DNA from: Azospirillum thermophilum
GTDB taxonomy: Bacteria; Pseudomonadota; Alphaproteobacteria; Azospirillales; Azospirillaceae
Length of the DNA: 64,000 bases
Assembly (NCBI RefSeq): GCF_003130795.1
Contig: NZ_CP029354.1
Location: forward strand, 186,001-250,000
Direction of reading: 5' to 3'
A program made the position numbers and the translations under genes. Positions 1 to 64,000 of this stretch are shown one piece after another (position 1 is the stretch's first letter; the number at the start of each line of letters is the position of its first letter). The notes under the pieces are model-generated. The model made no database searches. It was not told the DNA's origin and worked only from the letters and a program-made list of their open reading frames with translations.

Positions 1-1
1 T

Positions 2-166
2 GGCTGGATCAGCCCGCGCGGCCCGGTGCGCATCGATCCGCAGTCGCGCCACATCCGCCAGACCGTCTATCTGCGCGTCGTCGAACGGAAGGACGGCACC
101 TATCTCAACCGCGAGCTGGACGCTTTCCCCGACCAGCCCGACCACGGCTTCGGCCTGGGGAGGTAG
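2..166 (+). CDS. C-terminal end of a probable periplasmic binding protein (partial, cut by window edge)
   Basis: The open frame from base 2 to the TAG at 164-166 encodes about 54 residues and has no start in the window. The segment GPVRIDPQSRHIRQTVYLR followed by VVERKDG resembles the last beta strands of branched-chain amino-acid or amide ABC substrate-binding proteins (Peripla_BP_6 family), which carry a G-x-(V/I)-x-I-D-x-(E/Q)-(T/S) pattern and finish with a short strand reading (V/I)-E-(K/R)-x-(D/E)-G. That assignment rests on one short motif. The gene converges on the ROK regulator 15 bp downstream, and no clear terminator lies between them. Confidence 0.5.
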   Translation, partial: GWISPRGPVRIDPQSRHIRQTVYLRVVERKDGTYLNRELDAFPDQPDHGFGLGR

Positions 167-181
167 CCGGACCCGGTCCCC

Positions 182-1381
182 TCACAGCATGCCGACGGCG
201 AGGCTGGGGGCCGACAGGAACCCCTCCATCGCCAGCGCAATGCCGCCCATCGGCACCGCGTCCGGGCCGAGCGGGGAGACCAGCAGCCGCAGATCCCTCC
301 GCAGCGGCTCCAGCGCATGCTCCTCCAGCGCGCGGTGCAGGTGGGGCAGGATCAACCCGGCCACCGTCGACAGGTTGCCGCCCAGCACCACCAGGCCGGG
401 GTCGGTCAGGTTGACGAGGTGGGACAGGGCGAATCCCAGATGGCGCCCGGCCTCCGCCAGCACCTGCGCCACGGCGGCATCGCCGGCGCGGGCGGCGACG
501 GCGACGCTCGCGAGGTCGGGCAGGGTCCGGCCCCGTTCGGCGGTCCGCGCCAGGATCGCCGGCTCCGACACATACGTCTCCAGGCAGCCGCGCTTGCCGC
601 AGGCGCAGGGCCGGCCGCCGGGCACCACCGTGACATGCCCGACCTCGCCCGCGAAGCCGTGGGAGCCGCGATAGAGCCGCCCGCCGAGGAAGAGCCCGCC
701 GCCCACCCCGGAATGGCCGGTCAGGTAGATGAAGTCCTCCACGCCGCGGCACAGGCCGAACAGCCGCTCCGCCATGGCGGCGGCCTTGGTGTCGTTGTCC
801 ACCTGGACCGGCATGCCCAGCGCCTCCTCCAGCAGGGGGCGGATCGGCGTGTCGCGCCAGCCCAGGTTGGGAGCGAGCACCAGGCGGCCGCTATGGTCCA
901 TCAGCCCGGGAAGCCCGACCCCGATCCCGCGCACCGGCGGTGCCGTGGCCCCCGACCCGCCGGTGGCGGGCGGACGGCTGGCGGCCACCGCCTCGTCGAT
1001 GCCCCGATGCAGGCGGTCCAGCGCGGTGGAGATGTCGGTGCTGCCGGCGATCTGCAGATGCTCCAGCACAATGCCGGCCAGCGTGGTGGTGACGATGCGG
1101 ATGGTCCCGGGTTCCAGCCGCGCCCCGACCAGCAGGCCGGCGGCCGGCGCGATGCTCAGCGCCGTTTCCGGGCGCCCGATGCGGCGCGCCCGCGGAGCGT
1201 CCGTCCGCTCCACCAGCCCGTCCTCCAGCATCTGCGTCACGATCGCCGAGGTCGTCGCCTTGTCCAGCCCGGTCAGCCGGCTCAGGTCGCGCTGGGCGCA
1301 GCCGGGATTCTCGCGCAGCGCGTGGAAGACCTTCGTTCTGTTCAGGCGGCGGATCGCGGCCGAATTGACCCTGGGCAGCAT
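182..1381 (-). CDS. ROK-family transcriptional repressor, divergent to the sugar operon
   Basis: A 399-residue ROK protein with an N-terminal winged helix-turn-helix (about residues 10-65) and a C-terminal sugar-kinase-like fold. Visible ROK features are DNDTKAAA near 195, the G-E-x-G-H motif ending at H249, and the zinc motif C259-x-C261-x4-C266 (CACGKRGC). The HTH marks it as a regulator of the XylR/NagC/Mlc type rather than a glucokinase. It is transcribed away from the ABC importer across a 196-bp spacer, the usual arrangement for a local repressor released by the imported sugar. A ligand related to xylose is inferred only from the neighbouring xylA and xylB. The ATG at 1379-1381 is preferred because it opens directly into the HTH. 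Confidence 0.88.
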   Translation of the reverse strand: MLPRVNSAAIRRLNRTKVFHALRENPGCAQRDLSRLTGLDKATTSAIVTQMLEDGLVERTDAPRARRIGRPETALSIAPAAGLLVGARLEPGTIRIVTTTLAGIVLEHLQIAGSTDISTALDRLHRGIDEAVAASRPPATGGSGATAPPVRGIGVGLPGLMDHSGRLVLAPNLGWRDTPIRPLLEEALGMPVQVDNDTKAAAMAERLFGLCRGVEDFIYLTGHSGVGGGLFLGGRLYRGSHGFAGEVGHVTVVPGGRPCACGKRGCLETYVSEPAILARTAERGRTLPDLASVAVAARAGDAAVAQVLAEAGRHLGFALSHLVNLTDPGLVVLGGNLSTVAGLILPHLHRALEEHALEPLRRDLRLLVSPLGPDAVPMGGIALAMEGFLSAPSLAVGML

Positions 1382-1464
1382 GCGCGGTTCCGTCTTTGGA
1401 AGGTCCGTCTCCGGGAGGATGCGTCATACCCTGAAGAGCCGGGCCAAAGCCATCCTTCCGCGCC

Positions 1465-1505
1465 TTGACGGGCATCGCAAACAAGCATACGCTCCCTTTT
1501 GTTCG
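1465..1505 (+). promoter_or_regulatory. candidate promoter and operator of the sugar operon
   Basis: TTGACG (1465-1470) and TACGCT (1488-1493) are spaced 17 bp, a weak sigma-70-like pair ahead of the ABC ATPase gene. The -10 box is flanked by an imperfect inverted repeat, CAAACAAG (1478-1485) and TTTTGTTCG (1497-1505). An AT-rich inverted repeat over the promoter is where a ROK repressor would be expected to bind. This is inferred from sequence likeness only. Confidence 0.3.
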
Positions 1506-1577
1506 ACGGTCTATTTAATTCGCGGCAAGCCTTAGAAACCAAAAGTCCGTCACGCCGCGCGCAGGGATGGGACAACC

Positions 1578-3103
1578 ATGGCGGAGCCGATCCTGTCGGC
1601 ATCCGGCGTCACGAAGTGCTTCGGGCCCGTCGAGGTCCTCCATGGGGTGGATTTCGCCGTTCATGCCGGCGAAGTGCACGCCCTGGTCGGCGAGAACGGG
1701 GCCGGCAAATCGACGCTGATGCGAATACTCGCCGGCTATCATCAGCCGACGTCGGGCACGATCTGCGTGGACGGCCGGCCGGCCGTCTTCGCCGGCAGCG
1801 GCCCGGCGGAGGCGCTGGGCATCGTGCTGATCCACCAGGAGTTCAACCTTGCCGAACACCTGACGGTGGAAGAGAACGTCTTCCTCGGCCGCGAGCTGCG
1901 GCGCGGTCTCTTCCTCGACAAGCGCACCATGCAGGACCGTTGCCGGGCCGTGCTCGCGGAGCTGGAATGCCCGATCGATCCGCGGCTGCGGGTGCGGGAC
2001 CTCGCCGTCTCCGAGCGGCAGATGGTGGAAATTTCCAAAGCCGTGTCGCGGGACGTGCGCGTCCTGATCATGGACGAGCCGACCGCGGTGCTGACGGGGG
2101 CGGAGACCGCGGTCCTGTTCCGCCTGATCCGCCGCCTGCGCGACCAGGGGGTGGGGATCGTCTACATCTCCCACAAGCTCGACGAGGTGAAGGCGATCTC
2201 CGACCGCGTCACGGTGCTGCGGGACGGCCACTTCATCGCCAGCCGGCCGACGGCGGACCTGTCGCAGGACGACATCGCCCTGCTGATGGTCGGCCGTCCG
2301 ATCAGCGACCTGTTCGCGGCGAAGGCCCCCGGCCCGACGCTCCGGTGGTGCTGGAGGTGCGGGGGCTGACCGTTCCCGGCTGGGTGCGCGACGCCTCCTT
2401 CGACCTCAGGCGCGGGGAGATCCTGGGCTTCGCCGGCCTGGTCGGCGCCGGGCGGACGGAGTTGATGGAAGGGCTGTTGGGACTGCGCCGGCACAGCGGC
2501 GGAACGGTCCTGCGCGACGGGCGCCCGGTGCGCATCCGCCGTCTCGAAGACGCCGTCGCCGCGGGAATCGCCTATCTGACGGAGGACCGCAAGGGCAAGG
2601 GACTCCTGGTCGGCAAGCCGCTGCGCCCGAACCTCACCCTTCTGGCGCTCGACCGCTATGGCCGGATCTTCATCGACGAGGGGAAGGAGGCGGCGGCGCT
2701 GGACCGCGCGGTGGAGGAGTTCGACATCCGCGTGAAGTCGTCCGACGCGCTGGTCGGCAGCCTCAGCGGCGGCAACCAGCAGAAGCTGCTGCTCGCCAAG
2801 ACCATGCAGGTGGAGCCCGTCATCCTCATCGTCGACGAGCCGACCCGCGGCATCGACATCGGCACCAAGCAGCAGATCTACCGCTTCCTGCACGACTTCG
2901 CCCGGCGCGGCGGGTCGGTGATCCTGATCTCCTCGGAACTGCCCGAGATCATCGGGCTGTCGCACCGGGTGGCCGTCATGCGCTCCGGCGTCGTGACCGG
3001 CGTGCTGGAGGGCGACGCCGTGGAGGAGGGGGAGATCGTCCGCTACGCCACCGGCCTGAAGGGCCGCGACCCGACCCGCCAGCCCCAGGGAGTTTCCGCA
3101 TGA
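1578..3103 (+). CDS. sugar ABC transporter, duplicated ATPase subunit (RbsA/XylG/MglA type), apparent -1 frameshift
   Basis: Energises import of a monosaccharide at the inner face of the membrane. The first cassette (frame of 1578) has Walker [10 protein letters not shown] at residues 38-46, a degenerate signature VSERQ and the Walker B stretch LIMDEPT. The second cassette lies in another frame and has LSGGNQQK and LIVDEPTRG. The frames join near 2333-2336, where GGCCCGACG would read correctly as GGCCCGGACG (giving [10 protein letters not shown]), so one G seems to be missing. Restored, the protein is about 508 residues, normal for RbsA. The degenerate Walker A of the second half (GLVGAGRTE) is usual for this family. 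Its stop overlaps the permease start as ATGA. A real deletion would leave only the first cassette plus a short wrong tail. Confidence 0.87.
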
Positions 3104-4104
3104 CGCCCACAGTGCTGCCTGAAGCGGCGCGCAGGTCCGGCGCCGGCTTCGATCTGAAGCTCTACGGGCCGTTCCTGGCGCTCGCCGCCCTCATCCTGCT
3201 CGGCGCCCTGGTCAATCCGGCCTTCCTCAGCCCCACCAACATCGGCAACGTGCTGACCCGCACCGCCTTCATCGGCATCATCGCGGTCGGGGCCACCTTC
3301 GTCATCACGGCGGGCGGCATCGACCTGTCGGTCGGCTCGCTGGCCGCCTTCGCCTCCGGCGTGATGATCGTCGTGATGAACGCGCTGGTGGCCGGCATGG
3401 GGCCCGGGGTGCCGGTGATCCTGGTCGGCGTCCTGGTCGCGCTCGGGCTCGGACTGGCGGCCGGGCTGGTCAACGGCCTCCTGGTGACCAAGGGGCGGAT
3501 GGAGGCCTTCATCGTCACCCTCGGCACCATGGGCATCTTCCGCTCGCTCGTCACCTACATGGCGGACGGCGGCACGCTGTCGCTGAACTCCGCCGTGCGC
3601 AACGTCTACCGGCCGGTCTATTACGGCGGCGTCTTCGGCGTCTCCTTCCCCATCCTGATGTTCGCCGTGGTGGCCGTCGCCGGGGCGGTGATCCTCTACC
3701 GCACGCGCTTCGGCCGCTACTGCGCCGCCATCGGCTCCAACGAGGACGTGGCGCGCTATTCGGCCATCGACACCGACCGGGTCAAGCTGGCGGCCTTCGT
3801 GCTGCAGGGCCTGTGCGTCGCGCTGGCCGTGGTGATCTACGTGCCGCGGCTGGGATCGGCCTCGGCCACCACCGGCCTCTTGTGGGAGCTGGAGGCCATC
3901 GCCGCGGTCATCATCGGCGGAACCATGCTGAAGGGCGGCTACGGCCGCATCTGGGGCACGGTGGTGGGCGCGGTCATGCTCACCCTGATCGACAACATCC
4001 TCAACCTGACGGGCGCCATCAGCGTCTACCTGAACGGCACCATCCAGGGGGTCATCATCATCGTCGCGGTGCTCCTGCAGCGGAGCGCCGGGTCGCGTCG
4101 CTGA
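3100..4104 (+). CDS. sugar ABC transporter permease (RbsC family)
   Basis: A 334-residue inner-membrane permease of the BPD_transp_2 family. It shows about eight to ten hydrophobic segments and the family motif [15 protein letters not shown] near residue 70. The loop with the EAA-like region contacts the ATPase. Length matches RbsC (about 320) better than XylH (about 390). It overlaps the ATPase gene by 4 bp (ATGA), showing translational coupling, and is followed 23 bp later by the binding protein. The substrate is not readable from the permease itself; a pentose is inferred from xylAB downstream. Confidence 0.9.
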
Positions 4105-4127
4105 ACGAGAACAAGGGAGAATCGACC

Positions 4128-5081
4128 ATGAAGTTCGGTTTGGCTCTGGTCGCGGCGCTGGCCGCGGGTCTGGTGCTGGCTCCGTCCGGCGCCTCCGCCC
4201 AGCAGAAGATCAAGATGGGTGTCTCCATCCCGGCGGCGACCCACGGGTGGGCCGGCGGCCTCAACTGGCATGCCCAGCAGGCGGAGAAGAAGCTGGAGAA
4301 GCAGTATCCCAACCTGGACGTCGTCATCGTCACCGCCCGCGACGTGGGCAGGCAGGCCAACGACATCGAGGATCTGGTGTCCGTGCGCAACATCGATGCG
4401 CTCGTCATCCTGCCCTTCGAATCCGCCCCGATGACCGATCCGGTGCGTGCGGTGAAGCAGGCCGGCAAGTTCGTCACCGTGGTCGACCGCGGCCTGACCG
4501 ACCCGTCGATCCAGGATCTCTACGTCGCCGGCAACAATCCGGAAATGGGCCAGGTGTCCGGCCGGTTCATCAAGGAGAGGCTGGGCGGCAAGGGTGACAT
4601 CGTCGTGCTTCGCGGCATTCCCACCGTCATCGACAACCAGCGCGTCGACGGCTTCATGAAGGAGATCGAGGGGACCCAGATCAAGGTCCTGGGCATGCAG
4701 TACGCCAACTGGAACCGCGACGACGGCTTCAAGGTGATGCAGGACTTCCTCGCCCGCTTCCCGAAGATCGACGCGGTCTGGGCGCAGGACGACGACATCG
4801 CGCTCGGCGTCATCGAAGCGGTGAAGCAGGCCAAGCGCGAGAAGGAGATGTTCATCCTGGGCGGCGCCGGCATGAAGGACATGATCAAGCGCGTCATGGA
4901 CAAGGACACGCTGGTCCCGGCCGACGTTCTCTATCCGCCCTCCATGATCGCCGAGGCGATGGAGATCACGGCCAAGCATCTGGTCGAGAAGGCGCCGATC
5001 AAGAAGGAATACATCATCGAGGCGACGCTGGTGACCCCGGAGAACGCGGCCAAATACTACTACCCGGACTCGCCGTTCTGA
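4128..5081 (+). CDS. periplasmic sugar-binding protein of the ABC importer (Peripla_BP_4)
   Basis: A 317-residue secreted protein. A Sec signal peptide (KF then a hydrophobic run ending SGASA-QQ) is cleaved near residue 25. The mature part has the ribose/xylose-binding fold: KIKMGVSIPAATHGWAGG at the start of lobe 1, VDRG near the hinge and the WAQDDDIALGVIEA helix typical of RbsB/XylF relatives. The ATG at 4128 is chosen because the frame upstream overlaps the permease and because AAGGGAGA (4113-4120) is a good ribosome binding site. It is third in the importer operon. A long perfect palindrome follows the stop and may raise its yield relative to downstream genes. Confidence 0.9.
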   Translation: MKFGLALVAALAAGLVLAPSGASAQQKIKMGVSIPAATHGWAGGLNWHAQQAEKKLEKQYPNLDVVIVTARDVGRQANDIEDLVSVRNIDALVILPFESAPMTDPVRAVKQAGKFVTVVDRGLTDPSIQDLYVAGNNPEMGQVSGRFIKERLGGKGDIVVLRGIPTVIDNQRVDGFMKEIEGTQIKVLGMQYANWNRDDGFKVMQDFLARFPKIDAVWAQDDDIALGVIEAVKQAKREKEMFILGGAGMKDMIKRVMDKDTLVPADVLYPPSMIAEAMEITAKHLVEKAPIKKEYIIEATLVTPENAAKYYYPDSPF

Positions 5082-5096
5082 CCCTCGCCCGCACAC

Positions 5097-5122
5097 CCCG
5101 CCGCGGCCGCGGCCGCGGCGGG
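5097..5122. repeat. 26-bp perfect palindrome after the binding-protein gene
   Basis: CCCGCCGCGGCC, a central GC, then GGCCGCGGCGGG reads identically on both strands. As RNA it would fold into a very stable hairpin 15 nt after the binding-protein stop. There is no T-run, so it is not a standard intrinsic terminator. Hairpins in this position in binding-protein operons (malE-malF, for instance) protect the upstream mRNA from 3' decay and lower downstream expression. That role is inferred here. Confidence 0.6.
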
Positions 5123-5143
5123 CAGACCATCGGGAGACCCATC

Positions 5144-6197
5144 ATGAAGACCATCAAGGGGCCGGCGATCTTCCTTGCCCAGTTCGCGGGCGACGCGCCG
5201 CCGTTCGACAGCCTGTCGGCCATCGGCAGATGGGCCGCCGGGCTGGGGTTCAAGGGCGTGCAGATCCCCGCCTGGGACGCGCGGCTGTTCGACCTCGCCA
5301 AGGCGGCGGAGAGCAAGGATTATTGCGACGAGGTGAAGGGCGTGCTGGCGGAGGCCGGCGTGCAGGTGACGGAACTGGCCACCCACCTGCAGGGCCAGCT
5401 CGTCGCCGTGCATCCCGCCTATGACGAGGCCTTCGACGGCTTCGCCGCCCCGGAGGTGCGCGGCAACCCGAAGGCCCGGCAGGCCTGGGCGGTCGATCAG
5501 ATGATGAAGGCGGCCAGGGCGTCGGCCAACCTGGGGCTGACGGCGCATGCCACCTTCTCCGGCGCGCTCGCCTGGCCATTCCTCTATCCCTGGCCGCAGC
5601 GGCCGGCCGGGCTGATCGAAACGGCGTTCGACGAGCTGGCGCGGCGCTGGCGCCCGATCCTGGACGCCTTCGACGCCGCGGGGGTCGACGTCTGCTTCGA
5701 GATCCACCCGGCGAGGATCTGTTCGACGGCGCGACCTTCGAGATGTTCCTGGAGCGGGTCGGCAACCATCCCCGCTGCAACATCCTCTACGACCCCAGCC
5801 ACTTCGTGCTGCAGCAGCTCGACTATCTCGGCTACATCGACGTCTATCACGAGCGGATCCGGATGTTCCACGTCAAGGATGCGGAGTTCAATCCCTCGCC
5901 GCGCCAGGGCGTCTATTCCGGCTACCAGCCCTGGATCGGCCGGGCCGGGCGGTTCCGCTCGCTGGGCGACGGGCAGGTCGATTTCGGCGGCATCTTCTCC
6001 AAACTGACGCAGTACGGCTTCGACGGCTGGGCGGTGCTGGAGTGGGAGTGCTGCATGAAGCACCCGAGCAGGGGGCCGCGGAAGGGGCGGAGTTCATCGC
6101 CGCCCACATCATCCGGACCACCGAGAAGGCCTTCGACGATTTCGCCGGGACCGGGACCGATCCGGAGGCAAACCGGCGCATGCTCGGCATCGTCTGA
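5144..6197 (+). CDS. sugar phosphate isomerase/epimerase (AP_endonuc_2 TIM barrel), two apparent -1 frameshifts
   Basis: A TIM-barrel isomerase/epimerase of the IolE/IolI/Hyi type that would interconvert keto-sugars or sugar derivatives with a divalent metal. Readable parts are [16 protein letters not shown] (metal-ligand Glu), ILYDPSHF (Asp/His), FHVKDAEF and VLEWE, the usual order of active-site strands. Two breaks interrupt it. Near 5707-5711 CACCCGGCGAGG should probably be CACCCGGGCGAGG (HPGEDLF). Near 6063-6066 CACCCGAGCAGG should be CACCCGGAGCAGG. With both G restored the product is about 351 residues ending at TGA 6195-6197. GGGAGA before ATG 5144 supports the start. It pairs with the Gfo/Idh gene 13 bp downstream, a common association in polyol and unusual-sugar pathways. 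Confidence 0.8.
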
Positions 6198-6210
6198 GCG
6201 GGAGGACGTC

Positions 6211-7397
6211 ATGACCATTGAAGGGACTGCGGCCGGCGGCGTCTCCGCCGGCTCCCGCCGCCGGTTGCGCCTGGGCATGGTCGGCGGCGGGCAGGGGGCT
6301 TTCATCGGTGCGGTGCACCGCATCGCCGCCCGTCTCGACGACCGTTACGAGCTGGTGGCGGGGGCGCTGTCCTCCGACCCCGGGCGGGCGCGGGCGAGCG
6401 GGGCGGAGCTCTTTCTGGCCCCGACCGCTGCTATGCCGGCTTCGCCGAGATGGCGCGGGCCGAGGCGGCGCGGCAGGACGGCATCGACGTGGTGGCCGTC
6501 GTCACGCCCAACCACCTGCACCACCCCGTCGCCAAGGCCTTCCTGGAGGCCGGAATCCACGTCATCTGCGACAAGCCGATGACCACGACGGTGGAGGATG
6601 CCGAGGATCTGGCGGCGCTGGTGGAGCGCAGCGGCCTCGTCTTCGCCCTGACCCACAACTACTCCGGCTATCCGCTGGTCCGGCAGGCGCGCGCCATGGT
6701 CGCCGAAGGGCGGCTCGGCAAGATCCGCGTGGTGCAGGTGGAGTATCCGCAGGACTGGCTGACCACGGCGCTCGAGGCGACCGGGCAGAAGCAGGCGGCC
6801 TGGCGGACCGATCCCGCGCGCAGCGGCGTCGCCGGCTGCGTCGGCGATATCGGGACCCATGCCTTCCAGCTTGCCGAGTTCGTCACCGGGCTGCGCTGCA
6901 CGGAGGTCGCCGCGGATCTCTCCACCTTCGTGGAGGGACGCCGGCTGGACGACAACGCCAACATGATGCTGCGCTACGACAACGGGGCGCGGGGCATGCT
7001 GTGGGCGAGCCAGGTGGCTCCCGGCCACGAGAACGGGCTGCGGCTGCGCGTCTATGGCGACAAGGGCGGCATCGAGTGGTTCCAGGAGCAGCCCAACGCC
7101 CTGCGCTTCGCTCCCTTCGGCGAGCCGCCGCGCATCGTCACCCGGGGCGGCGCCGGGTCCGATGCCGCCGCCGCCCACGGCACCCGCACCCCGTCGGGCC
7201 ATCCCGAGGGCTATCTGGAGGGCTTCGCCAACCTCTACCGCGACGCCGCCGACCTGATCGCCGCCCGCATGGCCGGGAGCGAGCCCGATCCGCAGGCCGC
7301 CCTCGTCCCCGGCGTGCGGGACGGGGTCCGCGGAGTCCGCTTCATCCATGCCGCCGTCGACTCCAGCCGCCGCGGCGCCGGCTGGGTCGCGGTGTGA
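6211..7397 (+). CDS. Gfo/Idh/MocA-family NAD(P)-dependent oxidoreductase, apparent -1 frameshift
   Basis: A sugar or polyol dehydrogenase. The N-terminus (frame of ATG 6211) has the Rossmann motif [12 protein letters not shown] near residue 22. The rest lies in another frame and contains VTPNHLHHP, the catalytic motif CDKPM (Lys of the EKP-type motif) and the [10 protein letters not shown] helix of the C-terminal domain. The frames join at 6419-6423: GGCCCCGACCGC should read GGCCCCGGACCGC, giving APDRCYAGF before the internal ATG at 6450. The restored protein is about 395 residues, normal for the family. It lies between the TIM-barrel isomerase and xylA in one operon. The substrate cannot be told from sequence. 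Confidence 0.82.
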
Positions 7398-7423
7398 ACG
7401 ACAGATCGCTGAAAGGAACCGTC

Positions 7424-8731
7424 ATGAGCGAACCCTTCTTCACCGGCGTCGGCAGGATCCGTTACGAGGGGCCGGACAGCGACGATCCGCTGGCGTACCG
7501 CTGGTACGATCCCGACCGCCCGGTGCTGGGCCGGCGGATGGCGGACCATCTGCGTTTCGCCGTCTGCTACTGGCACAGCTTCTGCTGGCCGGGCACCGAT
7601 CCCTTCGGCGCCGCCACCATGGAACGGCCGTGGATGGCGGCGGGCGATCCGGTGGCGCTCGCCGAGCGCAAGATGGACGTGGCGTTCGAGCTGTTCGAGA
7701 CGCTCGGCGCCCCCTTCTTCACCTTCCACGACCGCGACGTGGCGCCGGAGATGGGCAGCCTGCGGGAGACGCAGGCGGTCTTCGCCCGCATGGTCGACCG
7801 GCTGCAGGCGGCCATCGAGCGGACGGGCGTCAGGCTCCTGTGGGGGACGGCCAACCTCTTCTCGCACCCGCGCTACATGGCGGGGGCGGCGACCAATCCG
7901 GATCCGGAGGTCTTCGCCTGCGCCGCCGCCCAGGTGCGCGATGCGCTGGAGGCGACGCACCGGCTGGGCGGCGTCAACTACGTCCTGTGGGGCGGGCGCG
8001 AGGGCTATGACACCCTGCTCAACACCGACCTGCGGCGGGAGCTCGACCAGCTCGGCCGCTTCCTGGCGCTGGTGGTGGAGCACAAGCACAGGATCGGTTT
8101 TCCCGGCACCATCCTGATCGAGCCCAAGCCGATGGAGCCGACCAAGCACCAGTACGATCACGACGTCGCCACCGTCTACGGCTTCCTCAAGCGCTACGGG
8201 CTGGAGGACGAGGTGCGCGTCAACATCGAGGTCAACCACGCCACGCTCGCCGGCCACAGCTTCGAGCACGAGGTGGCGACCGCGCTGGCGCTCGGCATCT
8301 TCGGGTCGATCGATGTCAACCGGGGAGACCCGCAGAACGGCTGGGACACCGACCAGTTCCCCAACGACGCCGCCGAACTCGCCCTGCCGATGGCGCGCAT
8401 CCTGGAGGCCGGCGGCTTCACCACCGGCGGCTTCAACTTCGACGCCAAGATCCGGCGCCAGAGCATCGAGCCGGAGGATCTGCTGCACGCCCATGTCGGC
8501 GGCATCGACACGCTGGCCCGCGGCCTGCTGGCGGCCGCGCGCATCGTCGAGGACGGCCGGCTGAAACGGCATGTGGAGGAGCGCTATGCCGGCTGGGACG
8601 GCGATCTCGGGCGGCGGCTGATGTCGGGGCTGGATCTGGCGGGGGCGGCGGATGCCGGCCTGCCGCTCGACCCCGGACCGCGCTCGGGCCGGCAGGAGAT
8701 GCTGGAGAACCTGGTGAACCGGCTGGTGTGA
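7424..8731 (+). CDS. xylA: xylose isomerase
   Basis: Converts D-xylose to D-xylulose in the cytoplasm. At 435 residues it is the length of class II xylose isomerases. Recognisable features are [13 protein letters not shown] (about 50-62), the catalytic FHDRD at 101-105, [15 protein letters not shown] carrying a metal-ligand Glu and the substrate Lys, [13 protein letters not shown], and [11 protein letters not shown] near the C-terminus. ATG 7424 follows GAAAGGAA and is 26 bp after the Gfo/Idh stop. xylB follows after 24 bp. Together they feed xylulose 5-phosphate into the pentose phosphate pathway. Confidence 0.95.
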
Positions 8732-8755
8732 CGTCAGAAGAAGGGGAGGGCGGCG

Positions 8756-10252
8756 ATGTATCTCGGCATCGATCTCGGCACGTCCGGTGTCAAGGCCGTG
8801 CTGGTGGACGAGGCGCAGCGGTTCGTCGGGCAGGCGGCCGCCCCGCTGGAGGTCGGCCGCCCCCACCCCCTGTGGTCGGAGCAGGACCCGGAGGACTGGT
8901 GGACCGCCACCGGCCGGGCCGTCGCCGCGCTGCGCGCCGCCCATCCGCGGGAGATGGCGGCGGTGCGCGGCGTCGGCCTGTCCGGACAGATGCACGGCGC
9001 CACCCTGCTCGACGCCTCCGACCGGGTCCTGCGTCCGGCCATCCTGTGGAACGACGGGCGCAGTGGTGACGAATGCCGGGAACTGGAGCGCCGGGTGCCG
9101 GAGCTTCGGCGCCTCACCGGCAACCGCGCCATGCCGGGCTTCACCGCGCCCAAGCTGCTGTGGGTCGCCCGGCACGAGCCGGATCGCTTCGCCGCGACGG
9201 CGCATGTCCTGCTGCCGAAGGATTACCTGCGCCTGCGCATGACCGGGGACCATGCCTCCGACCTGTCGGACTCCGCTGGCACCTTGTGGCTCGACGTCGG
9301 CCGGCGATGCTGGTCGGCGGAGATGCTGGCCGCCACCGGCCTGGACGAGGCGCAGATGCCCCGGCTTTACGAAGGGTCGCAGGCGACCGGCACGCTGCGG
9401 GCCGAGGTCGCCGCCGGTTGGGGCGTGCCGGCGGGGACGCCGGTGGCCGCCGGGGCGGGAGACAATGCCGCCGGGGCGGTCGGCGTCGGGGTGGTGGCTC
9501 CCGGCAGCGCCTTCCTGTCGCTCGGCACGTCCGGCGTCATCTTCGTCAGCGGCGACCGCTTCTCGCCGAATCCCGACCGGGGCGTGCACGCCTTCTGCCA
9601 TGCCCTGCCGCGCCGCTGGCACCAGATGTCGGTGATGCTGAGCGCGGCGAGCTGCCTGACCTTCGCCGCCCGGCTGACCGGGGCGGACGACGAGGCGGCC
9701 CTGCTGCGCGAGGCGGAGGCCGATGTCGCCGCCGGGAGCGACATCGGCCCGCTGGTCTTCCTGCCTTACCTCTCGGGGGAGCGGACGCCGCACAACGACC
9801 CCCACGCCAAGGGCGTCTTCTTCGGCCTGACCCACGACAGCGGCCGGTCCGCCCTGGCCCGCGCGGTGCTGGAGGGCGTCGCCTTCGCCTTCGCCGACGG
9901 GCTGGAGGTGTTGGAGGAGGCGGGCGACCGGGTGGAGCGGCTGCTGGTCATCGGCGGCGGCGCACGCAGCCCCCTGTGGGGCCGCATCCTGGCAAGCGCG
10001 CTGGACCGGCCGCTCGACTATCCGGCCGGAGGCGAGGTCGGCCCCGCCTTCGGTGCCGCCCGGCTCGCCCGGCTGGCGGTGACCGGCGAGGCGCCGGAGG
10101 AGGTCTGCCGCCCGCTGGAGGTCCGCGACACCGTGCGTCCCGACCCGGCGCTGTCCCGCGCCATGGCCGGCCGGCGCCGTCTGTTCCGCCGCCTCTACGG
10201 CGATCTCAGGGCGGCCTTCCGGGAGTCGGCCGTTCCGGACCCGGGCGGTTGA
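8756..10252 (+). CDS. xylB: xylulokinase
   Basis: Phosphorylates D-xylulose with ATP. The 498 residues match FGGY-family kinases: GIDLGTSGVKAVLVD at the N-terminus (phosphate 1), VGLSGQMHG, RPAILWNDGRS, FLSLGTSGVIF (phosphate 2), YLSGERTPHNDP and GGGARSPLWGRILA (adenosine motif). GQMHG and WNDGRS are typical of XylB rather than glycerol kinase. AAGGGGAGGG at 8741-8750 is a strong ribosome binding site 5 nt before ATG. The gene is intact, unlike several upstream members of the operon. Confidence 0.95.
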   Translation: MYLGIDLGTSGVKAVLVDEAQRFVGQAAAPLEVGRPHPLWSEQDPEDWWTATGRAVAALRAAHPREMAAVRGVGLSGQMHGATLLDASDRVLRPAILWNDGRSGDECRELERRVPELRRLTGNRAMPGFTAPKLLWVARHEPDRFAATAHVLLPKDYLRLRMTGDHASDLSDSAGTLWLDVGRRCWSAEMLAATGLDEAQMPRLYEGSQATGTLRAEVAAGWGVPAGTPVAAGAGDNAAGAVGVGVVAPGSAFLSLGTSGVIFVSGDRFSPNPDRGVHAFCHALPRRWHQMSVMLSAASCLTFAARLTGADDEAALLREAEADVAAGSDIGPLVFLPYLSGERTPHNDPHAKGVFFGLTHDSGRSALARAVLEGVAFAFADGLEVLEEAGDRVERLLVIGGGARSPLWGRILASALDRPLDYPAGGEVGPAFGAARLARLAVTGEAPEEVCRPLEVRDTVRPDPALSRAMAGRRRLFRRLYGDLRAAFRESAVPDPGG

Positions 10253-10262
10253 GGAGATCGAG

Positions 10263-11027
10263 ATGCCGCAGTTCGCGACCTATCCCAGCCTGAAGGACCG
10301 CGCCGTGCTCGTCACCGGCGGGGGCACCGGCATCGGAGCCGCCCTCGTCGAGCGCTTCTGCGCCCAGGGCAGCCGCGTCGCCTTCCTGGACATCGCCGAG
10401 GACCCGTCGCGGGCCCTGGCGGAGCGGCTGGGGGCTGCCGGGAACGCACCCCTGTTCCTCCCCTGCGACCTGCGGGACATCGGGGCGCTGCGCGCCGCGG
10501 TGGCCCGGGCGGGCGAGGCGGTCGGGCCGCTCCGCGTTCTGGTCAACAACGCCGCGCGCGACGACCGCCACCGATGGGAGGAGGTCACCCCGGAGTATTG
10601 GGACGAGGCGATGGCCGTCAACCTGCGCCACCAGTTCTTCGCCGCCCAGGCCGTGGCGCCGGTGATGAGGAGCGCGGGCGGCGGTTCCATCATCAATCTC
10701 GGCTCGATCAGCTGGGTGATCGGGCAGGGCGGCATGGTCGCCTACACTGCGGCCAAGTCCGCCGTCCTGGGCCTGACGCGCAGCCTCGCCCGCGATCTCG
10801 GCGAAGCCGGGATCCGCGTCAACGGCATCATGCCCGGTGCGGTGATGACGGAACGCCAGCTCCGCCTGTGGATCGGCGAGGAGGACAAGCGCCGCATCCT
10901 GGACCGCCAGTGCCTGAAGCGGCTTCTGGAACCGGACGATGTCGCCCGCATGGCCCTGTTCCTTGCCGCCGACGACAGCGCGATGTGCACGAACCAGAGC
11001 TTCATCGTCGACGGCGGCTGGGTCTGA
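10263..11027 (+). CDS. short-chain dehydrogenase, D-xylose 1-dehydrogenase-like
   Basis: A classical SDR of 254 residues: cofactor motif TGGGTGIG near 18-25, NNAARDDRH, the catalytic Ser in INLGSISW, Y-x3-K in YTAAKSAV and the closing FIVDGGWV. D42 in FLDIA suggests NAD preference. From memory of the family, YPSLKDR, NNAxxDDRH, VNLRH, GSISW and the C-terminal CLKR-x-L-(E/V)-P segment all match the Caulobacter crescentus xylose dehydrogenase. It follows xylB by 10 bp. It may oxidise the sugar directly to a lactone, but no lactonase or dehydratase is seen in the window. Confidence 0.8.
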   Translation: MPQFATYPSLKDRAVLVTGGGTGIGAALVERFCAQGSRVAFLDIAEDPSRALAERLGAAGNAPLFLPCDLRDIGALRAAVARAGEAVGPLRVLVNNAARDDRHRWEEVTPEYWDEAMAVNLRHQFFAAQAVAPVMRSAGGGSIINLGSISWVIGQGGMVAYTAAKSAVLGLTRSLARDLGEAGIRVNGIMPGAVMTERQLRLWIGEEDKRRILDRQCLKRLLEPDDVARMALFLAADDSAMCTNQSFIVDGGWV

Positions 11028-11636
11028 CCGCCGGGCGCCACGAAATTCCCTCTTGAAGAGCGACCGGCGATGGCCACATCAGGGGCCGGATGCGGCTGTC
11101 CGCAGCGGATCACGGTGACCGCGGGAAAAGCGCGTCCGGCCTCTTGAATCCGTACCACCACGGTCCAATATGATCGTGGTGCCGGTGAGCTTTGCCGTTC
11201 GGATCGACGCAAACCACCCCGGCATCTTGAAACCGGCAGGTTCGATGCCCACATCAGTCCTTCGTGTTCGTGGCGGTTTCGCCGTTTCAAACCATCAGGT
11301 CAGGGCTCCGGCTCCAGGCTCGGCGCCCGCAAGGATGCACTGCGTTGAACAAGGTCCGCTGAGGGAGTCGTTCCCTGGGCTTTCCGGTTCGGCCGTCCCG
11401 CTCGCGGGGTTGCCGGCCCTTTCCTCTCCGGTCCGTCGCGGGCCGGCTGCCTCGACGTCTTTCCCCCGTCCTGGCGCTGCCGCACGGCGCCGGAGAGGTC
11501 TTTTCCCAATTCGGCATCGCCCCCTGTAAGCAACCACAACAGGCGATGCACGCCCGTCCGGCAGCGTCGAATGCCGGCGTGTCCAAGACCGACAACAGGT
11601 ATCGCCCGCCCGACACGCGGGCCAGGGAGAGTATGG
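11028..11636. other. 609-bp non-coding region between the sugar operon and rpoH
   Basis: No convincing gene. Open frames here have no ribosome binding site and read as low-complexity Pro/Arg/Ser typical of GC-rich noise. The only signal picked out is a heat-shock-like promoter, listed separately. The length suggests a long rpoH leader, which in other bacteria can act as an RNA thermometer. I did not find a convincing fold that hides the GGGAGA ribosome binding site at 11625-11630. Confidence 0.5.
11143..11171 (+). promoter_or_regulatory. heat-shock (sigma-32)-like promoter candidate upstream of rpoH
   Basis: CTTGAA (11143-11148) and CCAATAT (11165-11171) are 16 bp apart, similar to the sigma-32 pattern CTTGAAA with CCCATNT. 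It also reads as a weak sigma-70 site. It would give a leader of about 460 nt before rpoH. Self-activation or cross-activation by an RpoH paralog is possible but unproven. Confidence 0.3.
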
Positions 11637-12533
11637 ATGCACGCTGAGTACACGTCTGCCGAGCCGATGCAACTCTATCTGCAGGACGCCAGGAAGTACG
11701 AGTATCTGACCGCCGAGCAGGAGCGCGAGCTGGCCGTCCGCTGGCGGACCGGGCAGGATCGCCGCGCGCTCGACAAGCTGGTGGGCAGCCATCTGCGCCT
11801 CGTCTTCAAGCTGGCGCGGGGGTACCAGGGCTACGGCCTGCCGCTGTCCGACCTCGTGGCCGAGGGCAATGTCGGGCTGATGCAGGCCGCCCAGAAGTTC
11901 GAGCCGGAAAAGGGCTTCCGCTTCGCCACCTATGCGTCCTGGTGGATCCGGGCGGCGATCCAGGAATATGTGCTGCACAACTGGTCGCTGGTGAAGATCG
12001 GCACCACCGCGGCGCAGAAGAAGCTGTTCTTCAGCCTGCGGCGCCTGAAGGCGCGGATGCAGGAATTGGAGAGCGGCGACCTGTCGCCGGAGGCGGTGTC
12101 CGCCATCGCCACCGAGCTGGACGTGCCCGAGGCCGAGGTGGTGGAGATGAACCGCCGCCTGTCGGTCGACAGCTCGCTCAACGCGCCGTTCGGCGAGGAC
12201 GGCGACAGCGAGTGGCAGGACCAGCTTGCCGACGACCGGGCGAGCCACGAGACCGTGATTGCCGACAGCGAGGAGCGCCGGCAGCGGCTGGACTTCCTGA
12301 AGCTGGGGCTGGAGGCGCTGAATGACCGCGAGCGGGCGATCCTCGTCGCACGCCGTCTGGCCGACGAGCCGGTTACGCTGGAGGAGCTGAGCCAGCGCTT
12401 CAAGGTCTCGCGCGAGCGTGTCCGCCAGCTCGAGGTGCGGGCATTCGAGAAGGTGCAGAAGGCGGTGATGGCCAATGCCCGGGCGCAGCAGATCGCGTCG
12501 TCGGACAAGAGCCGGGCCTGGCTGGGCGCCTGA
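11637..12533 (+). CDS. rpoH: RNA polymerase sigma-32 (RpoH) factor
   Basis: A 298-residue alternative sigma factor for heat-shock and stress promoters. Region 1.2/2.1 reads QLYLQDARKYEYLTAEQE. Region 2 contains LVAEGNVGLMQAAQKFEPEKG and FATYASWWIRAAIQEY. The RpoH box is present as QKKLFFSLRR, which separates it from RpoD and RpoS. Region 4 HTH is VTLEELSQRFKVSRERVRQLE. ATG 11637 is preferred over upstream starts because GAG(A/G) GGGAGA (11625-11630) lies 6 nt before it and the added residues would be Pro/Arg noise. Azospirilla carry several RpoH paralogs, so this need not be the main one. It stands alone between the sugar operon and the flagellin gene. Confidence 0.93.
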   Translation: MHAEYTSAEPMQLYLQDARKYEYLTAEQERELAVRWRTGQDRRALDKLVGSHLRLVFKLARGYQGYGLPLSDLVAEGNVGLMQAAQKFEPEKGFRFATYASWWIRAAIQEYVLHNWSLVKIGTTAAQKKLFFSLRRLKARMQELESGDLSPEAVSAIATELDVPEAEVVEMNRRLSVDSSLNAPFGEDGDSEWQDQLADDRASHETVIADSEERRQRLDFLKLGLEALNDRERAILVARRLADEPVTLEELSQRFKVSRERVRQLEVRAFEKVQKAVMANARAQQIASSDKSRAWLGA

Positions 12534-12603
12534 GCCTCTGCTGTAATGGGCGAGTAAATGAGGCGGGACCGATAAAGATCACATCGGCCTGAGCACGTCG
12601 GGG

Positions 12604-12632
12604 CTTGCGGGATCAGCACCCGCGGCCCATAT
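12604..12632 (+). promoter_or_regulatory. heat-shock-like promoter for the short transcript after rpoH
   Basis: CTTGCGG (12604-12610) and CCCATAT (12626-12632) are 15 bp apart. The CTTG and the full CCCATAT fit the sigma-32 consensus well. It lies 24 bp before an unusually strong Shine-Dalgarno and 70 bp after the rpoH stop, so it would drive only the small unit that ends at the terminator at 12792-12827. Confidence 0.45.
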
Positions 12633-12670
12633 CAAGGCTCGGTCGTTAACAACTGAAAGGAGGTGATCTC

Positions 12671-12751
12671 GTGTCTCATTGTCGCAATCTGCTTTCGTCG
12701 GGCGTCATGGCCGGGGTCTTTTCCTCCGTGAAGGGCTCCTGCTTCCGATAA
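12671..12751 (+). CDS. 26-codon small ORF with near-perfect extended Shine-Dalgarno
   Basis: GTG-initiated ORF encoding MSHCRNLLSSGVMAG followed by VFSSVKGSCFR and TAA. Upstream, AAAGGAGGTGATC (12656-12668) is complementary over 13 nt to the conserved 3' end of 16S rRNA (GATCACCTCCTTT), and its AGGAGG core sits 7 nt before the GTG, ideal spacing. The peptide is basic with Cys4 and Cys24 and a short hydrophobic centre. A heat-shock-like promoter precedes it and an intrinsic terminator follows 40 nt after the stop, so this is a complete small transcription unit. I do not recognise a family. Alternatively the RNA itself is functional, with the SD-like stretch acting as a ribosome-binding decoy. 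Confidence 0.5.
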   Translation: MSHCRNLLSSGVMAGVFSSVKGSCFR

Positions 12752-12791
12752 GGACGCGACCGTGATCCGACGGATTGCGGAATTGACAATG

Positions 12792-12827
12792 GAAGGGCTG
12801 CCGGAAACGGCGGCCCTTCTTTGTTTT
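12792..12827 (+). terminator. intrinsic terminator of the small transcript
   Basis: A 12-bp stem, GAAGGGCTGCCG (12792-12803) with CGGCGGCCCTTC (12808-12819), closed by a GAAA tetraloop with one G-U pair, then TTTGTTTT. This is a textbook Rho-independent terminator. Confidence 0.88.
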
Positions 12828-12913
12828 CGGCCGATCCTTCCCGATTAATTTATCTATCTTTTGAAGTTTATCCGGGTGTGTCGGTGGTGATTCGCTTCCT
12901 TGCGGGTCGGCCG

Positions 12914-12939
12914 CGGTTTTTACGCCGGTTTAAACCGGG
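12914..12939 (+). promoter_or_regulatory. tandem flagellar regulatory motif, flagellin gene
   Basis: CGGTTTTTAC (12914-12923) is followed by CGGTTTAAAC (12926-12935) and CGGG. It is one of seven tandem CGG-TTTAAA-type sites at flagellar operon heads. It ends about 117 bp before the flagellin start. Confidence 0.55.
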
Positions 12940-13055
12940 TCGGTCACAGTTTCCCTGCCGACAGCGCGCCCGTGAGACATGATGCGGCGGGAAGGCCCGC
13001 GCAGATCGGCCCCGGCGTCAGAAAGGCGCTCTGCATCTCACGAACGGAGATACAC

Positions 13056-14498
13056 ATGGCCTCGATTCTGACCAACTCCTCGGCGATGACCGCGCTGCAG
13101 ACCCTGCGCCGCGTGACGGAAGACCTGGCGACCACCCAGGACCGTATCTCGACCGGCCTGAAGGTCAACAACGCCAAGGAAAACGCCGCCTACTGGTCGA
13201 TCGCCACCACCATGCGTGCTGACGTCGCCGGCTTCAAGGCGGTGAAGGAGTCGCTGGAGCTGGGCACCGGCACCACCAACACCGCGTCGGTGGCCTCCAA
13301 GAACATCGTCGAGAACCTGCGGACCCTGAAGGCCCGCGTCATCGCCGGCCAGACCAACGGCGTCGACAAGTCGCTCATCCAGAACGACATCGACGAGCTG
13401 GTCAAGCTGGTCAAGGGTGCTGCCGCCGACGCGTCGTTCAACGGCGACAACCTGCTGCGCGTCTCCTACTCGAACGACGGTTCCGCGAAGGACCTCGGCG
13501 TCCAGATCCTGGCGTCCCTGAGCCGCAACGGCAACACGGTCGACCCGTCCTACATCTCCTTCCAGCGTCAGGACATGCAGGTCACCTCGATCATTGGCAA
13601 GGCCAAGATCGAGCAGCAGCTCGACTCGACCAACGCGCTGAAGGCGACCCAGACCTTCGACATCGGCGATGTGGGCAAGACCTTCATCGAAGGCCAGAAC
13701 CTTGGCCTGGGCAAGATGACCTTCTCGTTCACCACCGAGAAGATCAAGACCCCGTCGAACGTCGAAGTCGCTGCGCAGACGGTCAACGTCGAAGTCGACC
13801 TGTCCAACATCACCTACGACGACACCCGTGCCCACACCGAGCAGCGCATCACCGACCGCATCAACTACGCGGCCGCCAAGGCGGTGTACGACAAGCTCAG
13901 CGCCACGCTCCCGGCCGGTGACGTGGCTGCCGTCCTGGGCGCTGCCGCTCCGACCATCGGCAACGCCGGCGCGAACGACCTGACCCTGGTTTCGGCCGGC
14001 GGCTACACCGCCCCGACCATCGACCCGCTGCTGAAGGCCCTGTCCCCGACCGTGTCCTTCGGCACGGGCGCCGACACCGGCAAGCTGTCCTTCACCGTCG
14101 GTGCCGGCTTCACCGACGCCAGCAGCTTTACCGCGGGGGTCAAGAACCTCTGGGTGTCCAGCAGGGAGAGCGATGCGTTCGGTGGTCTCGCCGATCTGAC
14201 CCAGATCGACGTCGTCAACAACGCCGAGCAGTCTCTGGTCGCCATCAACTCCCTGCTCGACAAGGCGATCGGCAAGTCGGCGGTGATCGGCTCGATCGAG
14301 AACCGCGTGTCGGTGCAGAACGACTTCGTGTCGAAGCTGACCGACGCCATGAACCGCGGTATCGGCGCCCTGGTGGACGCCGACATGAACGAGGAATCGA
14401 GCCGCCTGCAGGCCCTCCAGGTCCAGCAGCAGCTCGCGACCCAGGCGCTCTCGATCGCCAACCAGGGCCCGCAGAACATCCTGTCGCTGTTCCGCTAA
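13056..14498 (+). CDS. fliC: flagellin, lateral (Laf1-like)
   Basis: The filament subunit, 480 residues. The conserved N-terminal D0/D1 helices start SILTNSSAMTALQTL and contain ISTGLKVNNAKENAAYWSIA. The C-terminal D0 helix reads LQALQVQQQLATQALSIANQ and ends NILSLFR. The centre (about 170-390) is the variable surface domain rich in Thr, Ala and Val. ATG 13056 is preferred over earlier in-frame starts because ACGGAGA lies 5 nt upstream and flagellins have no leader. It is followed by a strong terminator and then flaF-flbT, so it is monocistronic. The overall cluster content suggests lateral rather than polar flagella; that point is an inference. Codon choice looks highly biased (CTG, ACC, AAG), as expected for an abundant protein. 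Confidence 0.95.
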   Translation: MASILTNSSAMTALQTLRRVTEDLATTQDRISTGLKVNNAKENAAYWSIATTMRADVAGFKAVKESLELGTGTTNTASVASKNIVENLRTLKARVIAGQTNGVDKSLIQNDIDELVKLVKGAAADASFNGDNLLRVSYSNDGSAKDLGVQILASLSRNGNTVDPSYISFQRQDMQVTSIIGKAKIEQQLDSTNALKATQTFDIGDVGKTFIEGQNLGLGKMTFSFTTEKIKTPSNVEVAAQTVNVEVDLSNITYDDTRAHTEQRITDRINYAAAKAVYDKLSATLPAGDVAAVLGAAAPTIGNAGANDLTLVSAGGYTAPTIDPLLKALSPTVSFGTGADTGKLSFTVGAGFTDASSFTAGVKNLWVSSRESDAFGGLADLTQIDVVNNAEQSLVAINSLLDKAIGKSAVIGSIENRVSVQNDFVSKLTDAMNRGIGALVDADMNEESSRLQALQVQQQLATQALSIANQGPQNILSLFR

Positions 14499-14506
14499 GG
14501 CCTTGA

Positions 14507-14540
14507 GGGATCGGCGCCGGCGCGCACCGGCGCCGATCCC
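14507..14540 (+). terminator. flagellin terminator
   Basis: A perfect 14-bp stem, GGGATCGGCGCCGG (14507-14520) and CCGGCGCCGATCCC (14527-14540), with a 6-nt loop, followed by the pyrimidine-rich CTTCTTCGTT. It begins 8 nt after the flagellin stop. Confidence 0.82.
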
Positions 14541-14671
14541 CTTCTTCGTTCATTCGGGCGCCCCCATCGCCGCCGCCCGCTGCCTTGCCGTCCGCACTCC
14601 GGCCACGGCCCGGACCGTCGCCCGCGCCGCAGGTCCCTTCCAGTGTTCCTTCCCCATTGCAAGGTGCGACC

Positions 14672-15061
14672 ATGAGCATCGCCGCCTACCAGCAGACCAT
14701 CACCGAGTGCGAAGATCCCCGCCGGATCGAGTACCGGGTCTTTCTGCGCATCACGCTGGACCTCGAAGCCAACCGCGATGCCGACTGGCGGTCCGCCGCG
14801 CTCAAGGACGCCCTGTGGCGGAACCTGGAACTCTGGAACACGCTGCGCGCCGACCTGCTGGAGGAGGACAACGCCCTTCCCGAGGACCTTCGGGCCGGGC
14901 TGGTCTCGCTCTCCTTCTCGGTCGACCGCCACACCCGGCGGGTGCTGCGCGGCGAGGCGGACGTAAAGCTTCTCATCGACATCAACCGTGCCGTCATGCA
15001 GGGGTTGCAGGGGGTGCCGCAGCCTGCCGCACCAGCCCTGGAGGTCGTTCATGGCGCTTAA
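14672..15061 (+). CDS. flaF: flagellar biosynthesis regulator FlaF
   Basis: A 129-residue FlaF protein: YQQTITECEDPRRIEYRVF near the N-terminus, a central LWNTLRADLLEEDNALP and VDRHTRRVLRGE, all typical of the family. In alphaproteobacteria FlaF is needed for flagellin production and works with FlbT, replacing the FliS/FliD logic of enterics. ATG 14672 follows AAGGTG by 5 nt; the longer frame from 14585 adds only Pro/Ser-rich residues. The 3' end overlaps flbT by 11 bp, indicating coupled translation. Confidence 0.92.
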   Translation: MSIAAYQQTITECEDPRRIEYRVFLRITLDLEANRDADWRSAALKDALWRNLELWNTLRADLLEEDNALPEDLRAGLVSLSFSVDRHTRRVLRGEADVKLLIDINRAVMQGLQGVPQPAAPALEVVHGA

Positions 15062-15485
15062 GCTCCGCCTCAAACCCTGTGAACGCGTGGTGATCAACGG
15101 CTGCGTTCTGCAGAACGACAACCGTCGCCACACCCTGACGGTCAGCAACTTCGCCCACATCATCCGCGGCAGCGACATCATGCAGGAGGAGGAGGCGGAC
15201 ACCCCCGTCCGTCGCGCCTACTTCGTGATCCAGAGCATGCTGCTCGACCCTGGTGCGGCGGAGCAGTACAGCAGCATCATCACCGGCATCATGGCGAAGC
15301 TCTACAACGCCTTCGTCCATCCGGAGATGCAGGACCGCATCATGCAGGCGATGCAGAACGTCAGCGAGCGCGACTACTACAAGGCGCTCGCCTGCCTGCG
15401 GCCGGTGATGCAGTACGAGGAGACGGTGCTCGACGGCGCCAAGCGGCGCCACGATGCCATGGACGAACCCCGCGTGGGAGGATGA
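15051..15485 (+). CDS. flbT: flagellin synthesis repressor FlbT
   Basis: A 144-residue FlbT protein. It starts ALKLRLKPCERVVINGCVL and has the hallmark NDNRR, a central AYFVIQSMLLDP and a helical C-terminus (DRIMQAMQNVSERDYYKAL). FlbT binds the flagellin mRNA leader and controls its stability according to hook assembly in Caulobacter; here the target would be the flagellin leader at about 12940-13055. It is encoded between flaF and a FlaG-like gene, in an operon of short overlaps. Confidence 0.93.
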   Translation: MALKLRLKPCERVVINGCVLQNDNRRHTLTVSNFAHIIRGSDIMQEEEADTPVRRAYFVIQSMLLDPGAAEQYSSIITGIMAKLYNAFVHPEMQDRIMQAMQNVSERDYYKALACLRPVMQYEETVLDGAKRRHDAMDEPRVGG

Positions 15486-15489
15486 TGCC

Positions 15490-15870
15490 ATGCCGAATCC
15501 CGTCAACGGCGTAACCGGAGTGGCCGGCGAACGCTCGCCCGCCAGCGCCGACATCGTCGCCGAGGTGCGCCAGCGCCAGGCCGACCGGCTGCGCGCCGCC
15601 CAGGCCGAAGGGATCAAGCCGACCGAGGTGGTGGAGGCTGCCGAGAAAGGCGACACGACCGCGACCACCGCGCGGCGGGAGTCCATCCATCCCTACCGCG
15701 TCAACCTGGATCCCGACACCGGTCGCCTGTCGACAGAGGTGCTGGACACCGCCACCGGCGACGTGATCATGCGCATCCCCCCGCAGTACATCGATCCGGC
15801 GGAAGCCCTGGAGGACGGCGAGCCCGTCCATGCCGGCCACCGCCGCGAGCCGCGGGAACTCAAGGCATGA
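15490..15870 (+). CDS. FlaG-like flagellar protein
   Basis: A 126-residue protein. The N-terminal half is charged and probably flexible (SADIVAEVRQRQADRLRAAQ). The C-terminal part reads HPYRVNLDPDTGRLSTEVLD then ATGDVIMRIPPQY, matching the FlaG pattern of F-x-V-D-x-x-(T/S)-G-x-x-x-V-x-V-x-D-x-x-T-G-(E/D)-V-I-R-x-I-P. FlaG proteins influence filament length or assembly. It starts 4 nt after flbT and its stop overlaps the next ATG (ATGA at 15867-15870). The family match rests on the C-terminal motif only. Confidence 0.72.
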   Translation: MPNPVNGVTGVAGERSPASADIVAEVRQRQADRLRAAQAEGIKPTEVVEAAEKGDTTATTARRESIHPYRVNLDPDTGRLSTEVLDTATGDVIMRIPPQYIDPAEALEDGEPVHAGHRREPRELKA

Positions 15871-16673
15871 CCACGCTCCAGGACCTTCGGCAGGTCACGC
15901 GCAACCAGGACCGCTACGACCAGATGATCCGGTCGCGCGCCGACGTGAAGCGTCAGATCGAGTATTTCACCGCCAACATCGGCAAGGTGACGACCGTCGA
16001 CGAGTTCATGAAGGACGACAAGCTCTATCGCTTCGTGATGGAGGCCTTCGACCTCGGCAGCCAGGTCAACGCCAAGGGACTGATCCGCAAGGTGCTGAAC
16101 GAGGGCGTGACCGATCCGTACGCCCTCGCCAACCGCATGAGCGACAGCAAGTTCAAGGAGATGGCGAAGATCCTGGCCTTCAAGGAGACGGACGGCAAGA
16201 CCCTGAAGGAGCCGAAGATCGTCCAGGCGATCGTCGACCGCTTCGTCAAGGTGAAGGCCGAGATGAAGGCGGAGGAGACGAATCCGGCGGTCCGTCTTGC
16301 CCTCTATTTCCAGCGCAAGGCGCCGACCATCAACAACTGGTATCAGGTTCTGGCCGACCGCGCGCTGCAAAAGGTCGTCTTCACCGCCCTCGACATTCCC
16401 AACCAGGCGGCCCTGCAGGATCTCGACCGCCTGGTCACGAAGATCAAGACGCGCTTCGACATCGCGGACTTGAAGGATCCCAAGAAGCTGACGAAGTTCA
16501 TCGAGCGCTTCTCGGCCATGTACGACGTGCAGAACGGCTTCTCCAGCGGGACGTCCTCCGTCTCGTCCACGGTGGTGTCGATGATGTCGCCGGTCAGCCG
16601 GCGTGGCCGGGCCTCGATCATCTCGATCGATCCGTCGGTGACGATGTCGCTGCTGAAGTTCCCGCGCTTCTGA
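15867..16673 (+). CDS. DUF1217-family flagellar protein
   Basis: A 268-residue soluble, helix-rich protein. Segments such as QIEYFTANIGKVTTVDEFM, YRFVMEAFDLG, RKVLNEGVTDPYALANRM, DIPNQAALQDLDRLV and LTKFIERFSAMYD match DUF1217, which is found in flagellar loci of alphaproteobacteria and associated with the flgF/flagellin region. Its exact role is unknown; a rod or hook accessory role is usually supposed. It is translationally coupled to the FlaG-like gene. After residue 220 a Ser/Val-rich tail (SGTSSVSSTVVSMM) looks unstructured. Confidence 0.85.
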   Translation: MTTLQDLRQVTRNQDRYDQMIRSRADVKRQIEYFTANIGKVTTVDEFMKDDKLYRFVMEAFDLGSQVNAKGLIRKVLNEGVTDPYALANRMSDSKFKEMAKILAFKETDGKTLKEPKIVQAIVDRFVKVKAEMKAEETNPAVRLALYFQRKAPTINNWYQVLADRALQKVVFTALDIPNQAALQDLDRLVTKIKTRFDIADLKDPKKLTKFIERFSAMYDVQNGFSSGTSSVSSTVVSMMSPVSRRGRASIISIDPSVTMSLLKFPRF

Positions 16674-16701
16674 TCCTGCGGACGCGCCACCCCGGGAGAG
16701 C

Positions 16702-17805
16702 ATGAGCGTGGAGGCGAGCCACCGTCTGCACCGGTTTCACCCGCAGTCGCGGGCGGCTCCCCTGCCGGAGGACATCGGTTCGGGCAGCGACGAGGAGGCG
16801 CGCGACGCGCTGCACATCCTTCCGCTGTCCGCCCTCCCGCTGGAGACGTCCTGCCTTCGCCGCGCCCGGCTGGTGAAGAACGTCCGGCTGCAGACGGCGG
16901 TCGAGCTGTTCAACGACATCCATGCCGGCAGCGGCCAGATCGCCCCGGGGCAGCTCCCCCAGCATCTCGGCTTCCGCACGCCCGAGCTGGAGCGCGACCT
17001 CGTCAAGATCACGCGCATCGCCCAGGCCCCGAGCTTCGACGTCTATACCCTGCGCATCGAGCTGCGCCGGCTCAGCATCAACGTCGAGGAGCATGAGTCG
17101 CTGCGCCTGTCGGACGCGCGCAAGACCCAGCTCACCCGCTACATGCGGGTCTTCACCCGCCCGCTGATCGAGACGGTCTACGGCACCGACGAGGTGCAGG
17201 TGGAGAGCGTCGACGACCTGATCCGCATCTTCACGGCGCCGGACGTGGCGGAGGTGCGCCGGCGGCTGCGGCTGCTCGCCGACCGGCTGGATATTCCGCT
17301 GACCGAGATCCCGGCCTTCCTTCAGGAGTATGGCGACATCTTCCTGTCGCTGGCCTACTTCAAGGAGCGGCTGGACGACATCGTGCCGGACGTGCAGGCC
17401 TTTCTCGCCTGGACCGACGGCATCCGCGCCTCCAACGAGATCCGGCGCGACGCCCGCCACCGCCGCCTGCTCGACGACGTGGGGCGGGACCTGACGGAGA
17501 TCTCCACCTCCATCACCGGCCGCTTCGAGAGCTTCGACAACCGCTCGCGCGATTTCTGGCGCGACATCAACGCCACCAGCTTCCGCAGCATCCGCGAGCT
17601 CATCACCGCGCATCACGTCACCATCGGCGGCGTGCTGTGCGGCCTCGCCGTCAAGATGAACCTGTGGAAGGCCCGCTTCGCCTCCGGCGGCGGTCCGATC
17701 CGGCGGATGGAGTTCGTCCGCTCCGAGATCCTGCCGGGTCTTTCCCATATCAAGGCGCTGGAGCGTTCCGCCCGCGGCGAACGGACGGCCGAAGACACCC
17801 AATGA
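16702..17805 (+). CDS. uncharacterised protein in the flagellin-regulation operon
   Basis: A 367-residue protein with no family I recognise. It has no signal peptide and no clear membrane span. It is acidic/basic mixed and predicted mostly helical, with long charged helices such as LRLSDARKTQLTRYMRVFTR, VRRRLRLLADRLDIP and IRRDARHRRLLDDVGRDL. A central segment (EYGDIFLSLAYFKERLDDIV) is hydrophobic enough for a buried core. It starts 28 bp after the DUF1217 gene on the same strand after GGGAGAG, so it may be the last gene of the flaF operon. A link to flagella is inferred from position only. Confidence 0.7.
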   Translation: MSVEASHRLHRFHPQSRAAPLPEDIGSGSDEEARDALHILPLSALPLETSCLRRARLVKNVRLQTAVELFNDIHAGSGQIAPGQLPQHLGFRTPELERDLVKITRIAQAPSFDVYTLRIELRRLSINVEEHESLRLSDARKTQLTRYMRVFTRPLIETVYGTDEVQVESVDDLIRIFTAPDVAEVRRRLRLLADRLDIPLTEIPAFLQEYGDIFLSLAYFKERLDDIVPDVQAFLAWTDGIRASNEIRRDARHRRLLDDVGRDLTEISTSITGRFESFDNRSRDFWRDINATSFRSIRELITAHHVTIGGVLCGLAVKMNLWKARFASGGGPIRRMEFVRSEILPGLSHIKALERSARGERTAEDTQ

Positions 17806-17834
17806 CCGTTACCCCCAGTGACCGCTGCAGCTGC

Positions 17835-17854
17835 CCGCTTTTTCGCCAAAGCGG
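17835..17854. repeat. inverted repeat after the flaF operon
   Basis: CCGCTTT (17835-17841) and AAAGCGG (17848-17854) form a 7-bp stem with a 6-nt loop, 30 bp after the stop of the preceding gene. There is no T-run on the + strand. It could be a weak terminator, or a variant of the flagellar CCGCTTTAAAG half-site, as it shares CCGCTTT. Confidence 0.35.
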
Positions 17855-18015
17855 AGCCGTTGCCCCGTAATTGCAGATAGTCCACCGGGAACATTTCCCA
17901 CTTCGCCGCCGCGGCCACGCAGAAGCGTTAACAGTCTGTCCACCCCGCAGCCCCCTGCTTATTTTGGCGTCACGTAACCGTCACACAACAGTCATAAAAC
18001 GGGGAGGCTCGCGCC

Positions 18016-18729
18016 ATGCTGATGAAAAGTCCTGCGCCTGCGGGACAGACGCTGGATGTGCCCCTGGGGCGGATCATCACGGGACTTTTCGTGATTTTCG
18101 GGACGCTGGCCTTTTTGAGCCTCGCGCAGAACGTCGCCGCATACGGCTTCCACCTGATCAACCCGGCGCACAAGATCTGGTTCCTCGACGTCGACGAGGA
18201 GCGCAGCCTCTACACCTGGGCATCCTCGATGCTGATGGGGGCCATCGGGCTGGTGAACCTGTTCGTCGCTGCGGAGAAGGCGGACGAGAGCCGGACCGCC
18301 GTCCTGCAGTGGCTCATCCTCTCGCTCGCCTTCTTCGCCATTTCCTGCGACGAGATGCTGGCGCTGCACGAGAAGATCGGGAACCTGTTTCCGGCCGAGA
18401 TGCTGACCGGCGTGCTGCGCTTCGCCTGGGTGCTTCCCGGCGGGATTCTCTGCCTGATCGGGCTCGTCCTCTACATCCCCTTCATCCGCGGCTTCCCCGG
18501 CCGGGCGCGCGTCTATCTGATCGCCTCGGCCGTGGTGTTCCTGTCCGGCGCCATCGGCCTGGAGATGGTCGGCGGCATGATCGAGGAGGCCAACGGCGTC
18601 CACAACCTGACCTACCGTCTCGCCTCCACGGTGGAGGAGACGATGGAGGGCTTCGGACTGATCCTCTATCTCCATGCCGTGCTGCTCTACCGCCGCCAGT
18701 ATACCGACCGTCTCTCGATCCGTTACTGA
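18016..18729 (+). CDS. polytopic membrane protein of unknown function
   Basis: A 237-residue inner-membrane protein with about six hydrophobic segments (roughly residues 20-45, 70-90, 95-115, 130-155, 165-185 and 210-228). GGGGAGG lies 9 nt before ATG. Acidic and histidine residues cluster next to membrane spans: ISCDEMLALHEKIG near 115 and EETMEGFGLILYLHAVL near the C-terminus. Paired His/Glu/Asp at membrane faces is reminiscent of intramembrane metal hydrolases, but I cannot assign a family. It stands between the flaF operon and the convergent gene at 18786, with its own short leader, so it may not be flagellar. Confidence 0.7.
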   Translation: MLMKSPAPAGQTLDVPLGRIITGLFVIFGTLAFLSLAQNVAAYGFHLINPAHKIWFLDVDEERSLYTWASSMLMGAIGLVNLFVAAEKADESRTAVLQWLILSLAFFAISCDEMLALHEKIGNLFPAEMLTGVLRFAWVLPGGILCLIGLVLYIPFIRGFPGRARVYLIASAVVFLSGAIGLEMVGGMIEEANGVHNLTYRLASTVEETMEGFGLILYLHAVLLYRRQYTDRLSIRY

Positions 18730-18754
18730 CGACGGCTCCGGTCCCGCTCGCCCT

Positions 18755-18774
18755 GCCGATCCGGGCGGATCGGC
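18755..18774. terminator. hairpin between convergent genes
   Basis: GCCGATCC (18755-18762) and GGATCGGC (18767-18774) form an 8-bp stem with a GGGC loop, in the 56-bp gap between two convergent genes. It lacks a T-run on either strand, so bidirectional termination is only likely, not certain. Confidence 0.45.
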
Positions 18775-18785
18775 GAGGCCGGGGA

Positions 18786-19487
18786 TCACAGTTTGACCGA
18801 CCGCTGTCCTGCCGGCTGCGTCGCCTGCATCTCATAGAGCTTGGCGAGGAGCTGCGGCGCCGGTCGCGTCGTGTCTCCCGCCGCCCCGGCACCTGCGCTG
18901 CCCGCCACTCCGGTGCCGGCCGCCGCAGTGCCGGCCGTGGCAGCCTGTGCCGGCCGCGGGTTCATCTTCCTCAGCGCGGCATCGAACGCCGCGGCGGAGG
19001 GCAGGGCGGTTCCGCCTTTCGTCCCGTCCGCTTCGGCCGCCATCCAGGGCACCGTCGGCTTGCCCGTCCCGGCGTCGGCCAGCGCGGTGCCGGCGGCCGC
19101 CTTCGATCCCGCAGCCGGATCCTTGCCGTCACCGTCCGCCAGGGAGGCGAGATGGCCGAGCGGCGTGTCGCCGCTGATGCTCTCGAACGCCGCCATGCCG
19201 GCGCTCGCCAGCAGGCCGATCGGCCCGCCGAAGATGAAGCCTCCGGCCAGCCGGGCGGCCAGCCCGATGTTGTCGCCCGACACCTCGCGGTAGACGGAGG
19301 AGACGACCGGCAGGTGCTGCAGCGGGTTCACCGCATCGACGAGGTCGCCGAAGCTCAGTCCCCTGTCCGACTGGAAGATCGACAGCGGATCCTGTTTCTG
19401 TTCCTGATTCGGGGCGGGGCGCTGCTGGGCCGGCGTCGGTAGGGTGGGGGCCAGGGCGCGGGCGGCAAGCCGCGGGTTGTCGGTCAT
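18786..19487 (-). CDS. uncharacterised protein downstream of fliI
   Basis: A 233-residue protein with no family recognised. The N-terminus is Pro/Gln-rich. The centre (about 45-110) is more ordered: LSFGDLVDAVNPLQHLPVVS followed by VYREVSGD, then a Gly/Ala-rich hydrophobic stretch LAGGFIFGGPIGLLASAGMAAF that could insert in or pack against a membrane. The C-terminal third is Ala/Gly/Thr low complexity with a helical end (PQLLAKLYEMQA). It follows fliI by 12 bp in the same direction, so it is co-transcribed and probably flagellar. It may occupy the fliJ position, but it has no coiled coil like FliJ. Confidence 0.65.
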   Translation of the reverse strand: MTDNPRLAARALAPTLPTPAQQRPAPNQEQKQDPLSIFQSDRGLSFGDLVDAVNPLQHLPVVSSVYREVSGDNIGLAARLAGGFIFGGPIGLLASAGMAAFESISGDTPLGHLASLADGDGKDPAAGSKAAAGTALADAGTGKPTVPWMAAEADGTKGGTALPSAAAFDAALRKMNPRPAQAATAGTAAAGTGVAGSAGAGAAGDTTRPAPQLLAKLYEMQATQPAGQRSVKL

Positions 19488-19499
19488 GCGGGGGCTCCG

Positions 19500-20846
19500 T
19501 TAGGCCGGCGCGTCGGCCGGAAGGCTGGACAGGATCTGCTCCAGCAGGTGAAAGGACTCCGCCGGCGCGGTGGTGTCGTCCTTGCCCTGGCGCAGGAAAT
19601 CCTCGAGGTGGGGGTGCAGGAGCACGGCGGCGTCCACTTCCGGATCGGCACCCTTCTTGTACGCGCCGAGCCGTACCAGCTCGCGCATGTTCTCGAAGGT
19701 GACGGCCAGCCGGCGGGCCGTGGTCACCAGCCGGTTCTCTTCGGCGGAGTGGCAGCCGGGCATGGTGCGCGACACGCTGCGCAGGATGTTGACGGCGGGA
19801 TAGCGCCCGGTCTCGGCGATCTTGCGGTCGAGCACCATGTGCCCGTCCAGGATGCCGCGCACCGCGTCGGCGATCGGCTCGTCATGGTCGTCGCCGTCCA
19901 CCAGCACCGTGAAGATGCCGGTGATGTCGCCCGGGCTGTCGGCGTTGCCGGGGCCGGCGCGTTCCAGCAGGCGCGGCAGTTCGGCGAAGACACTCGGCGG
20001 ATAGCTCTTGGTGGTCGGCGGTTCCCCGGCGGCCAGCCCGATCTCGCGCTGGGCCATGGCGAATCGCGTCACGCTGTCGATCAGGCACAGCACATGCTGG
20101 CCCTGGTCGCGCAGTTCCTCCGCCACCGTCATGCAGAGATAGGCCGCCTGGCGGCGCATCAGCGGCGGCTCGTCGGAGGTCGCCACGATGACGACGGAGC
20201 GGGCCAGCCCGTCCTCCCCCAGATCGTCCTGGATGAACTCCTGCACCTCGCGTCCGCGCTCGCCCACCAGGCCTATGACGATGGCGTCGGCGTTGGCGTG
20301 GCGGGCCAGCATCGACAGCAGGGTCGATTTGCCCACGCCCGATCCCGCGAAGACGCCGAGGCGCTGGCCGCGGCAGACCGGCACGAAGGCGTCCATGGCG
20401 CGCACGCCGGTGGCGATCTTGCCGCCGACCCGGCGGCGGGCGCAGGCGGCGGGCGGGCCGGCCCGCAGCGGGCGCGGATGCTCGCCGTTGCGCAGCGGTC
20501 CCTTGCCGTCCACCGGCTGGCCCAGCGCGTTGACGACGCGGCCGAGCCAGCCGCGGCCGGGGCGCAGGGTGAAGGCGGTGTCGTCGGTGACGGCGGCGCA
20601 GCCCTCCGCCACCCCTTCCAGATTGTCGAAGGCCATCAGCAGGGACCGGCCGTTGCGGAACCCGATGGTCTCGCACAGCAGCCGGCCGCCGCGCGTCGTC
20701 TCGGCATAGCATTTGTCGCCGACCGCCAGCGCCCGCTGCAGCCCGTCCACCTCCAGCGTCATGCCGACGGCGGTGCGGATGGTGCCGCGCAGGCTGCGCG
20801 TCGGCATCCGTTCGATCTCCGCCAGCAGGTTCGAGAGTACGCGCAT
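19500..20846 (-). CDS. fliI: flagellar export ATPase FliI
   Basis: The hexameric ATPase of the flagellar type III export gate, 448 residues. Visible motifs are Walker A in GVFAGSGVGKSTLLSMLARH, GLVGERGREVQEFI, the Walker B strand CLIDSVTRFAMAQREIGL, and PPSVFAELPRLLERAG followed by GDITGIFTVLVDGDDHDEPIAD, all diagnostic of FliI/YscN. The first 90 residues form the beta-barrel domain. It is divergent from flgB; the 111-bp spacer contains a tandem regulatory motif that could serve both. One uncharacterised gene follows it; fliJ was not recognised. Confidence 0.95.
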   Translation of the reverse strand: MRVLSNLLAEIERMPTRSLRGTIRTAVGMTLEVDGLQRALAVGDKCYAETTRGGRLLCETIGFRNGRSLLMAFDNLEGVAEGCAAVTDDTAFTLRPGRGWLGRVVNALGQPVDGKGPLRNGEHPRPLRAGPPAACARRRVGGKIATGVRAMDAFVPVCRGQRLGVFAGSGVGKSTLLSMLARHANADAIVIGLVGERGREVQEFIQDDLGEDGLARSVVIVATSDEPPLMRRQAAYLCMTVAEELRDQGQHVLCLIDSVTRFAMAQREIGLAAGEPPTTKSYPPSVFAELPRLLERAGPGNADSPGDITGIFTVLVDGDDHDEPIADAVRGILDGHMVLDRKIAETGRYPAVNILRSVSRTMPGCHSAEENRLVTTARRLAVTFENMRELVRLGAYKKGADPEVDAAVLLHPHLEDFLRQGKDDTTAPAESFHLLEQILSSLPADAPA

Positions 20847-20891
20847 CTGGGGCCTTTCCGGTCAGGTCGGAACCCCCCGACCCTAGCCCGG

Positions 20892-20914
20892 CCGATTTAA
20901 ATCCGGTTTTAAAC
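20892..20914. promoter_or_regulatory. tandem flagellar regulatory motif, fliI/flgB spacer
   Basis: CCGATTTAAAT (20892-20902) abuts CCGGTTTTAAAC (20903-20914), giving an exact 11-bp repeat step. It lies 44 bp before flgB and 46 bp before fliI, so one site may drive both directions. Confidence 0.6.
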
Positions 20915-20957
20915 GGGCACGATCATCTTGGCCTTGTTTTCGGGGAGAGCCGATAAG

Positions 20958-21350
20958 ATGGATTTTAGCAATATTTCCGTGTTCCGGCTGGCCGGCGCCC
21001 GCCTCGATTACTTGGCGGAGCGGCAGAGGCTGATCGCCGAGAACGTCGTCAACGCCAACACGCCGGATTACCAGGCGAAGGACCTGAAGCCCTTCGAATC
21101 CCTGATGAACGGCCAGCGCCCGGTCACTCCGTCGCGGACCAGCTCCATGCATCTGGCCGGGCTGCGGCCGGCCGGCTCCGCCCAGGAGGCCCGCCGCCCC
21201 GACCAGTGGGAGGTGACGCCCGACGGCAACTCCGTCTCGCTGGAGCAGGAGATGAACAAGGGCAGCGAGACCCGCGACGCCTTCTCGCTGACCGCCGGCG
21301 TCTTCCAACGCAACGTCCAGATGCTGCGCGCCGCCTGGCGCGTCGGCTGA
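20958..21350 (+). CDS. flgB: flagellar proximal rod protein FlgB
   Basis: A 130-residue rod subunit. The N-terminal rod signature is FRLAGARLDYLAERQRLIAE then NVVNANTPDYQAKD, and the C-terminal helix is TAGVFQRNVQMLRAAWRVG, typical of FlgB. ATG 20958 is chosen over a TTG at 20928 because it keeps the family N-terminus and has GGGGAG 10 nt upstream. It is first in flgB-flgC-fliE-fliQ-transglycosylase-flhA-fliR-flhB. It lacks a signal peptide, as expected for a type III export substrate. Confidence 0.93.
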   Translation: MDFSNISVFRLAGARLDYLAERQRLIAENVVNANTPDYQAKDLKPFESLMNGQRPVTPSRTSSMHLAGLRPAGSAQEARRPDQWEVTPDGNSVSLEQEMNKGSETRDAFSLTAGVFQRNVQMLRAAWRVG

Positions 21351-21367
21351 TCGCGGAAGGGACCGCC

Positions 21368-21787
21368 ATGATCACCGATCCCCTGTCGGCAACACTGCGC
21401 ATCGCCAGCTCGGGCCTCCAGGCCCAGGGCACCCGCCTGCGCGTGGTCGCCGAGAACATCGCCAACGCCGACTCCACGGCGCCGACCGCCGGCGGCGACC
21501 CCTATCGCCGCAAGACCATCTCCTTCACCAGCGCGATGGACCGGTCCACCGGTTCCGAGATCGTCAAGGTGAAGCAGATCGGCCGCGACCGCAGCGACTT
21601 CCAGCTCGCCTACGACCCGTCCCATCCCGCCGCGGACGAGAAGGGCTACGTCAAGCGCCCGAACGTCCAGCCGCTGATCGAGATGATGGACATGCGGGAA
21701 GCCAGCCGGTCCTTCGAGGCCAGCGTCAACGTCATCGAGCAGACCCGGTCCATGATGAACCGCATGGTCGACCTGCTGCGCAGCTAA
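21368..21787 (+). CDS. flgC: flagellar proximal rod protein FlgC
   Basis: A 139-residue rod protein. ATLRIASSGLQAQGTRLRVV and ENIANADSTAP form the flagellar rod signature, KGYVKRPNVQPLIEMMDM is the FlgC-specific motif and ASRSFEASVNVIEQTRSMM the C-terminal helix. It is 17 bp after flgB. It assembles into the proximal rod with FlgB, FlgF and FliE. Confidence 0.95.
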   Translation: MITDPLSATLRIASSGLQAQGTRLRVVAENIANADSTAPTAGGDPYRRKTISFTSAMDRSTGSEIVKVKQIGRDRSDFQLAYDPSHPAADEKGYVKRPNVQPLIEMMDMREASRSFEASVNVIEQTRSMMNRMVDLLRS

Positions 21788-21798
21788 GGAGACATCCC

Positions 21799-22170
21799 AT
21801 GATCGAACCCATCGGCCGCGCCGCAGCCGCCTATGCCGGCCAGCGTGCCACCCTGGTTCCGGGCGGCCTGGCGTCCGATCCGTCGGCGGCCGTCACCTCC
21901 GCCGCCAGCGGTGCCGCCTCGGCCACCGAGACGCCGCCGGCCGCCGGTGCGGAATCGAGCTTCGGCGCCTTTCTCGACCGTCAGGCGACGCAGGCGATCG
22001 ACACGCTGAAGGAGGGCGAGCGGGTGTCGCTGGCCGCCGTCGCCGGCAAGGCCAGCGCGCACGAGGTCGTCCGTGCCGTGATGGCCGCCGAGATGACCGT
22101 CCAGACGGTGGTGTCGATCCGCGACCGCATGGTGCAGGCCTATCAGGACATCATGCGGATGACGGTCTGA
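21799..22170 (+). CDS. fliE: flagellar hook-basal body protein FliE
   Basis: A 123-residue protein joining the MS ring to the proximal rod. The first 45 residues are low complexity (Ala/Thr/Pro). The conserved part is SFGAFLDRQATQAIDTLKEG then SAHEVVRAVMAAEMTVQTVV and IRDRMVQAYQDIMRMTV, which matches the FliE C-terminus. ATG is 8 bp after the flgC stop with AAGGAGA upstream. Confidence 0.92.
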   Translation: MIEPIGRAAAAYAGQRATLVPGGLASDPSAAVTSAASGAASATETPPAAGAESSFGAFLDRQATQAIDTLKEGERVSLAAVAGKASAHEVVRAVMAAEMTVQTVVSIRDRMVQAYQDIMRMTV

Positions 22171-22197
22171 GGCCGTCGGTCCGAGGGAGGTTCCGCG

Positions 22198-22464
22198 ATG
22201 AACGAAGCGGACGTGCTGGAGGTGCTGCGCAGCGGGATCTGGACGGTGCTGCTGATCGCGGCCCCGCCGCTGGTCATCGCGGTTCTGGTCGGCGTCGCCA
22301 TCTCGCTGGTGCAGGCGCTGACCCAGGTGCAGGAGATGACGCTGACCTTCGTGCCGAAGATCGTGGCGATCCTGGTCACCACCGTGCTGGCGCTGCCCTT
22401 CATGTACAGCTCGCTCGCCACCTATGCGGAGCGGTTGAGCAGCCTGATCGTGTCGGTCAGATGA
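22198..22464 (+). CDS. fliQ: flagellar export gate protein FliQ
   Basis: An 88-residue inner-membrane protein with two spans (about 17-40 and 50-70), the standard FliQ size. It has VLLIAAPPLVIAVLVGVAIS, then QALTQVQEMTLTFVPKIV, the strongest family motif. Four FliQ copies with FliP and FliR build the export gate. The ATG of the transglycosylase gene overlaps its stop (ATGA at 22461-22464). Confidence 0.95.
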   Translation: MNEADVLEVLRSGIWTVLLIAAPPLVIAVLVGVAISLVQALTQVQEMTLTFVPKIVAILVTTVLALPFMYSSLATYAERLSSLIVSVR

Positions 22465-23285
22465 GCGCGCGGCGGGGTCTCGCCGCCGCCCTGCTGCTCG
22501 CGCTGTCCGCCGGGACGGCGCAGGCCGCCGAGCCGCGGGTCCCGGCTCCCGCCAACGCCCAGATCGGCACCTGGTCGACCGCGCTCTACGTCCCGCGCCC
22601 CGCGCCGCCCTCCGCCCGCGCCCTGCCGCCGGAGGCCGCCTGCATCGACGCCATCCTGACCGCGGAGCGCGAGGCCGGCGTGGCGGACAACATGCTGCTC
22701 GCCATGGGCTTCACCGAGGCCGGGCGGATGACGCCCGACCGTCTCTTCACCATCTGGCCGTGGACCGTCAACACGGAGGGCGTGTCGCGCTACTTCGCCA
22801 CGAAGGAGGATGCGATGGCCTTCGTGCGGGAGACGCAGGCCCGCGGCGTGCGGTCGATCGATGTCGGCTGTCTGCAGGTGAACCTGAAATGGCATCCCGA
22901 CGCCTTCCCGGATCTGGAGACCGCCTTCGAGCCGCGGGCCAACGCCCGCTACGCCGCGAAGTTCCTCGGGGAACTGCGGCAGGCCCATGGCAGCCTCGAC
23001 GACGCCATCGCCCGCTACCACTCCGCCCAGTCGGAGCGGGGGGCCGCCTACCGCCAGCGCGTGGTCGGCAACCTGCGCTGGGTGTCCGGCGCGCTCGACT
23101 ATCTGCGCCAGCTCGCCGCCGGCCCGCGCAACCCGACGCCGGCCGGCGCCCCGTCGGGCGCCATCGCCGTCTGGGGCCGGGAGGAACTGGGGCGGCTCTC
23201 CTTCCTGTCCAGCCTCTATGGCCGTACCAACGGCCAGCCGCTGCTGCCGCAGATGGTCCAGGAACCGCGGCCGGCCAACCGCTGA
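22461..23285 (+). CDS. flagellar lytic transglycosylase (SLT fold)
   Basis: A 274-residue periplasmic enzyme likely to open peptidoglycan for the rod, like SltF of Rhodobacter. A Sec signal peptide (LAAALLLALSAGTAQA) is cleaved near residue 22. The SLT domain has the catalytic Glu86 in AMGFTEAG, then WPWTVNTEG, DVGCLQVNLKWHP and DDAIARYHS, the standard goose-lysozyme-like motif order. Cys61 and Cys of DVGC may form a disulfide. It sits between fliQ and flhA, where FlgJ of enterics would supply this activity; here FlgJ (32077-32412) is short and has no enzyme domain, so this gene fills the gap. Confidence 0.88.
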   Translation: MSARRGLAAALLLALSAGTAQAAEPRVPAPANAQIGTWSTALYVPRPAPPSARALPPEAACIDAILTAEREAGVADNMLLAMGFTEAGRMTPDRLFTIWPWTVNTEGVSRYFATKEDAMAFVRETQARGVRSIDVGCLQVNLKWHPDAFPDLETAFEPRANARYAAKFLGELRQAHGSLDDAIARYHSAQSERGAAYRQRVVGNLRWVSGALDYLRQLAAGPRNPTPAGAPSGAIAVWGREELGRLSFLSSLYGRTNGQPLLPQMVQEPRPANR

Positions 23286-23322
23286 TCCGTGTTCCTGCCG
23301 CCCGACGCCCTGCCGCCCCCCG

Positions 23323-23346
23323 CGGCGTAAAAGCCGGTTTTACCGG
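23323..23346 (+). promoter_or_regulatory. tandem flagellar regulatory motif upstream of flhA
   Basis: CGGCGTAAAAG (23323-23333) abuts CCGGTTTTACCGG (23334-23346). It is a weaker match, because TTTTAC replaces TTTAAA. It lies 59 bp before flhA, suggesting a second promoter inside the flgB operon. Confidence 0.45.
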
Positions 23347-23404
23347 GCCGGCCTAGCATGGCCCGCGTGTCCTCCCGACGTCTTGCCCCTGGAGCAGCGC
23401 CGAC

Positions 23405-25498
23405 ATGAGCTTTACCGGCACCTTCCGGACCCGGATGACCAACCTCGGCGACCTGGGGCTGGCCAACCGCGACGTGCTGTTCGCCATCGGCATCCTGCTG
23501 GTGCTGGGTGTCCTGTTCCTGCCGGTCCCGAACTGGTTCCTCGACCTCGGCCTCGCGCTGTCGCTGTCGGTCAGCGTGCTGATCCTGATGGTCTCGCTGT
23601 GGATCGCCAAGCCGCTGGACTTCTCGTCCTTCCCGACCGTGCTGCTGGTGGTGACGGTGCTGCGGCTGGCGCTGAACATCGCGTCGACCCGCCTGATCCT
23701 CAGCCAGGGCCACACCGGCCCGTCGGCCGCCGGCCATGTGATCGAGGGTTTCAGCCGCTTCATCATGGGCGGCAACTTCGTCATCGGCGTGGTGATCTTC
23801 GCCATCCTGATCGTCATCAACTTCGTGGTGATCACCAAGGGCGCCACCCGCATCGCCGAGGTGGGCGCCCGCTTCACGCTGGACGCCATCCCCGGCAAGC
23901 AGATGGCGATCGACGCCGACCTGTCCGCCGGCATGATCGACGACGTCGAGGCCCGCCGCCGCCGCAAGGAGCTGGAGGACGAGAGTACCTTCTTCGGCGC
24001 CATGGACGGTGCGTCGAAGTTCGTGCGCGGCGATGCGGTCGCCGGCCTCGTCATCACCTTCATCAACGTGCTGGGCGGCATGGCGATCGGCATCGCCCAG
24101 CAGGGCATGTCCTTCGAGGCGGCGGCATCGGTCTACACCATCCTGACGGTGGGCGACGGGCTGGCGACGCAGATCCCGGCGCTGGTGGTGTCGCTCGCCG
24201 CCGGCCTCCTGGTCACCAAGGGCGGCAACGTCGGTTCGGCCGACCAGGCGGTGCTGCAGCAGCTCGGCGGCTATCCCAAGGCGCTGATGGTGGCGGGCGG
24301 CCTGCTGGCGCTGCTGGCGATGACCCCCGGCCTGCCGCTCGGCCCCTTCCTGTTCCTCGGCGCCACCTTCGGGATCGCCGGCTGGTACCTGCCGCGCCAG
24401 CGCGCCAGGCGCACGGCGCTCGCCAAGCTGGAGGAGTCGCGCAAGACCGCCGCCGCCCCGGCGGAAGAGGCGGTGGAGGACATGCTGAAGGTGGACGACG
24501 TGAAGGTGGAGGTCGGCAACCACCTCGTCCCGCTGATCCTCAACAAGAACGGCCCCCTGACCGGCAAGGTGAAGACGCTGCGCAAGCGCTTCGCCAAGGA
24601 GTTCGGCTTCATCCTGCCGTCGGTCCGTATCAAGGATTCGAGTTTCCTGCCGCCCAAGGGCTATGTGATCAGCGTCATGGGGGTGGAGGTCGCCAGCGGC
24701 GAGGTGCGGCCCAAGCAGCTCCTCGCCATCGATCCCAACGGCGGGAGCGCTCCCGACATCCCGGGCGAGGCGACGCGCGAGCCGACCTTCGGCCTGCAGG
24801 CCAAGTGGATCGACCCGGCCCGCCACGAGGAGGCCGTCGCCAAGGGCTACACCGTCGTCGATCCGGAAAGCGTCATCACCACGCACCTGACCGAGGTGAT
24901 CAAGGACCATCTGCCCAACCTGCTGACCTTCGCGGCGACGCAGAAGCTGATCGACGGGCTGGGGCGGGAGTACCAGAAGCTGATCTCCGACATGGTGCCG
25001 AGCCAGATCACCCTGGTGGTGGTGCAGCGCGTGCTCCAGGCCCTGATGGCGGAGCGCGTGTCGATCCGCAACCTGCCGGCCATCGTCGAGGCGATCGCCG
25101 AGGCGGTGAACTGGACCCGCAACATCACCATGATCACCGAGCATGTGCGCAGCCGCCTGGGCCAGCAGATCTGCCAGGCGCTGACGGCGTCGGACGGCTT
25201 CATGCCGGTGATCGCGCTGACCCCGCGGTGGGAGCAGGCGCTGGTGGAGAGCATCGTGACGGAGGGCGAGGACCGCCGCTTCGCCATGCCGCCCAGCCAG
25301 GTGCAGGAGTTCCTGACCGCCGTGCGCATGTGCATCCAGCGCCATGCCACGCCGCAGGTCTGGCCGGCCCTGCTGGTCGGCGCCGAGGTGCGGCCCTTCG
25401 TCCGCTCCCTGCTGGAACGGGTGAGCCCGATGACACCGGTCATCAGCCACGCCGAACTGCATCGCAAGGTGGCCGTCAAGACCATCGACCAGGTGTGA
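23405..25498 (+). CDS. flhA: flagellar export gate protein FlhA
   Basis: A 697-residue export-gate protein. The N-terminal half has about eight membrane spans. The FHIPEP signature is seen at ATRIAEVGARFTLDAIPGKQ, with FINVLGGMAIGIAQQGMSF nearby. The cytoplasmic nonameric ring domain starts after about residue 330 and shows KEFGFILPSVRIKD and TVVDPESVITTHLTEVIKDH. ATG 23405 is supported by family length and a 5-nt spaced GCGCCGAC-type weak ribosome site. It is followed by fliR after 10 bp. Confidence 0.96.
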   Translation: MSFTGTFRTRMTNLGDLGLANRDVLFAIGILLVLGVLFLPVPNWFLDLGLALSLSVSVLILMVSLWIAKPLDFSSFPTVLLVVTVLRLALNIASTRLILSQGHTGPSAAGHVIEGFSRFIMGGNFVIGVVIFAILIVINFVVITKGATRIAEVGARFTLDAIPGKQMAIDADLSAGMIDDVEARRRRKELEDESTFFGAMDGASKFVRGDAVAGLVITFINVLGGMAIGIAQQGMSFEAAASVYTILTVGDGLATQIPALVVSLAAGLLVTKGGNVGSADQAVLQQLGGYPKALMVAGGLLALLAMTPGLPLGPFLFLGATFGIAGWYLPRQRARRTALAKLEESRKTAAAPAEEAVEDMLKVDDVKVEVGNHLVPLILNKNGPLTGKVKTLRKRFAKEFGFILPSVRIKDSSFLPPKGYVISVMGVEVASGEVRPKQLLAIDPNGGSAPDIPGEATREPTFGLQAKWIDPARHEEAVAKGYTVVDPESVITTHLTEVIKDHLPNLLTFAATQKLIDGLGREYQKLISDMVPSQITLVVVQRVLQALMAERVSIRNLPAIVEAIAEAVNWTRNITMITEHVRSRLGQQICQALTASDGFMPVIALTPRWEQALVESIVTEGEDRRFAMPPSQVQEFLTAVRMCIQRHATPQVWPALLVGAEVRPFVRSLLERVSPMTPVISHAELHRKVAVKTIDQV

Positions 25499-25508
25499 GG
25501 CCGGCACC

Positions 25509-26264
25509 ATGGACATGCTGGCGCAACTCATCGGCCAGGAGATCTACGGGACCTTCCTGGTCTTCGTCCGGGTGGCGGCGGCGATCGGGCTGCTGCCGGG
25601 CTTCGGCGAATATGCGGTGCCCATGCGGGTCCGGCTGATGATCGCCGTGGTCACCGCCCTGGCGCTCGCCCGCACGGTCACCGGCCTGCCGCCGATCCCG
25701 CCCGACGCCGCCGTGATGGCCGGCCACATGGCGGCGGAGATGCTGGTCGGCGCCTTCCTCGGGCTGGGCGCCAAGCTGTTCCTCGCGGCCCTGCAGGTGT
25801 CCGGCAACATCGCCGCCCAGGCGGTCGGCCTCGCCAACCCCTTCAACATCGAAGGGGCGGGATTCGAAGGCGGCTCCATGCTCTCGGGGACGCTGGTCAT
25901 CGCCGCGCTGGCGGCGCTGTTCGCGACGGACGTCCATTACCTGATGCTGGATGCGCTGGTGCGGTCCTATGGAACCTGGCCGGCGGCGGTGATGCCGGAC
26001 ATCGGCATGATGGCCGGCCGCTTCGCGCAGCTGGTGGCCGGAACCTTCCGGCTGGGGGTCGAGCTGGCGGCGCCCTTCCTGGTGTTCGGACTGATCGTCA
26101 ACGTCGCGCTGGGCCTGATCAACCGGGTGATGCCGGCGATGCCCGTCTATTTCGTCGGCACGCCGGCCATGCTGGGGGCGGGTCTGATCGTCTTCATGGT
26201 GACGGCGGGCGTCATGCTCACCGCCTGCCTCGCCGCCCTGACGGCCTGGCTGGCCGGACGGTGA
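25509..26264 (+). CDS. fliR: flagellar export gate protein FliR
   Basis: A 251-residue inner-membrane protein with about six spans. Family features are VRVAAAIGLLPGFGEYAVPM near residue 20, the AEMLVGAFLGLGAKLFLAAL segment and VNVALGLINRVMPAMPVYFV. It forms the export gate with FliP and FliQ. It lies between flhA and flhB (10-bp gaps on both sides). Confidence 0.94.
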   Translation: MDMLAQLIGQEIYGTFLVFVRVAAAIGLLPGFGEYAVPMRVRLMIAVVTALALARTVTGLPPIPPDAAVMAGHMAAEMLVGAFLGLGAKLFLAALQVSGNIAAQAVGLANPFNIEGAGFEGGSMLSGTLVIAALAALFATDVHYLMLDALVRSYGTWPAAVMPDIGMMAGRFAQLVAGTFRLGVELAAPFLVFGLIVNVALGLINRVMPAMPVYFVGTPAMLGAGLIVFMVTAGVMLTACLAALTAWLAGR

Positions 26265-26274
26265 GGAGACGGCG

Positions 26275-27366
26275 GTGGCGGACGAGCAGGACAACGAGCA
26301 GAAGACAGAAGAGCCGACGGAAAAACGCCTGCGCGACGCGCTGGAGAAGGGCGACGTCCCGCGGGCACGCGACGTCGGGCTGCTGGCCGGCATGGCGGCG
26401 GCCTGGCTGATCGTCGCGGCCGGGGCGCCGCGCACCGCGTCCGGCGTGGCGGAGGTGCTGCTGCCGCTGATCGAGAACCCGGACGACTTCCGCCTGGACG
26501 GCAGCGCCTACGACGTGCTGCACGGCCTGAGCTGGGTGATCGGCGGGATCGGGGTGGCGATGCTGCCGGTGCTGGGCATCCTGCTGGCCGGGGCGGCGGC
26601 CTCGGCGCTCGGCCAGGGGCCGCTGGTCTCGACCACCGAGCGCATCCGGCCCAAGCTGTCGAACATCTCGCTGCGCAGCGGGTGGCGCCGCATCTTCTCG
26701 CGGACGGCCCTGATCGAGTTCTGCAAGAGCCTCGCCAAGCTGACGGCCATCGCCGGCGCCGTCTGGTTCGCGGTGGCGCCCTACATAAGATGGACGGAGG
26801 GAATCGTGGGCATGGATGTCGCAGCGCTGCCCAACCTGTTGCGGGACCTGACGCTGCGCCTGCTGCTGGCGGTCCTGCTCGCGACGGTTCTGATGGCGGC
26901 CGTGGACGTGCTGTGGAACCGGCTGGAATGGCGCAAGCGCCTGCGCATGACCTTCCAGGAGCTCAAGGACGAGTACAAGCAGACCGAGGGCGACCCGCAC
27001 CTGAAGGCCCGCCTGCGCGAGATCAGGCGCGACCGCTCCAGGCGGCGCATGATGGCCGCCGTGCCGCGGGCGACCGTGGTCATCGCCAACCCCACCCACT
27101 TCGCCGTGGCGCTGGAATATGACCGGTCCCGCATGCCGGCGCCGATCTGCCTCGCCAAGGGGGCGGATCTCGTCGCGCTGCGCATCCGCACCATCGCCGA
27201 GGAGAACGGCGTGCCGGTGATCGAGAACCCGCCGCTGGCCCGTGCCCTCTACGCCTCCGCCGAGATCGACAAGCTGATCCCGCTGCAGCACTACCAGGCG
27301 GTGGCCGAGGTCATGATGTATGTGCTGCGCCTGAAGGGCGGGACCGCGCGGCGGACCGGCTCGTGA
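26275..27366 (+). CDS. flhB: flagellar export switch protein FlhB
   Basis: A 363-residue protein with four membrane spans (about 35-60, 90-115, 145-165, 185-210) and a cytoplasmic C-domain. The autocleavage site NPTH is at 272-275 (VIANPTHFAVALEY). The N-terminus EKTEEPTEKRLRDALEKGDVP-type motif is intact apart from minor changes. It starts with GTG at 26275, preceded by GAGGAGAC. FlhB switches export from rod/hook to filament substrates with FliK. It closes the flgB operon. Confidence 0.96.
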   Translation: MADEQDNEQKTEEPTEKRLRDALEKGDVPRARDVGLLAGMAAAWLIVAAGAPRTASGVAEVLLPLIENPDDFRLDGSAYDVLHGLSWVIGGIGVAMLPVLGILLAGAAASALGQGPLVSTTERIRPKLSNISLRSGWRRIFSRTALIEFCKSLAKLTAIAGAVWFAVAPYIRWTEGIVGMDVAALPNLLRDLTLRLLLAVLLATVLMAAVDVLWNRLEWRKRLRMTFQELKDEYKQTEGDPHLKARLREIRRDRSRRRMMAAVPRATVVIANPTHFAVALEYDRSRMPAPICLAKGADLVALRIRTIAEENGVPVIENPPLARALYASAEIDKLIPLQHYQAVAEVMMYVLRLKGGTARRTGS

Positions 27367-27375
27367 CGCGGCGCC

Positions 27376-28032
27376 TCAGCGCGCCACGTACCAGTCCGTC
27401 CGGTGGTTGAAGGCGACGAAGGCGTTCAGCACCGCCGCTCCCAGCATGGAGGCGAGCAGCGCCTTGCCGTCGATCACGAAGAGGGCGCCGGCGAAGATCA
27501 GCACGTCGATCATCGCCTGCAGCCAGCCGGCGCGGAAGCCGGTCTTCTCCTGGATATAGTAGGCCAGGATGCCGACGCCGCCACCGCTGGAGCCGTGGCG
27601 GAACAGCCCGATGACGCCGATGCCGATGCAGAAGCCCGCCAGCACCGCCGCCACATGCGGCTGGATCACGCTGTAGCTCAGCACCAGGGGCAGGGCGCTG
27701 GTCAGCAGCGAGACGCCCGTCACCGCGATCAGCGAGCGGATGGTGAAGCGCCAGCCGATGCGGGCGGCCGCCAGGGCGTAGAAGGGCAGGTTCACCAGCA
27801 GGAACACCAGCCCGAAATTGGCCCCCGTGGCATAGGAGATCAGGAAGGCCAATCCCGCCGCCTGCCCGGTGATCAGGCCCGCGGCATGCAGCAGCGAGAT
27901 CCCGAAGGCGGTCATGATGATGCCGAAAAGCTGCCCCTGCGCATTGTCGAACGCGCTGTGGGAGGCGGCTTTCCGCACATTTATTGCCATGGCCGAGTTG
28001 TCAGGAGAAGTCGCAAGAGTTCCTTCAGGCAT
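27376..28032 (-). CDS. YitT-like (DUF161) membrane protein
   Basis: An inner-membrane protein of about 218 residues with five hydrophobic segments, including LFGIIMTAFGISLLHAAGL, FLISYATGANFGLVFLLVNL and the motif RHGSSGGGVGILAYYIQEKTG, matching the YitT family (GGTDIIA-like loop). The function of the family is unknown. The ATG at 28032 is chosen because GGAAGG lies 8 nt upstream; a GTG at 28053 or ATG at 27990 are alternatives. It is convergent with flhB (9-bp gap) and starts a set of non-flagellar genes inside the cluster. Confidence 0.8.
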   Translation of the reverse strand: MPEGTLATSPDNSAMAINVRKAASHSAFDNAQGQLFGIIMTAFGISLLHAAGLITGQAAGLAFLISYATGANFGLVFLLVNLPFYALAAARIGWRFTIRSLIAVTGVSLLTSALPLVLSYSVIQPHVAAVLAGFCIGIGVIGLFRHGSSGGGVGILAYYIQEKTGFRAGWLQAMIDVLIFAGALFVIDGKALLASMLGAAVLNAFVAFNHRTDWYVAR

Positions 28033-28100
28033 TCCCGGCACCTTCCAAAGCACTCACCTCTGCGAAGACTAGCATCGTTGCTCCAGCCGTGCATCGGTTA

Positions 28101-28115
28101 TGTTGCAACGCAACA
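28101..28115. repeat. 15-bp inverted repeat in a divergent spacer
   Basis: TGTTGC-AAC-GCAACA is a perfect short palindrome between the divergent YitT-like gene and the unknown gene at 28274. Its size and placement suit a dimeric repressor site. No specific regulator is implied. Confidence 0.35.
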
Positions 28116-28273
28116 GAAGTGCGTGCTATCAACTGTCAGTCGTTTTAATAATGGCCGTGAAGCGGATGGGGCGGTGCTTGCCGTGGAAAAGCGCCGGCGG
28201 CGCCCGCTCTTAATCCCTTCTCAACGGGTTGCACATAAGGTGCATGGGTGGAAAACCGGTGCGCACCAAGGCG

Positions 28274-28812
28274 ATGAGCAACCCCGACGACCTGTTCGAG
28301 ATGTACCGCACCGATCGCGGCCGGGGGCGGCGCTGAAGACCGATGCGCTCGCCGCCGCGCTGGCCGACAATGTGCGCCGCACCTTCGCCACCATGGACCG
28401 GCTGGTGGGGGAGGTCGGACAGGCGCTCGCCCAGGCGCGCTTTTCCATCAAGCTGGCGACGGCCGTGGTCGACCGCAGCAGCTATGTCCGGCTCGACCGC
28501 ACCTCCGAGAACTTCCGCGATTACCTGAAGCTGTGGAGCCACCGCCGGGCGGAGAGCGGCAGCGGCGGCATGCACTGGGAAGCCGCCATCACCGTCACCG
28601 ACCACTGGCGCCAAAGCGCCGAGATCGGGCTGGGCGTCGCCATCGAATGGCCGAACGGCGAGGGTGGCGACCTCGCCTTCGTCGAGTTCTGGACCAACGG
28701 CCAGGGCATGACCCTGCCGGGGGAGGAGCGCAACTTCCAGCGCGCGCTCGTCTCCTCGATCGTCCGTCTGGAGGAGGCCGGCACCGTCAAGTCGGCCAAG
28801 CCGCGGGCATAG
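28274..28812 (+). CDS. uncharacterised small protein, apparent -1 frameshift
   Basis: ATG 28274 opens a frame reading SNPDDLFEMYRTDRG that hits a stop at 28334 or so. A second frame continues with LKTDALAAALADNVRRTFAT and ends at TAG 28810-28812. Joining them near 28321-28327 needs one extra base: GGCCGGGGGCGG would be GGCCCGGGGGCGG. The restored product is about 179 residues, soluble, with VDRSSYVRLDRTSENFRDYLK and a later ITVTDHWRQSAEIGLGVAIEW. No family recognised. It is divergent from the YitT-like gene and convergent with the MFS gene. The alternative is a shorter protein from an internal start. Confidence 0.6.
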
Positions 28813-28844
28813 CCTGCGGACATGGCTCGCGGCGGGGCGCCCGG

Positions 28845-29990
28845 TTACGGCGCCGCCGGCACCGGCGCCTTGCGCCGCGCCATCACCACCGACAGCAGGA
28901 AGGCCGCGCAGGCCGTCGCCGCGAAGAAGGCGAGGCCGTGGAAGCTCATCTCCATGGCGGCACCCGCCGCCACCGGGCCGACCAGCGCGCCGACACCCCA
29001 CATCAGCCCCATCACGGCATAGATGCCGATCAGCTCGGACCCGGCGAAGCGGCTGCCCACCACCGTCAGCATGATGGTGTAGATGCCGACGAAGGCGCCG
29101 CCCCAGACGAACAGCAGGGCGTAGGTGGCGATCTCGTTCTTCAGCGCGACCGGCCAGACCAGGGCGCCCAGCGCCGACAGGGCGGCCAGCGCGCCGACCA
29201 GCGCGATGCGGTCCATCTTGTCGCCGAGCCAGCCGATGGGAAGCTGCAGCAGGATCGCGCCGATCATCATGCAGGACATCAGCCGCGTGGCGCTGTCCTC
29301 CGGCCAGCCGAGATTGACGGCGTAGATCGCCAGGAAGGACAGGCCGGCGGTCTCGATCGCCGCGTTCAGCACCGTTGCCGACATGGCGACGGGGGCGAGT
29401 TGCATGAAGCGCAGCGGGCTGCCGGCCGCCGGCTTCTCGAACTCCGGCGCCACCACCTTCGGCGAGGCGATGAAGGCCGCCGCGGCCAGCGTGATGGCGG
29501 AGCCTAGGAGATAGGGGGTGTAACCGGTCGAGCCGATCACCGACAGGATCAGCGGCCCGACCGCGAAGCCCACCGACAGGGCGGCCGTGTAGGCGGCCAT
29601 CGACCGGGCGCGGGTGTCCTCGGTGCTCAGGCTGTTCGTCCAGGTCTCGGACAGCACGAACAGGATCTCCGACGAGGTGCCGAGCAGGAAGCGCAGCGGG
29701 AACCACAGCCACAGGAAGGGCGCCGCCGGGAAGGCGGCCAGGACCAGCGCCGCCAGCACCAGCGCCAGGATCACCAGACGCCGCATGCCGACCCGCGCGA
29801 CGATGCGCGGCAGCACCATCGCGGTGGCGAGGACGCCCACCGCGTGCATCGCGACATTCGCGCCGATCATCGTCTCGCTCAGTCCCCGCGCCACGAGGTC
29901 GAGCGCGATGAGGGCGGCGCTGAGGCTGTAGGTGAGGCCGAACATCATGGCGATCAGGATGACGGCGCCGCGCGAGAACAGGGTCGGCAT
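28845..29990 (-). CDS. MFS transporter
   Basis: A 381-residue inner-membrane transporter with about 12 hydrophobic segments. It has the MFS signature loop between spans 2 and 3 (LPRIVARVGMRRLVILALVL) and its echo between spans 8 and 9 (IGWLGDKMDRIALVGAL). LSETWTNSLSTEDTRARSMA in span 4-5 resembles the YcaD/sugar-efflux-like branch. The ATG at 29990 is chosen because the upstream frame is Arg/Pro noise that overlaps the next gene. The substrate is unknown. It follows the HdeD-like gene by 59 bp in the same direction. Confidence 0.85.
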   Translation of the reverse strand: MPTLFSRGAVILIAMMFGLTYSLSAALIALDLVARGLSETMIGANVAMHAVGVLATAMVLPRIVARVGMRRLVILALVLAALVLAAFPAAPFLWLWFPLRFLLGTSSEILFVLSETWTNSLSTEDTRARSMAAYTAALSVGFAVGPLILSVIGSTGYTPYLLGSAITLAAAAFIASPKVVAPEFEKPAAGSPLRFMQLAPVAMSATVLNAAIETAGLSFLAIYAVNLGWPEDSATRLMSCMMIGAILLQLPIGWLGDKMDRIALVGALAALSALGALVWPVALKNEIATYALLFVWGGAFVGIYTIMLTVVGSRFAGSELIGIYAVMGLMWGVGALVGPVAAGAAMEMSFHGLAFFAATACAAFLLSVVMARRKAPVPAAP

Positions 29991-30049
29991 GGGGCGGTCC
30001 GGTATGGTGGCGGGGAAGGGAGGCGCAGGCGCAGGCGGGGTCGGGCCGG

Positions 30050-31387
30050 TCACAGGCCGGCCGCTTCGGCCTGCCGGCCCTCGTCCGGGGACAGGCGCTT
30101 CAGGAAGCCGCGCAGCCGCTGCAGCCAGGACAGTTGCCGGCCGTCGACCAGGCGCGACAGCGTGCGGGCGTAGTCCAGAACCAGCCCGGGGGTCCAGGTG
30201 GAGGACACCGCCCGGCCGCGGAGCAGCGCCGCGGTCCAGACATCCGGGTTCACCATCAGGCGCAGGAGGTCGAGCCAGGGCGTGCGGCTCGCCAGCGATC
30301 CCTCCAGCGCCGCTTCGAGCGCCGCGGCGACGGCGACCGAGCAGTTGCGGTTGGTCAGGTTGTAGGTGTCGTCCTGCCGGTAGCCGGCCCAGAAGACCCG
30401 CAGCCGGCGGGTGCTGAAGTTGCGGAACTCGACATGCGCGTCGGCCGGCCGCCACCAGTCGGACTCATGCTCGTAGGAGGGCTGGAAGCGTCCTGCGGTG
30501 TCGTTGTCGGCGGTGCCGCGCAGCGCCCCGATGAAGGCGGCGGAGGAGCGGTCCAGCTCGACGGCCGGGTAATGGCTGATGTAGACGTGCGGCTGGAACT
30601 CCAGCGCCGCGTGGCCGGTCGAGATCACGCCGTTGCGGTCCACCGCCGCGACGTAGCGGTCGATCAGCGGGCGGCGCCCCACCCCGTCCCCGGCGCCCGT
30701 CGGGGTCCAGACATGGACGGTCATCGGCGGCCGGTCGGGTGCCGGCGGCGCCTCGTCCCCCACCAGGACGGGCGCATGCTCGTACCAGCCGCGGCCGGTG
30801 AAGACCGGCAGGGCGAGGATGGCGACCTCGCTTTCCAGCGTCCGGAACATCAGCCCGAAGCGGAAGAGCTGCCATCCCATCAGGGCGATCAGCAGGCTGA
30901 CGCAGAAGGGAATGCTGCGGTCATGCGGTAGCGGCCAGTCGGACAGGATCAGCAGCGTGACCACCAGCTCCACCATGCCGATCGCGATGGTGCCGCGCCA
31001 GCCGCGGAACCGCACCAGCAGCGCCATGCCGATCCGCGTCAGACCGTCGACGGCGAAGGCCAGGGCGAACAGCGCCGCCACGGCGATCTGGGTCCACAGC
31101 AGGGAGATCAGGATCAGGACGCCGAGCAGCGTCAATCCGGCCCCGCGCAGAAGGACCGGGTTGCCGGTGCCGTGAGTCTCCTCCGACAGAAAAACCAGAA
31201 TAGAGAGCAGTCCGTTCAGGAAAAAGATCAGGCCCATCGCTTCGTACGCGGCGATGGTCATGCCATCCGCCAGGACGAACAGTGCCAGCGGCAGGACGAT
31301 CAGCGCAGCCCCGACGGCCGAAACGGCGTACCATCGCTCCCGGAACGCCCCCGGACCGATGAGCATGAACGCCAACTGGAGCATCAT
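30050..31387 (-). CDS. HdeD-like membrane domain fused to a His/Cys domain (possible NlpC/P60- or DUF4105-like)
   Basis: A 445-residue protein. Residues 1-190 carry about six spans and resemble HdeD/DUF308 (YEAMGLIFFLNGLLSILVFL, FALAFAVDGLTRIGMALLVR). The C-terminal part, after about 200, is soluble and contains GHAALEFQPHVYISHYP with H259 and, 90 residues on, YNLTNRNCSVAVAAALE with C349. The order G-H-x-(A/S)-L ... Y-I-S-x-(W/Y)-P ... N-C-(S/T) is seen in permuted papain-like (NlpC/P60) and DUF4105 proteins. If so, it is a membrane-tethered peptidase or amidase. ATG 31387 follows GAGGG. I do not know a characterised protein with this fusion. Confidence 0.65.
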   Translation of the reverse strand: MMLQLAFMLIGPGAFRERWYAVSAVGAALIVLPLALFVLADGMTIAAYEAMGLIFFLNGLLSILVFLSEETHGTGNPVLLRGAGLTLLGVLILISLLWTQIAVAALFALAFAVDGLTRIGMALLVRFRGWRGTIAIGMVELVVTLLILSDWPLPHDRSIPFCVSLLIALMGWQLFRFGLMFRTLESEVAILALPVFTGRGWYEHAPVLVGDEAPPAPDRPPMTVHVWTPTGAGDGVGRRPLIDRYVAAVDRNGVISTGHAALEFQPHVYISHYPAVELDRSSAAFIGALRGTADNDTAGRFQPSYEHESDWWRPADAHVEFRNFSTRRLRVFWAGYRQDDTYNLTNRNCSVAVAAALEAALEGSLASRTPWLDLLRLMVNPDVWTAALLRGRAVSSTWTPGLVLDYARTLSRLVDGRQLSWLQRLRGFLKRLSPDEGRQAEAAGL

Positions 31388-31479
31388 TACCCTCTTCGAT
31401 AACTTTATTTCAATTATATACGAATCGTCTCGGGACGGAAACCTTCGTGGTAACCCGAACATCCGGGATGAGCATGCAG

Positions 31480-31511
31480 AAAGGCCCGGATGCAATCGCA
31501 CCCGGGCCTTT
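31480..31511 (-). terminator. terminator of the flgE operon
   Basis: AAAGGCCCGGATGC (31480-31493) and GCACCCGGGCCTTT (31498-31511) form a 14-bp stem with one A-C mismatch and an AATC loop. On the leftward strand it ends in TTTC; on the rightward strand it ends in TTTT. It lies 44 bp after the flgN-like stop, so it ends the flgE operon. Confidence 0.75.
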
Positions 31512-31555
31512 TCGATCCCTCCGCAGCCGGCGGGTGCCGGCCCGCCATCCTGTCT

Positions 31556-32080
31556 TCAAAGCTCGGCGTTGAGCCCGGATGCGGAAAGCTCCACCGGCCG
31601 CACCGCGTGGCCGGTCGGGGCGTAGAGCCCGTCGCTGGCCGACTTTTCGAGGGCGGTCAGGATGCTGCGGTTGATGGTCAGCACCGCCTTGCGCATGGCG
31701 ACGAGGCCGGACGCGTTGTCGCTCACCGCCCGGTCCAGCCGCTCGATCCGCTCCAGCACGATGGCGCGCAGATCGTCGTTCAGCCGGGTATCCTCCTGCT
31801 GCAGCCGGCCGATCAGCCCTTCCAGCCGCTCCGCCATCGCCTGCTTGCGCTGCGAGAAGCCGTCCAGCCCGCCGAGGCTGCCGGCGGCGAGGGCACCGGT
31901 CTCCTCCTCCAGCAGGCGGGTCAGTTCGTCCACCGCATCCATGAACTCGACCATGATGGCGGCGGTGGCGCCGTCGACCGCCAGCGGCGCCTCGGGCTCG
32001 GGGGCGGCGGCCTCGACCGGGGCCTCGGGCTTCTCCTCCGGCCGGAACTCCCGGATCAGGTCCTTGAAGCTGAGCTTCAT
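31556..32080 (-). CDS. flgN: FlgN-like hook-filament junction chaperone
   Basis: A 174-residue helical protein. After a Pro/Glu/Ala-rich N-terminus (12-40) come long helices: AIMVEFMDAVDELTRLLEEE, then FSQRKQAMAERLEGLIGRLQ and LVAMRKAVLTINRSILTALE. The pattern E(E/T)..AL..G....L......K..L...L matches FlgN, the export chaperone for FlgK and FlgL. It is last in the flgE-K-L-I-J operon and overlaps flgJ by 4 bp (ATGA). FlgN sequences are poorly conserved, so position carries much of the weight. Confidence 0.75.
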   Translation of the reverse strand: MKLSFKDLIREFRPEEKPEAPVEAAAPEPEAPLAVDGATAAIMVEFMDAVDELTRLLEEETGALAAGSLGGLDGFSQRKQAMAERLEGLIGRLQQEDTRLNDDLRAIVLERIERLDRAVSDNASGLVAMRKAVLTINRSILTALEKSASDGLYAPTGHAVRPVELSASGLNAEL

Positions 32081-32412
32081 CGCACGGTTCCTTCCGCCTG
32101 TTGGCCATAAAGACGCGCGACGTCCGCCTGCACCATCCTGCCGATGCCGAGGCTTCCGGCCGCGGCGATCGCCTTGCCGTATTCCTGGAGCATGAAGCCG
32201 CGCCAGGTCTTTTCCGCCTGCCCGCCGCCGAACGCCCCGCCGGTGGAGATTCCGGCGAACATGCTGTCCAGCATCTGGCCGACCATCATCGCCTCGAACT
32301 CCTGCGCGACGCGCTGCACCGGGTCGGCGGGCCTGCCGGCCACGCCGCGGTCCGGTACGGTCCGCGCGGCGGTCGCCGTGGCGGGGATCGGGGGAAGGGC
32401 ACTCACGTCCAT
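32077..32412 (-). CDS. flgJ: rod-binding protein FlgJ, single domain
   Basis: A 111-residue protein with only the rod-binding domain: QEFEAMMVGQMLDSMFAGIS then the FMLQEYGKAIAAAGSLGIGRMV helix (consensus Y..E.....A...G.GIA..L). There is no C-terminal glucosaminidase domain as in enteric FlgJ; peptidoglycan opening is probably done by the transglycosylase at 22461. This single-domain form is usual in alphaproteobacteria. It is coupled to the flgN-like gene by a 4-bp overlap. Confidence 0.9.
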   Translation of the reverse strand: MDVSALPPIPATATAARTVPDRGVAGRPADPVQRVAQEFEAMMVGQMLDSMFAGISTGGAFGGGQAEKTWRGFMLQEYGKAIAAAGSLGIGRMVQADVARLYGQQAEGTVR

Positions 32413-32431
32413 GGGGTCCTCGACCGGTCCG

Positions 32432-33565
32432 TCAGATGATTTCGAGATCGGCGTGCAGCGCGCCGGCCGCCTTGATCGCCTGGAGGATGGAGACCATGTC
32501 GCGCGGTCCCACGCCCAGCGCGTTCAGCCCGTTGACCAGCTGCTGCAGGCTGACATTGCCGCCCAGCGTGACGAACTGGCGCCCGTTGCCCTCCTGCACC
32601 TGCACGTCGGTGCGCGGCACGACCACCGTCTGGCCGTTGGAGAAGGGTTGCGGCTGCGAGACCTGCGGCGTCTCGACGACGCGGACCGTCAGGTTGCCCT
32701 GGGTGATCGCGACGCGGCTGACGCGCACGTCGTCGCCGATGACGATGGTGCCGCTGCGCTCGTCCACCACCACGCGGGCGATGCCGTCCGGCCGGACCGA
32801 GAGCTGCTCGACCTCGCCGATCAGGCGGGCGACGGCGCCGTGGAACTGCGGCGGGATGCGGACGTCGACCGTCGTGGAGTCCAGCACCCGGGCGCTGCCG
32901 CCGCCGAGCCGGGCGTTCACCGCGTCGGCGATCCGGTTGGCGGTGGTGAAGTCCGGGTTGCGCAACGCCATGCGCACGGCGCCGATATCGTCCAGGGCGA
33001 ATTTCAGCTCGCGCTCCACGATGGCGCCGTTGGCGATGCGGGCGCTGGTCGGCACGCCCTTGGTGACGGAAGCCGCGGCGCCGGCGGCGGAGAAGCCGCT
33101 GACCGACAGCGACCCCTGCGCCACCGCATAGGCTTGTCCGTCCGCACCCAGCAGCGGCGTGACCAGCAGCGTGCCGCCGAGCAGGCTGGTGGCGTCGCCG
33201 AGCGCCGAGACGGTCACGTCGATCGTCGTGCCCTGGCGGCTGAAGGGCGGCAGGGTGGCGGTCACCATCACCGCCGCGGCGTTGCGGGTGCGCAGCACCT
33301 CGTCGCGGGTGTTGATGCCCAGCCGCTCCAGCATGCCCTTCAGGCTCTGCTCGGTGAAGGGCGTGTTGATCAGCCGGTCGCCGGTGCCGTTCAGGCCGAC
33401 GACCAGACCGTAGCCGATGAGCTGGTTGCGGCGGACGCCGTCGAAGGTGACGAGATCCTTCACCCGCGTCTGCGCCGCGGACGGAACGGCGCCGGCCAGC
33501 AGGGCGAGCAGCAGGACGGCCGCGGCAAGCACGGCGCGAACGGGGCTGAGGATCGACACGGGCAT
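32432..33565 (-). CDS. flgI: flagellar P-ring protein FlgI
   Basis: A 377-residue periplasmic protein. Signal peptide about 1-31 ending SAAQT. Then RVKDLVTFDGVRRNQLIGYG and VVGLNGTGD, the hallmark start of FlgI, MLERLGI, and the C-terminal NGLNALGVGPRDMVSILQAI then KAAGALHADLEII. It polymerises around the rod in the peptidoglycan layer. The presence of P and L rings (flgH at 45039) shows a Gram-negative external flagellum. It is 19 bp before flgJ. Confidence 0.96.
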   Translation of the reverse strand: MPVSILSPVRAVLAAAVLLLALLAGAVPSAAQTRVKDLVTFDGVRRNQLIGYGLVVGLNGTGDRLINTPFTEQSLKGMLERLGINTRDEVLRTRNAAAVMVTATLPPFSRQGTTIDVTVSALGDATSLLGGTLLVTPLLGADGQAYAVAQGSLSVSGFSAAGAAASVTKGVPTSARIANGAIVERELKFALDDIGAVRMALRNPDFTTANRIADAVNARLGGGSARVLDSTTVDVRIPPQFHGAVARLIGEVEQLSVRPDGIARVVVDERSGTIVIGDDVRVSRVAITQGNLTVRVVETPQVSQPQPFSNGQTVVVPRTDVQVQEGNGRQFVTLGGNVSLQQLVNGLNALGVGPRDMVSILQAIKAAGALHADLEII

Positions 33566-33589
33566 TCGTCCGCCGCCTAATGGTTGCAG

Positions 33590-34693
33590 TCAGAGGTAGT
33601 TGGACAGGCGCATCTTGGCGATCCTGGCCGTGGCCGAGGAAGCCGCCTCGATCTGCACCTCGAGCTGGTTCAGCCGCACGCTCGCCTCTTCCGGCGGAAC
33701 CTCTTCCAGGCTGTTGATCTGCTCGGAGAGGACCTTCTGCCGGGTCTTGTGGCTTTCGATCGACTCGTCGAGCTGATGGCGGTAGATGCCGAGCTGCGAG
33801 GTGACGTTGCGGATGTTGTCGAGGCCGCCCGACATCTTGGACACCGCGGTCTCGATGTAGGGCTTGTAGGCGTCGAGCTCCATCTTGCTGGTGTCGACGG
33901 TCGCCAGCATGTACAGCCCCTGCATCAGGTCGCGGAAGGGCTTGTCGTTGGCCTGGATGCCGTAGGGCAGCTCCACCGCGTCGGCCGGCCGGCCGGTGAC
34001 GCGCGGGGTGTCGGCGCCGCCGGGCTGCTTGGCGGTGGCACCGAGGTAGAAGCCGCCCTCATAGGTCTGGGTCAGCGGCGCCGGCGCCGGAAGGGCCGGG
34101 TCGCGGACGTCGAACAGGTCGTTGAGGGTCGACACCACCGCCGCGGTCTGCGCCGCCGTGGTCGGCACGCTGCTGCCGCCGGTGGCCGCCGTGATGGCGT
34201 CGGCGACGATCTTCAGCGGGGAGGGCAGGCCCGACCCGTCGCCCTGGACCGCGCGCATCGGAGGCGACTTCACCTCCACGCCGCCGAACAGATAGCCGTT
34301 GCCGGTGGAGGCGTTGAGCAGGCCGACGATCTGTTCGAGCACGCCGCGCGCGCGGACCTGGAGCGACGAGCCGGTCGGTCCGGGCTGCCCGAGCCCGGTG
34401 GAGGCCGCCGCCAGGACGTCCTTGCCGGCGTCCAGGATGTTGTTCAGCGCACTGTCCATGGTGTCCATGCGACCCTTGAGCAGCGAACCGCCTTTCACGA
34501 ACTGGTCGGCCTCGTCGTACAGGTTGCGCAGGCCGATGGCATAGCCCGTCCGCGCACCCAGCGCCTGGGCCATGTCGTAATGCTTGCCGCTGGCGATCTC
34601 GTCGTTGGTGCGCAGCTGCTCGAGCTGCATTTCGCCGAGCGAGGTCATCAGCCGCCGGCTCATCCCGACGGTGGATACGGAGTTGTACAGCAT
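33590..34693 (-). CDS. flgL: hook-filament junction protein FlgL (HAP3)
   Basis: A 367-residue export substrate. The N-terminal flagellin-like helix reads NSVSTVGMSRRLMTSLGEMQ, with LRTNDEIASGKHYD. There is a C-terminal helix ending ASSATARIAKMRLSNYL. The central domain is variable. It follows flgK by 4 bp in the operon. The flgN-like chaperone gene in the same operon would service it. Confidence 0.88.
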   Translation of the reverse strand: MLYNSVSTVGMSRRLMTSLGEMQLEQLRTNDEIASGKHYDMAQALGARTGYAIGLRNLYDEADQFVKGGSLLKGRMDTMDSALNNILDAGKDVLAAASTGLGQPGPTGSSLQVRARGVLEQIVGLLNASTGNGYLFGGVEVKSPPMRAVQGDGSGLPSPLKIVADAITAATGGSSVPTTAAQTAAVVSTLNDLFDVRDPALPAPAPLTQTYEGGFYLGATAKQPGGADTPRVTGRPADAVELPYGIQANDKPFRDLMQGLYMLATVDTSKMELDAYKPYIETAVSKMSGGLDNIRNVTSQLGIYRHQLDESIESHKTRQKVLSEQINSLEEVPPEEASVRLNQLEVQIEAASSATARIAKMRLSNYL

Positions 34694-34697
34694 GGCG

Positions 34698-36110
34698 TCA
34701 GTTCCGGAGCTGGAGCAGCGTGTCGAGCATGCGGCCGGCGACCTGGATCACCTGGGCGCTGGCGCCGTAGCTCTGCTCGATGAGCTGGAGCTTCTGCATT
34801 TCGGTGTCGATGTTCACGCCGTCGCGGTTGATGCGGGCGCTTTCCAGCACGTCCGCGCTGATCTTTCGGCTCTTCATGTCGGACTCCGCGGTGGTGCGGT
34901 AGCCCTGCTGGGTGGAGACCATCGCCTTGGCAAAGTCCCCGAGCGTGGCGGTGCCCGGCGTGTCGGGGGCCGTGAAGCCGGTGCTGGTCTTGAAGACCGC
35001 GAGGTACTTCTTGATCTGCGTCTGGTCGCCGGGCGGGAGCGGCGTCGCGGCCTGCATGCCGCTCTGCACGCGCCAGCTGTTGCCCTGGACGACGGAATTG
35101 ACCTGCAGGCGCGTGGCGAGGCCGTCGGTCGAGGCGGGGGTCGGCGGATTGCCGTCGACGAACAGGCCCGGCTTGGTCGGATCGGCCTCGGCGTCCTGGA
35201 AGCCCTTGACCAGCCCGGCCGCCAGCGTGTCGAGCTGCTTCAGGACCTTCGGCATGTCCTGGGTGGCGACCTGGACATACCCCATGATCCGGCCGCTCTG
35301 GATGTCCTGCTCCGGATTGGCGGAGATCACCTTGCCGCCGGCGGTCAGCTCGAAGCCGGCCGCCGTCTGGTTCACCTGCAGCGGCTGCGCGCCCGGCGCC
35401 AGCTCACGGTCCAGAAGGGTCTGGCCGTTGCGGGTCATCACCACCACCTGCCCGTCCTCGCGGGTGTAGGTGCGGATGCCGATCTCCTGCGAGACGCTGT
35501 CCAGCAGGCGGTCGCGCTGGTCGCGCAGGTCGGTGGAGTCGCCCTTGATGGCTTCCTGGTAGGAGATCTTCTGGTTCAGCTGGCTGATCTGGACCAGCGC
35601 CTTGTTGACGTCCTCGACCGAGTTCTTCATCCGCTCGACCGCGTCCGCCTGGGCGGTCGTCGCGGCGGAGGCGGTGTCGCGGATGCTGCGGGCCAGGCCG
35701 TTGGCGCGGTCGACGACCGCCTGCTGCGCCGCTTCGTCCTCCGGCTGGCCGTGAAGCTGGCTGAAGGTCTGCTGCAGCTTGGCGACGGCGGTGGCCACCG
35801 AACGCTCGTCCTGCGGCTGGCCCAGCACGTCGGTGTACTGCGACAGGGCGGAGGCGCGCGCCTCCTGGGCGGTATAGCGGCTCTGCTCGAAGCGGGCGTC
35901 GCGGATCAGCATCTCGTCGACGCGGCGGGCGATGCCCTCCACCCGCACGCCGTCGCCGTGGCCGCCGGTGAAGGAGGCGGTGATGTCCAGCTCCTTGCGG
36001 ACGAAGCCGGGAGTGGTGGCGTTGCTGATGTTGTGCGAGACGGTCGCGGCCTGGAGCTGCGTGGAGCGCAGTCCCGACAAGGCGGCGTAGAGCGCGGTCT
36101 GGATGCTCAT
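34698..36110 (-). CDS. flgK: hook-filament junction protein FlgK (HAP1)
   Basis: A 470-residue protein starting SIQTALYAALSGLRSTQLQA, followed by VSHNISNATTPGFVRKELDI, the rod/hook signature in its FlgK form. Helical coil residues 80-200 include QSRYTAQEARASALSQYTDV. The C-terminus carries NIDTEMQKLQLIEQSYGASA and RMLDTLLQLRN, typical of FlgK. It links hook and filament. Confidence 0.94.
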   Translation of the reverse strand: MSIQTALYAALSGLRSTQLQAATVSHNISNATTPGFVRKELDITASFTGGHGDGVRVEGIARRVDEMLIRDARFEQSRYTAQEARASALSQYTDVLGQPQDERSVATAVAKLQQTFSQLHGQPEDEAAQQAVVDRANGLARSIRDTASAATTAQADAVERMKNSVEDVNKALVQISQLNQKISYQEAIKGDSTDLRDQRDRLLDSVSQEIGIRTYTREDGQVVVMTRNGQTLLDRELAPGAQPLQVNQTAAGFELTAGGKVISANPEQDIQSGRIMGYVQVATQDMPKVLKQLDTLAAGLVKGFQDAEADPTKPGLFVDGNPPTPASTDGLATRLQVNSVVQGNSWRVQSGMQAATPLPPGDQTQIKKYLAVFKTSTGFTAPDTPGTATLGDFAKAMVSTQQGYRTTAESDMKSRKISADVLESARINRDGVNIDTEMQKLQLIEQSYGASAQVIQVAGRMLDTLLQLRN

Positions 36111-36135
36111 GGGTCAGGTCTCCCGGTCGCCGTGG

Positions 36136-37362
36136 TCAGCGCTTCAGCCGCGTCGTCTCTTCCACCATCTCGTCGGTGGTGCGGACGATGGTGGCGTTCG
36201 ACGAATAGGCACGCTGCGTCTCGATCAGCGAGACCAGCTCCTCGGCGATGTCGACGTTGGACTGCTCCAGCGCATAGCCTTCCACCGCCCCGACCGAACC
36301 GCTGTTTCCGGCGGACAGGGACAGAGCGCCGCTGTCGGAGCCCAGCGTGTAGGTGTTGCCGTCCTGGACCTTCAGCCCGTCGGGGTTCACCACGTCGGCC
36401 ACCGGGACCTGGTAGAGCGACTGGCGGGCGCCGTTGTCGTAGATCGCCCACAGCTTGCCGGTCTTGTCGATCTCGACCGTGGTGACCTTGCCGGCCTTGG
36501 CGCCGTCGCCCACCAGCTTCGGCACATAGTCGCCGTTGAACTGGGTCAGGTTCTCCATCCCGACCTTGATGGTGTCGACGCCGTCGGGAGAGGTCACCGT
36601 GATGGTCGGGAGCGCGCCGGTGGGCAGGCCGGCGCTGGGGCCGGTCGCGCCGAAGGTGACGGTCGTCGGCAGGCCGGCGACCGTATAGCCGCCCGTCGCG
36701 GTGCCGTTCAGCGACCACTCGTTGGGGTTGGCGGTCTTCGTCCAGGTCAGCTTGAGGTCCCGCGTATTGCCGAGACCGTCGTAGAATCCCGACGTCGTGT
36801 CGAAGGTGGAGCCGTTGGCGGCCTGGGCCGGCAGGTTGCCGGAGAAGGTCATGGCCGTGGTGCGGCTGCCGCCGTAGGCGAGGTTGCCGACCTTCACCGT
36901 GGTCAGGCTGTCGAAGCTGGACTTGCTCACCGCCGGCAGGCTGCCGTCCGGGTTCAGCTTCCAGCCCTGCAGGTACTGGCCGGCGCTGTTGCGCAGATAT
37001 CCTTCGTCGTCCGGCAGGAAGCTGCCGGCGCGCGTCAGGCCGAAGGTCGGCGCGCCGTCGGCGGCCGTCGACTTGTTGGCGATGACGAAGAAGCCGCGCC
37101 CGCCGATCGCCATGTCGGTCGAGGACTGGGTTCCCTGGATGGTTCCGTCCTTCTGCACCTGATAGTGCACGTTGGACTGCACGCCGCCGGCCGAATAGGT
37201 CGTGGTCGAACCGGAGCCGGTCACCAGCGTGGAGAAATCGACGGCCGCGCGCTTGTAGCCCACCGTCGCGGAGTTGCTGATGTTGTCCGAGATGGCGGCC
37301 AACCGCGAGCTTTGCGCGGACATGCCGCTGACACCGGACCGCATGGCGCTGAACAGGCTCAT
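36136..37362 (-). CDS. flgE: flagellar hook protein FlgE
   Basis: A 408-residue hook subunit. The N-terminus is SLFSAMRSGVSGMSAQSSRL with AISDNISNSATVGYKRAAVD. The next motif is MAIGGRGFFVI, and the C-terminus is NVDIAEELVSLIETQRAYSSN with VRTTDEMVEETTRLKR. Two FlaE-type domains lie between. It is first in the flgE-K-L-I-J-N operon, 87 bp downstream of a clear tandem regulatory motif. Confidence 0.95.
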   Translation of the reverse strand: MSLFSAMRSGVSGMSAQSSRLAAISDNISNSATVGYKRAAVDFSTLVTGSGSTTTYSAGGVQSNVHYQVQKDGTIQGTQSSTDMAIGGRGFFVIANKSTAADGAPTFGLTRAGSFLPDDEGYLRNSAGQYLQGWKLNPDGSLPAVSKSSFDSLTTVKVGNLAYGGSRTTAMTFSGNLPAQAANGSTFDTTSGFYDGLGNTRDLKLTWTKTANPNEWSLNGTATGGYTVAGLPTTVTFGATGPSAGLPTGALPTITVTSPDGVDTIKVGMENLTQFNGDYVPKLVGDGAKAGKVTTVEIDKTGKLWAIYDNGARQSLYQVPVADVVNPDGLKVQDGNTYTLGSDSGALSLSAGNSGSVGAVEGYALEQSNVDIAEELVSLIETQRAYSSNATIVRTTDEMVEETTRLKR

Positions 37363-37448
37363 CGAGGGATCCTCTTGTCACGACTGGGGAACGAAGGGGA
37401 AGTCCCGGGATTCTCCACGATGGACTTGATGCTCGGACAGTACAGATG

Positions 37449-37500
37449 CCGCTTTAAAGGCGGTTTAAAGGGAAAACCCGGCAATTCATGCCGGTTTTTA
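37449..37500 (-). promoter_or_regulatory. tandem flagellar regulatory motif upstream of flgE
   Basis: On the + strand, CCGCTTTAAAG (37449-37459) abuts GCGGTTTAAAG (37460-37470) in an exact 11-bp step, the cleanest copy in the window. A third related block, CCGGTTTTTA, is at 37491-37500. The flgE start is 87 bp away. The half-site is nearly palindromic, so the reading strand is not certain. Confidence 0.62.
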
Positions 37501-37609
37501 TGCAGATTCGCCTTGTCTCCGCATCGCCGGGATTCCCGGCCCGCCGTCGATGGACGCTCACACCGCTTTCGAGGTATGCTGCAATCCAACGAGCCCGCAC
37601 GGTGACGCC

Positions 37610-38044
37610 ATGGACGAGTTGAAGCCCCTGCTCCTCCAGCTTCTGACCAAGGTCGACGTCATCCAGTCGGATGTCACCGGCCTCAAGGCGGATGTGGCCG
37701 AACTGAAGGCGGATGTCGCGGTGCTGAAGACGGATGTGGCGGAGCTGAAGGCGGATGTGGCGGAGCTGAAGGCGGACGTGGCGGAGCTGAAGGCGGACGT
37801 CGCGGTGCTGAAGGCGGATGTGGCTGAGTTGAAGTCCAACGTCTCGACGCTCAACGCCGATGTCGCCACGCTGAAATCCGACGTCTCCTCGCTGACGGAA
37901 GGGCAGGCCCGCCTGGAGACGGAGGCCCGCCAGATCAAGGAGGTGGTGGGCACCGTCCGCATGCGGGAGATCGCCCGTCTCGACGGCCGGATCGACCAGC
38001 TCGCCCAGGATGTCGCCCTGGGCCGGAGACCGGCCGCCGAGTGA
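37610..38044 (+). CDS. heptad-repeat coiled-coil protein
   Basis: A 144-residue protein built almost entirely of the heptad (E/V)LKADVA, repeated about ten times between residues 22 and 100. It is encoded by near-identical 21-nt repeats (about 37681-37840) that look recently expanded. A long parallel coiled coil is certain from the a/d pattern (Leu/Val). The C-terminus (IREIARLDGRIDQLAQDVAL-like) is also helical. There is no signal or membrane segment. It lies on the opposite strand between flgE and motB and is transcribed toward motB. Function unknown; similar short heptad proteins are common hypotheticals. Confidence 0.72.
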   Translation: MDELKPLLLQLLTKVDVIQSDVTGLKADVAELKADVAVLKTDVAELKADVAELKADVAELKADVAVLKADVAELKSNVSTLNADVATLKSDVSSLTEGQARLETEARQIKEVVGTVRMREIARLDGRIDQLAQDVALGRRPAAE

Positions 38045-38060
38045 CGGTTTCCGTGGCGGA

Positions 38061-39083
38061 TCAGCCGCCGGTCGGGGCCGAGCGCAGCAGCGTGATGCTG
38101 ATGCGGCGGTTGCGCGGGTCGAGCGGACTGCCCTGTTCCAGATGGTCGAGGTCGGCGCGGCCTTCGACGCGGGTGATGCGTTGTGCCGGGACGCCGGCCG
38201 AGATCAGCTCCCGCCGGGCGGCGTTGGCGCGGTCGCTCGACAGCTCCCAGTTCCCGTACTTCGCGCCATCGGCATAGCCGAGCGCGTCGGTGTGGCCGCT
38301 GATGCTCAGCGCGTTGGGAGCCGCCGCGACCGCCGAAGCGACGAGACGCATCAGGCGCCGTCCCTGATCGTTCATCCGGGCCGAGCCGACCGCGAACATC
38401 GAGAACTTCGCCTGGTCGGTCAACTGGATGCGCAGGCCTTCCGGGACCTGCTGGATGATCACGCTGTCCGACAGGGCGCTCAGCTCGGGGGAGCCGGCGA
38501 TGCGCCTGCGCAGGTCGCGTTCGGTCTGCTCCAGGGCGAACTGCTCGTTCAGCGCCGAGGTCTGGCGGTCCAGCAGAGCCTCCAGCTCGGCCCGGGCATC
38601 GCGCTGGGCGCCTTGCTGCTGCTGCGCCTGCTGCTGGGCGGCCTGGGCCTGCTGCGCGGTGCCGCGCTCGGCCGGCGGGGCGGGGCTGCCCGGCGGGTTC
38701 GGCATCGGGTCCTTGCGCCCGGCCGGTTCGCGGTCGCTTTCCCCGACCGATGCGACCACCGGCGGCGAGGCCACCGGGATGCTGTGCTCGCCGGGAGCGT
38801 TCGGCGTGGACAGCGCGCCCGACTTGTCGACCGCGCGCCCGGACAGCATGCCGTCCGCGCCCGAATTGGCCTGCGACAGGGCGACGGGGTTGAAGTAGTC
38901 GGCGATGCCCTTCCTCTGCTCGACCGTGGTGATGTTCATCAGCCACATGATCAGGAAGAAGGTCATCATCGCCGTCACGAAGTCGGCATAGGCCAGCTTC
39001 CAGGAGCCGTTGTGCTCCTCCTCGTCCTCGATCGGGCGCCGCTTGATGATGATGGTGGGATCCAGGCGCTTGCGCGGTGCCAT
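38061..39083 (-). CDS. motB: flagellar stator protein MotB
   Basis: A 340-residue stator subunit. It has a charged N-terminus, then one membrane span with the proton-binding D34 in YADFVTAMMTFFLIMWLMN. After a Gln/Ala/Pro linker (about 95-190) comes the OmpA-like peptidoglycan domain with ISGHTDALGYADGAKYGNWE and LSSDRANAARRELI near 265-300. D34 and no Gly/Ser shift indicate a proton-driven motor. It follows motA by 10 bp. Confidence 0.94.
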   Translation of the reverse strand: MAPRKRLDPTIIIKRRPIEDEEEHNGSWKLAYADFVTAMMTFFLIMWLMNITTVEQRKGIADYFNPVALSQANSGADGMLSGRAVDKSGALSTPNAPGEHSIPVASPPVVASVGESDREPAGRKDPMPNPPGSPAPPAERGTAQQAQAAQQQAQQQQGAQRDARAELEALLDRQTSALNEQFALEQTERDLRRRIAGSPELSALSDSVIIQQVPEGLRIQLTDQAKFSMFAVGSARMNDQGRRLMRLVASAVAAAPNALSISGHTDALGYADGAKYGNWELSSDRANAARRELISAGVPAQRITRVEGRADLDHLEQGSPLDPRNRRISITLLRSAPTGG

Positions 39084-39093
39084 CGGCCGGCCC

Positions 39094-39983
39094 TCACGCC
39101 ACGGCCTGGCGTCCCTCGCGGGCCTTGGCCTGCGAGGTCAGCGTGGTGGCCACCTCGACCTCGGCGAGGCTCGGCTGGATGTCGGCGAACAGCACCTTGC
39201 GGGCGAACTCCGCGCAGACCTGCGGAGGGCTGCCGCGCAGGTACGCGCCGAGGCCGGCCTTGATGCAGATGTAGAGGTTCAGCTCCGACTCCCGGCGGTG
39301 GCGGGCGGCGCTGGCGATGGGCCGACAAGGCCGTAGGAGAGCAGCACGCCGAGGAAGGTGCCGGTCAGCGCGCCGCCGATCATGCGGCCCAGCACCTCGG
39401 GCGGCTCGCTGATGGCGCTCATCGCGTTGATGACGCCCAGCACCGCCGCGACGATGCCCAGCGCCGGCAGGGCGTCGGCGAGGTTCTGCAGCGCCTTCGG
39501 CACCTGGTTCATCTCGCGGCTTATCGTCTCGATCTCCTCGCTCATCAGCGCTTCCAGATCGTGGGGATTGTCCTGGCCCAGCGCGATCAGCCGGAGGTAG
39601 TCGCACAGGAAGGTCAGGCTGCGCTCGTGGCGGAAGACCGCCGGATACTGGGTGAAGATCGGGCTGTCGCCGGGCTTGTCGATGTCCTGCTCGATCTGCG
39701 AGACGCCCTTGGATTTCGCCACGCGGAGCAGCGCGTAGAGAAGCGAGATCACGTCGAGATAGTCGTTCTTGTTCGATCGGTGGCCGCGGGCGACGAAGCC
39801 CACGGTGCGCACCGTATCGCGCAGCACGCTCGGCGTATTGGCGATGACATAGCCGCCGACGCCGGCGCCGATGATGATCACGATCTCGACGGGTTGCCAC
39901 AGCACGCCCATGCGTCCGCCCATGGCGGCGAAGCCGCCGAGCACGCTCAGGAACACCGCAACGATACCGAACAGCAAACGCAT
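39094..39983 (-). CDS. motA: flagellar stator protein MotA, apparent -1 frameshift near the C-terminus
   Basis: Stator channel protein with four spans. The main frame covers residues 1-222 and includes FAAMGGRMGVLWQPVEIVII, IGAGVGGYVIANTPSV, the cytoplasmic loop with LMSEEIETISREM and the third/fourth spans ADALPALGIVAAVLGVINAM and FLGVLLSYGLVGP. The rest continues in another frame as IASAARHRRESELNLYICIK to the stop at 39094. The join is at 39319-39321, where gene-strand GGCCCATCGCC should be GGCCCCATCGCC. Restored length is about 296 residues, normal for MotA. If the deletion were real the last 74 residues would be lost. Confidence 0.88.
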
Positions 39984-40053
39984 GTCTCTTGTCCTCCGGC
40001 TCGACCGACCTGCCCGGCCTTCCCTTCTGCGGTACGGCTTCGACGGTAGGGGG

Positions 40054-40077
40054 CGGCGATTAAAGCGGCTTTACGGG
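40054..40077 (-). promoter_or_regulatory. tandem flagellar regulatory motif upstream of motA
   Basis: On the + strand CGGCGATTAAAG (40054-40065) abuts CGGCTTTACGGG (40066-40077), a 12-bp step. It overlaps the stop codon of the large TPR gene and lies 71 bp before motA, suggesting motAB has its own promoter. Confidence 0.45.
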
Positions 40078-42605
40078 TTGGCTTTGCGGGACGCCTCGGG
40101 ACCGGCCTGCCAGCGCTGCAGCACGCCGGCCAGCGCGTCGGCCGCGGCGAGCTGGCGCGTCACCTCGGCGGCGGCGAGCGGCTTGTTGCCGGCGGGCGGA
40201 ATGGCCAGCGCCTCCAGCAGGCCCTGCCAGCGGGTGCCGGCCAGCCGGGCGCGGTGGCGTTCGGCCGTGGCGTTGACCGCCTCCTGGTCGCCGGCGCGGA
40301 AGGCGGCGAGCGCCTGATAGGCGATGTCGTCGGGGCCGCCGTTGCCCTGGTCGACCAGTTCGGCGAAGGCGGCGCGGGCGGCCGTCCACTCGCCGGCGCG
40401 GAACAGGCTCTGCGCCCGGATGCGGCCGGCCTCCGGACCGGCGATGCCGCGCAGCGAATCGATGGCGCGCATCGCGTCGCCGTCCGTGGCGAAGGCCTCC
40501 GCCCGCAGCAGGGCGCGGCGCTCCGCCAGCGCCGGTTCCAGCGCCGAACCGGCGGTGCTGCCCAGCACCTCCAGCGCCTCGCCGGCCCGCCCGCTGTCGA
40601 GCAGCACGCGCGCCAGCTCCAGCCCGATCTCCGTCCGGCGGGTGCCGCGGGCCTCCTCGGCCAGCGCATGCAGAAGGCGCGAGGCCTCCAGCACATAGCC
40701 GTCGCGCGCCAGGATGCGCGCCAGGCGCCGCTGCTGCGTCGCCTCCTCGTCGTCCATCTGCGCGATGGCGCGGCCGTGGCGCACCTGCAGCGCCAGCGAG
40801 TCGAGCGCGCCCGGCCTGGTCTGTTCCAGCCGGTCCATCACCACCATCAGCAGGCTGCGCCCGGCGGAAAGCGCCGTGCGGCCGCGCGCGGTGGCACCGA
40901 AGCGCCGGCCGAGCACGCCGAACAGCTCCAGCGCCTGTTCGGTCTTGCCGACGCGGGTGTAGGCCTCGCCCAGCGCCGCCAGCGCATCGGTTTCCACATC
41001 GTCGCCGCGCCAGGCGAAGCGCAGCGCCTCCAGTTCCGCGATCGTTCCGGCGTCGTCGAGCGCGCCGGACATGCGGCGCAGCTCGATGGAACGGATCTTG
41101 GCGCGATGGCCGTAGAGGCCCGGCGCCTGCGCGGCCTTCTGGTAGCGCTCCAGCGCCGCCGCCGGCTCGTTCTGCAGCTCGCCCAGTCGGCCGCGGAAAT
41201 AGTCGATCCGCCCGTCGGCGCTGTTCGGCCCGTCCAGCGTGATCATTTCCAGCACGATCATGTTCAGCGAGGCCGCGTCGAACACGCCCGCCGCCTCGGC
41301 CAGCAGGGTCAGCAGCCGGGCGCGCAGGTCGGGCGGGTAGTCCAGCAGCCGCTTCAGCACGATCGGCAGGCCCTCCTTCGCGGCGGACCAGCGGGCGGGT
41401 GCCAGGGTGGCGCTGCGCCAGACATGGTGATCGGGGGCGGCGCCGGGCGGGGTGCGGACGAAGATGCTGTCCTGCGGATCGGCGGTGCCGTCCAGCGCGC
41501 GGAAGGCGTCGGCGAGGATGCGCAGCTCATAGCGCTGGTCGGGGGCCGGGTCGTGGCTGTCGGCGGCATCGAGGGCGGCGCGGCCTTCCTCCGACATCGC
41601 GCGGGCCAGAGCGAATCGCGCCATGGCGATCAGCGCATCGACGCGCGCCCGTCCGCTCGACATGGTGATCGCCTGCTCCAGCGCCTGCTTGCGGGCGACA
41701 TAGTCGGTGCCGGCCCAGGCCGTCAGGTCGAAGGGACGCAGCGGCGGCGGTTCCGGCTGCGCCGGGGCCGTGACCGTGGCCTTCGGCGGAGCGGCCGGCT
41801 TGTCGGTCTGCTGCAGCTTCCTGATCGTCTGGTCCACGCTCTGCCGCACCGACTGCTCCAGCGTGTCGGGTGCCGGCGCCGTCGTCTTCACCGGGATTGC
41901 CATGGCCGGCGGCTGTGCCGGGGGCGGAGCCGGCTGAGCGGCCGGGGCGGGCTGCGGGGCCGGCTGCTGCGCCTGCGGAGGCTGCGGCGCCGGGGGGCGC
42001 AGGGGGATCGGCTGGGCCTGGGCGCTGGCGATCGGGGCGAAGGCCGCCGCGATCTCTTCCCCCAGGGACGGGCCGGGGCCGGGCGCCGCCGGGTTCTGGG
42101 CTGCCGCACTCTGGGCTGCCGCACTCTGGGCCACCTGCTCGGCCTGCGGGTCCTCCGCGGGGGCCTCGGCGACCGGCGGCGCGTCCTCGAACATGAAGGG
42201 CGGCGGTTCCGGCTTGTAGCCGGGCACCGGCGGCCCGGCCACGTCGATCATGGTGATGTTTCGTTCGCGCAGGGTCCGGACGCGCGCGCCGCAGCTCCAT
42301 TCCAGGGAGAAGCCCTTGCCGTCCTCGGCGATCTGGAAGCCGGTCATCCGCTTCGAATAGGCGGCGGCGATCTCCTCGGCCGGCCAGGCCGCGGGCTTGG
42401 CGAGGCTGATGCGTCCGCCGCAGGGTCCGATCTCCACCTCCGGCTCCTCGCGCGCATTCACCAGCGCCAGCCGCGAGAAGTCGGCATGGTCGCCGATCTG
42501 CAGCTTCACCGGCGTCCTGGCCGATGCCGCCAATGCCGGCAGCGCCGTGGTCATCATCAGCAGCGCGATCATGGCGGAGAAGCGCCGGTCCTTGCAGGGA
42601 TACAT
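40071..42605 (-). CDS. large exported TPR-like protein of the flagellar cluster
   Basis: An 844-residue protein. A signal peptide (MIALLMMTTALPALA) ends near residue 26. An AMIN/SPOR-like N-domain follows, with VKLQIGDHADFSRLALVNAR, and then a long Pro/Ala/Gln linker (about 130-270). The C-terminal 500 residues are helical repeats resembling TPR: ARVDALIAMARFALARAMSE, DALAALGEAYTRVGKTEQAL then ELFGVLGRRF, and YQALAAFRAGDQEAVNATAE. The layout resembles periplasmic TPR proteins next to mot genes in alphaproteobacteria (MotC of Sinorhizobium is a periplasmic partner of MotB, but I see no clear homology). It lies upstream of motA and divergent from flgF. Confidence 0.68.
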   Translation of the reverse strand: MYPCKDRRFSAMIALLMMTTALPALAASARTPVKLQIGDHADFSRLALVNAREEPEVEIGPCGGRISLAKPAAWPAEEIAAAYSKRMTGFQIAEDGKGFSLEWSCGARVRTLRERNITMIDVAGPPVPGYKPEPPPFMFEDAPPVAEAPAEDPQAEQVAQSAAAQSAAAQNPAAPGPGPSLGEEIAAAFAPIASAQAQPIPLRPPAPQPPQAQQPAPQPAPAAQPAPPPAQPPAMAIPVKTTAPAPDTLEQSVRQSVDQTIRKLQQTDKPAAPPKATVTAPAQPEPPPLRPFDLTAWAGTDYVARKQALEQAITMSSGRARVDALIAMARFALARAMSEEGRAALDAADSHDPAPDQRYELRILADAFRALDGTADPQDSIFVRTPPGAAPDHHVWRSATLAPARWSAAKEGLPIVLKRLLDYPPDLRARLLTLLAEAAGVFDAASLNMIVLEMITLDGPNSADGRIDYFRGRLGELQNEPAAALERYQKAAQAPGLYGHRAKIRSIELRRMSGALDDAGTIAELEALRFAWRGDDVETDALAALGEAYTRVGKTEQALELFGVLGRRFGATARGRTALSAGRSLLMVVMDRLEQTRPGALDSLALQVRHGRAIAQMDDEEATQQRRLARILARDGYVLEASRLLHALAEEARGTRRTEIGLELARVLLDSGRAGEALEVLGSTAGSALEPALAERRALLRAEAFATDGDAMRAIDSLRGIAGPEAGRIRAQSLFRAGEWTAARAAFAELVDQGNGGPDDIAYQALAAFRAGDQEAVNATAERHRARLAGTRWQGLLEALAIPPAGNKPLAAAEVTRQLAAADALAGVLQRWQAGPEASRKANP

Positions 42606-42679
42606 CGCAGCCGTCCCAAATTTTATCTAAATCGTAGACGAGGCGGGTCAGACACCGACCAGTCATCGGACCGGGGGCG

Positions 42680-42702
42680 CAGGTTGAAACCCGGCTTTAA
42701 AC
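42680..42702. promoter_or_regulatory. tandem flagellar regulatory motif, flgF / TPR-gene spacer
   Basis: CAGGTTGAAAC (42680-42690) abuts CCGGCTTTAAAC (42691-42702) in an 11-bp step. It lies 47 bp before flgF and 75 bp before the divergent TPR gene, so it may serve both. Confidence 0.55.
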
Positions 42703-42748
42703 TGCATCGCCTAGGTTAAGGCCACGTTCAAACTCCAGGTGCTCGGCG

Positions 42749-43480
42749 ATGGAAAATCCCATTTACATTGGATTGTCGCGACAAGTGGCGCTGCGCCGGC
42801 AGCTTGAGGTGATCGCGAACAACGTCGCCAACATGAATACAGCCGGATTCCGGGCGGAGCGCACGCTGTTCGAGGCGGCGATGGAACGCGGCGGGCGCAA
42901 GCCCAGCGATCAGGTCGCCTTCACGATCGACCGCGCCACCTATACCGACATGCGCTCCGGCAGCCTCGCGCCGACCAACAATCCCTACGACGTGGCGCTC
43001 GACGGCGACGGCTGGCTGCAGGTGCGCACCCCCGACGGCGTGCGCTACACCCGCGACGGCCGGATGCGGCGCGACATGGACGGGCAGCTCGTCAACGCCA
43101 GCGGCCACCCCTATCTCGACGACAACCAGCAGCCGATCGTCATTCCTTCGGACCGCACCGTCGTCTCCATCGGCTCGGACGGGCTGATATCGGCCGACAA
43201 CGAGATGCTGGCCCGGCTGCGCGTCGCCCGCTTCACCAACACGCAGGCCCTGCGCCAGACCGGCGACGTCCTGTTCGCCGCCGATCCCGGCGCCGAACCG
43301 CTGCCCGCCCCGAACACCCGGGTCATCCAGGGCAAGCTGGAACAATCGAACGTCCAGAGCATCGCCGAGGTCACGCGGATGATGGATCTGACCCGCGACT
43401 ACCAGGCGGTCACCCGCATGGTGGACGAAGGGCAGGAGCTGATGCGCTCCGCCATCAACCGCCTCGGCAAGTCGTCCTAA
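42749..43480 (+). CDS. flgF: flagellar rod protein FlgF
   Basis: A 243-residue proximal-rod protein. IYIGLSRQVALRRQLEVIAN then NVANMNTAGFRAERTLFEAA is the rod signature. The middle has YDVALDGDGWLQV (FlgF/FlgG family GxGFF site) and the C-terminus LEQSNVQSIAEVTRMMDLTR with DYQAVTRMVD. It is first in flgF-G-A-H-FliL-like and is followed by flgG after 15 bp. Confidence 0.93.
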   Translation: MENPIYIGLSRQVALRRQLEVIANNVANMNTAGFRAERTLFEAAMERGGRKPSDQVAFTIDRATYTDMRSGSLAPTNNPYDVALDGDGWLQVRTPDGVRYTRDGRMRRDMDGQLVNASGHPYLDDNQQPIVIPSDRTVVSIGSDGLISADNEMLARLRVARFTNTQALRQTGDVLFAADPGAEPLPAPNTRVIQGKLEQSNVQSIAEVTRMMDLTRDYQAVTRMVDEGQELMRSAINRLGKSS

Positions 43481-43495
43481 AGGAGTTCCCCTTCC

Positions 43496-44281
43496 ATGCG
43501 AGTCCTCAACATCGCCTCGACCGGCATGATGGCCCAGCAGTTGAACGTCGAGGTCATCTCCAACAACATCGCCAACATCAACACCACCGCCTACAAGCGT
43601 GGCCGGGCCGAGTTCCAGGACCTGATGTACCAGTCCGAGCGGCGGCAGGGCGCCCAGTCCACCGACAGCGGCACCATCGTCCCGACCGGCATCGAGATCG
43701 GCCTCGGCGTGCGGCCGGCCTCGGTCAACCGCATCAACACCACCGGCAACCTGACCTCCACCGGCAACGAGCTGGACGTCGCCATCGAGGGGCGCGGCTA
43801 CTTCAACGTCCGCATGCCGGGCGGCGACACCGCCTATACCCGCGCCGGCGGTTTCAAGCTGTCGCCGGAGGGCACCATCGTCACCGCCGACGGTTATCCG
43901 ATCATGCCGGAGGTCACGGTGCCGCAGGGCACCCGCGAGATCGTCATCAACCGCTCGGGCGAGGTGCAGGCCTATGTCGACGGCCAGACCAAGCCGCGCA
44001 CGCTGGGCCAGCTCGTCATGTCGGTCTTCGTCAACGAATCGGGGCTGGAGGCGATGGGCGACAACCTGTTCCGCGCCACTCCGGCGTCGGGCGAGGCGCA
44101 GGACGGGGCGGGCGGCCAGGCCGGTTTCGGCACCATCCGGCAGAAGTACCTGGAGTCCTCCAACGTCAACGTCGTGCAGGAGATCACCGACCTCATCTCG
44201 GCCCAGCGCGCCTACGAGATGAACGCGAAGGTCGTCGAGGCCGGCGACCAGATGGCCTCGACCCTGTCGAACATGCGGTAA
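43496..44281 (+). CDS. flgG: flagellar distal rod protein FlgG
   Basis: A 261-residue distal rod protein: VLNIASTGMMAQQLNVEVIS with NNIANINTTAYKRGRAEFQD, QDLMYQ-type FlgG marker, VAIEGRGYFNV, and the C-terminal LESSNVNVVQEITDLISAQR with AYEMNAKVVEAGDQM. Residue length (about 260) is standard. AAAGGAG precedes the ATG. Confidence 0.96.
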   Translation: MRVLNIASTGMMAQQLNVEVISNNIANINTTAYKRGRAEFQDLMYQSERRQGAQSTDSGTIVPTGIEIGLGVRPASVNRINTTGNLTSTGNELDVAIEGRGYFNVRMPGGDTAYTRAGGFKLSPEGTIVTADGYPIMPEVTVPQGTREIVINRSGEVQAYVDGQTKPRTLGQLVMSVFVNESGLEAMGDNLFRATPASGEAQDGAGGQAGFGTIRQKYLESSNVNVVQEITDLISAQRAYEMNAKVVEAGDQMASTLSNMR

Positions 44282-44286
44282 TTGCC

Positions 44287-44994
44287 ATGGCCCTGCTCCG
44301 CACCCTCCGTCGCACCGTCCTGGCGCTGGCCGTCCTGGCCGCCGGGCCGGCGCTCGCCCTGTCGCCGGCAGACGGTTCCGTCGAATCGCTGCTGGCCCGC
44401 GAGCTGGCCTCGACGCTGGGCGGAGCGGTGCCGTCCGACGCCCGCGTGTCGGTCGTGCTGACCGCCCCCTTCGGCGGGTCGGTGGAGGCGGTGCGCGACC
44501 TGTCCTACGATCCGCGCAGCGGCAGCCTGCGGGCGCTGGTCAGCAGCGACGGCCGCATCGTCGAGCTGAAGGCGAAGGCCGAGATCCTGGTGGAGGTGCC
44601 GGTGCCGACCCGCCGCATCCTGCCGGGGGAAATCATCGGCGACGGCGACCTCACCACGGTGACCATGCCGATGGAGCGGCTGAACGACACGGTGGTCACC
44701 TCGCGCGAGACGCTCCTGGGCCAGGCGAGCCGCCGGCAGCTTCCGCCCGGCCGCCTGATCCAGACCTCCGCCGTCGGGGTGCCCATCGTGGTCCAGCGCA
44801 ACAAGCAGGTGAGCCTCGTTTACGAGGACGGGCCGCTGCAGCTCGTCGCGCGCGGCCGGGCGCTCCAGGACGGCGGCGTGGGCGAGGTCGTGCGCGTCAT
44901 GAACAACTCCAGCAACATCGTCGTCACCGGGGTCATCACCGGCCCGCAGACGGTCGCCGTGGCCGGATCGCAGCAGCAGCCGGGCAAGCCGTGA
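44287..44994 (+). CDS. flgA: P-ring assembly chaperone FlgA
   Basis: A 235-residue periplasmic protein with an N-terminal signal (TVLALAVLAAGPALA). The C-terminal SAF-like domain shows PTRRILPGEIIGDGDLTTVT, the GQASRRQLPPGRLIQTSAV segment and VQRNKQVSLVYEDGPLQLVA, typical of FlgA. It helps FlgI form the P ring. It is 5 bp after flgG, and the next gene starts near its end. Confidence 0.92.
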   Translation: MALLRTLRRTVLALAVLAAGPALALSPADGSVESLLARELASTLGGAVPSDARVSVVLTAPFGGSVEAVRDLSYDPRSGSLRALVSSDGRIVELKAKAEILVEVPVPTRRILPGEIIGDGDLTTVTMPMERLNDTVVTSRETLLGQASRRQLPPGRLIQTSAVGVPIVVQRNKQVSLVYEDGPLQLVARGRALQDGGVGEVVRVMNNSSNIVVTGVITGPQTVAVAGSQQQPGKP

Positions 44995-45038
44995 GCCCGC
45001 GCATCACCAGCCTTCGGGCGGAAAGGGAGAGTCTCCGC

Positions 45039-45770
45039 ATGCGCAACACCCTGCTTCCCATCCTGGCGACGGCCCTGGCGCTCGCCGGCTGCGGACGCCT
45101 GTCGGAGATCGGGCAGGCGCCCTCCCTGTCGGAAATCTCCAACCCCGCCCTGTCGCCGGAGGCCCGCGTCATCTCCATGCCGATGCCGCGGCCGCAGAAC
45201 CTGGACCAGGAGCCGAGCTCGCTGTGGCGCGCCGGTTCGCGCGACTTCTTCCGCGACCCGCGGGCCAAGCAGACCGGGGACCTGCTGACGGTGATCATCA
45301 ACATCGCCGACCAGGCGCAGTTGCAGAACCAGACCCAGCGGTCGCGCTCCAACAACGAGAAGGCCGGGGCGAACAACTTCTTCGGCCTGGAGAGCCGGTT
45401 GCCGGCGGTGCTGCCCGACGCGGTGAACCCGTCGAGCCTCGTCGACATGGAGAGCAGCAGCGGTTCCACCGGCAACGGCACGATCCAGCGCAACGAGCGC
45501 ATCGCCATGCGCGTCGCCGCCGTGGTGACCGAGGTGCTGCCCAACGGCAACTTCGTCATCGCCGGCCGGCAGGAGATGCGGGTGAACTACGAACTGCGCG
45601 AGCTGCGGATCGCCGGCGTCATCCGGCCGGAGGACATCACCAACGTGAACACCATCGACTATGACAAGATCGCCGAGGCGCGAATCACCTATGGCGGCCG
45701 CGGCCAGATCACCGATGTCCAGCAGCCGCGCTACGGCCAGCAGGTGCTGGACGTGATCCTGCCCTTCTGA
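45039..45770 (+). CDS. flgH: flagellar L-ring protein FlgH
   Basis: A 243-residue outer-membrane lipoprotein: lipobox LALAGC near residue 18-23, then SLWRAGSRDFFRDPRAKQTG with DLLTVIINIADQAQ and later NGNFVIAGRQEMRVNYELRE and YGGRGQITDVQQPRYGQQVL, all FlgH markers. ATG 45039 is preferred over 44991 because it begins the lipoprotein signal and AAGGGAGA lies 9 nt upstream. Confidence 0.95.
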   Translation: MRNTLLPILATALALAGCGRLSEIGQAPSLSEISNPALSPEARVISMPMPRPQNLDQEPSSLWRAGSRDFFRDPRAKQTGDLLTVIINIADQAQLQNQTQRSRSNNEKAGANNFFGLESRLPAVLPDAVNPSSLVDMESSSGSTGNGTIQRNERIAMRVAAVVTEVLPNGNFVIAGRQEMRVNYELRELRIAGVIRPEDITNVNTIDYDKIAEARITYGGRGQITDVQQPRYGQQVLDVILPF

Positions 45771-45784
45771 CGGTCGGACCGGCC

Positions 45785-46261
45785 ATGGAACGCCGCTTCT
45801 GGAGGGACAGCGCCCTCTTCCTCGCCAGCGCCGCCGTCGCCGCCGGGATCGGGTACGGCGTCGGCCGGCTCGACCTCGGCACCCGCGCGACGCCGGAGCA
45901 GGCCGCCGTCACGGACAAGCCGCTGGAAGGGCCGGGGCCGTTCCTGGTCGACATCGGGCAGCTCATGGTGCCGGTGCTGGTCGACGGCCGCACCAATGCC
46001 TTCATCCTGACGCAGATCACGCTGGAAGCCGGCAGCGTGGACCAGGCGAACCTGATCCGCCGCCACATGATCCACGCGCGCAGCGCGTTGCTGCAGGGGC
46101 TGTTCGGGCTGGCCGGCACGGGCTTCTTCGACGGCCCGACCGTCGATCCGGCCGCCGCCTCGCGCGCGCTGCGCCAGAGCGCCAACGAGCAGCTCGGCAG
46201 CAACATCGTCAAGGGCGTGCTGATCGACCGGCTGATGCGGCAGGAGAACACCCGCCTCTGA
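45785..46261 (+). CDS. small membrane-anchored FliL-like protein
   Basis: A 158-residue protein with one N-terminal hydrophobic segment (LFLASAAVAAGIGYGVGRL) acting as an anchor. The periplasmic part contains FLVDIGQLMVPVLVDGRTNA then FILTQITLEAGS, similar in shape to the first strands of FliL, and NEQLGSNIVKGVLIDRLMRQ at the end, similar to FliL's final helix. It is not the main FliL, which is at 51943. It follows flgH by 14 bp, a position often taken by a small conserved flagellar protein in alphaproteobacteria. A role near the basal body is inferred. Confidence 0.65.
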   Translation: MERRFWRDSALFLASAAVAAGIGYGVGRLDLGTRATPEQAAVTDKPLEGPGPFLVDIGQLMVPVLVDGRTNAFILTQITLEAGSVDQANLIRRHMIHARSALLQGLFGLAGTGFFDGPTVDPAAASRALRQSANEQLGSNIVKGVLIDRLMRQENTRL

Positions 46262-46288
46262 CGCCCCCGCTTCCGGCCGGCGGCCCGT

Positions 46289-46935
46289 TCAGGGGGCCGC
46301 GGCCGCAGGGGCGGCCGGCCGGGCAGGTCCCGCATAGGCGTCGTAATAGTCCCAGATCATGTTGTTGGCGTAGAACAGGCCGGCCTTGAACACCGAAAGA
46401 CCGGCATAGAGCCCGACCGCCCCCGCCCCGGTGCCGGTCGCGTAGTAGGACAGGCCGAGCATCACCGGCATGTTCACCGCCTTGTAGGTGACGAATTTCG
46501 CGGTGGTGCGCCAGGCGCTCTCCTCCAGCACCTCCTGGGGCGTCCGCGCCTCGGCCGAGCGGGGATAGAGCGTGTCCCACAGGTAGTCGGTGGCGACGTA
46601 GCTGCCGTAGGAGTAGGCGGTGATCAGCGCCGACATGCCGGTCCCGTCGAGCGCGCTCCCCGTGAGGTAGGAGAAGGCCAGCAGGTTGGTCAGGAAGGTC
46701 CCGGTCTTGTAGGTCAGGCCGCGCACCGCCGAGTTGCCGATCGAGGCGTCCACCGTGTCCGGCAGCGGAGCCCCCGCGGCCCCCGTCTCCGCCGCCCTCG
46801 CCTCGGCCGCCCCGCCTCGGCCGCCCCCGCCTCGGCCGCCCGTGCCTGCGGGCTGACGCCGCCCAGCAGCAGGACCGCCATCACGAGGGCGGCGTACGCC
46901 CGGCGCCCGGCGCCCCTCTTATCGCATGCATCCAT
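46289..46935 (-). CDS. DUF2061-like membrane protein with signal peptide, apparent -1 frameshift
   Basis: The first part (ATG 46935) is DACDKRGAGRRAYAALVMAV with a signal ending SPQARA and then repeats of AAEAG. The remainder is in another frame and has two similar membrane modules: RGLTYKTGTFLTNLLAFSYL ... DYLWDTLYP and WRTTAKFVTYKAVNMPVMLG ... NMIWDYYDAY. Each recalls the DUF2061 pattern (K..TW......T....YL.TG......... K..LYY.HE..W). The join is at 46810-46813, where a run of four C should be five to restore the repeat; the neighbouring copy has five. Restored length is about 215 residues. It converges on the FliL-like gene. Function unknown. Confidence 0.6.
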
Positions 46936-47164
46936 AGGTGAACGGTCCCGCCGCGACCAGTTGTGGGAGGTCGATCTCTCGACCACGGTTGCACAGTGAC
47001 CATGGAACTCGCTTCACCGTCAATCGGAAAGCAGCGGAACCGGAGTGCTGCGGCAGGAGGGACCTGACCGCCGCCAGTATCTCTTGCGATAGTTATTCGG
47101 CGGCAGCGGGAATTGTCGGACCAGCGCCGGCCTGTTCTTTCCCAAGTGTTCGTATGGAACACGA

Positions 47165-47192
47165 AAGGCCCCGGCGCGGCGTCCGGGGCCTT
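47165..47192 (-). terminator. terminator of the fliL-flgD operon
   Basis: AAGGCCCCGG (47165-47174) and CCGGGGCCTT (47183-47192) form a 10-bp stem with an 8-nt loop. On the leftward strand it is followed by TCGTGTT. It lies 28 bp after the flgD stop. Confidence 0.65.
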
Positions 47193-47219
47193 CGGCGCGG
47201 AGCGCCCGAGGCAGGAGGG

Positions 47220-47927
47220 TCAGGAGGCCGACAGGATGTCGGCGCTGCCGACCGTGGTGCCGCCCTTCAGGACGAACTGGGTGGCGCCGTCCACGCTGCG
47301 CACCTCCTTCACCGTGTCGGACACCACGCTGGCGACCTTCAGCGCCTTGCCGTCCTTGTCCTTGGCGGTGAAGCGGACGTGGTAGATGCCGTCGGTCGCG
47401 GTGGCGCCGTCGGTCCGCTTGCCGTCCCAGGTGAAGGTCTGGCGGCCGACCTGCGGGTTGCCGGCGGTGCTGTAGATCGGCCGGCCGGCCTCGTCCAGCA
47501 CCTCGATCTTCACGGACGCGGCGGCGCCGTCGATGGCGTAGGCCATCTGGCCGCTGCCGCCGGACAGCGAGATCTGGTCGGTGGCGGCCTCCACCTTGCG
47601 GCCGAGATAGGCCATGTCCATGCGCATCCCGCTGTTCTTCAGCGTTTCGAGCACCTGGGTCAGCGTGTCGTTGGTCTTCACGCCCTGCTCGACGGTCGAG
47701 AGCTGGGCGAGCTGCGTCATGAACTGCGTCGCGTCCATCGGCGACAGCGGATCCTGGTTGCGCAATTGCGCGGTCAGCAGCTTCAGGAAGGCCTCGTAAT
47801 CGACGGTCGGCTTGTTCCCGCCGGAATTGCCGCTGCCCGTCGCCTGGGCGGTCACCTGATTGATCGCCGTGCTCGCCGCCTTGGAGGCGGAGGTCGCGGC
47901 GGCGTTGGTCTGGGTGGTCGTGGTCAT
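47220..47927 (-). CDS. flgD: flagellar hook capping protein FlgD
   Basis: A 235-residue hook scaffold. Residues 45-110 have the FlgD signature YEAFLKLLTAQLRNQDPLSP then MDATQFMTQLAQLSTVEQGV. The FlgD Ig-like and tudor-like domains follow (YLGRKVEAATDQISL, TFTWDGKRTDGATATDGIYH). It is the last gene in the leftward operon from fliL. Confidence 0.95.
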   Translation of the reverse strand: MTTTTQTNAAATSASKAASTAINQVTAQATGSGNSGGNKPTVDYEAFLKLLTAQLRNQDPLSPMDATQFMTQLAQLSTVEQGVKTNDTLTQVLETLKNSGMRMDMAYLGRKVEAATDQISLSGGSGQMAYAIDGAAASVKIEVLDEAGRPIYSTAGNPQVGRQTFTWDGKRTDGATATDGIYHVRFTAKDKDGKALKVASVVSDTVKEVRSVDGATQFVLKGGTTVGSADILSAS

Positions 47928-47942
47928 CGGTGATCCTTGCGT

Positions 47943-49409
47943 CTAGACGGTGACGTCGACGAGGCCGTCGATCAGGATGGTCGCGCGCTCCGCCGCCGCG
48001 GCCTGGACGGGATCCTCCCGCGGGATGAACGGACGCCCGCCGGCGTCCTGGCCGGAGCCCTGGCCCGCCCCCTGTCCCTGTCCCTGTCCCAGGCCGGCGA
48101 AGCCGCGGGACTGGTCGTCGCCGCGCAGCGAGAATTGCAGGGTGCCGCCGTCCAGCTCGAACCCGGCGCCCGATAGCGCGCGCTCCAGATGGTGCAGGTC
48201 GCGGCGCAGCAGGTTCAGCGTGTCGGCATTCTCCGCCTGCACGTTCAGCGACACGCGGCCGTCGGTGACCTCCGCCACGACGCGGACATGGCCGAGGTCC
48301 GGCGGGGTCAGCTCGATCCGGAACTCGCCGCCGCCGGTCTCGACCACCCGCAGCAGGGGCGAGGCGATCTGGGAGGCCGGCGGCCGGGCCGCGGCGGCGT
48401 GCTCCGCCACCGTGGCGCTGTAGTGCGAGGCGGCATGGGCGGACAGGGCGGGGAAGCCGTCCACCGCCGTCGCCACCGGCTGGAAGGGCTGGGCCGCCGC
48501 CATCGCCTCGCGCGCCGGCGCCGGCTGACCGGGTTGGCCGCCCTGGCCGTTTCCGGTGCCGGCCTGCTGGCCGGCGGCGGAGTCGGCGGCGAGGCGCTGC
48601 TGCGGCCGGTCGGCTGCGGACCTGGCGTCGGCGATGCCGTCGCCCGCCGCCTTGTCGGCGCTGCGGGCCTCGCTGCGGGCCGTCTGCCTCGCCTCGCCCT
48701 CGGACGCGCCCGCGGACTTGCGCAGCGCCGCCGCGAGAGCCTCGGTCTGGACCTGAGCCGCCTGGTTGGCCGCATCGGCGGCCTGGGCGGCCTGGGCGGC
48801 CTGGGCTGCTGCCTGGGCGGTCGTCTGGGGAGCGGCGTCCGCCGCCTGCGCCGCCGGCTGTCCGGCAGCCTGGGGCGCCTTCGCCTGCGCGGCCTGCGCC
48901 GTCTGGAGCTGCGCCGCCGCGCCCTTGGCCGCGTCCGCCGCGGTCCTGGCGAGGTCGGCCGCCGTCTGCGCGGCGTTGGCCGGAGGCTGGAGCTCGGGCT
49001 GGCCCGCCTCCCTCGCGGCCGCGGCCTGCGCGGCGGCCAGGGCTTCGGCGGTCGCGGTCGCCGCCGCCGTCGTGGGGGCCGTCGCCGCGGCCGTCGGCTG
49101 GATCCCCGCTTGGGGAGCCGCCTGGGCGTTGGCGGCCGCCAGCCCCGGCTGGACGGGGGACGTGTCGGCCTGCGGTCCGGTCAGCCAGGGGATGACCGCG
49201 GCCAGCGCGGACTCGGCATTGGCCGGTGCACGGCTCTTGCGCGGCTTGGAGTCGTCCTCCTCCGGCAGCTCGTCCTTGCCGGCGGCGTCCACCAGCTCGG
49301 CGAAGGGGCTGCCGGAGGGGTCGTCGCGGTCGTCGCGGCCGGCCGGCGCGGCGGGAGCCGGGGAGGGGGCGGCCGTCCGCGGGGCGGCCAGATCGATGGC
49401 GCTGGGCAT
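47943..49409 (-). CDS. fliK: flagellar hook-length control protein FliK
   Basis: A 488-residue molecular-ruler protein. The first 330 residues are low complexity, rich in Ala, Gln and Pro. The C-terminal domain (about 370-460) is conserved: RVVETGGGEFRIELTPPDLG followed by HVRVVAEVTDGRVSLNVQAE and LRRDLHHLERALSGAGFELD, the Flg_hook domain. It interacts with FlhB to stop hook growth. The Ala/Gln expansions suggest slippage of GC-rich triplets. It is between motE-like and flgD, 15 bp before flgD. Confidence 0.92.
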   Translation of the reverse strand: MPSAIDLAAPRTAAPSPAPAAPAGRDDRDDPSGSPFAELVDAAGKDELPEEDDSKPRKSRAPANAESALAAVIPWLTGPQADTSPVQPGLAAANAQAAPQAGIQPTAAATAPTTAAATATAEALAAAQAAAAREAGQPELQPPANAAQTAADLARTAADAAKGAAAQLQTAQAAQAKAPQAAGQPAAQAADAAPQTTAQAAAQAAQAAQAADAANQAAQVQTEALAAALRKSAGASEGEARQTARSEARSADKAAGDGIADARSAADRPQQRLAADSAAGQQAGTGNGQGGQPGQPAPAREAMAAAQPFQPVATAVDGFPALSAHAASHYSATVAEHAAAARPPASQIASPLLRVVETGGGEFRIELTPPDLGHVRVVAEVTDGRVSLNVQAENADTLNLLRRDLHHLERALSGAGFELDGGTLQFSLRGDDQSRGFAGLGQGQGQGAGQGSGQDAGGRPFIPREDPVQAAAAERATILIDGLVDVTV

Positions 49410-49427
49410 TCTGGGGCCGGTCTCCGC

Positions 49428-50162
49428 TCAGTTCGTCAGCGAGGGGCGGGCAGGGGTGCCGACAGGAGCGGCGGCACCGGCGCCGGGAACGGCATTGGCC
49501 GTGGCGCGGTCGCCGGGCAGGGCGCGGCGCTGCAGCACGATGCGCGTGACCTCGCGGGCCTTGCCGTCCTCCATCTCCGCGATGATCGGGGCGGAGCGGC
49601 GCTCCTGCATGCGGTCCAGCACGTCGATGACGATGTCGGTCTCCAGTTCATTGAAGATCCGGGCGGCGTCGCGCGGCTTCATCGTCTCGTAGATCGTCAC
49701 CATGCGCCGCAGATCCTCCTGCTGCAGGTTGGAGCGCTGCTTCATCAGCGCCTCGACCTCGCGCTTGACCTCGCTCAGCCGCTGGATCTGCATGCCGGCG
49801 CGCGTCTCGGCGGCGGCCAGCACCGCCTCGGCCTCGCCCAGGTGGCGAAGACGGTTGGCGGTGTCGGCCTTCTGCTCGGCCAGCGCGTTGCGCAGGGCCG
49901 AATCGTTGCAGGACGGGGCCGCCAGCGTCACTTCGGTGGCGGTCGCCGGGGTGGGGGCCGGCGTCACGGCGGCGGTCTGCTGATCCTTCGCCGGGTCCTG
50001 CTGCGCCTCGGCCTTCATGTCCTTGGCCCAGGGCCGTTCATGGCTGCCGAACTCGCGGTCGAACTGCTGGGCGATGACCGGGAAGCCGTCCCACAGCGAA
50101 CCGAGCTTCAGCGGCAGCACCATCAGGATGGCGACCAGCGTGATGGGAAGAATGCGCATCAT
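49428..50162 (-). CDS. motE: MotE-like flagellar chaperone (MgtE N-terminal-type domain)
   Basis: A 244-residue protein with an N-terminal signal anchor (ILPITLVAILMVLPLKLG), a helical coiled middle (LAEQKADTANRLRHLGEAEA) and a C-terminal MgtE_N-like domain: EDLRRMVTIYETMKPRDAAR then IFNELETDIVIDVLDRMQER. MotE of Sinorhizobium is a periplasmic chaperone for MotC; the match is in layout and in the KPRDAARIF motif. It lies between DUF6468 and fliK. The ATG at 50162 starts 3 bp after the corrected stop of the upstream gene. Confidence 0.8.
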   Translation of the reverse strand: MMRILPITLVAILMVLPLKLGSLWDGFPVIAQQFDREFGSHERPWAKDMKAEAQQDPAKDQQTAAVTPAPTPATATEVTLAAPSCNDSALRNALAEQKADTANRLRHLGEAEAVLAAAETRAGMQIQRLSEVKREVEALMKQRSNLQQEDLRRMVTIYETMKPRDAARIFNELETDIVIDVLDRMQERRSAPIIAEMEDGKAREVTRIVLQRRALPGDRATANAVPGAGAAAPVGTPARPSLTN

Positions 50163-50165
50163 GGC

Positions 50166-50893
50166 TCAGGCTCCCGATCCGACGGTGCGCAGCCGCGCAT
50201 AGAAGGCGCTCGCCGCGACCTGCTGGCGCGCTCCGTCCGCATCCTCCGCGGCGTCCGCCTCCGCCTCCGCGCGGGGGCGGGCCGGCTCTTCGCCCTCGGA
50301 ACGGACGAGGGAGACGAAGGGGCGGAATCCGCTTCCCTCCGCCGGTGCCTCGGGGGCGCATCCGCCGGCTGGGCGGGCTGCGCCGCCCTGGGGTCCTCGA
50401 CCGGCGCCGGCCGGGGCTCTGCCGCCGGTCTGGCCGGGAGCGGCGTTGCGGTCAGCGGTGCGGCCGGCGCCGGCGCGGCCTCGCCGCCGTCCTCGTCGAA
50501 CAGCGACAGCGGCATGCCGCTGCGCGGCGTGCGGGTGCGCGGCATCGGCGCCTCGTCCAGCCGCCGCGCCAGGGCGCGGGCCTGGTGGACGGACTCCTCG
50601 ATGCGGCGGGCGGTGCGCTCGCAGGAGCCGAGCAGAAGCCCGATCTCCTCCTTCATGACCTTGCCGCGGTCCAGCTCGTCGGCCAGCTTGGCGGAGATCT
50701 CGGTGGCGGCGGCGGCCAGCCGCTTTACCGAGGCGTCCGTCTCGTCGATCGTCCGGGAGAAGGTGGTGATCAGGCCGTTGATCTCCGCCTGCCCGGACTT
50801 CAGGACGCGCAGGCGCTTGTTGACGATCACCAGGAACACCGTGGCGGTGACCAGCATCACCGCCAGCACGGCATCAATGAGAAAGGAGACCAT
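50166..50893 (-). CDS. DUF6468-type flagellar membrane protein, apparent -1 frameshift
   Basis: The N-terminus has one membrane span (FLIDAVLAVMLVTATVFLVI) followed by the domain NKRLRVLKSGQAEINGLITT and ADELDRGKVMKEEIGLLLGS, typical of DUF6468, a small flagellar-locus family. In the published frame the last 65 residues are Arg/Pro/Ser noise. If one base is added near 50350-50356 (gene strand CCCCCGAGG to CCCCCGGAGG), the frame becomes SGFRPFVSLVRSEGEE ... ASAFYARLRTVGSGA and stops at 50166-50168, 3 bp before motE's start. That ending looks genuine. The restored protein is about 242 residues. It overlaps fliM by 20 bp. Confidence 0.75.
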
Positions 50894-51914
50894 CGATCAG
50901 CTCCTGCTTCGTCTCCAGGTCCGTCTCGATCTTGACGGCGATGTTGTCGTTGCGCTGGCCCATGTGGCCGGCGAACAGCGGCGTCGTCTTGCTCAGCAGC
51001 ATCACCGGGTTGTCCGGGTCGATGCGCAGCTTCAGCGACGTGCCCTTCTGCCAGTTCAGCACCTCGCCCAGCGGCACCTGCGTCTCGTGCAGTACGGCCG
51101 TCAGGTCCAGCTTGGTGCGCATCAGCTCGTTCTTCAGGTGGGTTTCCCACACCGTGTCATGGCCGAACTTCTCGCCCATGAACATCTGCACCAGCTTGCC
51201 GCGCACCGGCTCCAGCGTCGCGTAGGGGATCACCACCTCGGCATGGCCGACGCGGCGCTCCACCTCGATCGCCACGCGCACGCGGATGACCGCGTTGGTC
51301 CCGCGGGTGATGGTGGCGAACTGCGGGTTGACCTCCAGCCGGTCGAAGGTGAAGTCGACCTGCGCCAGCGGGTCGAAGGACTGGCCGAGGTCCTGCAGGA
51401 TGACGCGGATCAGCCGCTCGGTCATCTTGCGCTCGATGGAGGTGTAGGCGCGCCCGTCGATCCGGCCCGGCCGGCTGCGCCGCCCGCCCAGCAGGACGTC
51501 CATCATGCAGTAGATCAGCGCGCTGTCGACCGACACGACGATCTGGTTGTCCCACTGCTCGGCCCGGGCGACGCCGATCAGCGCCGGCAGCTCGATCGTG
51601 TCGAGGAATTCGTTGTAGCGCAGCCAGTCGATCCGCAGCAGCGACGCTTCGACGTTGGTCGACGAGAACTGCCGCAGCGAGGTGTTCAGCAGCCGCACCA
51701 TCCGGTCGAAGACCACGTCCAGCATCGGCAGACGGTCCTTGTTGACCGTCGTGGAGCTGATCAGCCGCTCGATGGCGCCGGGCTGGTTGGGTTCGTGCTG
51801 GGGTGCGTCGAAGTTCAGGAGGCGGTCGATCTCCTCCTGGCTCAGGGTCTTGGTGTCGGTCATGAAGTCGCCCATACCCTCGTCTTTGCCCGCGCTGTCG
51901 CTGGGATCGCTCAT
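50874..51914 (-). CDS. fliM: flagellar motor switch protein FliM
   Basis: A 346-residue C-ring protein that binds CheY-P. The N-terminal LSQEEIDRLLNFD is the CheY-binding segment, preceded by about 20 extra residues. The middle domain has AIERLISSTTVNKDRLPMLD, FDRMVRLLNTSLRQFSSTNV and DSALIYCMMDVLLGGRRS (GGxG motif). The C-terminal SpoA domain (QVPLGEVLNWQKGTSLKLRI) pairs with FliN. It overlaps the DUF6468 gene by 20 bp. Confidence 0.95.
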   Translation of the reverse strand: MSDPSDSAGKDEGMGDFMTDTKTLSQEEIDRLLNFDAPQHEPNQPGAIERLISSTTVNKDRLPMLDVVFDRMVRLLNTSLRQFSSTNVEASLLRIDWLRYNEFLDTIELPALIGVARAEQWDNQIVVSVDSALIYCMMDVLLGGRRSRPGRIDGRAYTSIERKMTERLIRVILQDLGQSFDPLAQVDFTFDRLEVNPQFATITRGTNAVIRVRVAIEVERRVGHAEVVIPYATLEPVRGKLVQMFMGEKFGHDTVWETHLKNELMRTKLDLTAVLHETQVPLGEVLNWQKGTSLKLRIDPDNPVMLLSKTTPLFAGHMGQRNDNIAVKIETDLETKQELIDGLLSH

Positions 51915-51942
51915 GAATGCCTCCGAGTGTCTTCGCGGGCCG

Positions 51943-52452
51943 CTACTGCGTAAGAAGGCTGCGCAGCAGGACGTCGATGACGGCGTCCCGGCCGATGATC
52001 AGGTTGAAGCGGCGGCGCAGCTCGGTGCGCAGCCGGTAAAGCCCGTTGGATCCCTGCAGGTCGTGCTGGTCGATGTTGCGCAGGAACTCCTGCTGGGCAT
52101 CCACCAGATAGGGCAGCACGCTTTCCACCCGCGCCCGGTCCTGCGGCGCGATGGACAGCGTGATGCCGATCTTCAGGTAGCGCGACGGGGTGTCGAGGCG
52201 CAGGTTGACGATCACTTCCGGCAGGTCGAGCGTCACCTGCGGGCGCTCCACCTCGTGCGACGGCGTGAAGAGCGCAAGCACCCGGTCGGTGCCGACGGCC
52301 ATCCAGTATCCGCCGATCCCGGCCGCGATCACCCCTGCGAGCACCGCGAGGCCAAGGGTCAGACGGGCGAGCGGCAGCACGACGACAAGCACCCGGCGGC
52401 CAGCCAGCAATCTGGAAAGAACTGCTCGCGCCCCCTCGGCGTCTGTATTCAT
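51943..52452 (-). CDS. fliL: flagellar basal body-associated protein FliL
   Basis: A 169-residue protein with one membrane span (LTLGLAVLAGVIAAGIGGYW). The periplasmic domain has DLPEVIVNLRLDTPSRYLKI, then GITLSIAPQDRARVESVLPY and FLRNIDQHDLQGSNGLYRLR. The final INVLLR-type helix VIDVLLRSLLTQ is the FliL C-terminus. ATG 52452 is chosen over a TTG at 52470; AGAGGACA lies 7-10 nt upstream. It is first in the leftward operon and divergent from fliF. Confidence 0.92.
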   Translation of the reverse strand: MNTDAEGARAVLSRLLAGRRVLVVVLPLARLTLGLAVLAGVIAAGIGGYWMAVGTDRVLALFTPSHEVERPQVTLDLPEVIVNLRLDTPSRYLKIGITLSIAPQDRARVESVLPYLVDAQQEFLRNIDQHDLQGSNGLYRLRTELRRRFNLIIGRDAVIDVLLRSLLTQ

Positions 52453-52538
52453 CGCGCGTGTCCTCTTCAAAATCTCAAAAATTTGAGCAAAGAACCGAAA
52501 CCATCAAAGTTTATCCACTTCCCGGTGGCCCGATCGTT

Positions 52539-52560
52539 CCGCTTTTACTCCGCTTAAAAG
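52539..52560. promoter_or_regulatory. tandem flagellar regulatory motif, fliL/fliF spacer
   Basis: CCGCTTTTACT (52539-52549) abuts CCGCTTAAAAG (52550-52560) in an exact 11-bp step. It lies 80 bp before fliF and 87 bp before fliL. A single site therefore sits between the two longest flagellar operons in the window. Confidence 0.58.
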
Positions 52561-52639
52561 CTGAGCCGGTAGCGTGTATCGGCGTACGGGCTGCAGAGTA
52601 TGGGCCCCGATTTTCGGAAACTTTAAAGGTGCGGGTGTC

Positions 52640-54370
52640 GTGAGCGGTCTGATCGACAATTTGCGAACGCTCGGACGGGGCCGTCTGCTGGCGTTGGCTG
52701 GAACGGGTGTCGGCATCGTGCTGGCGGTCGCCCTGATGGCGGTGCTGGTGTCCCGTCCCCAGATGACGCCGCTCTATACCGGCCTCGATCCGGCGGATGC
52801 CGGGCGGATCGTCAAGGCGGTGGAGCAGATGGGCGTCCCGGTCCATGCCGCGTATGACGGCACGGCCGTGGAGGTGCCGCAGAGCGAGGCGGCGCGGGTG
52901 CGCATGCTGCTGGCCGAGAAGGGGCTGCCGTCGCGCGGCAGCGTCGGCTACGAGCTGTTCGACACCGACAAGCCGCTGGGCATCACCAGTTTCATGCAGC
53001 GGATGAACCGCCTGCGCGCCATGGAGGGCGAGCTGGGCCGGACCATCGAGACGCTGTCCGGCGTCGAGACCGCCCGCGTCCACATCGTGCTGCCCGACCG
53101 CGAGGAGTTCTCGCGCGCGGCTCCCAAGCCGACCGCGTCGGTGGTGGTGCGCATGCGCGGCGGGGCGGCGATGGAGCGGCGCCAGGCGCTGTCCGTCCGC
53201 CACCTGATCTCCGCCGCCGTGCCGAACCTGAAGCCGAGCGCCGTGACCGTGCTCGACAGCTCGGGCGAGGTTCTGCTGACCGAGGACGACGGCGAAGGCG
53301 TCGCCGCCGCGCGCGGCGACGGCATGCGGGTGGCGCACGAGCAGCGCATCGCCAAGGCGATCGAGCAGATGCTGGCCGCCCGCCTCGGCCGCGGCAACGT
53401 CCGCGTCCAGGTCGCCGCGGAGGTCGAGACCAAGCGCGAGGTCGTGCGCTCCAGCAGCTTCGACCCGAACAGCCAGGTGGTCCGCTCCACCCAGACGGTG
53501 CAGGAGCAGGAGCGCTCGCAGGACAGCTCGGGCGATCCGCCGGTGACCGCCGAGCAGAACCTGCCGCAGCGCGAGGTGCGCGCCCAGACCAACAACAGCC
53601 GGTCCACCAGCGACACCAAGCGGCAGGAGGAGACCGTCAACTACGAGATCTCCAACATCTCGCGGGAGACGGTGATCGAGCCCGGCGACCTGCGCCGCCT
53701 GTCGGTCGCGGTCCTGGTCAACGGCACCTGGAAGACCGCCGCCGACGGCACCCGCAGCTACGAGCCGCGTTCGCCCGAGGAGATCCAGCGCATCACCGAG
53801 CTGGTGCGCTCCGCCATGGGCTACAGCGAGACCCGCGGCGACCGCGTCACCGTCGACAACCTGGAATTCGTCGATCTGGCGCCGGAGATCACCCCGCGCT
53901 CGCTGGGCGACGAGATCGCCGACACGCTCACCCGCAACGTGATGACCCTGATCCAGTGGGTCATCCTGCTGGTCCTGTGCGGCCTGATGATCACGGTCGG
54001 CCTGCGCCCGCTGATCCGCCGCGTCTTCCCGGCGCCGGAGCCGGTGGTCGCCGAGGCCCCGGCCCTCACCCAGGCCCCGGCCGTTCCGCAGCTCGCGGCC
54101 CCCGCCGCCGCCGCCGGTGCGGCCGCCGAGGGCGCGGACGGGGCGGAGGGCGAGACGCCTCAGCTCGCCGGCGCCGGCGCGACCGGCGAGGCCGCCGCCG
54201 TCCTGCCGCGGCTCGGCATCGACGAGACGGTCGACCAGCTCATCGAGCTGCGCGCCGTCGAGGGCCGGGTGCGCGCCTCCTCGATCCGCCGGCTGGGCGA
54301 CATCGTCGACCAGTACCCGGACGAGGCGATCGACATCCTGCGCTCCTGGCTCTATGAGGAGGCCGCCTGA
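52640..54370 (+). CDS. fliF: flagellar MS-ring protein FliF
   Basis: A 576-residue MS-ring protein. Two spans (LLALAGTGVGIVLAVALMAV near 17-40 and LIQWVILLVLCGLMITVGL near 440-460) enclose the periplasmic ring-building motifs: PLYTGLDPADAGRIVKAVEQ, SRGSVGYELFDTDKPLGITSF, TIETLSGVETARVHIVLPDR and LRRLSVAVLVNGTW. The FliG-binding C-terminus (DQLIELRAVEGRVRASSIRR ... DEAIDILRSWLYEE) is intact. GTG 52640 is used; AAGGTG lies 9 nt upstream and the family N-terminus starts here. Stop and fliH start overlap (TGATG). Confidence 0.96.
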   Translation: MSGLIDNLRTLGRGRLLALAGTGVGIVLAVALMAVLVSRPQMTPLYTGLDPADAGRIVKAVEQMGVPVHAAYDGTAVEVPQSEAARVRMLLAEKGLPSRGSVGYELFDTDKPLGITSFMQRMNRLRAMEGELGRTIETLSGVETARVHIVLPDREEFSRAAPKPTASVVVRMRGGAAMERRQALSVRHLISAAVPNLKPSAVTVLDSSGEVLLTEDDGEGVAAARGDGMRVAHEQRIAKAIEQMLAARLGRGNVRVQVAAEVETKREVVRSSSFDPNSQVVRSTQTVQEQERSQDSSGDPPVTAEQNLPQREVRAQTNNSRSTSDTKRQEETVNYEISNISRETVIEPGDLRRLSVAVLVNGTWKTAADGTRSYEPRSPEEIQRITELVRSAMGYSETRGDRVTVDNLEFVDLAPEITPRSLGDEIADTLTRNVMTLIQWVILLVLCGLMITVGLRPLIRRVFPAPEPVVAEAPALTQAPAVPQLAAPAAAAGAAAEGADGAEGETPQLAGAGATGEAAAVLPRLGIDETVDQLIELRAVEGRVRASSIRRLGDIVDQYPDEAIDILRSWLYEEAA

Positions 54371-55095
54371 TGGGCTATCCGCGCTACCGGTTCGATCAGC
54401 GCTTCGACAGCACGGCGCAGGCCGCCGCCGCGGCCGCCGCGATCGAGCCGGCGGCCGAGGAGATCGACCCGCTCGACGTTCCGGTCCATTCCGAACGCTT
54501 CCTGCAGGCCACGCTCGCCGCCAAGGAAATGCTCGCCTACTCCGACGGCGTCGAGCAGGGCCGGCGCGAGGGCGAGGCCGCCGCAGCCGACCGCATCGAG
54601 GCCACGCTGGTCGAGGCGCTGCAGCGGCTCGACGAGCGGCTGGGCTCGCTCGACGACCGCTTCGTCGAGGTCCTGCAGGAGGTCGAGGCGCACGGCTCGG
54701 CCATCCTCGTGGCGCTCGTCCGCCGTCTGGCGCCCCGGCTGCTGGAGCAGGTCGGCCGCGCCGAGGTGGAGCGGCTGGCCGGCGAGGCGCTTCGCCTGGC
54801 CGGCGGCGCCCCGGTGCTCCGCCTGACCGTCCATCCGGAGATGGAGGAGGCGGTGCGCGCCCGCGTCGCCGCCTCGGCCTCCGTCACCGGCGGCTTCGCC
54901 GGCACCGTCCGCATCGACGACGACCCGGCCCTGCCGCCGGGCACCATCGACGCCGCCTGGGACACCGGCGGCCTGCGCTACGACCCCGCGGCGGTCGAAA
55001 CCGCCGTCGCCGGGCTGTGCGACCGCGCGCTGGCCGCCCTTACCGACATCCCCGCATACACTGACAGGGAAGACCCCGAATCATGTCCACGCTGA
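54370..55095 (+). CDS. fliH: flagellar assembly protein FliH
   Basis: A 241-residue export-ATPase regulator. A short N-terminal segment (YPRYRFDQRFD) is typical of the alphaproteobacterial form. A helix with GVEQGRREGEAAAADRIEAT and a C-terminal domain VRRLAPRLLEQVGRAEVERL followed by GFAGTVRIDDDPALPPGTID match FliH/YscL. It couples FliI to FliN. It overlaps fliF by 1 bp and fliN by 13 bp. Confidence 0.85.
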   Translation: MGYPRYRFDQRFDSTAQAAAAAAAIEPAAEEIDPLDVPVHSERFLQATLAAKEMLAYSDGVEQGRREGEAAAADRIEATLVEALQRLDERLGSLDDRFVEVLQEVEAHGSAILVALVRRLAPRLLEQVGRAEVERLAGEALRLAGGAPVLRLTVHPEMEEAVRARVAASASVTGGFAGTVRIDDDPALPPGTIDAAWDTGGLRYDPAAVETAVAGLCDRALAALTDIPAYTDREDPESCPR

Positions 55096-55442
55096 ACCTC
55101 GAAACGCTGGAAGACGATCCCCGGTGGAACGAGAAGGGGCCTGCCGAGAAGGCGGCGACCGAGAAGCCCGCCGTCGACAAGGCTGCCGGCGATCTGGTGA
55201 GCGCCATCTACAACGTTCCCGTCGACGTCCAGGTCGTGCTCGGCCGCACCAGCATGCTGGTGGCGCAGCTTCTCAAGCTCGGCCGCGGCGCGGTGGTGGA
55301 GCTGGAGCGCAAGGTGGACGAGCCGGTGGAGGTGCTGGTGAACCACCGCCTGGTCGCCCGCGGCGAGGTGGTGATCGTGGAGGACCAGAAGCTGGGGGTC
55401 ACGCTGACCGAGATCGTGCGCACCGACCTCGGCCTCGATTGA
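55083..55442 (+). CDS. fliN: flagellar motor switch protein FliN
   Basis: A 119-residue C-ring protein of the SpoA family. After a charged 35-residue lead, it shows IYNVPVDVQVVLGRTSMLVA, QLLKLGRGAVVELERKVDEP and VEVLVNHRLVARGEVVIVED with KLGVTLTEIV, the complete FliN signature. Translation starts inside fliH (13-bp overlap). Confidence 0.96.
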   Translation: MSTLNLETLEDDPRWNEKGPAEKAATEKPAVDKAAGDLVSAIYNVPVDVQVVLGRTSMLVAQLLKLGRGAVVELERKVDEPVEVLVNHRLVARGEVVIVEDQKLGVTLTEIVRTDLGLD

Positions 55443-55450
55443 GCAGCCGC

Positions 55451-56236
55451 ATGCCCCGTCCCCGGATCCCCTCCAAGACCCTGCCGGCGGTCCTGCTGCC
55501 GGCGCTGCTGCTGATGCCGGCGGCCGCCTCGGCGCAGGCGCTGGGGCTCGACCTCGGCTCCCTGGCGGGGGCCGTGTCGGGCGACGGCGCCAGCCTGTCC
55601 GGCCGCATCATCCAGGGCATCGTCGTCCTGACGGTGCTGAGCGTGGCGCCCGGCCTGCTGATCATGGTGACCTCCTTCACCCGGATCATCGTGGTGCTGT
55701 CGCTGCTGCGCTCGGCGCTCGGCCTGCAGCAGTCGCCGCCGAACATGGTGCTGCTCAGCCTCGCCATGTTCCTGACCTTCCACATCATGGGGCCGGTCTT
55801 CGACAGCGCCTGGCAGGAGGGCCTGCGTCCGATGCTGAACGAGCAGGTGACGCAGGAGCAGGGGATCGAGCGGATGGTGGAGCCGTTCCGCAGCTTCATG
55901 GCGACGCAGGTGCGCGACAAGGACCTGTCGGCCTTCGCGTCCTTCTCCGGAAAGCCGGAGGCGGAGCGGCCGCAGAGCGCCGACAAGGCGGAGCTGCGCC
56001 TGCTGGTGCCGGCCTTCCTGCTGTCGGAACTGCGGCGGGCCTTCGAGATCGGCTTCCTGGTCTTCCTGCCCTTCCTGGTGATCGACATGGTGGTGGCGGC
56101 CGTCCTGATGGCGATGGGCATGATGATGCTCCCGCCGGCGATGATCGCGCTGCCCTTCAAGATCATCTTCTTCGTGCTGACCGACGGCTGGTTCCTGATC
56201 GCCGGCAGCCTCATCCGATCCTATGGCGGGGCGTGA
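55451..56236 (+). CDS. fliP: flagellar export gate protein FliP
   Basis: A 261-residue gate protein with a cleaved signal (LLMPAAASAQA), a feature of FliP. Next come four spans and the family patterns PGLLIMVTSFTRIIVVLSLL with RSALGLQQSPPNMVLLSLAM, AELRLLVPAFLLSELRRAFE and IGFLVFLPFLVIDMVVAAVL. ATG 55451 is 8 bp after fliN; ribosome binding site is weak (GAGCAG). fliO, usually upstream of fliP, was not found. Confidence 0.95.
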   Translation: MPRPRIPSKTLPAVLLPALLLMPAAASAQALGLDLGSLAGAVSGDGASLSGRIIQGIVVLTVLSVAPGLLIMVTSFTRIIVVLSLLRSALGLQQSPPNMVLLSLAMFLTFHIMGPVFDSAWQEGLRPMLNEQVTQEQGIERMVEPFRSFMATQVRDKDLSAFASFSGKPEAERPQSADKAELRLLVPAFLLSELRRAFEIGFLVFLPFLVIDMVVAAVLMAMGMMMLPPAMIALPFKIIFFVLTDGWFLIAGSLIRSYGGA

Positions 56237-56240
56237 GGGC

Positions 56241-56510
56241 ATGGCCGAGGCCGTTCCCCCTCCCGATCCGTCCTCCCAGGCAGGCGTCGCCGACAGCCTC
56301 GTCGCGCTCGCGCGGCGCCGGGGCATCGATGTCACCGACGACCTGCCGATCGTCGCCCTGCTGGAGGCGATCGACCCCGCCCCCCTGGTGCCGCACCGCA
56401 TGGTGCTGGTGGCCGGGGCGGTGATGGCGCTCGCCTTCCGCCACGACCGATCCCTCGCCGCCGCTGCCGCCGACCCCGGCGACGGCCCGACCGCCGACCG
56501 TTCCTTCTGA
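56241..56510 (+). CDS. small protein resembling the FlhB C-terminal domain
   Basis: An approximately 89-residue protein. The stretch VADSLVALARRRGIDVTDDL followed by PIVALLEAIDPAPLVP and VLVAGAVMALAFRHD resembles the helical end of FlhB/YscU cytoplasmic domains (I..A...GIPV.E...L...L......IP......VA.V....). There is no NPTH autocleavage motif or membrane span. Small stand-alone FlhB-C-like proteins (FhlB/YlqH) exist in several bacteria and interact with FliK-type proteins. ATG 56241 is preferred, since 56223 overlaps fliP. It is between fliP and fliG in the same operon. Confidence 0.6.
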   Translation: MAEAVPPPDPSSQAGVADSLVALARRRGIDVTDDLPIVALLEAIDPAPLVPHRMVLVAGAVMALAFRHDRSLAAAAADPGDGPTADRSF

Positions 56511-56519
56511 GGTGTCCCC

Positions 56520-57548
56520 ATGGGTATGCCGGTCAAGATCCGAGACAACTACAAGAGCCTGAGCGGTGCCGAGAAAAGCGCCATCATCTTCCTGGCGCTG
56601 GGGGAGGAGCGCGGGTCGCGCCTGATGGAGAAACTGGACGAGGACGAGATCCGCATGGTCAGCCGGGCCATGGCGGGGCTCGGCAACGTCACCTCCAACC
56701 TCGTCGAGTCGCTGCTGCGCACCTTCACCGAGCGCTTCGCCAACGTCGGCTCGGTCGTCGGCTCCTACGACACGACCGAACGCATGCTGGCCCGCTTCCT
56801 GCCCAACGACCGCGTCGCCGAGATCATGGGCGAGATCCGCGGCCCGGCCGGCCGGACGATGTGGGAGAAGATGTCCAACGTGAACGAGGGGGTGCTGGCC
56901 GCCTACCTCAGCGGCGAATACCCGCAGACCGCCGCGGTCATCCTGTCGCGCATGCGCAGCGAGCACGCCGCCAAGGTGCTGCCGATGCTGCCGCCCAACC
57001 TGCGGCTGGAGGTCATCGAGCGCATGATCCAGATCGAATCGGTGCAGCGCGAGGTGCTGCTGGACATCGAATCGATCCTGCACAACGAGTTCATGGCGAA
57101 TTACGCGCGCACCCACGGCTCCGACACCCACGAGCGGATGGCGGAGATCTTCAACCGCATCGACCGCGAGACGCTGGGCGAGATCTTCGGCGACCTGGAG
57201 CCGGTGATGCCCGAGTCGATGCAGCGCATCAAGCAGCTGATGTTCACCTTCGAGGATCTGCTGCGGCTCGACCGCGTCTCGCTGCAGGCGGTCATCCGCC
57301 GCTGCGACACCGGCCAGCTCGCCATCGCCCTCAAGGGTGCCGAACTGCAGCAGCGCGATCATTTCCTGTCGGTGCTGTCGGAACGCGCCCGGATGATCCT
57401 GCAGGACGAGATCGAGAACATGGGGCCGGTGCGCATGCGCGACGTCCACGACGCCCAGGCGGAGATCGTGCAGATCGCCAAGGGAATGGCCGACGCCGGT
57501 TCCATCGTCATCCCGCAGACGGGCGACGCCGACGCCGTCGTCTATTGA
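56520..57548 (+). CDS. fliG: flagellar motor switch protein FliG
   Basis: A 342-residue rotor protein: LSGAEKSAIIFLALGEERGS at the N-terminus (FliF binding), the EYPQTAAVILSRMRSEHAAK motif (EHPQT variant) in the middle domain, and the C-terminal torque helix FTFEDLLRLDRVSLQAVIRR with DTGQLAIALKG. GAGGTG lies 4-9 nt before ATG 56520. It ends the fliF operon; a hairpin follows. Confidence 0.95.
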   Translation: MGMPVKIRDNYKSLSGAEKSAIIFLALGEERGSRLMEKLDEDEIRMVSRAMAGLGNVTSNLVESLLRTFTERFANVGSVVGSYDTTERMLARFLPNDRVAEIMGEIRGPAGRTMWEKMSNVNEGVLAAYLSGEYPQTAAVILSRMRSEHAAKVLPMLPPNLRLEVIERMIQIESVQREVLLDIESILHNEFMANYARTHGSDTHERMAEIFNRIDRETLGEIFGDLEPVMPESMQRIKQLMFTFEDLLRLDRVSLQAVIRRCDTGQLAIALKGAELQQRDHFLSVLSERARMILQDEIENMGPVRMRDVHDAQAEIVQIAKGMADAGSIVIPQTGDADAVVY

Positions 57549-57563
57549 GGACAGGCAACCGCG

Positions 57564-57592
57564 GCATCATGGTCCGGTCCGGGCCATGATGC
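57564..57592 (+). repeat. hairpin after fliG, possible terminator
   Basis: GCATCATGG (57564-57572) and CCATGATGC (57584-57592) form a perfect 9-bp stem with an 11-nt loop, 16 bp after the fliG stop. The following bases are GCCCTGTC, without a T-run, so termination would be partial or Rho-dependent. Confidence 0.45.
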
Positions 57593-57677
57593 GCCCTGTC
57601 GGCGGTGCTCTCGGTAATTCCGTCTGCCGGAAGAAGAAACGGCAGTCGTCACGTCCTTGTCTTGAAGAGGCCCGCCG

Positions 57678-58430
57678 ATGAACGGTGATTTCGCCGGCTC
57701 GACGCCGGCCCCGACTCCGCTCGATCAGCCGCTGCTGGCGCCGCCGGCGTCCGGCCGTTTCCTCGCCGGCGCGGCGCCTGCCCGGCCGGCCGGGCAGGGC
57801 GGCGATCCCCTCGCCTGGTTCCACCGGCTGATGCCGGTCCTGGAGGCCCTGGAGCCCGGCGAGGCCGCCTTCCTGCAGGCCGGCCTTCCCCGTTGCGACT
57901 CCACCTTCGGCCTTGCGCTCGCCGTCTTCCTCGCGGCGACGGCGCGCGGCGCGCAGGACTGGCTGGGCGGGGAGACCTCCGCCAGCCTCGACGAGCTCGA
58001 CGGCGGCGCCCTGCTGGAGGAGGTGGAGGAGGCGCTGGAGCCACGGTCCCGCCGCTCCGCCGACGGGCGCCTGTGGCGCACGCTGCGCATTCCCGTGGCC
58101 GCCGGAGACGGCGCGCACAGCCTGCTGTGGGGAGTGGCCGTGGAGGACGGGGAAGCGGGCGACGGGGTGCATACCGCCGTCAGCTTCCTGCTGCAGATGC
58201 GGCTGCCGGCGCTGGGGGCCGTCCAGCTCCTCGCCGCCGGGGACTTGCGGCGCCTCGACGTCACGCTGCAGACGGCGGAGGGGATGCCGGCCTCCGTCCT
58301 TGCCGATCTTCATGCCGACTATGCCGCCGCCATGGCGGATGCCGGGCTGACCGGCCAGCTCACCATCGGGTCCGTCGTGGGGTCATGGCTCGACCTCGAC
58401 GGCACGCTCAGCGCCGACACCACCCTCTGA
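57678..58430 (+). CDS. uncharacterised protein, distantly FliK-like
   Basis: A 250-residue soluble protein. It has a Pro/Ala-rich N-terminus, then FGLALAVFLAATARGAQDWL, LWRTLRIPVAAGDGAHSLLW and SFLLQMRLPALGAVQLLAAG with RRLDVTLQTAEGMPASVLAD. The last strands (rfl..v.ls.LG.vqldg....) resemble the pattern of a hypothetical alphaproteobacterial family with a Flg_hook-like C-terminal half that is often encoded next to a small FlhB-C-like gene, as here. GAAGAGG precedes ATG. It is 129 bp after fliG on the same strand, so it may belong to the fliF operon. I cannot assign a function. Confidence 0.6.
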   Translation: MNGDFAGSTPAPTPLDQPLLAPPASGRFLAGAAPARPAGQGGDPLAWFHRLMPVLEALEPGEAAFLQAGLPRCDSTFGLALAVFLAATARGAQDWLGGETSASLDELDGGALLEEVEEALEPRSRRSADGRLWRTLRIPVAAGDGAHSLLWGVAVEDGEAGDGVHTAVSFLLQMRLPALGAVQLLAAGDLRRLDVTLQTAEGMPASVLADLHADYAAAMADAGLTGQLTIGSVVGSWLDLDGTLSADTTL

Positions 58431-58903
58431 CCCGTCCCCGATCGGCAGTCTCCGCGACAGGGGGCGGAGTCCGAGTCGCCGCCGGCACCTTTCGATTCGG
58501 TCGGAAGCCGCCGTCCGGGCCGCGCGGCGGCGGCCCCGCCCCATTCGCAGATCCAACAATCATTCTAGTATATCAATCCCGTCTTTCCTGGTGCCCGGGC
58601 CGGGCAGGACACACGGGGCCGTGAACAAGATTATCGGAGAGCCTTCCGCAGTCGGTGACCCATGGTCAGCGGACAAGGCGAGATTGCAGACGATTTCCTT
58701 CGAAAAAAGGGTTAATTCGACACGTTTACTCTTATTAACGCCGCACTAACGCGAAAACGCAGAAATCCTACAAGCGGTAACCCGTTTGGTTGACACCGCG
58801 TTGGAAGATTGGTTCTTTGGGGCTGTGATAAGAGTATGACCAAGTGAAATTTGCTTAAAAAGCGCTTGGTCGACTCTCAATTATTAACGCGGCGGAGAAT
58901 CCC
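58431..58903 (+). promoter_or_regulatory. AT-rich leader/promoter region of the Rem/FtcR-like regulator
   Basis: A 473-bp gene-free stretch that becomes AT-rich after about 58690, unlike the rest of the window. It contains a repeated 12-mer type TTATTAACG(C)CGC at 58732-58743 and again as TTATTAACGCGG at 58881-58892, the second just 11 bp before the ATG. TTGACA is at 58790-58795, but no good -10 box is at the right distance; TGTGATAAG (about 58823-58831) is another possible -10. TGCTTAAAAAG (58852-58862) and CGCTTGGTCGA (58863-58873) are an 11-bp-spaced pair weakly like the flagellar tandem motif, so self-regulation is possible. Confidence 0.4.
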
Positions 58904-59731
58904 ATGCGAGCTGTTCTGATCGAGCCGGACAATCTGATCGCTAGAGCTATCGGTCGGCAGTTGGAAATCAGCAAGATCAGGTATGATTTGCTCGACTGGC
59001 AGAGCTTGGAATCCACGCTGCTCGAGCAAGGTGCCGATGCGCTGAACTACGACGCCATTATCATCGGCGGGATCGAGGATCCCGAGAAGCCGGTGGCTCT
59101 ATTGCGGTCACGCAACGTCACGGCGGCCGTCGTCTGTCTGATCGACCGGCGCTGCGCCAACACCACGGTGAACCTTCTGCGCGCCGGGGCGGACGACGTG
59201 CTCGTCAAGCCGGTGGTCAGCGCGGAGGTCCGCGCCCGCATCGAGGCGACCCGCCGCCGGACGCGCGGCCTCGTCAGCAACGCGGTGAAGGTCGGCCGCC
59301 TGACCGTCTATCTCGACGGCCGCGATCCCGACGTGGACGGCGAGCGCCTGCGCCTCAGCCAGCGCGAGCATGCGATCCTCGGCGTTCTGGCGGCCAACCA
59401 TCGCCGCGTCGTCTCCAAGGAGCATATCTACGACGAGGTCTACGGCCTGTCGGGCGCCGACCCGCTGGACAAGGTCATCGACGTCTACATCTGCAAGCTG
59501 CGCAAGAAGATCGCCGAGGCGACCGGCGGCGGCCGCTATATCGAGACTGTCTATGGACGCGGCTACAAGTTCGAAGCGCCGCCGGAGCACGAGGACGTGT
59601 CGGGTCTCCCCGGTGCCGGTGCGACCAGCGCCGCCGCGCTGCGCGTCGCCGCCGGTGCGTCGCGCCGGGTGATGGCTCCCTTCGCCGGACGCGGCATGGC
59701 CCACGCGGAGCAGCTTGTCGTCGGGGGCTGA
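58904..59731 (+). CDS. orphan OmpR-family regulator, Rem/FtcR-like (flagellar master regulator candidate)
   Basis: A 275-residue regulator. Residues 1-115 are a receiver-like domain whose third strand reads YDAIIIGGIED: the position expected for the phospho-acceptor Asp is Gly55. The Lys of the switch region is kept (VLVKPVV). The winged-helix domain, about 128-225, has VGRLTVYLDGRDPDVDGERL, LRLSQREHAILGVL, SKEHIYDEVYGL, VIDVYICKLRKKI and VYGRGYKFEAP. The DGRDPDVDGE segment and the missing Asp match FtcR (Brucella) and Rem (Sinorhizobium), activators of flagellar genes. The last 45 residues are a flexible tail. No cognate kinase is adjacent in the usual operon sense; two kinases lie 317 bp downstream. 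Confidence 0.82.
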   Translation: MRAVLIEPDNLIARAIGRQLEISKIRYDLLDWQSLESTLLEQGADALNYDAIIIGGIEDPEKPVALLRSRNVTAAVVCLIDRRCANTTVNLLRAGADDVLVKPVVSAEVRARIEATRRRTRGLVSNAVKVGRLTVYLDGRDPDVDGERLRLSQREHAILGVLAANHRRVVSKEHIYDEVYGLSGADPLDKVIDVYICKLRKKIAEATGGGRYIETVYGRGYKFEAPPEHEDVSGLPGAGATSAAALRVAAGASRRVMAPFAGRGMAHAEQLVVGG

Positions 59732-60048
59732 TCGGGGACCGCCCCCGGCGGGCGACCGCCCATGGTTGCAGTCGACCGTCCGTCCCGGCATGACATTCCG
59801 GTGTGTCGGGACAAGAGAGAGGCGGGACCATTGGTCGCTGAAACGGTATAGCGTGTAAAAATTGCGGACCATCTCTTGAGTGCGCGTTTTGCAGGCCATC
59901 GTGTCGCCTGTGACAATTCGCCGATGGACTGAAAGCGACGATCTATCAACTTTGACCATATCCGATCGGAGGGGCGGGCCGCCGAACAAGCCGCCTCGAC
60001 TCCGGCCGGAAATCGGTCAACGTCCTTTCCGGCCCTGAAGACGAGAGT
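59732..60048. other. 317-bp spacer before the sensor kinases
   Basis: No coding frame has a start and ribosome binding site. GGGCGACCGCCC near 59750 can form only a short hairpin, possibly a weak terminator for the regulator gene. The region after 59830 has mixed composition and should carry the promoter of the kinase operon, but no clear -35/-10 pair stands out. Confidence 0.4.
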
Positions 60049-62330
60049 ATGGTGAGCGCATCCAGCCGGACATTCGCGCATCAATGCGCCGACCTTTCGT
60101 CCCCATCCCCCTTCGACGATCCCTCGGGGGAGATCGCCGGATTATCGGTCCTCAAGGCTCTGCGTTCTCCGATCTGGCTTTTCGATCCCCAGTCCTGCCG
60201 CCTTCTCTGGGCCAATCCCGGCGCCTGCCTGCTGCTGGACGCTCCGGACCTCGCGTCGCTGCTGGCGAGCAGTCTCCCGCATGCCCTCTCCGCTTCCCTT
60301 CAGCGCTGCCTGGCGCCCCATCGCGACGCGCTCGCCCGCGCGGAGGCGGTGCAGATGCAGGTGCAGTGGAGCCTTCCGCCGGCGGACCGCAACATCCTGG
60401 TGGACTGCCTGTGCTCCACCACCGTGATCGACGGCCGGCCGGTCCTGCTGGTGGAGGGGCGGGAGACGAGCAACCGGTGGGAGGTGGAGGAGTCCCGGGC
60501 GACCTTCGACGCCATTCTGGCCAACGCTCCGATGGGCATCGCCATCATCGACGGCGACCGGCGCATCCGCCGCGTCAACCAGGCGATGGCCGACATCTTC
60601 CAGCGGCCGGCGGCCTCGCTGCTGGGGGCCGAAACGCGCGTGATGTACAGCGACGACGCCGTCTACGAGGAGGTCGGGCGGCGCGCCTATCCCGTGCTGC
60701 AGCGGGGCGGCGTCTTCCGCGACAGCTTCCCGATGCTCCGCGGCAACGGCAGCGAGGTCTGGTGCAGCCTGACCGGTCGCCGCATCTGCCCCGACGACGA
60801 CTCGCTCGGCTATGTCTGGATGGTCGAGGACATCTCGGTCCGCCGGCGGGCGGAGCAGACGCTGAACGACAGCGTCGCCTTCCAGCGGGTCCTGCTCGAC
60901 ACGGTTCCGGTGCCGATCTTCATCCAGGACGTCTCCGGCTATTACGTCAACGCCAACGCCGCCTTCGAACAGTGGCTGGGGATCGACCGCCAGTCGCTGT
61001 TCGGCAAGACGGTCGCCGACCTCGCCTCCGGGGAGCATGCCCAGCGGGACGAGGAGGCCGACCGGCTGCTGCTCGCCGGCGGCGGCACCCAGACCTTCGA
61101 GACGCGGGTGCGCTGCGCCGACGGCAGCCAGCGCGACGTCGTCGTCTCCAAGGCGGTCTACTGCCGCAGCGGCGACAAGCCGGCGGGCATCGTCGGCACC
61201 ATGGCCGACATCAGCGAGCGCAAGCGCGCCGAGCAGGCCCTGCGCGAGCGTCACGCCCTGTTCGAGCAGATGTTCGTCTCCAGCCGCGCGGTGAAGCTGC
61301 TGGTCGATCCGGCGGGGGGGTGCTGGTGGATGTCAACCCGGCCGCCGCCGACTTCTACGGCCATCCGCTGGAGGGGATGCGCGGCATGCCGCTCTCCGTC
61401 ATCGCCGCGCCGGCGTATGCGGGGAACGAGCCGGACCTCGACTGGGCGAGGCACGAGGACTGCCGCACCGTGACCTGCGGCCACCGCCTCGCCTCGGGCG
61501 AGCGGCGGGAGGTGGAGATCTACAGCAGCCCGGTGCAGGTCAACGGCCGCACCCTGCTGCTGTCGCTGGTCCACGACATCACCGAGCGGCGCCGGGCCGA
61601 AGAGGCGCTGCGCCGCAAGACGGCCGAGCTGGAACGCTCGAACGAGGAGCTGGAGGCCTTCGCCTATGTCGCCTCGCACGACCTGCGCCAGCCGCTGCGG
61701 GTGATCAACAGCTACCTCACCCTGCTGGAGCGGTCGCTCGCCGGCAAGCTGGACGAGGAGACGGGGGAGTTCATCGGCTTCGCCCGCGACGGGGCGCAGC
61801 GGATGGACCGGCTGATCGTCGACCTGCTGGAATACAGCCGCGTCGGCCGGCGGACCCGCGCCTTCCGCCCGGTCCCGCTCGGCCAGGTGGTGGAGACGGC
61901 GCTGCTGAACCTGCAGGTCGCCGTCGAGGAATGCGGGGCGCGGGTGCAGGTGCAGGACGATCTCCCCACCGTCTCCGGCGACGAGGTGGAGCTGGTCCGG
62001 CTGCTGCAGAACCTGATCGGCAACGCCGTGAAGTACCGGCTTCCCGACCGGGCGCCGGTGGTGGAGGTCACCTGCGCCGCCGACGGCGGCGGCTGGCGGC
62101 TGGGCGTGCGCGACAACGGCATCGGCATCGCGCCGGAACACCGCGACCGCGTCTTCGGCATCTTCCAGCGCCTGCACCGCCGCGACGAGTATGAGGGGAC
62201 AGGCGTCGGGCTCGCCATCTGCAAGAAGATCGTCGAGCATCACGGCGGGCGCATCTGGCTGGAGTCGGTTCCCGGCGAAGGCAGCGCCTTCTTCTTCAGC
62301 CTTCCGGCGGGGGACGGGGGGCGGCCATGA
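60049..62330 (+). CDS. multi-PAS sensor histidine kinase, apparent -1 frameshift
   Basis: A cytoplasmic sensor kinase of about 760 residues once joined. There is no membrane span. PAS-type segments start near 155 (FDAILANAPMGIAIIDGDRR), 285 (FQRVLLDTVPVPIFIQDVSG) and 405 (HALFEQMFVSSRAVKLLVDP). The kinase core has H544 in AYVASHDLRQPLRVINSYL, LIGNAVKYRLPDRAPVVEV (N box), VRDNGIGIAPEHRDRVFGIF (G1) and YEGTGVGLAICKKIVEHHGG (G2). The frame changes in a run of seven G at 61314-61320; eight G restore VDPAGGVLVDVNPAAADFYG. If the break were real, the kinase core would be lost. It overlaps the next kinase by 4 bp (ATGA). Confidence 0.87.
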
Positions 62331-63937
62331 TCCCGCTGCCGAACCGGTTGCGGGGGCCGTTGCGCCGGTACGGCCTGCTCGTCGCCGGCCAGCTCGCCGC
62401 GACCGCCCTGCTGGCCGCCGCCTTCGTCTGGACCGCCGACGTCTACACCCGCTTCCTGATCGCGGAACGGCGCGCCGCCGCCGCCATGACCGCCGTCAGC
62501 ATCTCCAGCACCCTGTCCAGCGCCCTGAACGAGAGGCTGGCGCTGGTGCGGGGCCTCACCGCCTTCGTCGATGCGGAGGTCTCGGGCGGGACGCTGGAGG
62601 ACCGCTTCGCCCATTTCGCCACGGCGCTCCGCCGCTCCGTTCCCGGCGTGCGCAACATCTCGATCGCTCCCGATTTCGTCGTCCGCCACGTCCATCCGCT
62701 GGAGGGGAACCAGCGCGTGCTGGGCAATGCGCTGCTGTCCGACCCGCGTCCGGGCTTCGCCGAGACGGTGCAGCGGGCGCTGGTCACCGGCGACGTCACG
62801 GTGCACGGGCCGGTCGACCTGATCCAGGGCGGCCAGGGGGTGATCGCCCGCCAGATCGTGTTCGGCAAGGATCGTCCCTGGGGGGCGGTCGGCATGGTGT
62901 TCGACGTGAAGCCGGTGCTGGACGAGCTGCGGCTGGGGACCCTGCCGCCCGACCTCGGCTATGTGCTGCGCTCCGACAACGGGGTGACGCTGGCCGGCGA
63001 TACCGGGGTGCTGCGCCTGTCGCCGATCATCGAGCGGGTGGCGCTGCCCGACGGCATGTGGGAGCTGGCGGTCGCCCCGCGCGCCGGCTGGCCGGGGGCG
63101 GCGCGGGCGGAGCCCGGCTATGCCGCCTTCCTCGGCGTCTTCCTGCTGCTGGCCGTGCTGACCGAGATGCTGGCCTACCTGATGCTGAGCCGCCGCCTGA
63201 CGCTGGAGCGGCTGGTGGAGCGGCGCACGGCCGAGCTCGACGCCGCCAACCGGCAGCTGGAGCGCTTCGCCTACGTCACGGCGCACGACCTGCAGGAGCC
63301 GCTGCGCGCCATCGCCAGCTACACCCAGCTCCTCGACCGCCATTTCCGCGACCGGGTGGACGAGGAGGGGGCGGAGTTCATCCGCCAGATCGTCGACGGC
63401 GCCGGCCGGCTGAAGATGCTGCTGCGCGACGTCCAGCTCTTCCTGGCGGAAGACCGGGTGCCGCTCGCCATCCGGCCGGTGCCGGTGGAAGACGCGCTGC
63501 AGGCGGCGCTGACCATCCTCGACCGGCGGGTGCGCGATGCCGGCGCCGCGGTCACCGCCGGAGACCTGCCGGTCCTGCTGGCCGATGAGCGCCGCCTGCG
63601 CGAGATTCTGGTGGTCCTGATCGGCAACGCGCTGGAATACCGCCATCCCGACCGGGCGGCGGAAATCTCCGTCGTGCATCGCCGCGTCGACGGCCGCGAC
63701 GTGATCGAGGTGCGGGACAACGGCATCGGGATCGAGCCGCAGTACCGCGAGCAGATCTTCGAGGTGTTCCGCCGCCTGCATTCCCGCGAGGCGCATCCCG
63801 GCACCGGCATGGGCCTCGCCATCGCCCGCAAGATGGCGGAGCGCATGGGCGGCCGCATCACGGTCGAGTCCACGCCGGGAGCGGGCAGCGCCTTCTCCCT
63901 CCACCTGTCCGGCAGCCGATCCCTGAGCCGTGCCTGA
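62327..63937 (+). CDS. membrane sensor histidine kinase with CHASE domain
   Basis: A 536-residue kinase. Spans at about 16-36 and 266-286 enclose a periplasmic CHASE domain (residues 55-225: LALVRGLTAFVDAEVSGGTL, VPGVRNISIAPDFVVRHVHP, DRPWGAVGMVFDV), typical of sensors of small ligands. The kinase core has H320 in FAYVTAHDLQEPLRAIASYT, NALEYRHPDRAAEISVVHR, VRDNGIGIEPQYREQIFEVF and GTGMGLAIARKMAERMGG. It is coupled to the upstream kinase (ATGA) and followed by a response-regulator start 11 bp downstream, which suggests a branched phosphorelay. Confidence 0.9.
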   Translation: MIPLPNRLRGPLRRYGLLVAGQLAATALLAAAFVWTADVYTRFLIAERRAAAAMTAVSISSTLSSALNERLALVRGLTAFVDAEVSGGTLEDRFAHFATALRRSVPGVRNISIAPDFVVRHVHPLEGNQRVLGNALLSDPRPGFAETVQRALVTGDVTVHGPVDLIQGGQGVIARQIVFGKDRPWGAVGMVFDVKPVLDELRLGTLPPDLGYVLRSDNGVTLAGDTGVLRLSPIIERVALPDGMWELAVAPRAGWPGAARAEPGYAAFLGVFLLLAVLTEMLAYLMLSRRLTLERLVERRTAELDAANRQLERFAYVTAHDLQEPLRAIASYTQLLDRHFRDRVDEEGAEFIRQIVDGAGRLKMLLRDVQLFLAEDRVPLAIRPVPVEDALQAALTILDRRVRDAGAAVTAGDLPVLLADERRLREILVVLIGNALEYRHPDRAAEISVVHRRVDGRDVIEVRDNGIGIEPQYREQIFEVFRRLHSREAHPGTGMGLAIARKMAERMGGRITVESTPGAGSAFSLHLSGSRSLSRA

Positions 63938-63947
63938 GGCCCCCCGC

Positions 63948-64000
63948 ATGATGCGACCCGCGAAAGACGACGACGCCCTGCCCTTCGAGATCCTGCTGGT
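63948..64000 (+). CDS. start of a single-domain response regulator (partial)
   Basis: ATG 63948 opens MMRPAKDDDALPFEILLV and runs off the window. PFEILLV is the first beta strand of Rcp1/CheY-like receivers, which continue as EDNPAD in the family; those residues are outside the window. Position directly after two histidine kinases supports this. A few residues only, so the call is tentative. Confidence 0.6.
   Translation, partial: MMRPAKDDDALPFEILL

Follow-up and report, generated by a model that had tools for sequence, protein, structure and literature searches.

Here, we found that seven repeated boxes stand at the heads of the flagellar operons in a 64,000-nucleotide stretch of the Azospirillum thermophilum genome (the window, i.e. 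the whole stretch that was analysed). These boxes are genuine, and chance is excluded as their origin. We consider it probable that they are the activator sites of a regulon for the second flagella, and that they are read by the protein encoded at 58904, a Rem-group regulator lacking the phospho-acceptor aspartate; both the binder and the activation are deduced from sequence.

Upon re-reading the sites in the window, we found a box at every coordinate given by an earlier reading made from the sequence alone. The tandem arrangement that this sequence-only reading had described holds: a single 11-bp register, KTDWAM-N-CCGSYTWWAM, fits all seven boxes within 0–2 mismatches. Each box comprises two 11-bp half-sites, CCG-N-TTTAAA-like, arranged head to tail. 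The boxes and genes are as follows, with mismatches counted against KTDWAMNCCGSYTWWAM:

12914..12934, + strand: flagellin box; 0 mismatches; gene start at 13056; distance to the gene start 113–121 bp across 11 genus genomes
20892..20912, + strand: fliI/flgB box, common to both divergent genes; 0 mismatches in the window and in 9/9 genus relatives examined
19500-20846, - strand: fliI, served by the box at 20892..20912
20958-21350, + strand: flgB, served by the same box
23323..23343, + strand: flhA box; 0 mismatches; flhA at 23405-25498
37449..37469, - strand: flgE box; 1 mismatch; flgE at 36136-37362 (- strand)
40054..40074, - strand: motA box; 2 mismatches; motA at 39279-39983 (- strand)
42680..42700, + strand: TPR/flgF box; 0 mismatches; 48–49 bp from the flgF start in 10/10 genus genomes
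42749-43480, + strand: flgF, divergent from the TPR-like gene at 40071-42605 (- strand)
52539..52559, + strand: fliL/fliF box; 0 mismatches; 79–81 bp from the fliF start in 11/11 genus genomes
52640-54370, + strand: fliF, divergent from fliL at 51943-52470 (- strand)

The motA box, which overlaps the 3' end of the TPR gene, is the weakest among the seven.

A hexamer (T/C)ANNNT, missed in the first reading, follows every box at 9–11 nt in one or both directions:

12945..12950, + strand: putative -10 CACAGT of flagellin, 10 nt after the box
20924..20929, + strand: putative -10 CATCTT of flgB, 11 nt after the box
20880..20885, - strand: putative -10 TAGGGT of fliI, 10 nt after the box in the fliI direction
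23354..23359, + strand: putative -10 TAGCAT of flhA, 10 nt after the box
37437..37442, - strand: putative -10 TACTGT of flgE, 11 nt after the box
40043..40048, - strand: putative -10 TACCGT of motA, 9 nt after the box
42712..42717, + strand: putative -10 TAGGTT of flgF, 11 nt after the box
52570..52575, + strand: putative -10 TAGCGT of fliF, 10 nt after the box

Across the genomes compared, the hexamer stands at 10 or 11 nt in 48/48 heads, drawn from five genes and counted where box and gene share a strand; four flhA heads whose best match is on the other strand are left out of this count. It was found at its fixed place for fliI in 10/10 genomes, for flgE in 9/9 (10–11 nt) and for motA in 6/7 of those having a box. 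At the TPR/flgF and fliL/fliF boxes the fixed-place hexamer is directed toward flgF and fliF only, since none was found at that place toward the TPR gene in 8 genomes or at 9–11 nt toward fliL in 11 genomes.

We interpret this spacing as the geometry of an activator site coupled to a sigma-70-type -10, for which the hexamers are candidates. With the second half-site ending 9–11 nt ahead of such a -10, a bound dimer of an OmpR/PhoB-type protein would cover the -35 region. It may then act by class II activation, recruiting RNA polymerase with a sigma factor of the housekeeping type, and the seven boxes would serve eight promoters, i.e. those of flagellin, fliI, flgB, flhA, flgE, motA, flgF and fliF. 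The pho box shares this geometry, consisting of two 11-bp direct repeats ~10 nt before the -10 that replace the -35; its half-site sequence differs, and PhoB is phosphorylated.

Could an alternative sigma factor (sigma-54, ECF41 or sigma-28) recognise the box itself as its promoter? The sequence-only reading had named this as the main other explanation; it has since lost ground, and we regard it as highly improbable. Neither half-site lies at the usual 16–18 nt from the -10. When 100 heads were compared with base shuffles using consensus strings, the sigma-54 string (TGGCAC-N5-TTGCW) fitted no better than in shuffles (mean 3.88 vs 3.49 mismatches), so that the heads do not resemble sigma-54 promoters. 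The ECF41-like string likewise gave 3.41 vs 3.12, and only the sigma-28-like string was slightly better than shuffles (4.37 vs 4.82). On the other side, rpoN and the ECF gene rpoE10 are reportedly needed for, or regulate, the lateral flagella of A. brasilense, as far as an excerpt of that study states (PMC12826043).

Is the box a common feature of these operon heads? In the window and 13 relatives, a box with at most 2 mismatches occurs in 111/115 operon-head regions, heads that are not independent of each other, compared to 2/99 internal-gene upstreams and 51/2100 randomised sequences (drawn from a first-order Markov model instead of by exact dinucleotide shuffling). The relatives carry it at the same operon heads as the window, and the internal-gene match with 0 mismatches, at FlgI of genome G065, is the same box that precedes the regulator there. 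At least two exact pattern matches were found in 33 of the 34 genus genomes with the regulator vs 4 of the 11 without. In these 4 genomes the regulator gene runs off contig ends with 20–41 residues left, and the other 7 are devoid of a lateral-type fliF. Across the genus, regulator, box and cluster largely occur together; among the genomes searched, none has the cluster and boxes without the regulator, or the reverse. As no genome separates them, co-occurrence cannot name the binder.

The box is also scarce elsewhere in the 6.78-Mb genome. The pattern CNGNNTDWAMNCCGSYTTWAM occurs without mismatch at 4 places, all in the cluster, and with 1 mismatch at 3 places, 2 of them inside, so that the cluster holds 6/7 places with at most 1 mismatch and the confinement asked for by the sequence-only reading is nearly complete. 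This pattern derives from the cluster sites, and its informative part is therefore the scarcity elsewhere only. With 2 mismatches allowed, 20 forward and 21 reverse matches stand against 22 and 18 for the reversed-pattern control; the equal totals mark the two-mismatch tail as background and rule out its genome matches as regulon members. The pattern TTTWAANNCCGGTTTWAA with at most 2 mismatches yields 9 matches, which fall on 4 cluster boxes and on 2 places elsewhere, and the reversed control yields 0. A matrix built from the relatives only is a less circular test than the cluster-derived patterns. With it, the window's top-scoring distinct places are six of the seven boxes, at 33.3 to 18.1 bits, and the motA box is absent from the top 20 window places listed. 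In 225 kb of own-genome stretches outside the window, many of them picked as pattern matches, one place reaches 19.9, exceeding the flhA box. In the 60 kb around the genome's other fliF, no box with at most 1 mismatch was found.

Three outside places were inspected individually. As regulon sites, C2:70307 was rejected because it falls within ORFs, and C5:520204 because no -10 stands at the fixed spacing. At C7:17909, TATCGT lies 10 nt after the box, ahead of a 146-aa ORF; a search of the 44 other genomes of the genus gave no homologue of this ORF at E <= 1e-4, and we record the place as an observation only.

Taken together, head conservation, near-confinement, absence near the other fliF and co-occurrence with the 58904 gene back the earlier proposal of one regulon. 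The cluster in the window most likely makes the lateral flagella of Azospirillum. Flagellin length, with ~480 aa in the window, has been withdrawn as an argument for the lateral type.

Which protein reads the boxes? We infer with good confidence that it is the following orphan protein, a member of the Rem group:

58904..59731, + strand: Asp-less OmpR/PhoB-type regulator, proposed box binder (PF00486, tree, structure model)

Its gene follows fliG within the flagellar cluster, and its orthologues adjoin flagellin in B510 and A. lipoferum. In A. brasilense (copy 1), G011, G029 and G033, a box with 0 mismatches stands ~150 bp ahead of the regulator gene itself; the window's own regulator gene has a weak match only, with 2 mismatches, at 43 bp. 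The protein has an OmpR-type winged-helix C-terminal domain (PF00486, 74.6 bits), and its predicted structure comprises a receiver and a winged helix (mean pLDDT 87.2). The receiver fold carries Gly at the position of CtrA D51, and the phospho-acceptor Asp is indeed lost in 18/18 Rem-group proteins. The assignment to the Rem/FtcR type in the first reading is supported by one comparison and not by another. In the tree, a branch with 100/100 support unites 58904, S. meliloti Rem and a Phyllobacterium relative and separates them from CtrA and from the other OmpR proteins, forming a clade if three other OmpR proteins serve as outgroup; the tree left out two own-genome OmpR rows, which were in a wrong frame, and one duplicate Rem. 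The Rem branch is long and its placement within the group weak (80/50). The S. meliloti protein is recorded as 'response regulator', and we take it to be Rem because it lies in the fla cluster. BLAST, in contrast, scores 58904 higher against CtrA (132 bits) than against Rem (85 bits; ~34% identity over 170 aa). A class-wide search of 385 genomes at E <= 1e-42 found the regulator in its own genome only, a threshold too stringent for the result to carry weight.

The own-genome CtrA (C5:855437) was not considered as binder in the first reading. That the boxes are CtrA sites, with CtrA driving the operons directly, is the main rival explanation but appears unlikely to us. In its favour, the recognition helices of the two proteins are nearly identical, the CtrA site TTAA-N7-TTAA has the same 11-bp step and a place near -35, and the flgE box matches this site exactly. 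There are precedents in the sources as excerpted: CtrA drives the divergent fliL2/fliF2 and flgB2/fliI2 promoters of the Rhodobacter sphaeroides fla2 system (PMC6180460), and Caulobacter ctrA P2 is activated via a full CtrA site at -39 (PMC4287350). However, the flgE box is the only one among the seven to match TTAA-N7-TTAA exactly, so that six boxes lack this mark of a CtrA regulon. They also differ by their CCG block and TTTA/TAAA variants, and CtrA keeps Asp51, is encoded by a separate gene and falls in a separate tree group. Of 31 exact TTAA-N7-TTAA places listed, 1 falls within the cluster and 4 carry a central CCG, a weak comparison because these are not established CtrA sites and the reversed control yields more matches (204 vs 143 at <=1 mismatch per strand). 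CtrA-level matches are present in box-less relatives, though those also have no lateral-type fliF.

Less probable still is a dual control, in which CtrA would activate the regulator gene, or occupy some of the boxes as well, with the regulator in turn activating the operons. Several relatives do have AT-rich tandem half-sites, some with TTAAC, ~150 bp ahead of the regulator gene. In the window these half-sites are degenerate.

Like 58904, Rem (Sinorhizobium), LafR (Bradyrhizobium) and FtcR are orphan OmpR-type proteins encoded in flagellar clusters, with a receiver lacking the phospho-acceptor Asp; Rem was compared by sequence, LafR and FtcR by description. LafR governs lateral flagella, reportedly without need of phosphorylation, according to an excerpt of that work (PMC8429497). 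The published ChIP motif of FtcR, TGTGGGCA, is unlike the Azospirillum box. The flagellar clusters that hold roseobacter homologues of 58904 (~49% identical over 166–178 aa) carry different repeats, CAAGGATA or CAAGAATA; both this and the FtcR motif count against our reading. Neither a scan of Sulfitobacter loci nor visual inspection of Sulfitobacter and Roseivivax heads revealed the box itself, and its carry-over to roseobacters was rejected. A more speculative possibility, somewhat less likely than not, is that the Asp-less CtrA relative and its box diverged together from the CtrA system. Despite nearly identical recognition helices, the CCG block of each half-site would then keep the lateral regulator away from CtrA sites and CtrA away from lateral boxes, insulating two flagellar regulons within one cell. 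The family would re-target its half-site between lineages, to CCG-N-TTTAAA in Azospirillaceae and to CAAGRATA-like repeats in roseobacters.

A review, in the part available, states that visNR and rem are absent from A. brasilense and points to sigma-54 instead, in contrast to the two Rem-clade genes we found there. A Rem-group regulator together with a box heading nearly every operon of the second flagellar cluster provides a directly testable switch, and two related regulators may divide two flagella within one cell.

Here, we found all seven boxes that the sequence-only reading had claimed, each made of two 11-bp half-sites before an operon head of the flagellar cluster; they are listed with the gene of the proposed binder.

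12914, box before flagellin
20892, box before fliI and flgB
23323, box before flhA
37449, box before flgE
40054, box before motA
42680, box before flgF and the divergent TPR-like gene
52539, box before fliL and fliF
58904..59731 (+), OmpR/PhoB-type regulator gene

When aligned on CCG, the boxes fit one register, KTDWAM-N-CCGSYTWWAM, in which the T and A positions return after 11 bp (0, 0, 0, 1, 2, 0 and 0 mismatches in map order). Are such matches confined to the cluster, as the earlier reading had asked? For a 21-base pattern this was so for exact matches across the A. thermophilum genome (4 of 4 places), but not at one mismatch, where two of three places lie in the cluster and one outside; two-mismatch matches showed no excess over a reversed control. 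The sequence TTTWAANNCCGGTTTWAA at ≤2 mismatches gave 9 matches versus 0 in the control; these fell on four boxes of the cluster and on two outside places. A matrix built from relatives only gave scores of 33.3 to 18.1 bits to the boxes at 20891, 12913, 42679, 52538, 37448 and 23322, box 40054 being absent among the best 20 matches listed; its best score on 225 kb of outside stretches, many of them picked for being pattern matches, was 19.9 bits. At C7:17909 (L199:2919-3459), a box is followed at 10 nt by TATCGT, ~50 bp ahead of a 146-aa Ala-rich ORF without a homologue in 44 genus-mates (E ≤ 1e-4), possibly a regulon member on another contig.

With tblastn, we located orthologues of ten head genes in 13 other genomes besides the window (the counts exclude Sulfitobacter) and took up to 300 bp upstream of each. 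The box was present at ≤2 mismatches in 111 of 115 head regions (80 with none; 101/105 minus the window), a count that is not a probability, as divergent heads enter it twice and the genomes are relatives of one another. Upstreams of nine internal genes contained it in 2/99 cases and Markov-randomised heads in 51/2100. Its distance to the start codon is almost constant (48-49 for flgF, 79-81 for fliF). Within the genus, the motA box is absent in A. brasilense, G011 and G029 (4, 4 and 3 mismatches, respectively). Several genomes (e.g. G002, G004, G005) carry a second match 31 bp off in the flgF/TPR gap, perhaps for use in the TPR-motA direction.

The 6.78-Mb genome (9 contigs; window at C3:186001-250000), placed in Azospirillum by its best named relatives, carries a second fliF at C5:406415, on another contig than the window's flagellar cluster (41% identity over 473 aa to the window fliF), which we take as the polar system. 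Clusters orthologous to the window cluster lie on plasmids in Azospirillum sp. B510, A. ramasamyi, A. lipoferum and A. brasilense. We infer that the window cluster encodes lateral flagella, because it is the second system, its presence varies, and A. brasilense is known to combine a single polar flagellum with several lateral ones (PMC8429497). At ~480 aa, the window flagellin is longer than the 300-400 stated for lateral flagellins in that review and shorter than the 600-800 stated for polar ones. Within 39094-39983 (-), motA reads as 234 aa and matches the MotA model up to position 223 of 282, and a further MotA-like stretch apparently continues in the overlapping frame 39094-39900; this seems a broken frame or a sequencing error. 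Between flgE and motB, an ORF at 37550-38044 has heptad-like repeats (LKADVAE...), with no counterpart annotated at that place in B510, A. ramasamyi or A. lipoferum.

The regulator was found in 34 of 45 genus genomes. At least two exact occurrences of a 17-base pattern were present in 33/34 of these versus 4/11 others (Fisher p 5e-5), and in the rest of the family in 7/9 versus 3/28 (p 3e-4). The four genus genomes among these others, G006, G020, G040 and G044, probably have the regulator as well, since remnants of 20-41 residues run off contig ends (both copies in the draft genomes G006 and G020, one in G040 and G044). The 7 other regulator-less genus genomes lack the lateral-type fliF, as does G024, and show no exact pattern match in six cases and one in G030. 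G024 and G057 kept the regulator with neither an exact match nor a lateral fliF (L174, G024:C41, beside sdhA/sdhB-like ORFs; L175, G057:C84), and in G057 no fliF at all was found. Because regulator, box and cluster are mostly present or absent together, this co-occurrence leaves the binder unnamed.

The best model of the 58904 protein is CtrA, yet well below cut-off (134 vs 350 bits), and its sole Pfam match is PF00486. Its AlphaFold model shows a receiver and a winged helix (mean pLDDT 87.2), with DNA-bound PmrA (4s04) and the phosphorylation-independent orphan 2hqr among its structural neighbours. In a 27-row tree, in which the names Rem and FtcR-like follow gene place, the 58904 family groups with roseobacter flagellar-cluster regulators, S. 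meliloti Rem and a Phyllobacterium relative, apart from CtrA and three other OmpR proteins (support 100/100), in line with the proposed Rem type. The phospho-acceptor Asp is missing in 18/18 proteins of the 58904/Rem side (G, A or S instead) and present in 9/9 others. BLAST evidence is mixed: with Rem as query, 58904 (96 bits) outscores CtrA (70.5 bits), but with 58904 as query, CtrA (132 bits) outscores Rem (85 bits). In Bradyrhizobium, LafR controls lateral flagella and does not need phosphorylation, and A. brasilense is said in the same review to encode no visNR or rem (PMC8429497). Among the open-licence papers searched, no title or abstract opening described this box or this regulator in Azospirillum. 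A. brasilense has two very similar regulator copies ~190 kb apart (L096:47220-47999, L101:293-1087). Roseobacter flagellar clusters that lie on plasmids and come with a related regulator lacking the Asp (L104, L173, L183) show CAAGGATA / CAAGAATA repeats, spotted by eye and without statistics, before more than one head; these may be the box of that branch.

The main rival is that CtrA (C5:855437) reads the boxes instead of 58904, because the recognition helices are nearly identical (PLDKVIDVYICKLRKK in 58904, PELKIIDVFVCKLRKK in CtrA). In Caulobacter, a full CtrA site at -39 is described as activating ctrA P2 (PMC4287350). Upstream of 58904, at 58700-58760, TTTA and TTAAC half-sites near -150 resemble those of CtrA or a degenerate lateral box. 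The earlier reading had also considered an alternative-sigma promoter; a sigma-54 box is referred to for A. brasilense (PMC8429497), and in its sigma-54 form this alternative lost ground, as a scan of 100 heads gave nothing above shuffles.

A (T/C)ANNNT hexamer, a putative -10 element, starts 10 or 11 nt past the box in 48/48 flagellin, flgB, flhA, flgF and fliF heads. These heads come from 11 genomes of the genus and have box and gene on the same strand, four flhA heads with an other-strand best match being omitted. PhoB boxes have the same layout. No hexamer stood at the corresponding place towards TPR (0/8) or at 9-11 nt towards fliL (0/11). It recurred towards fliI (10/10 at 10 nt), flgE (9/9 at 10-11 nt) and motA (6/7 at 9 nt). 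Thus, with hexamers towards eight genes, there appear to be eight promoters for the seven boxes.
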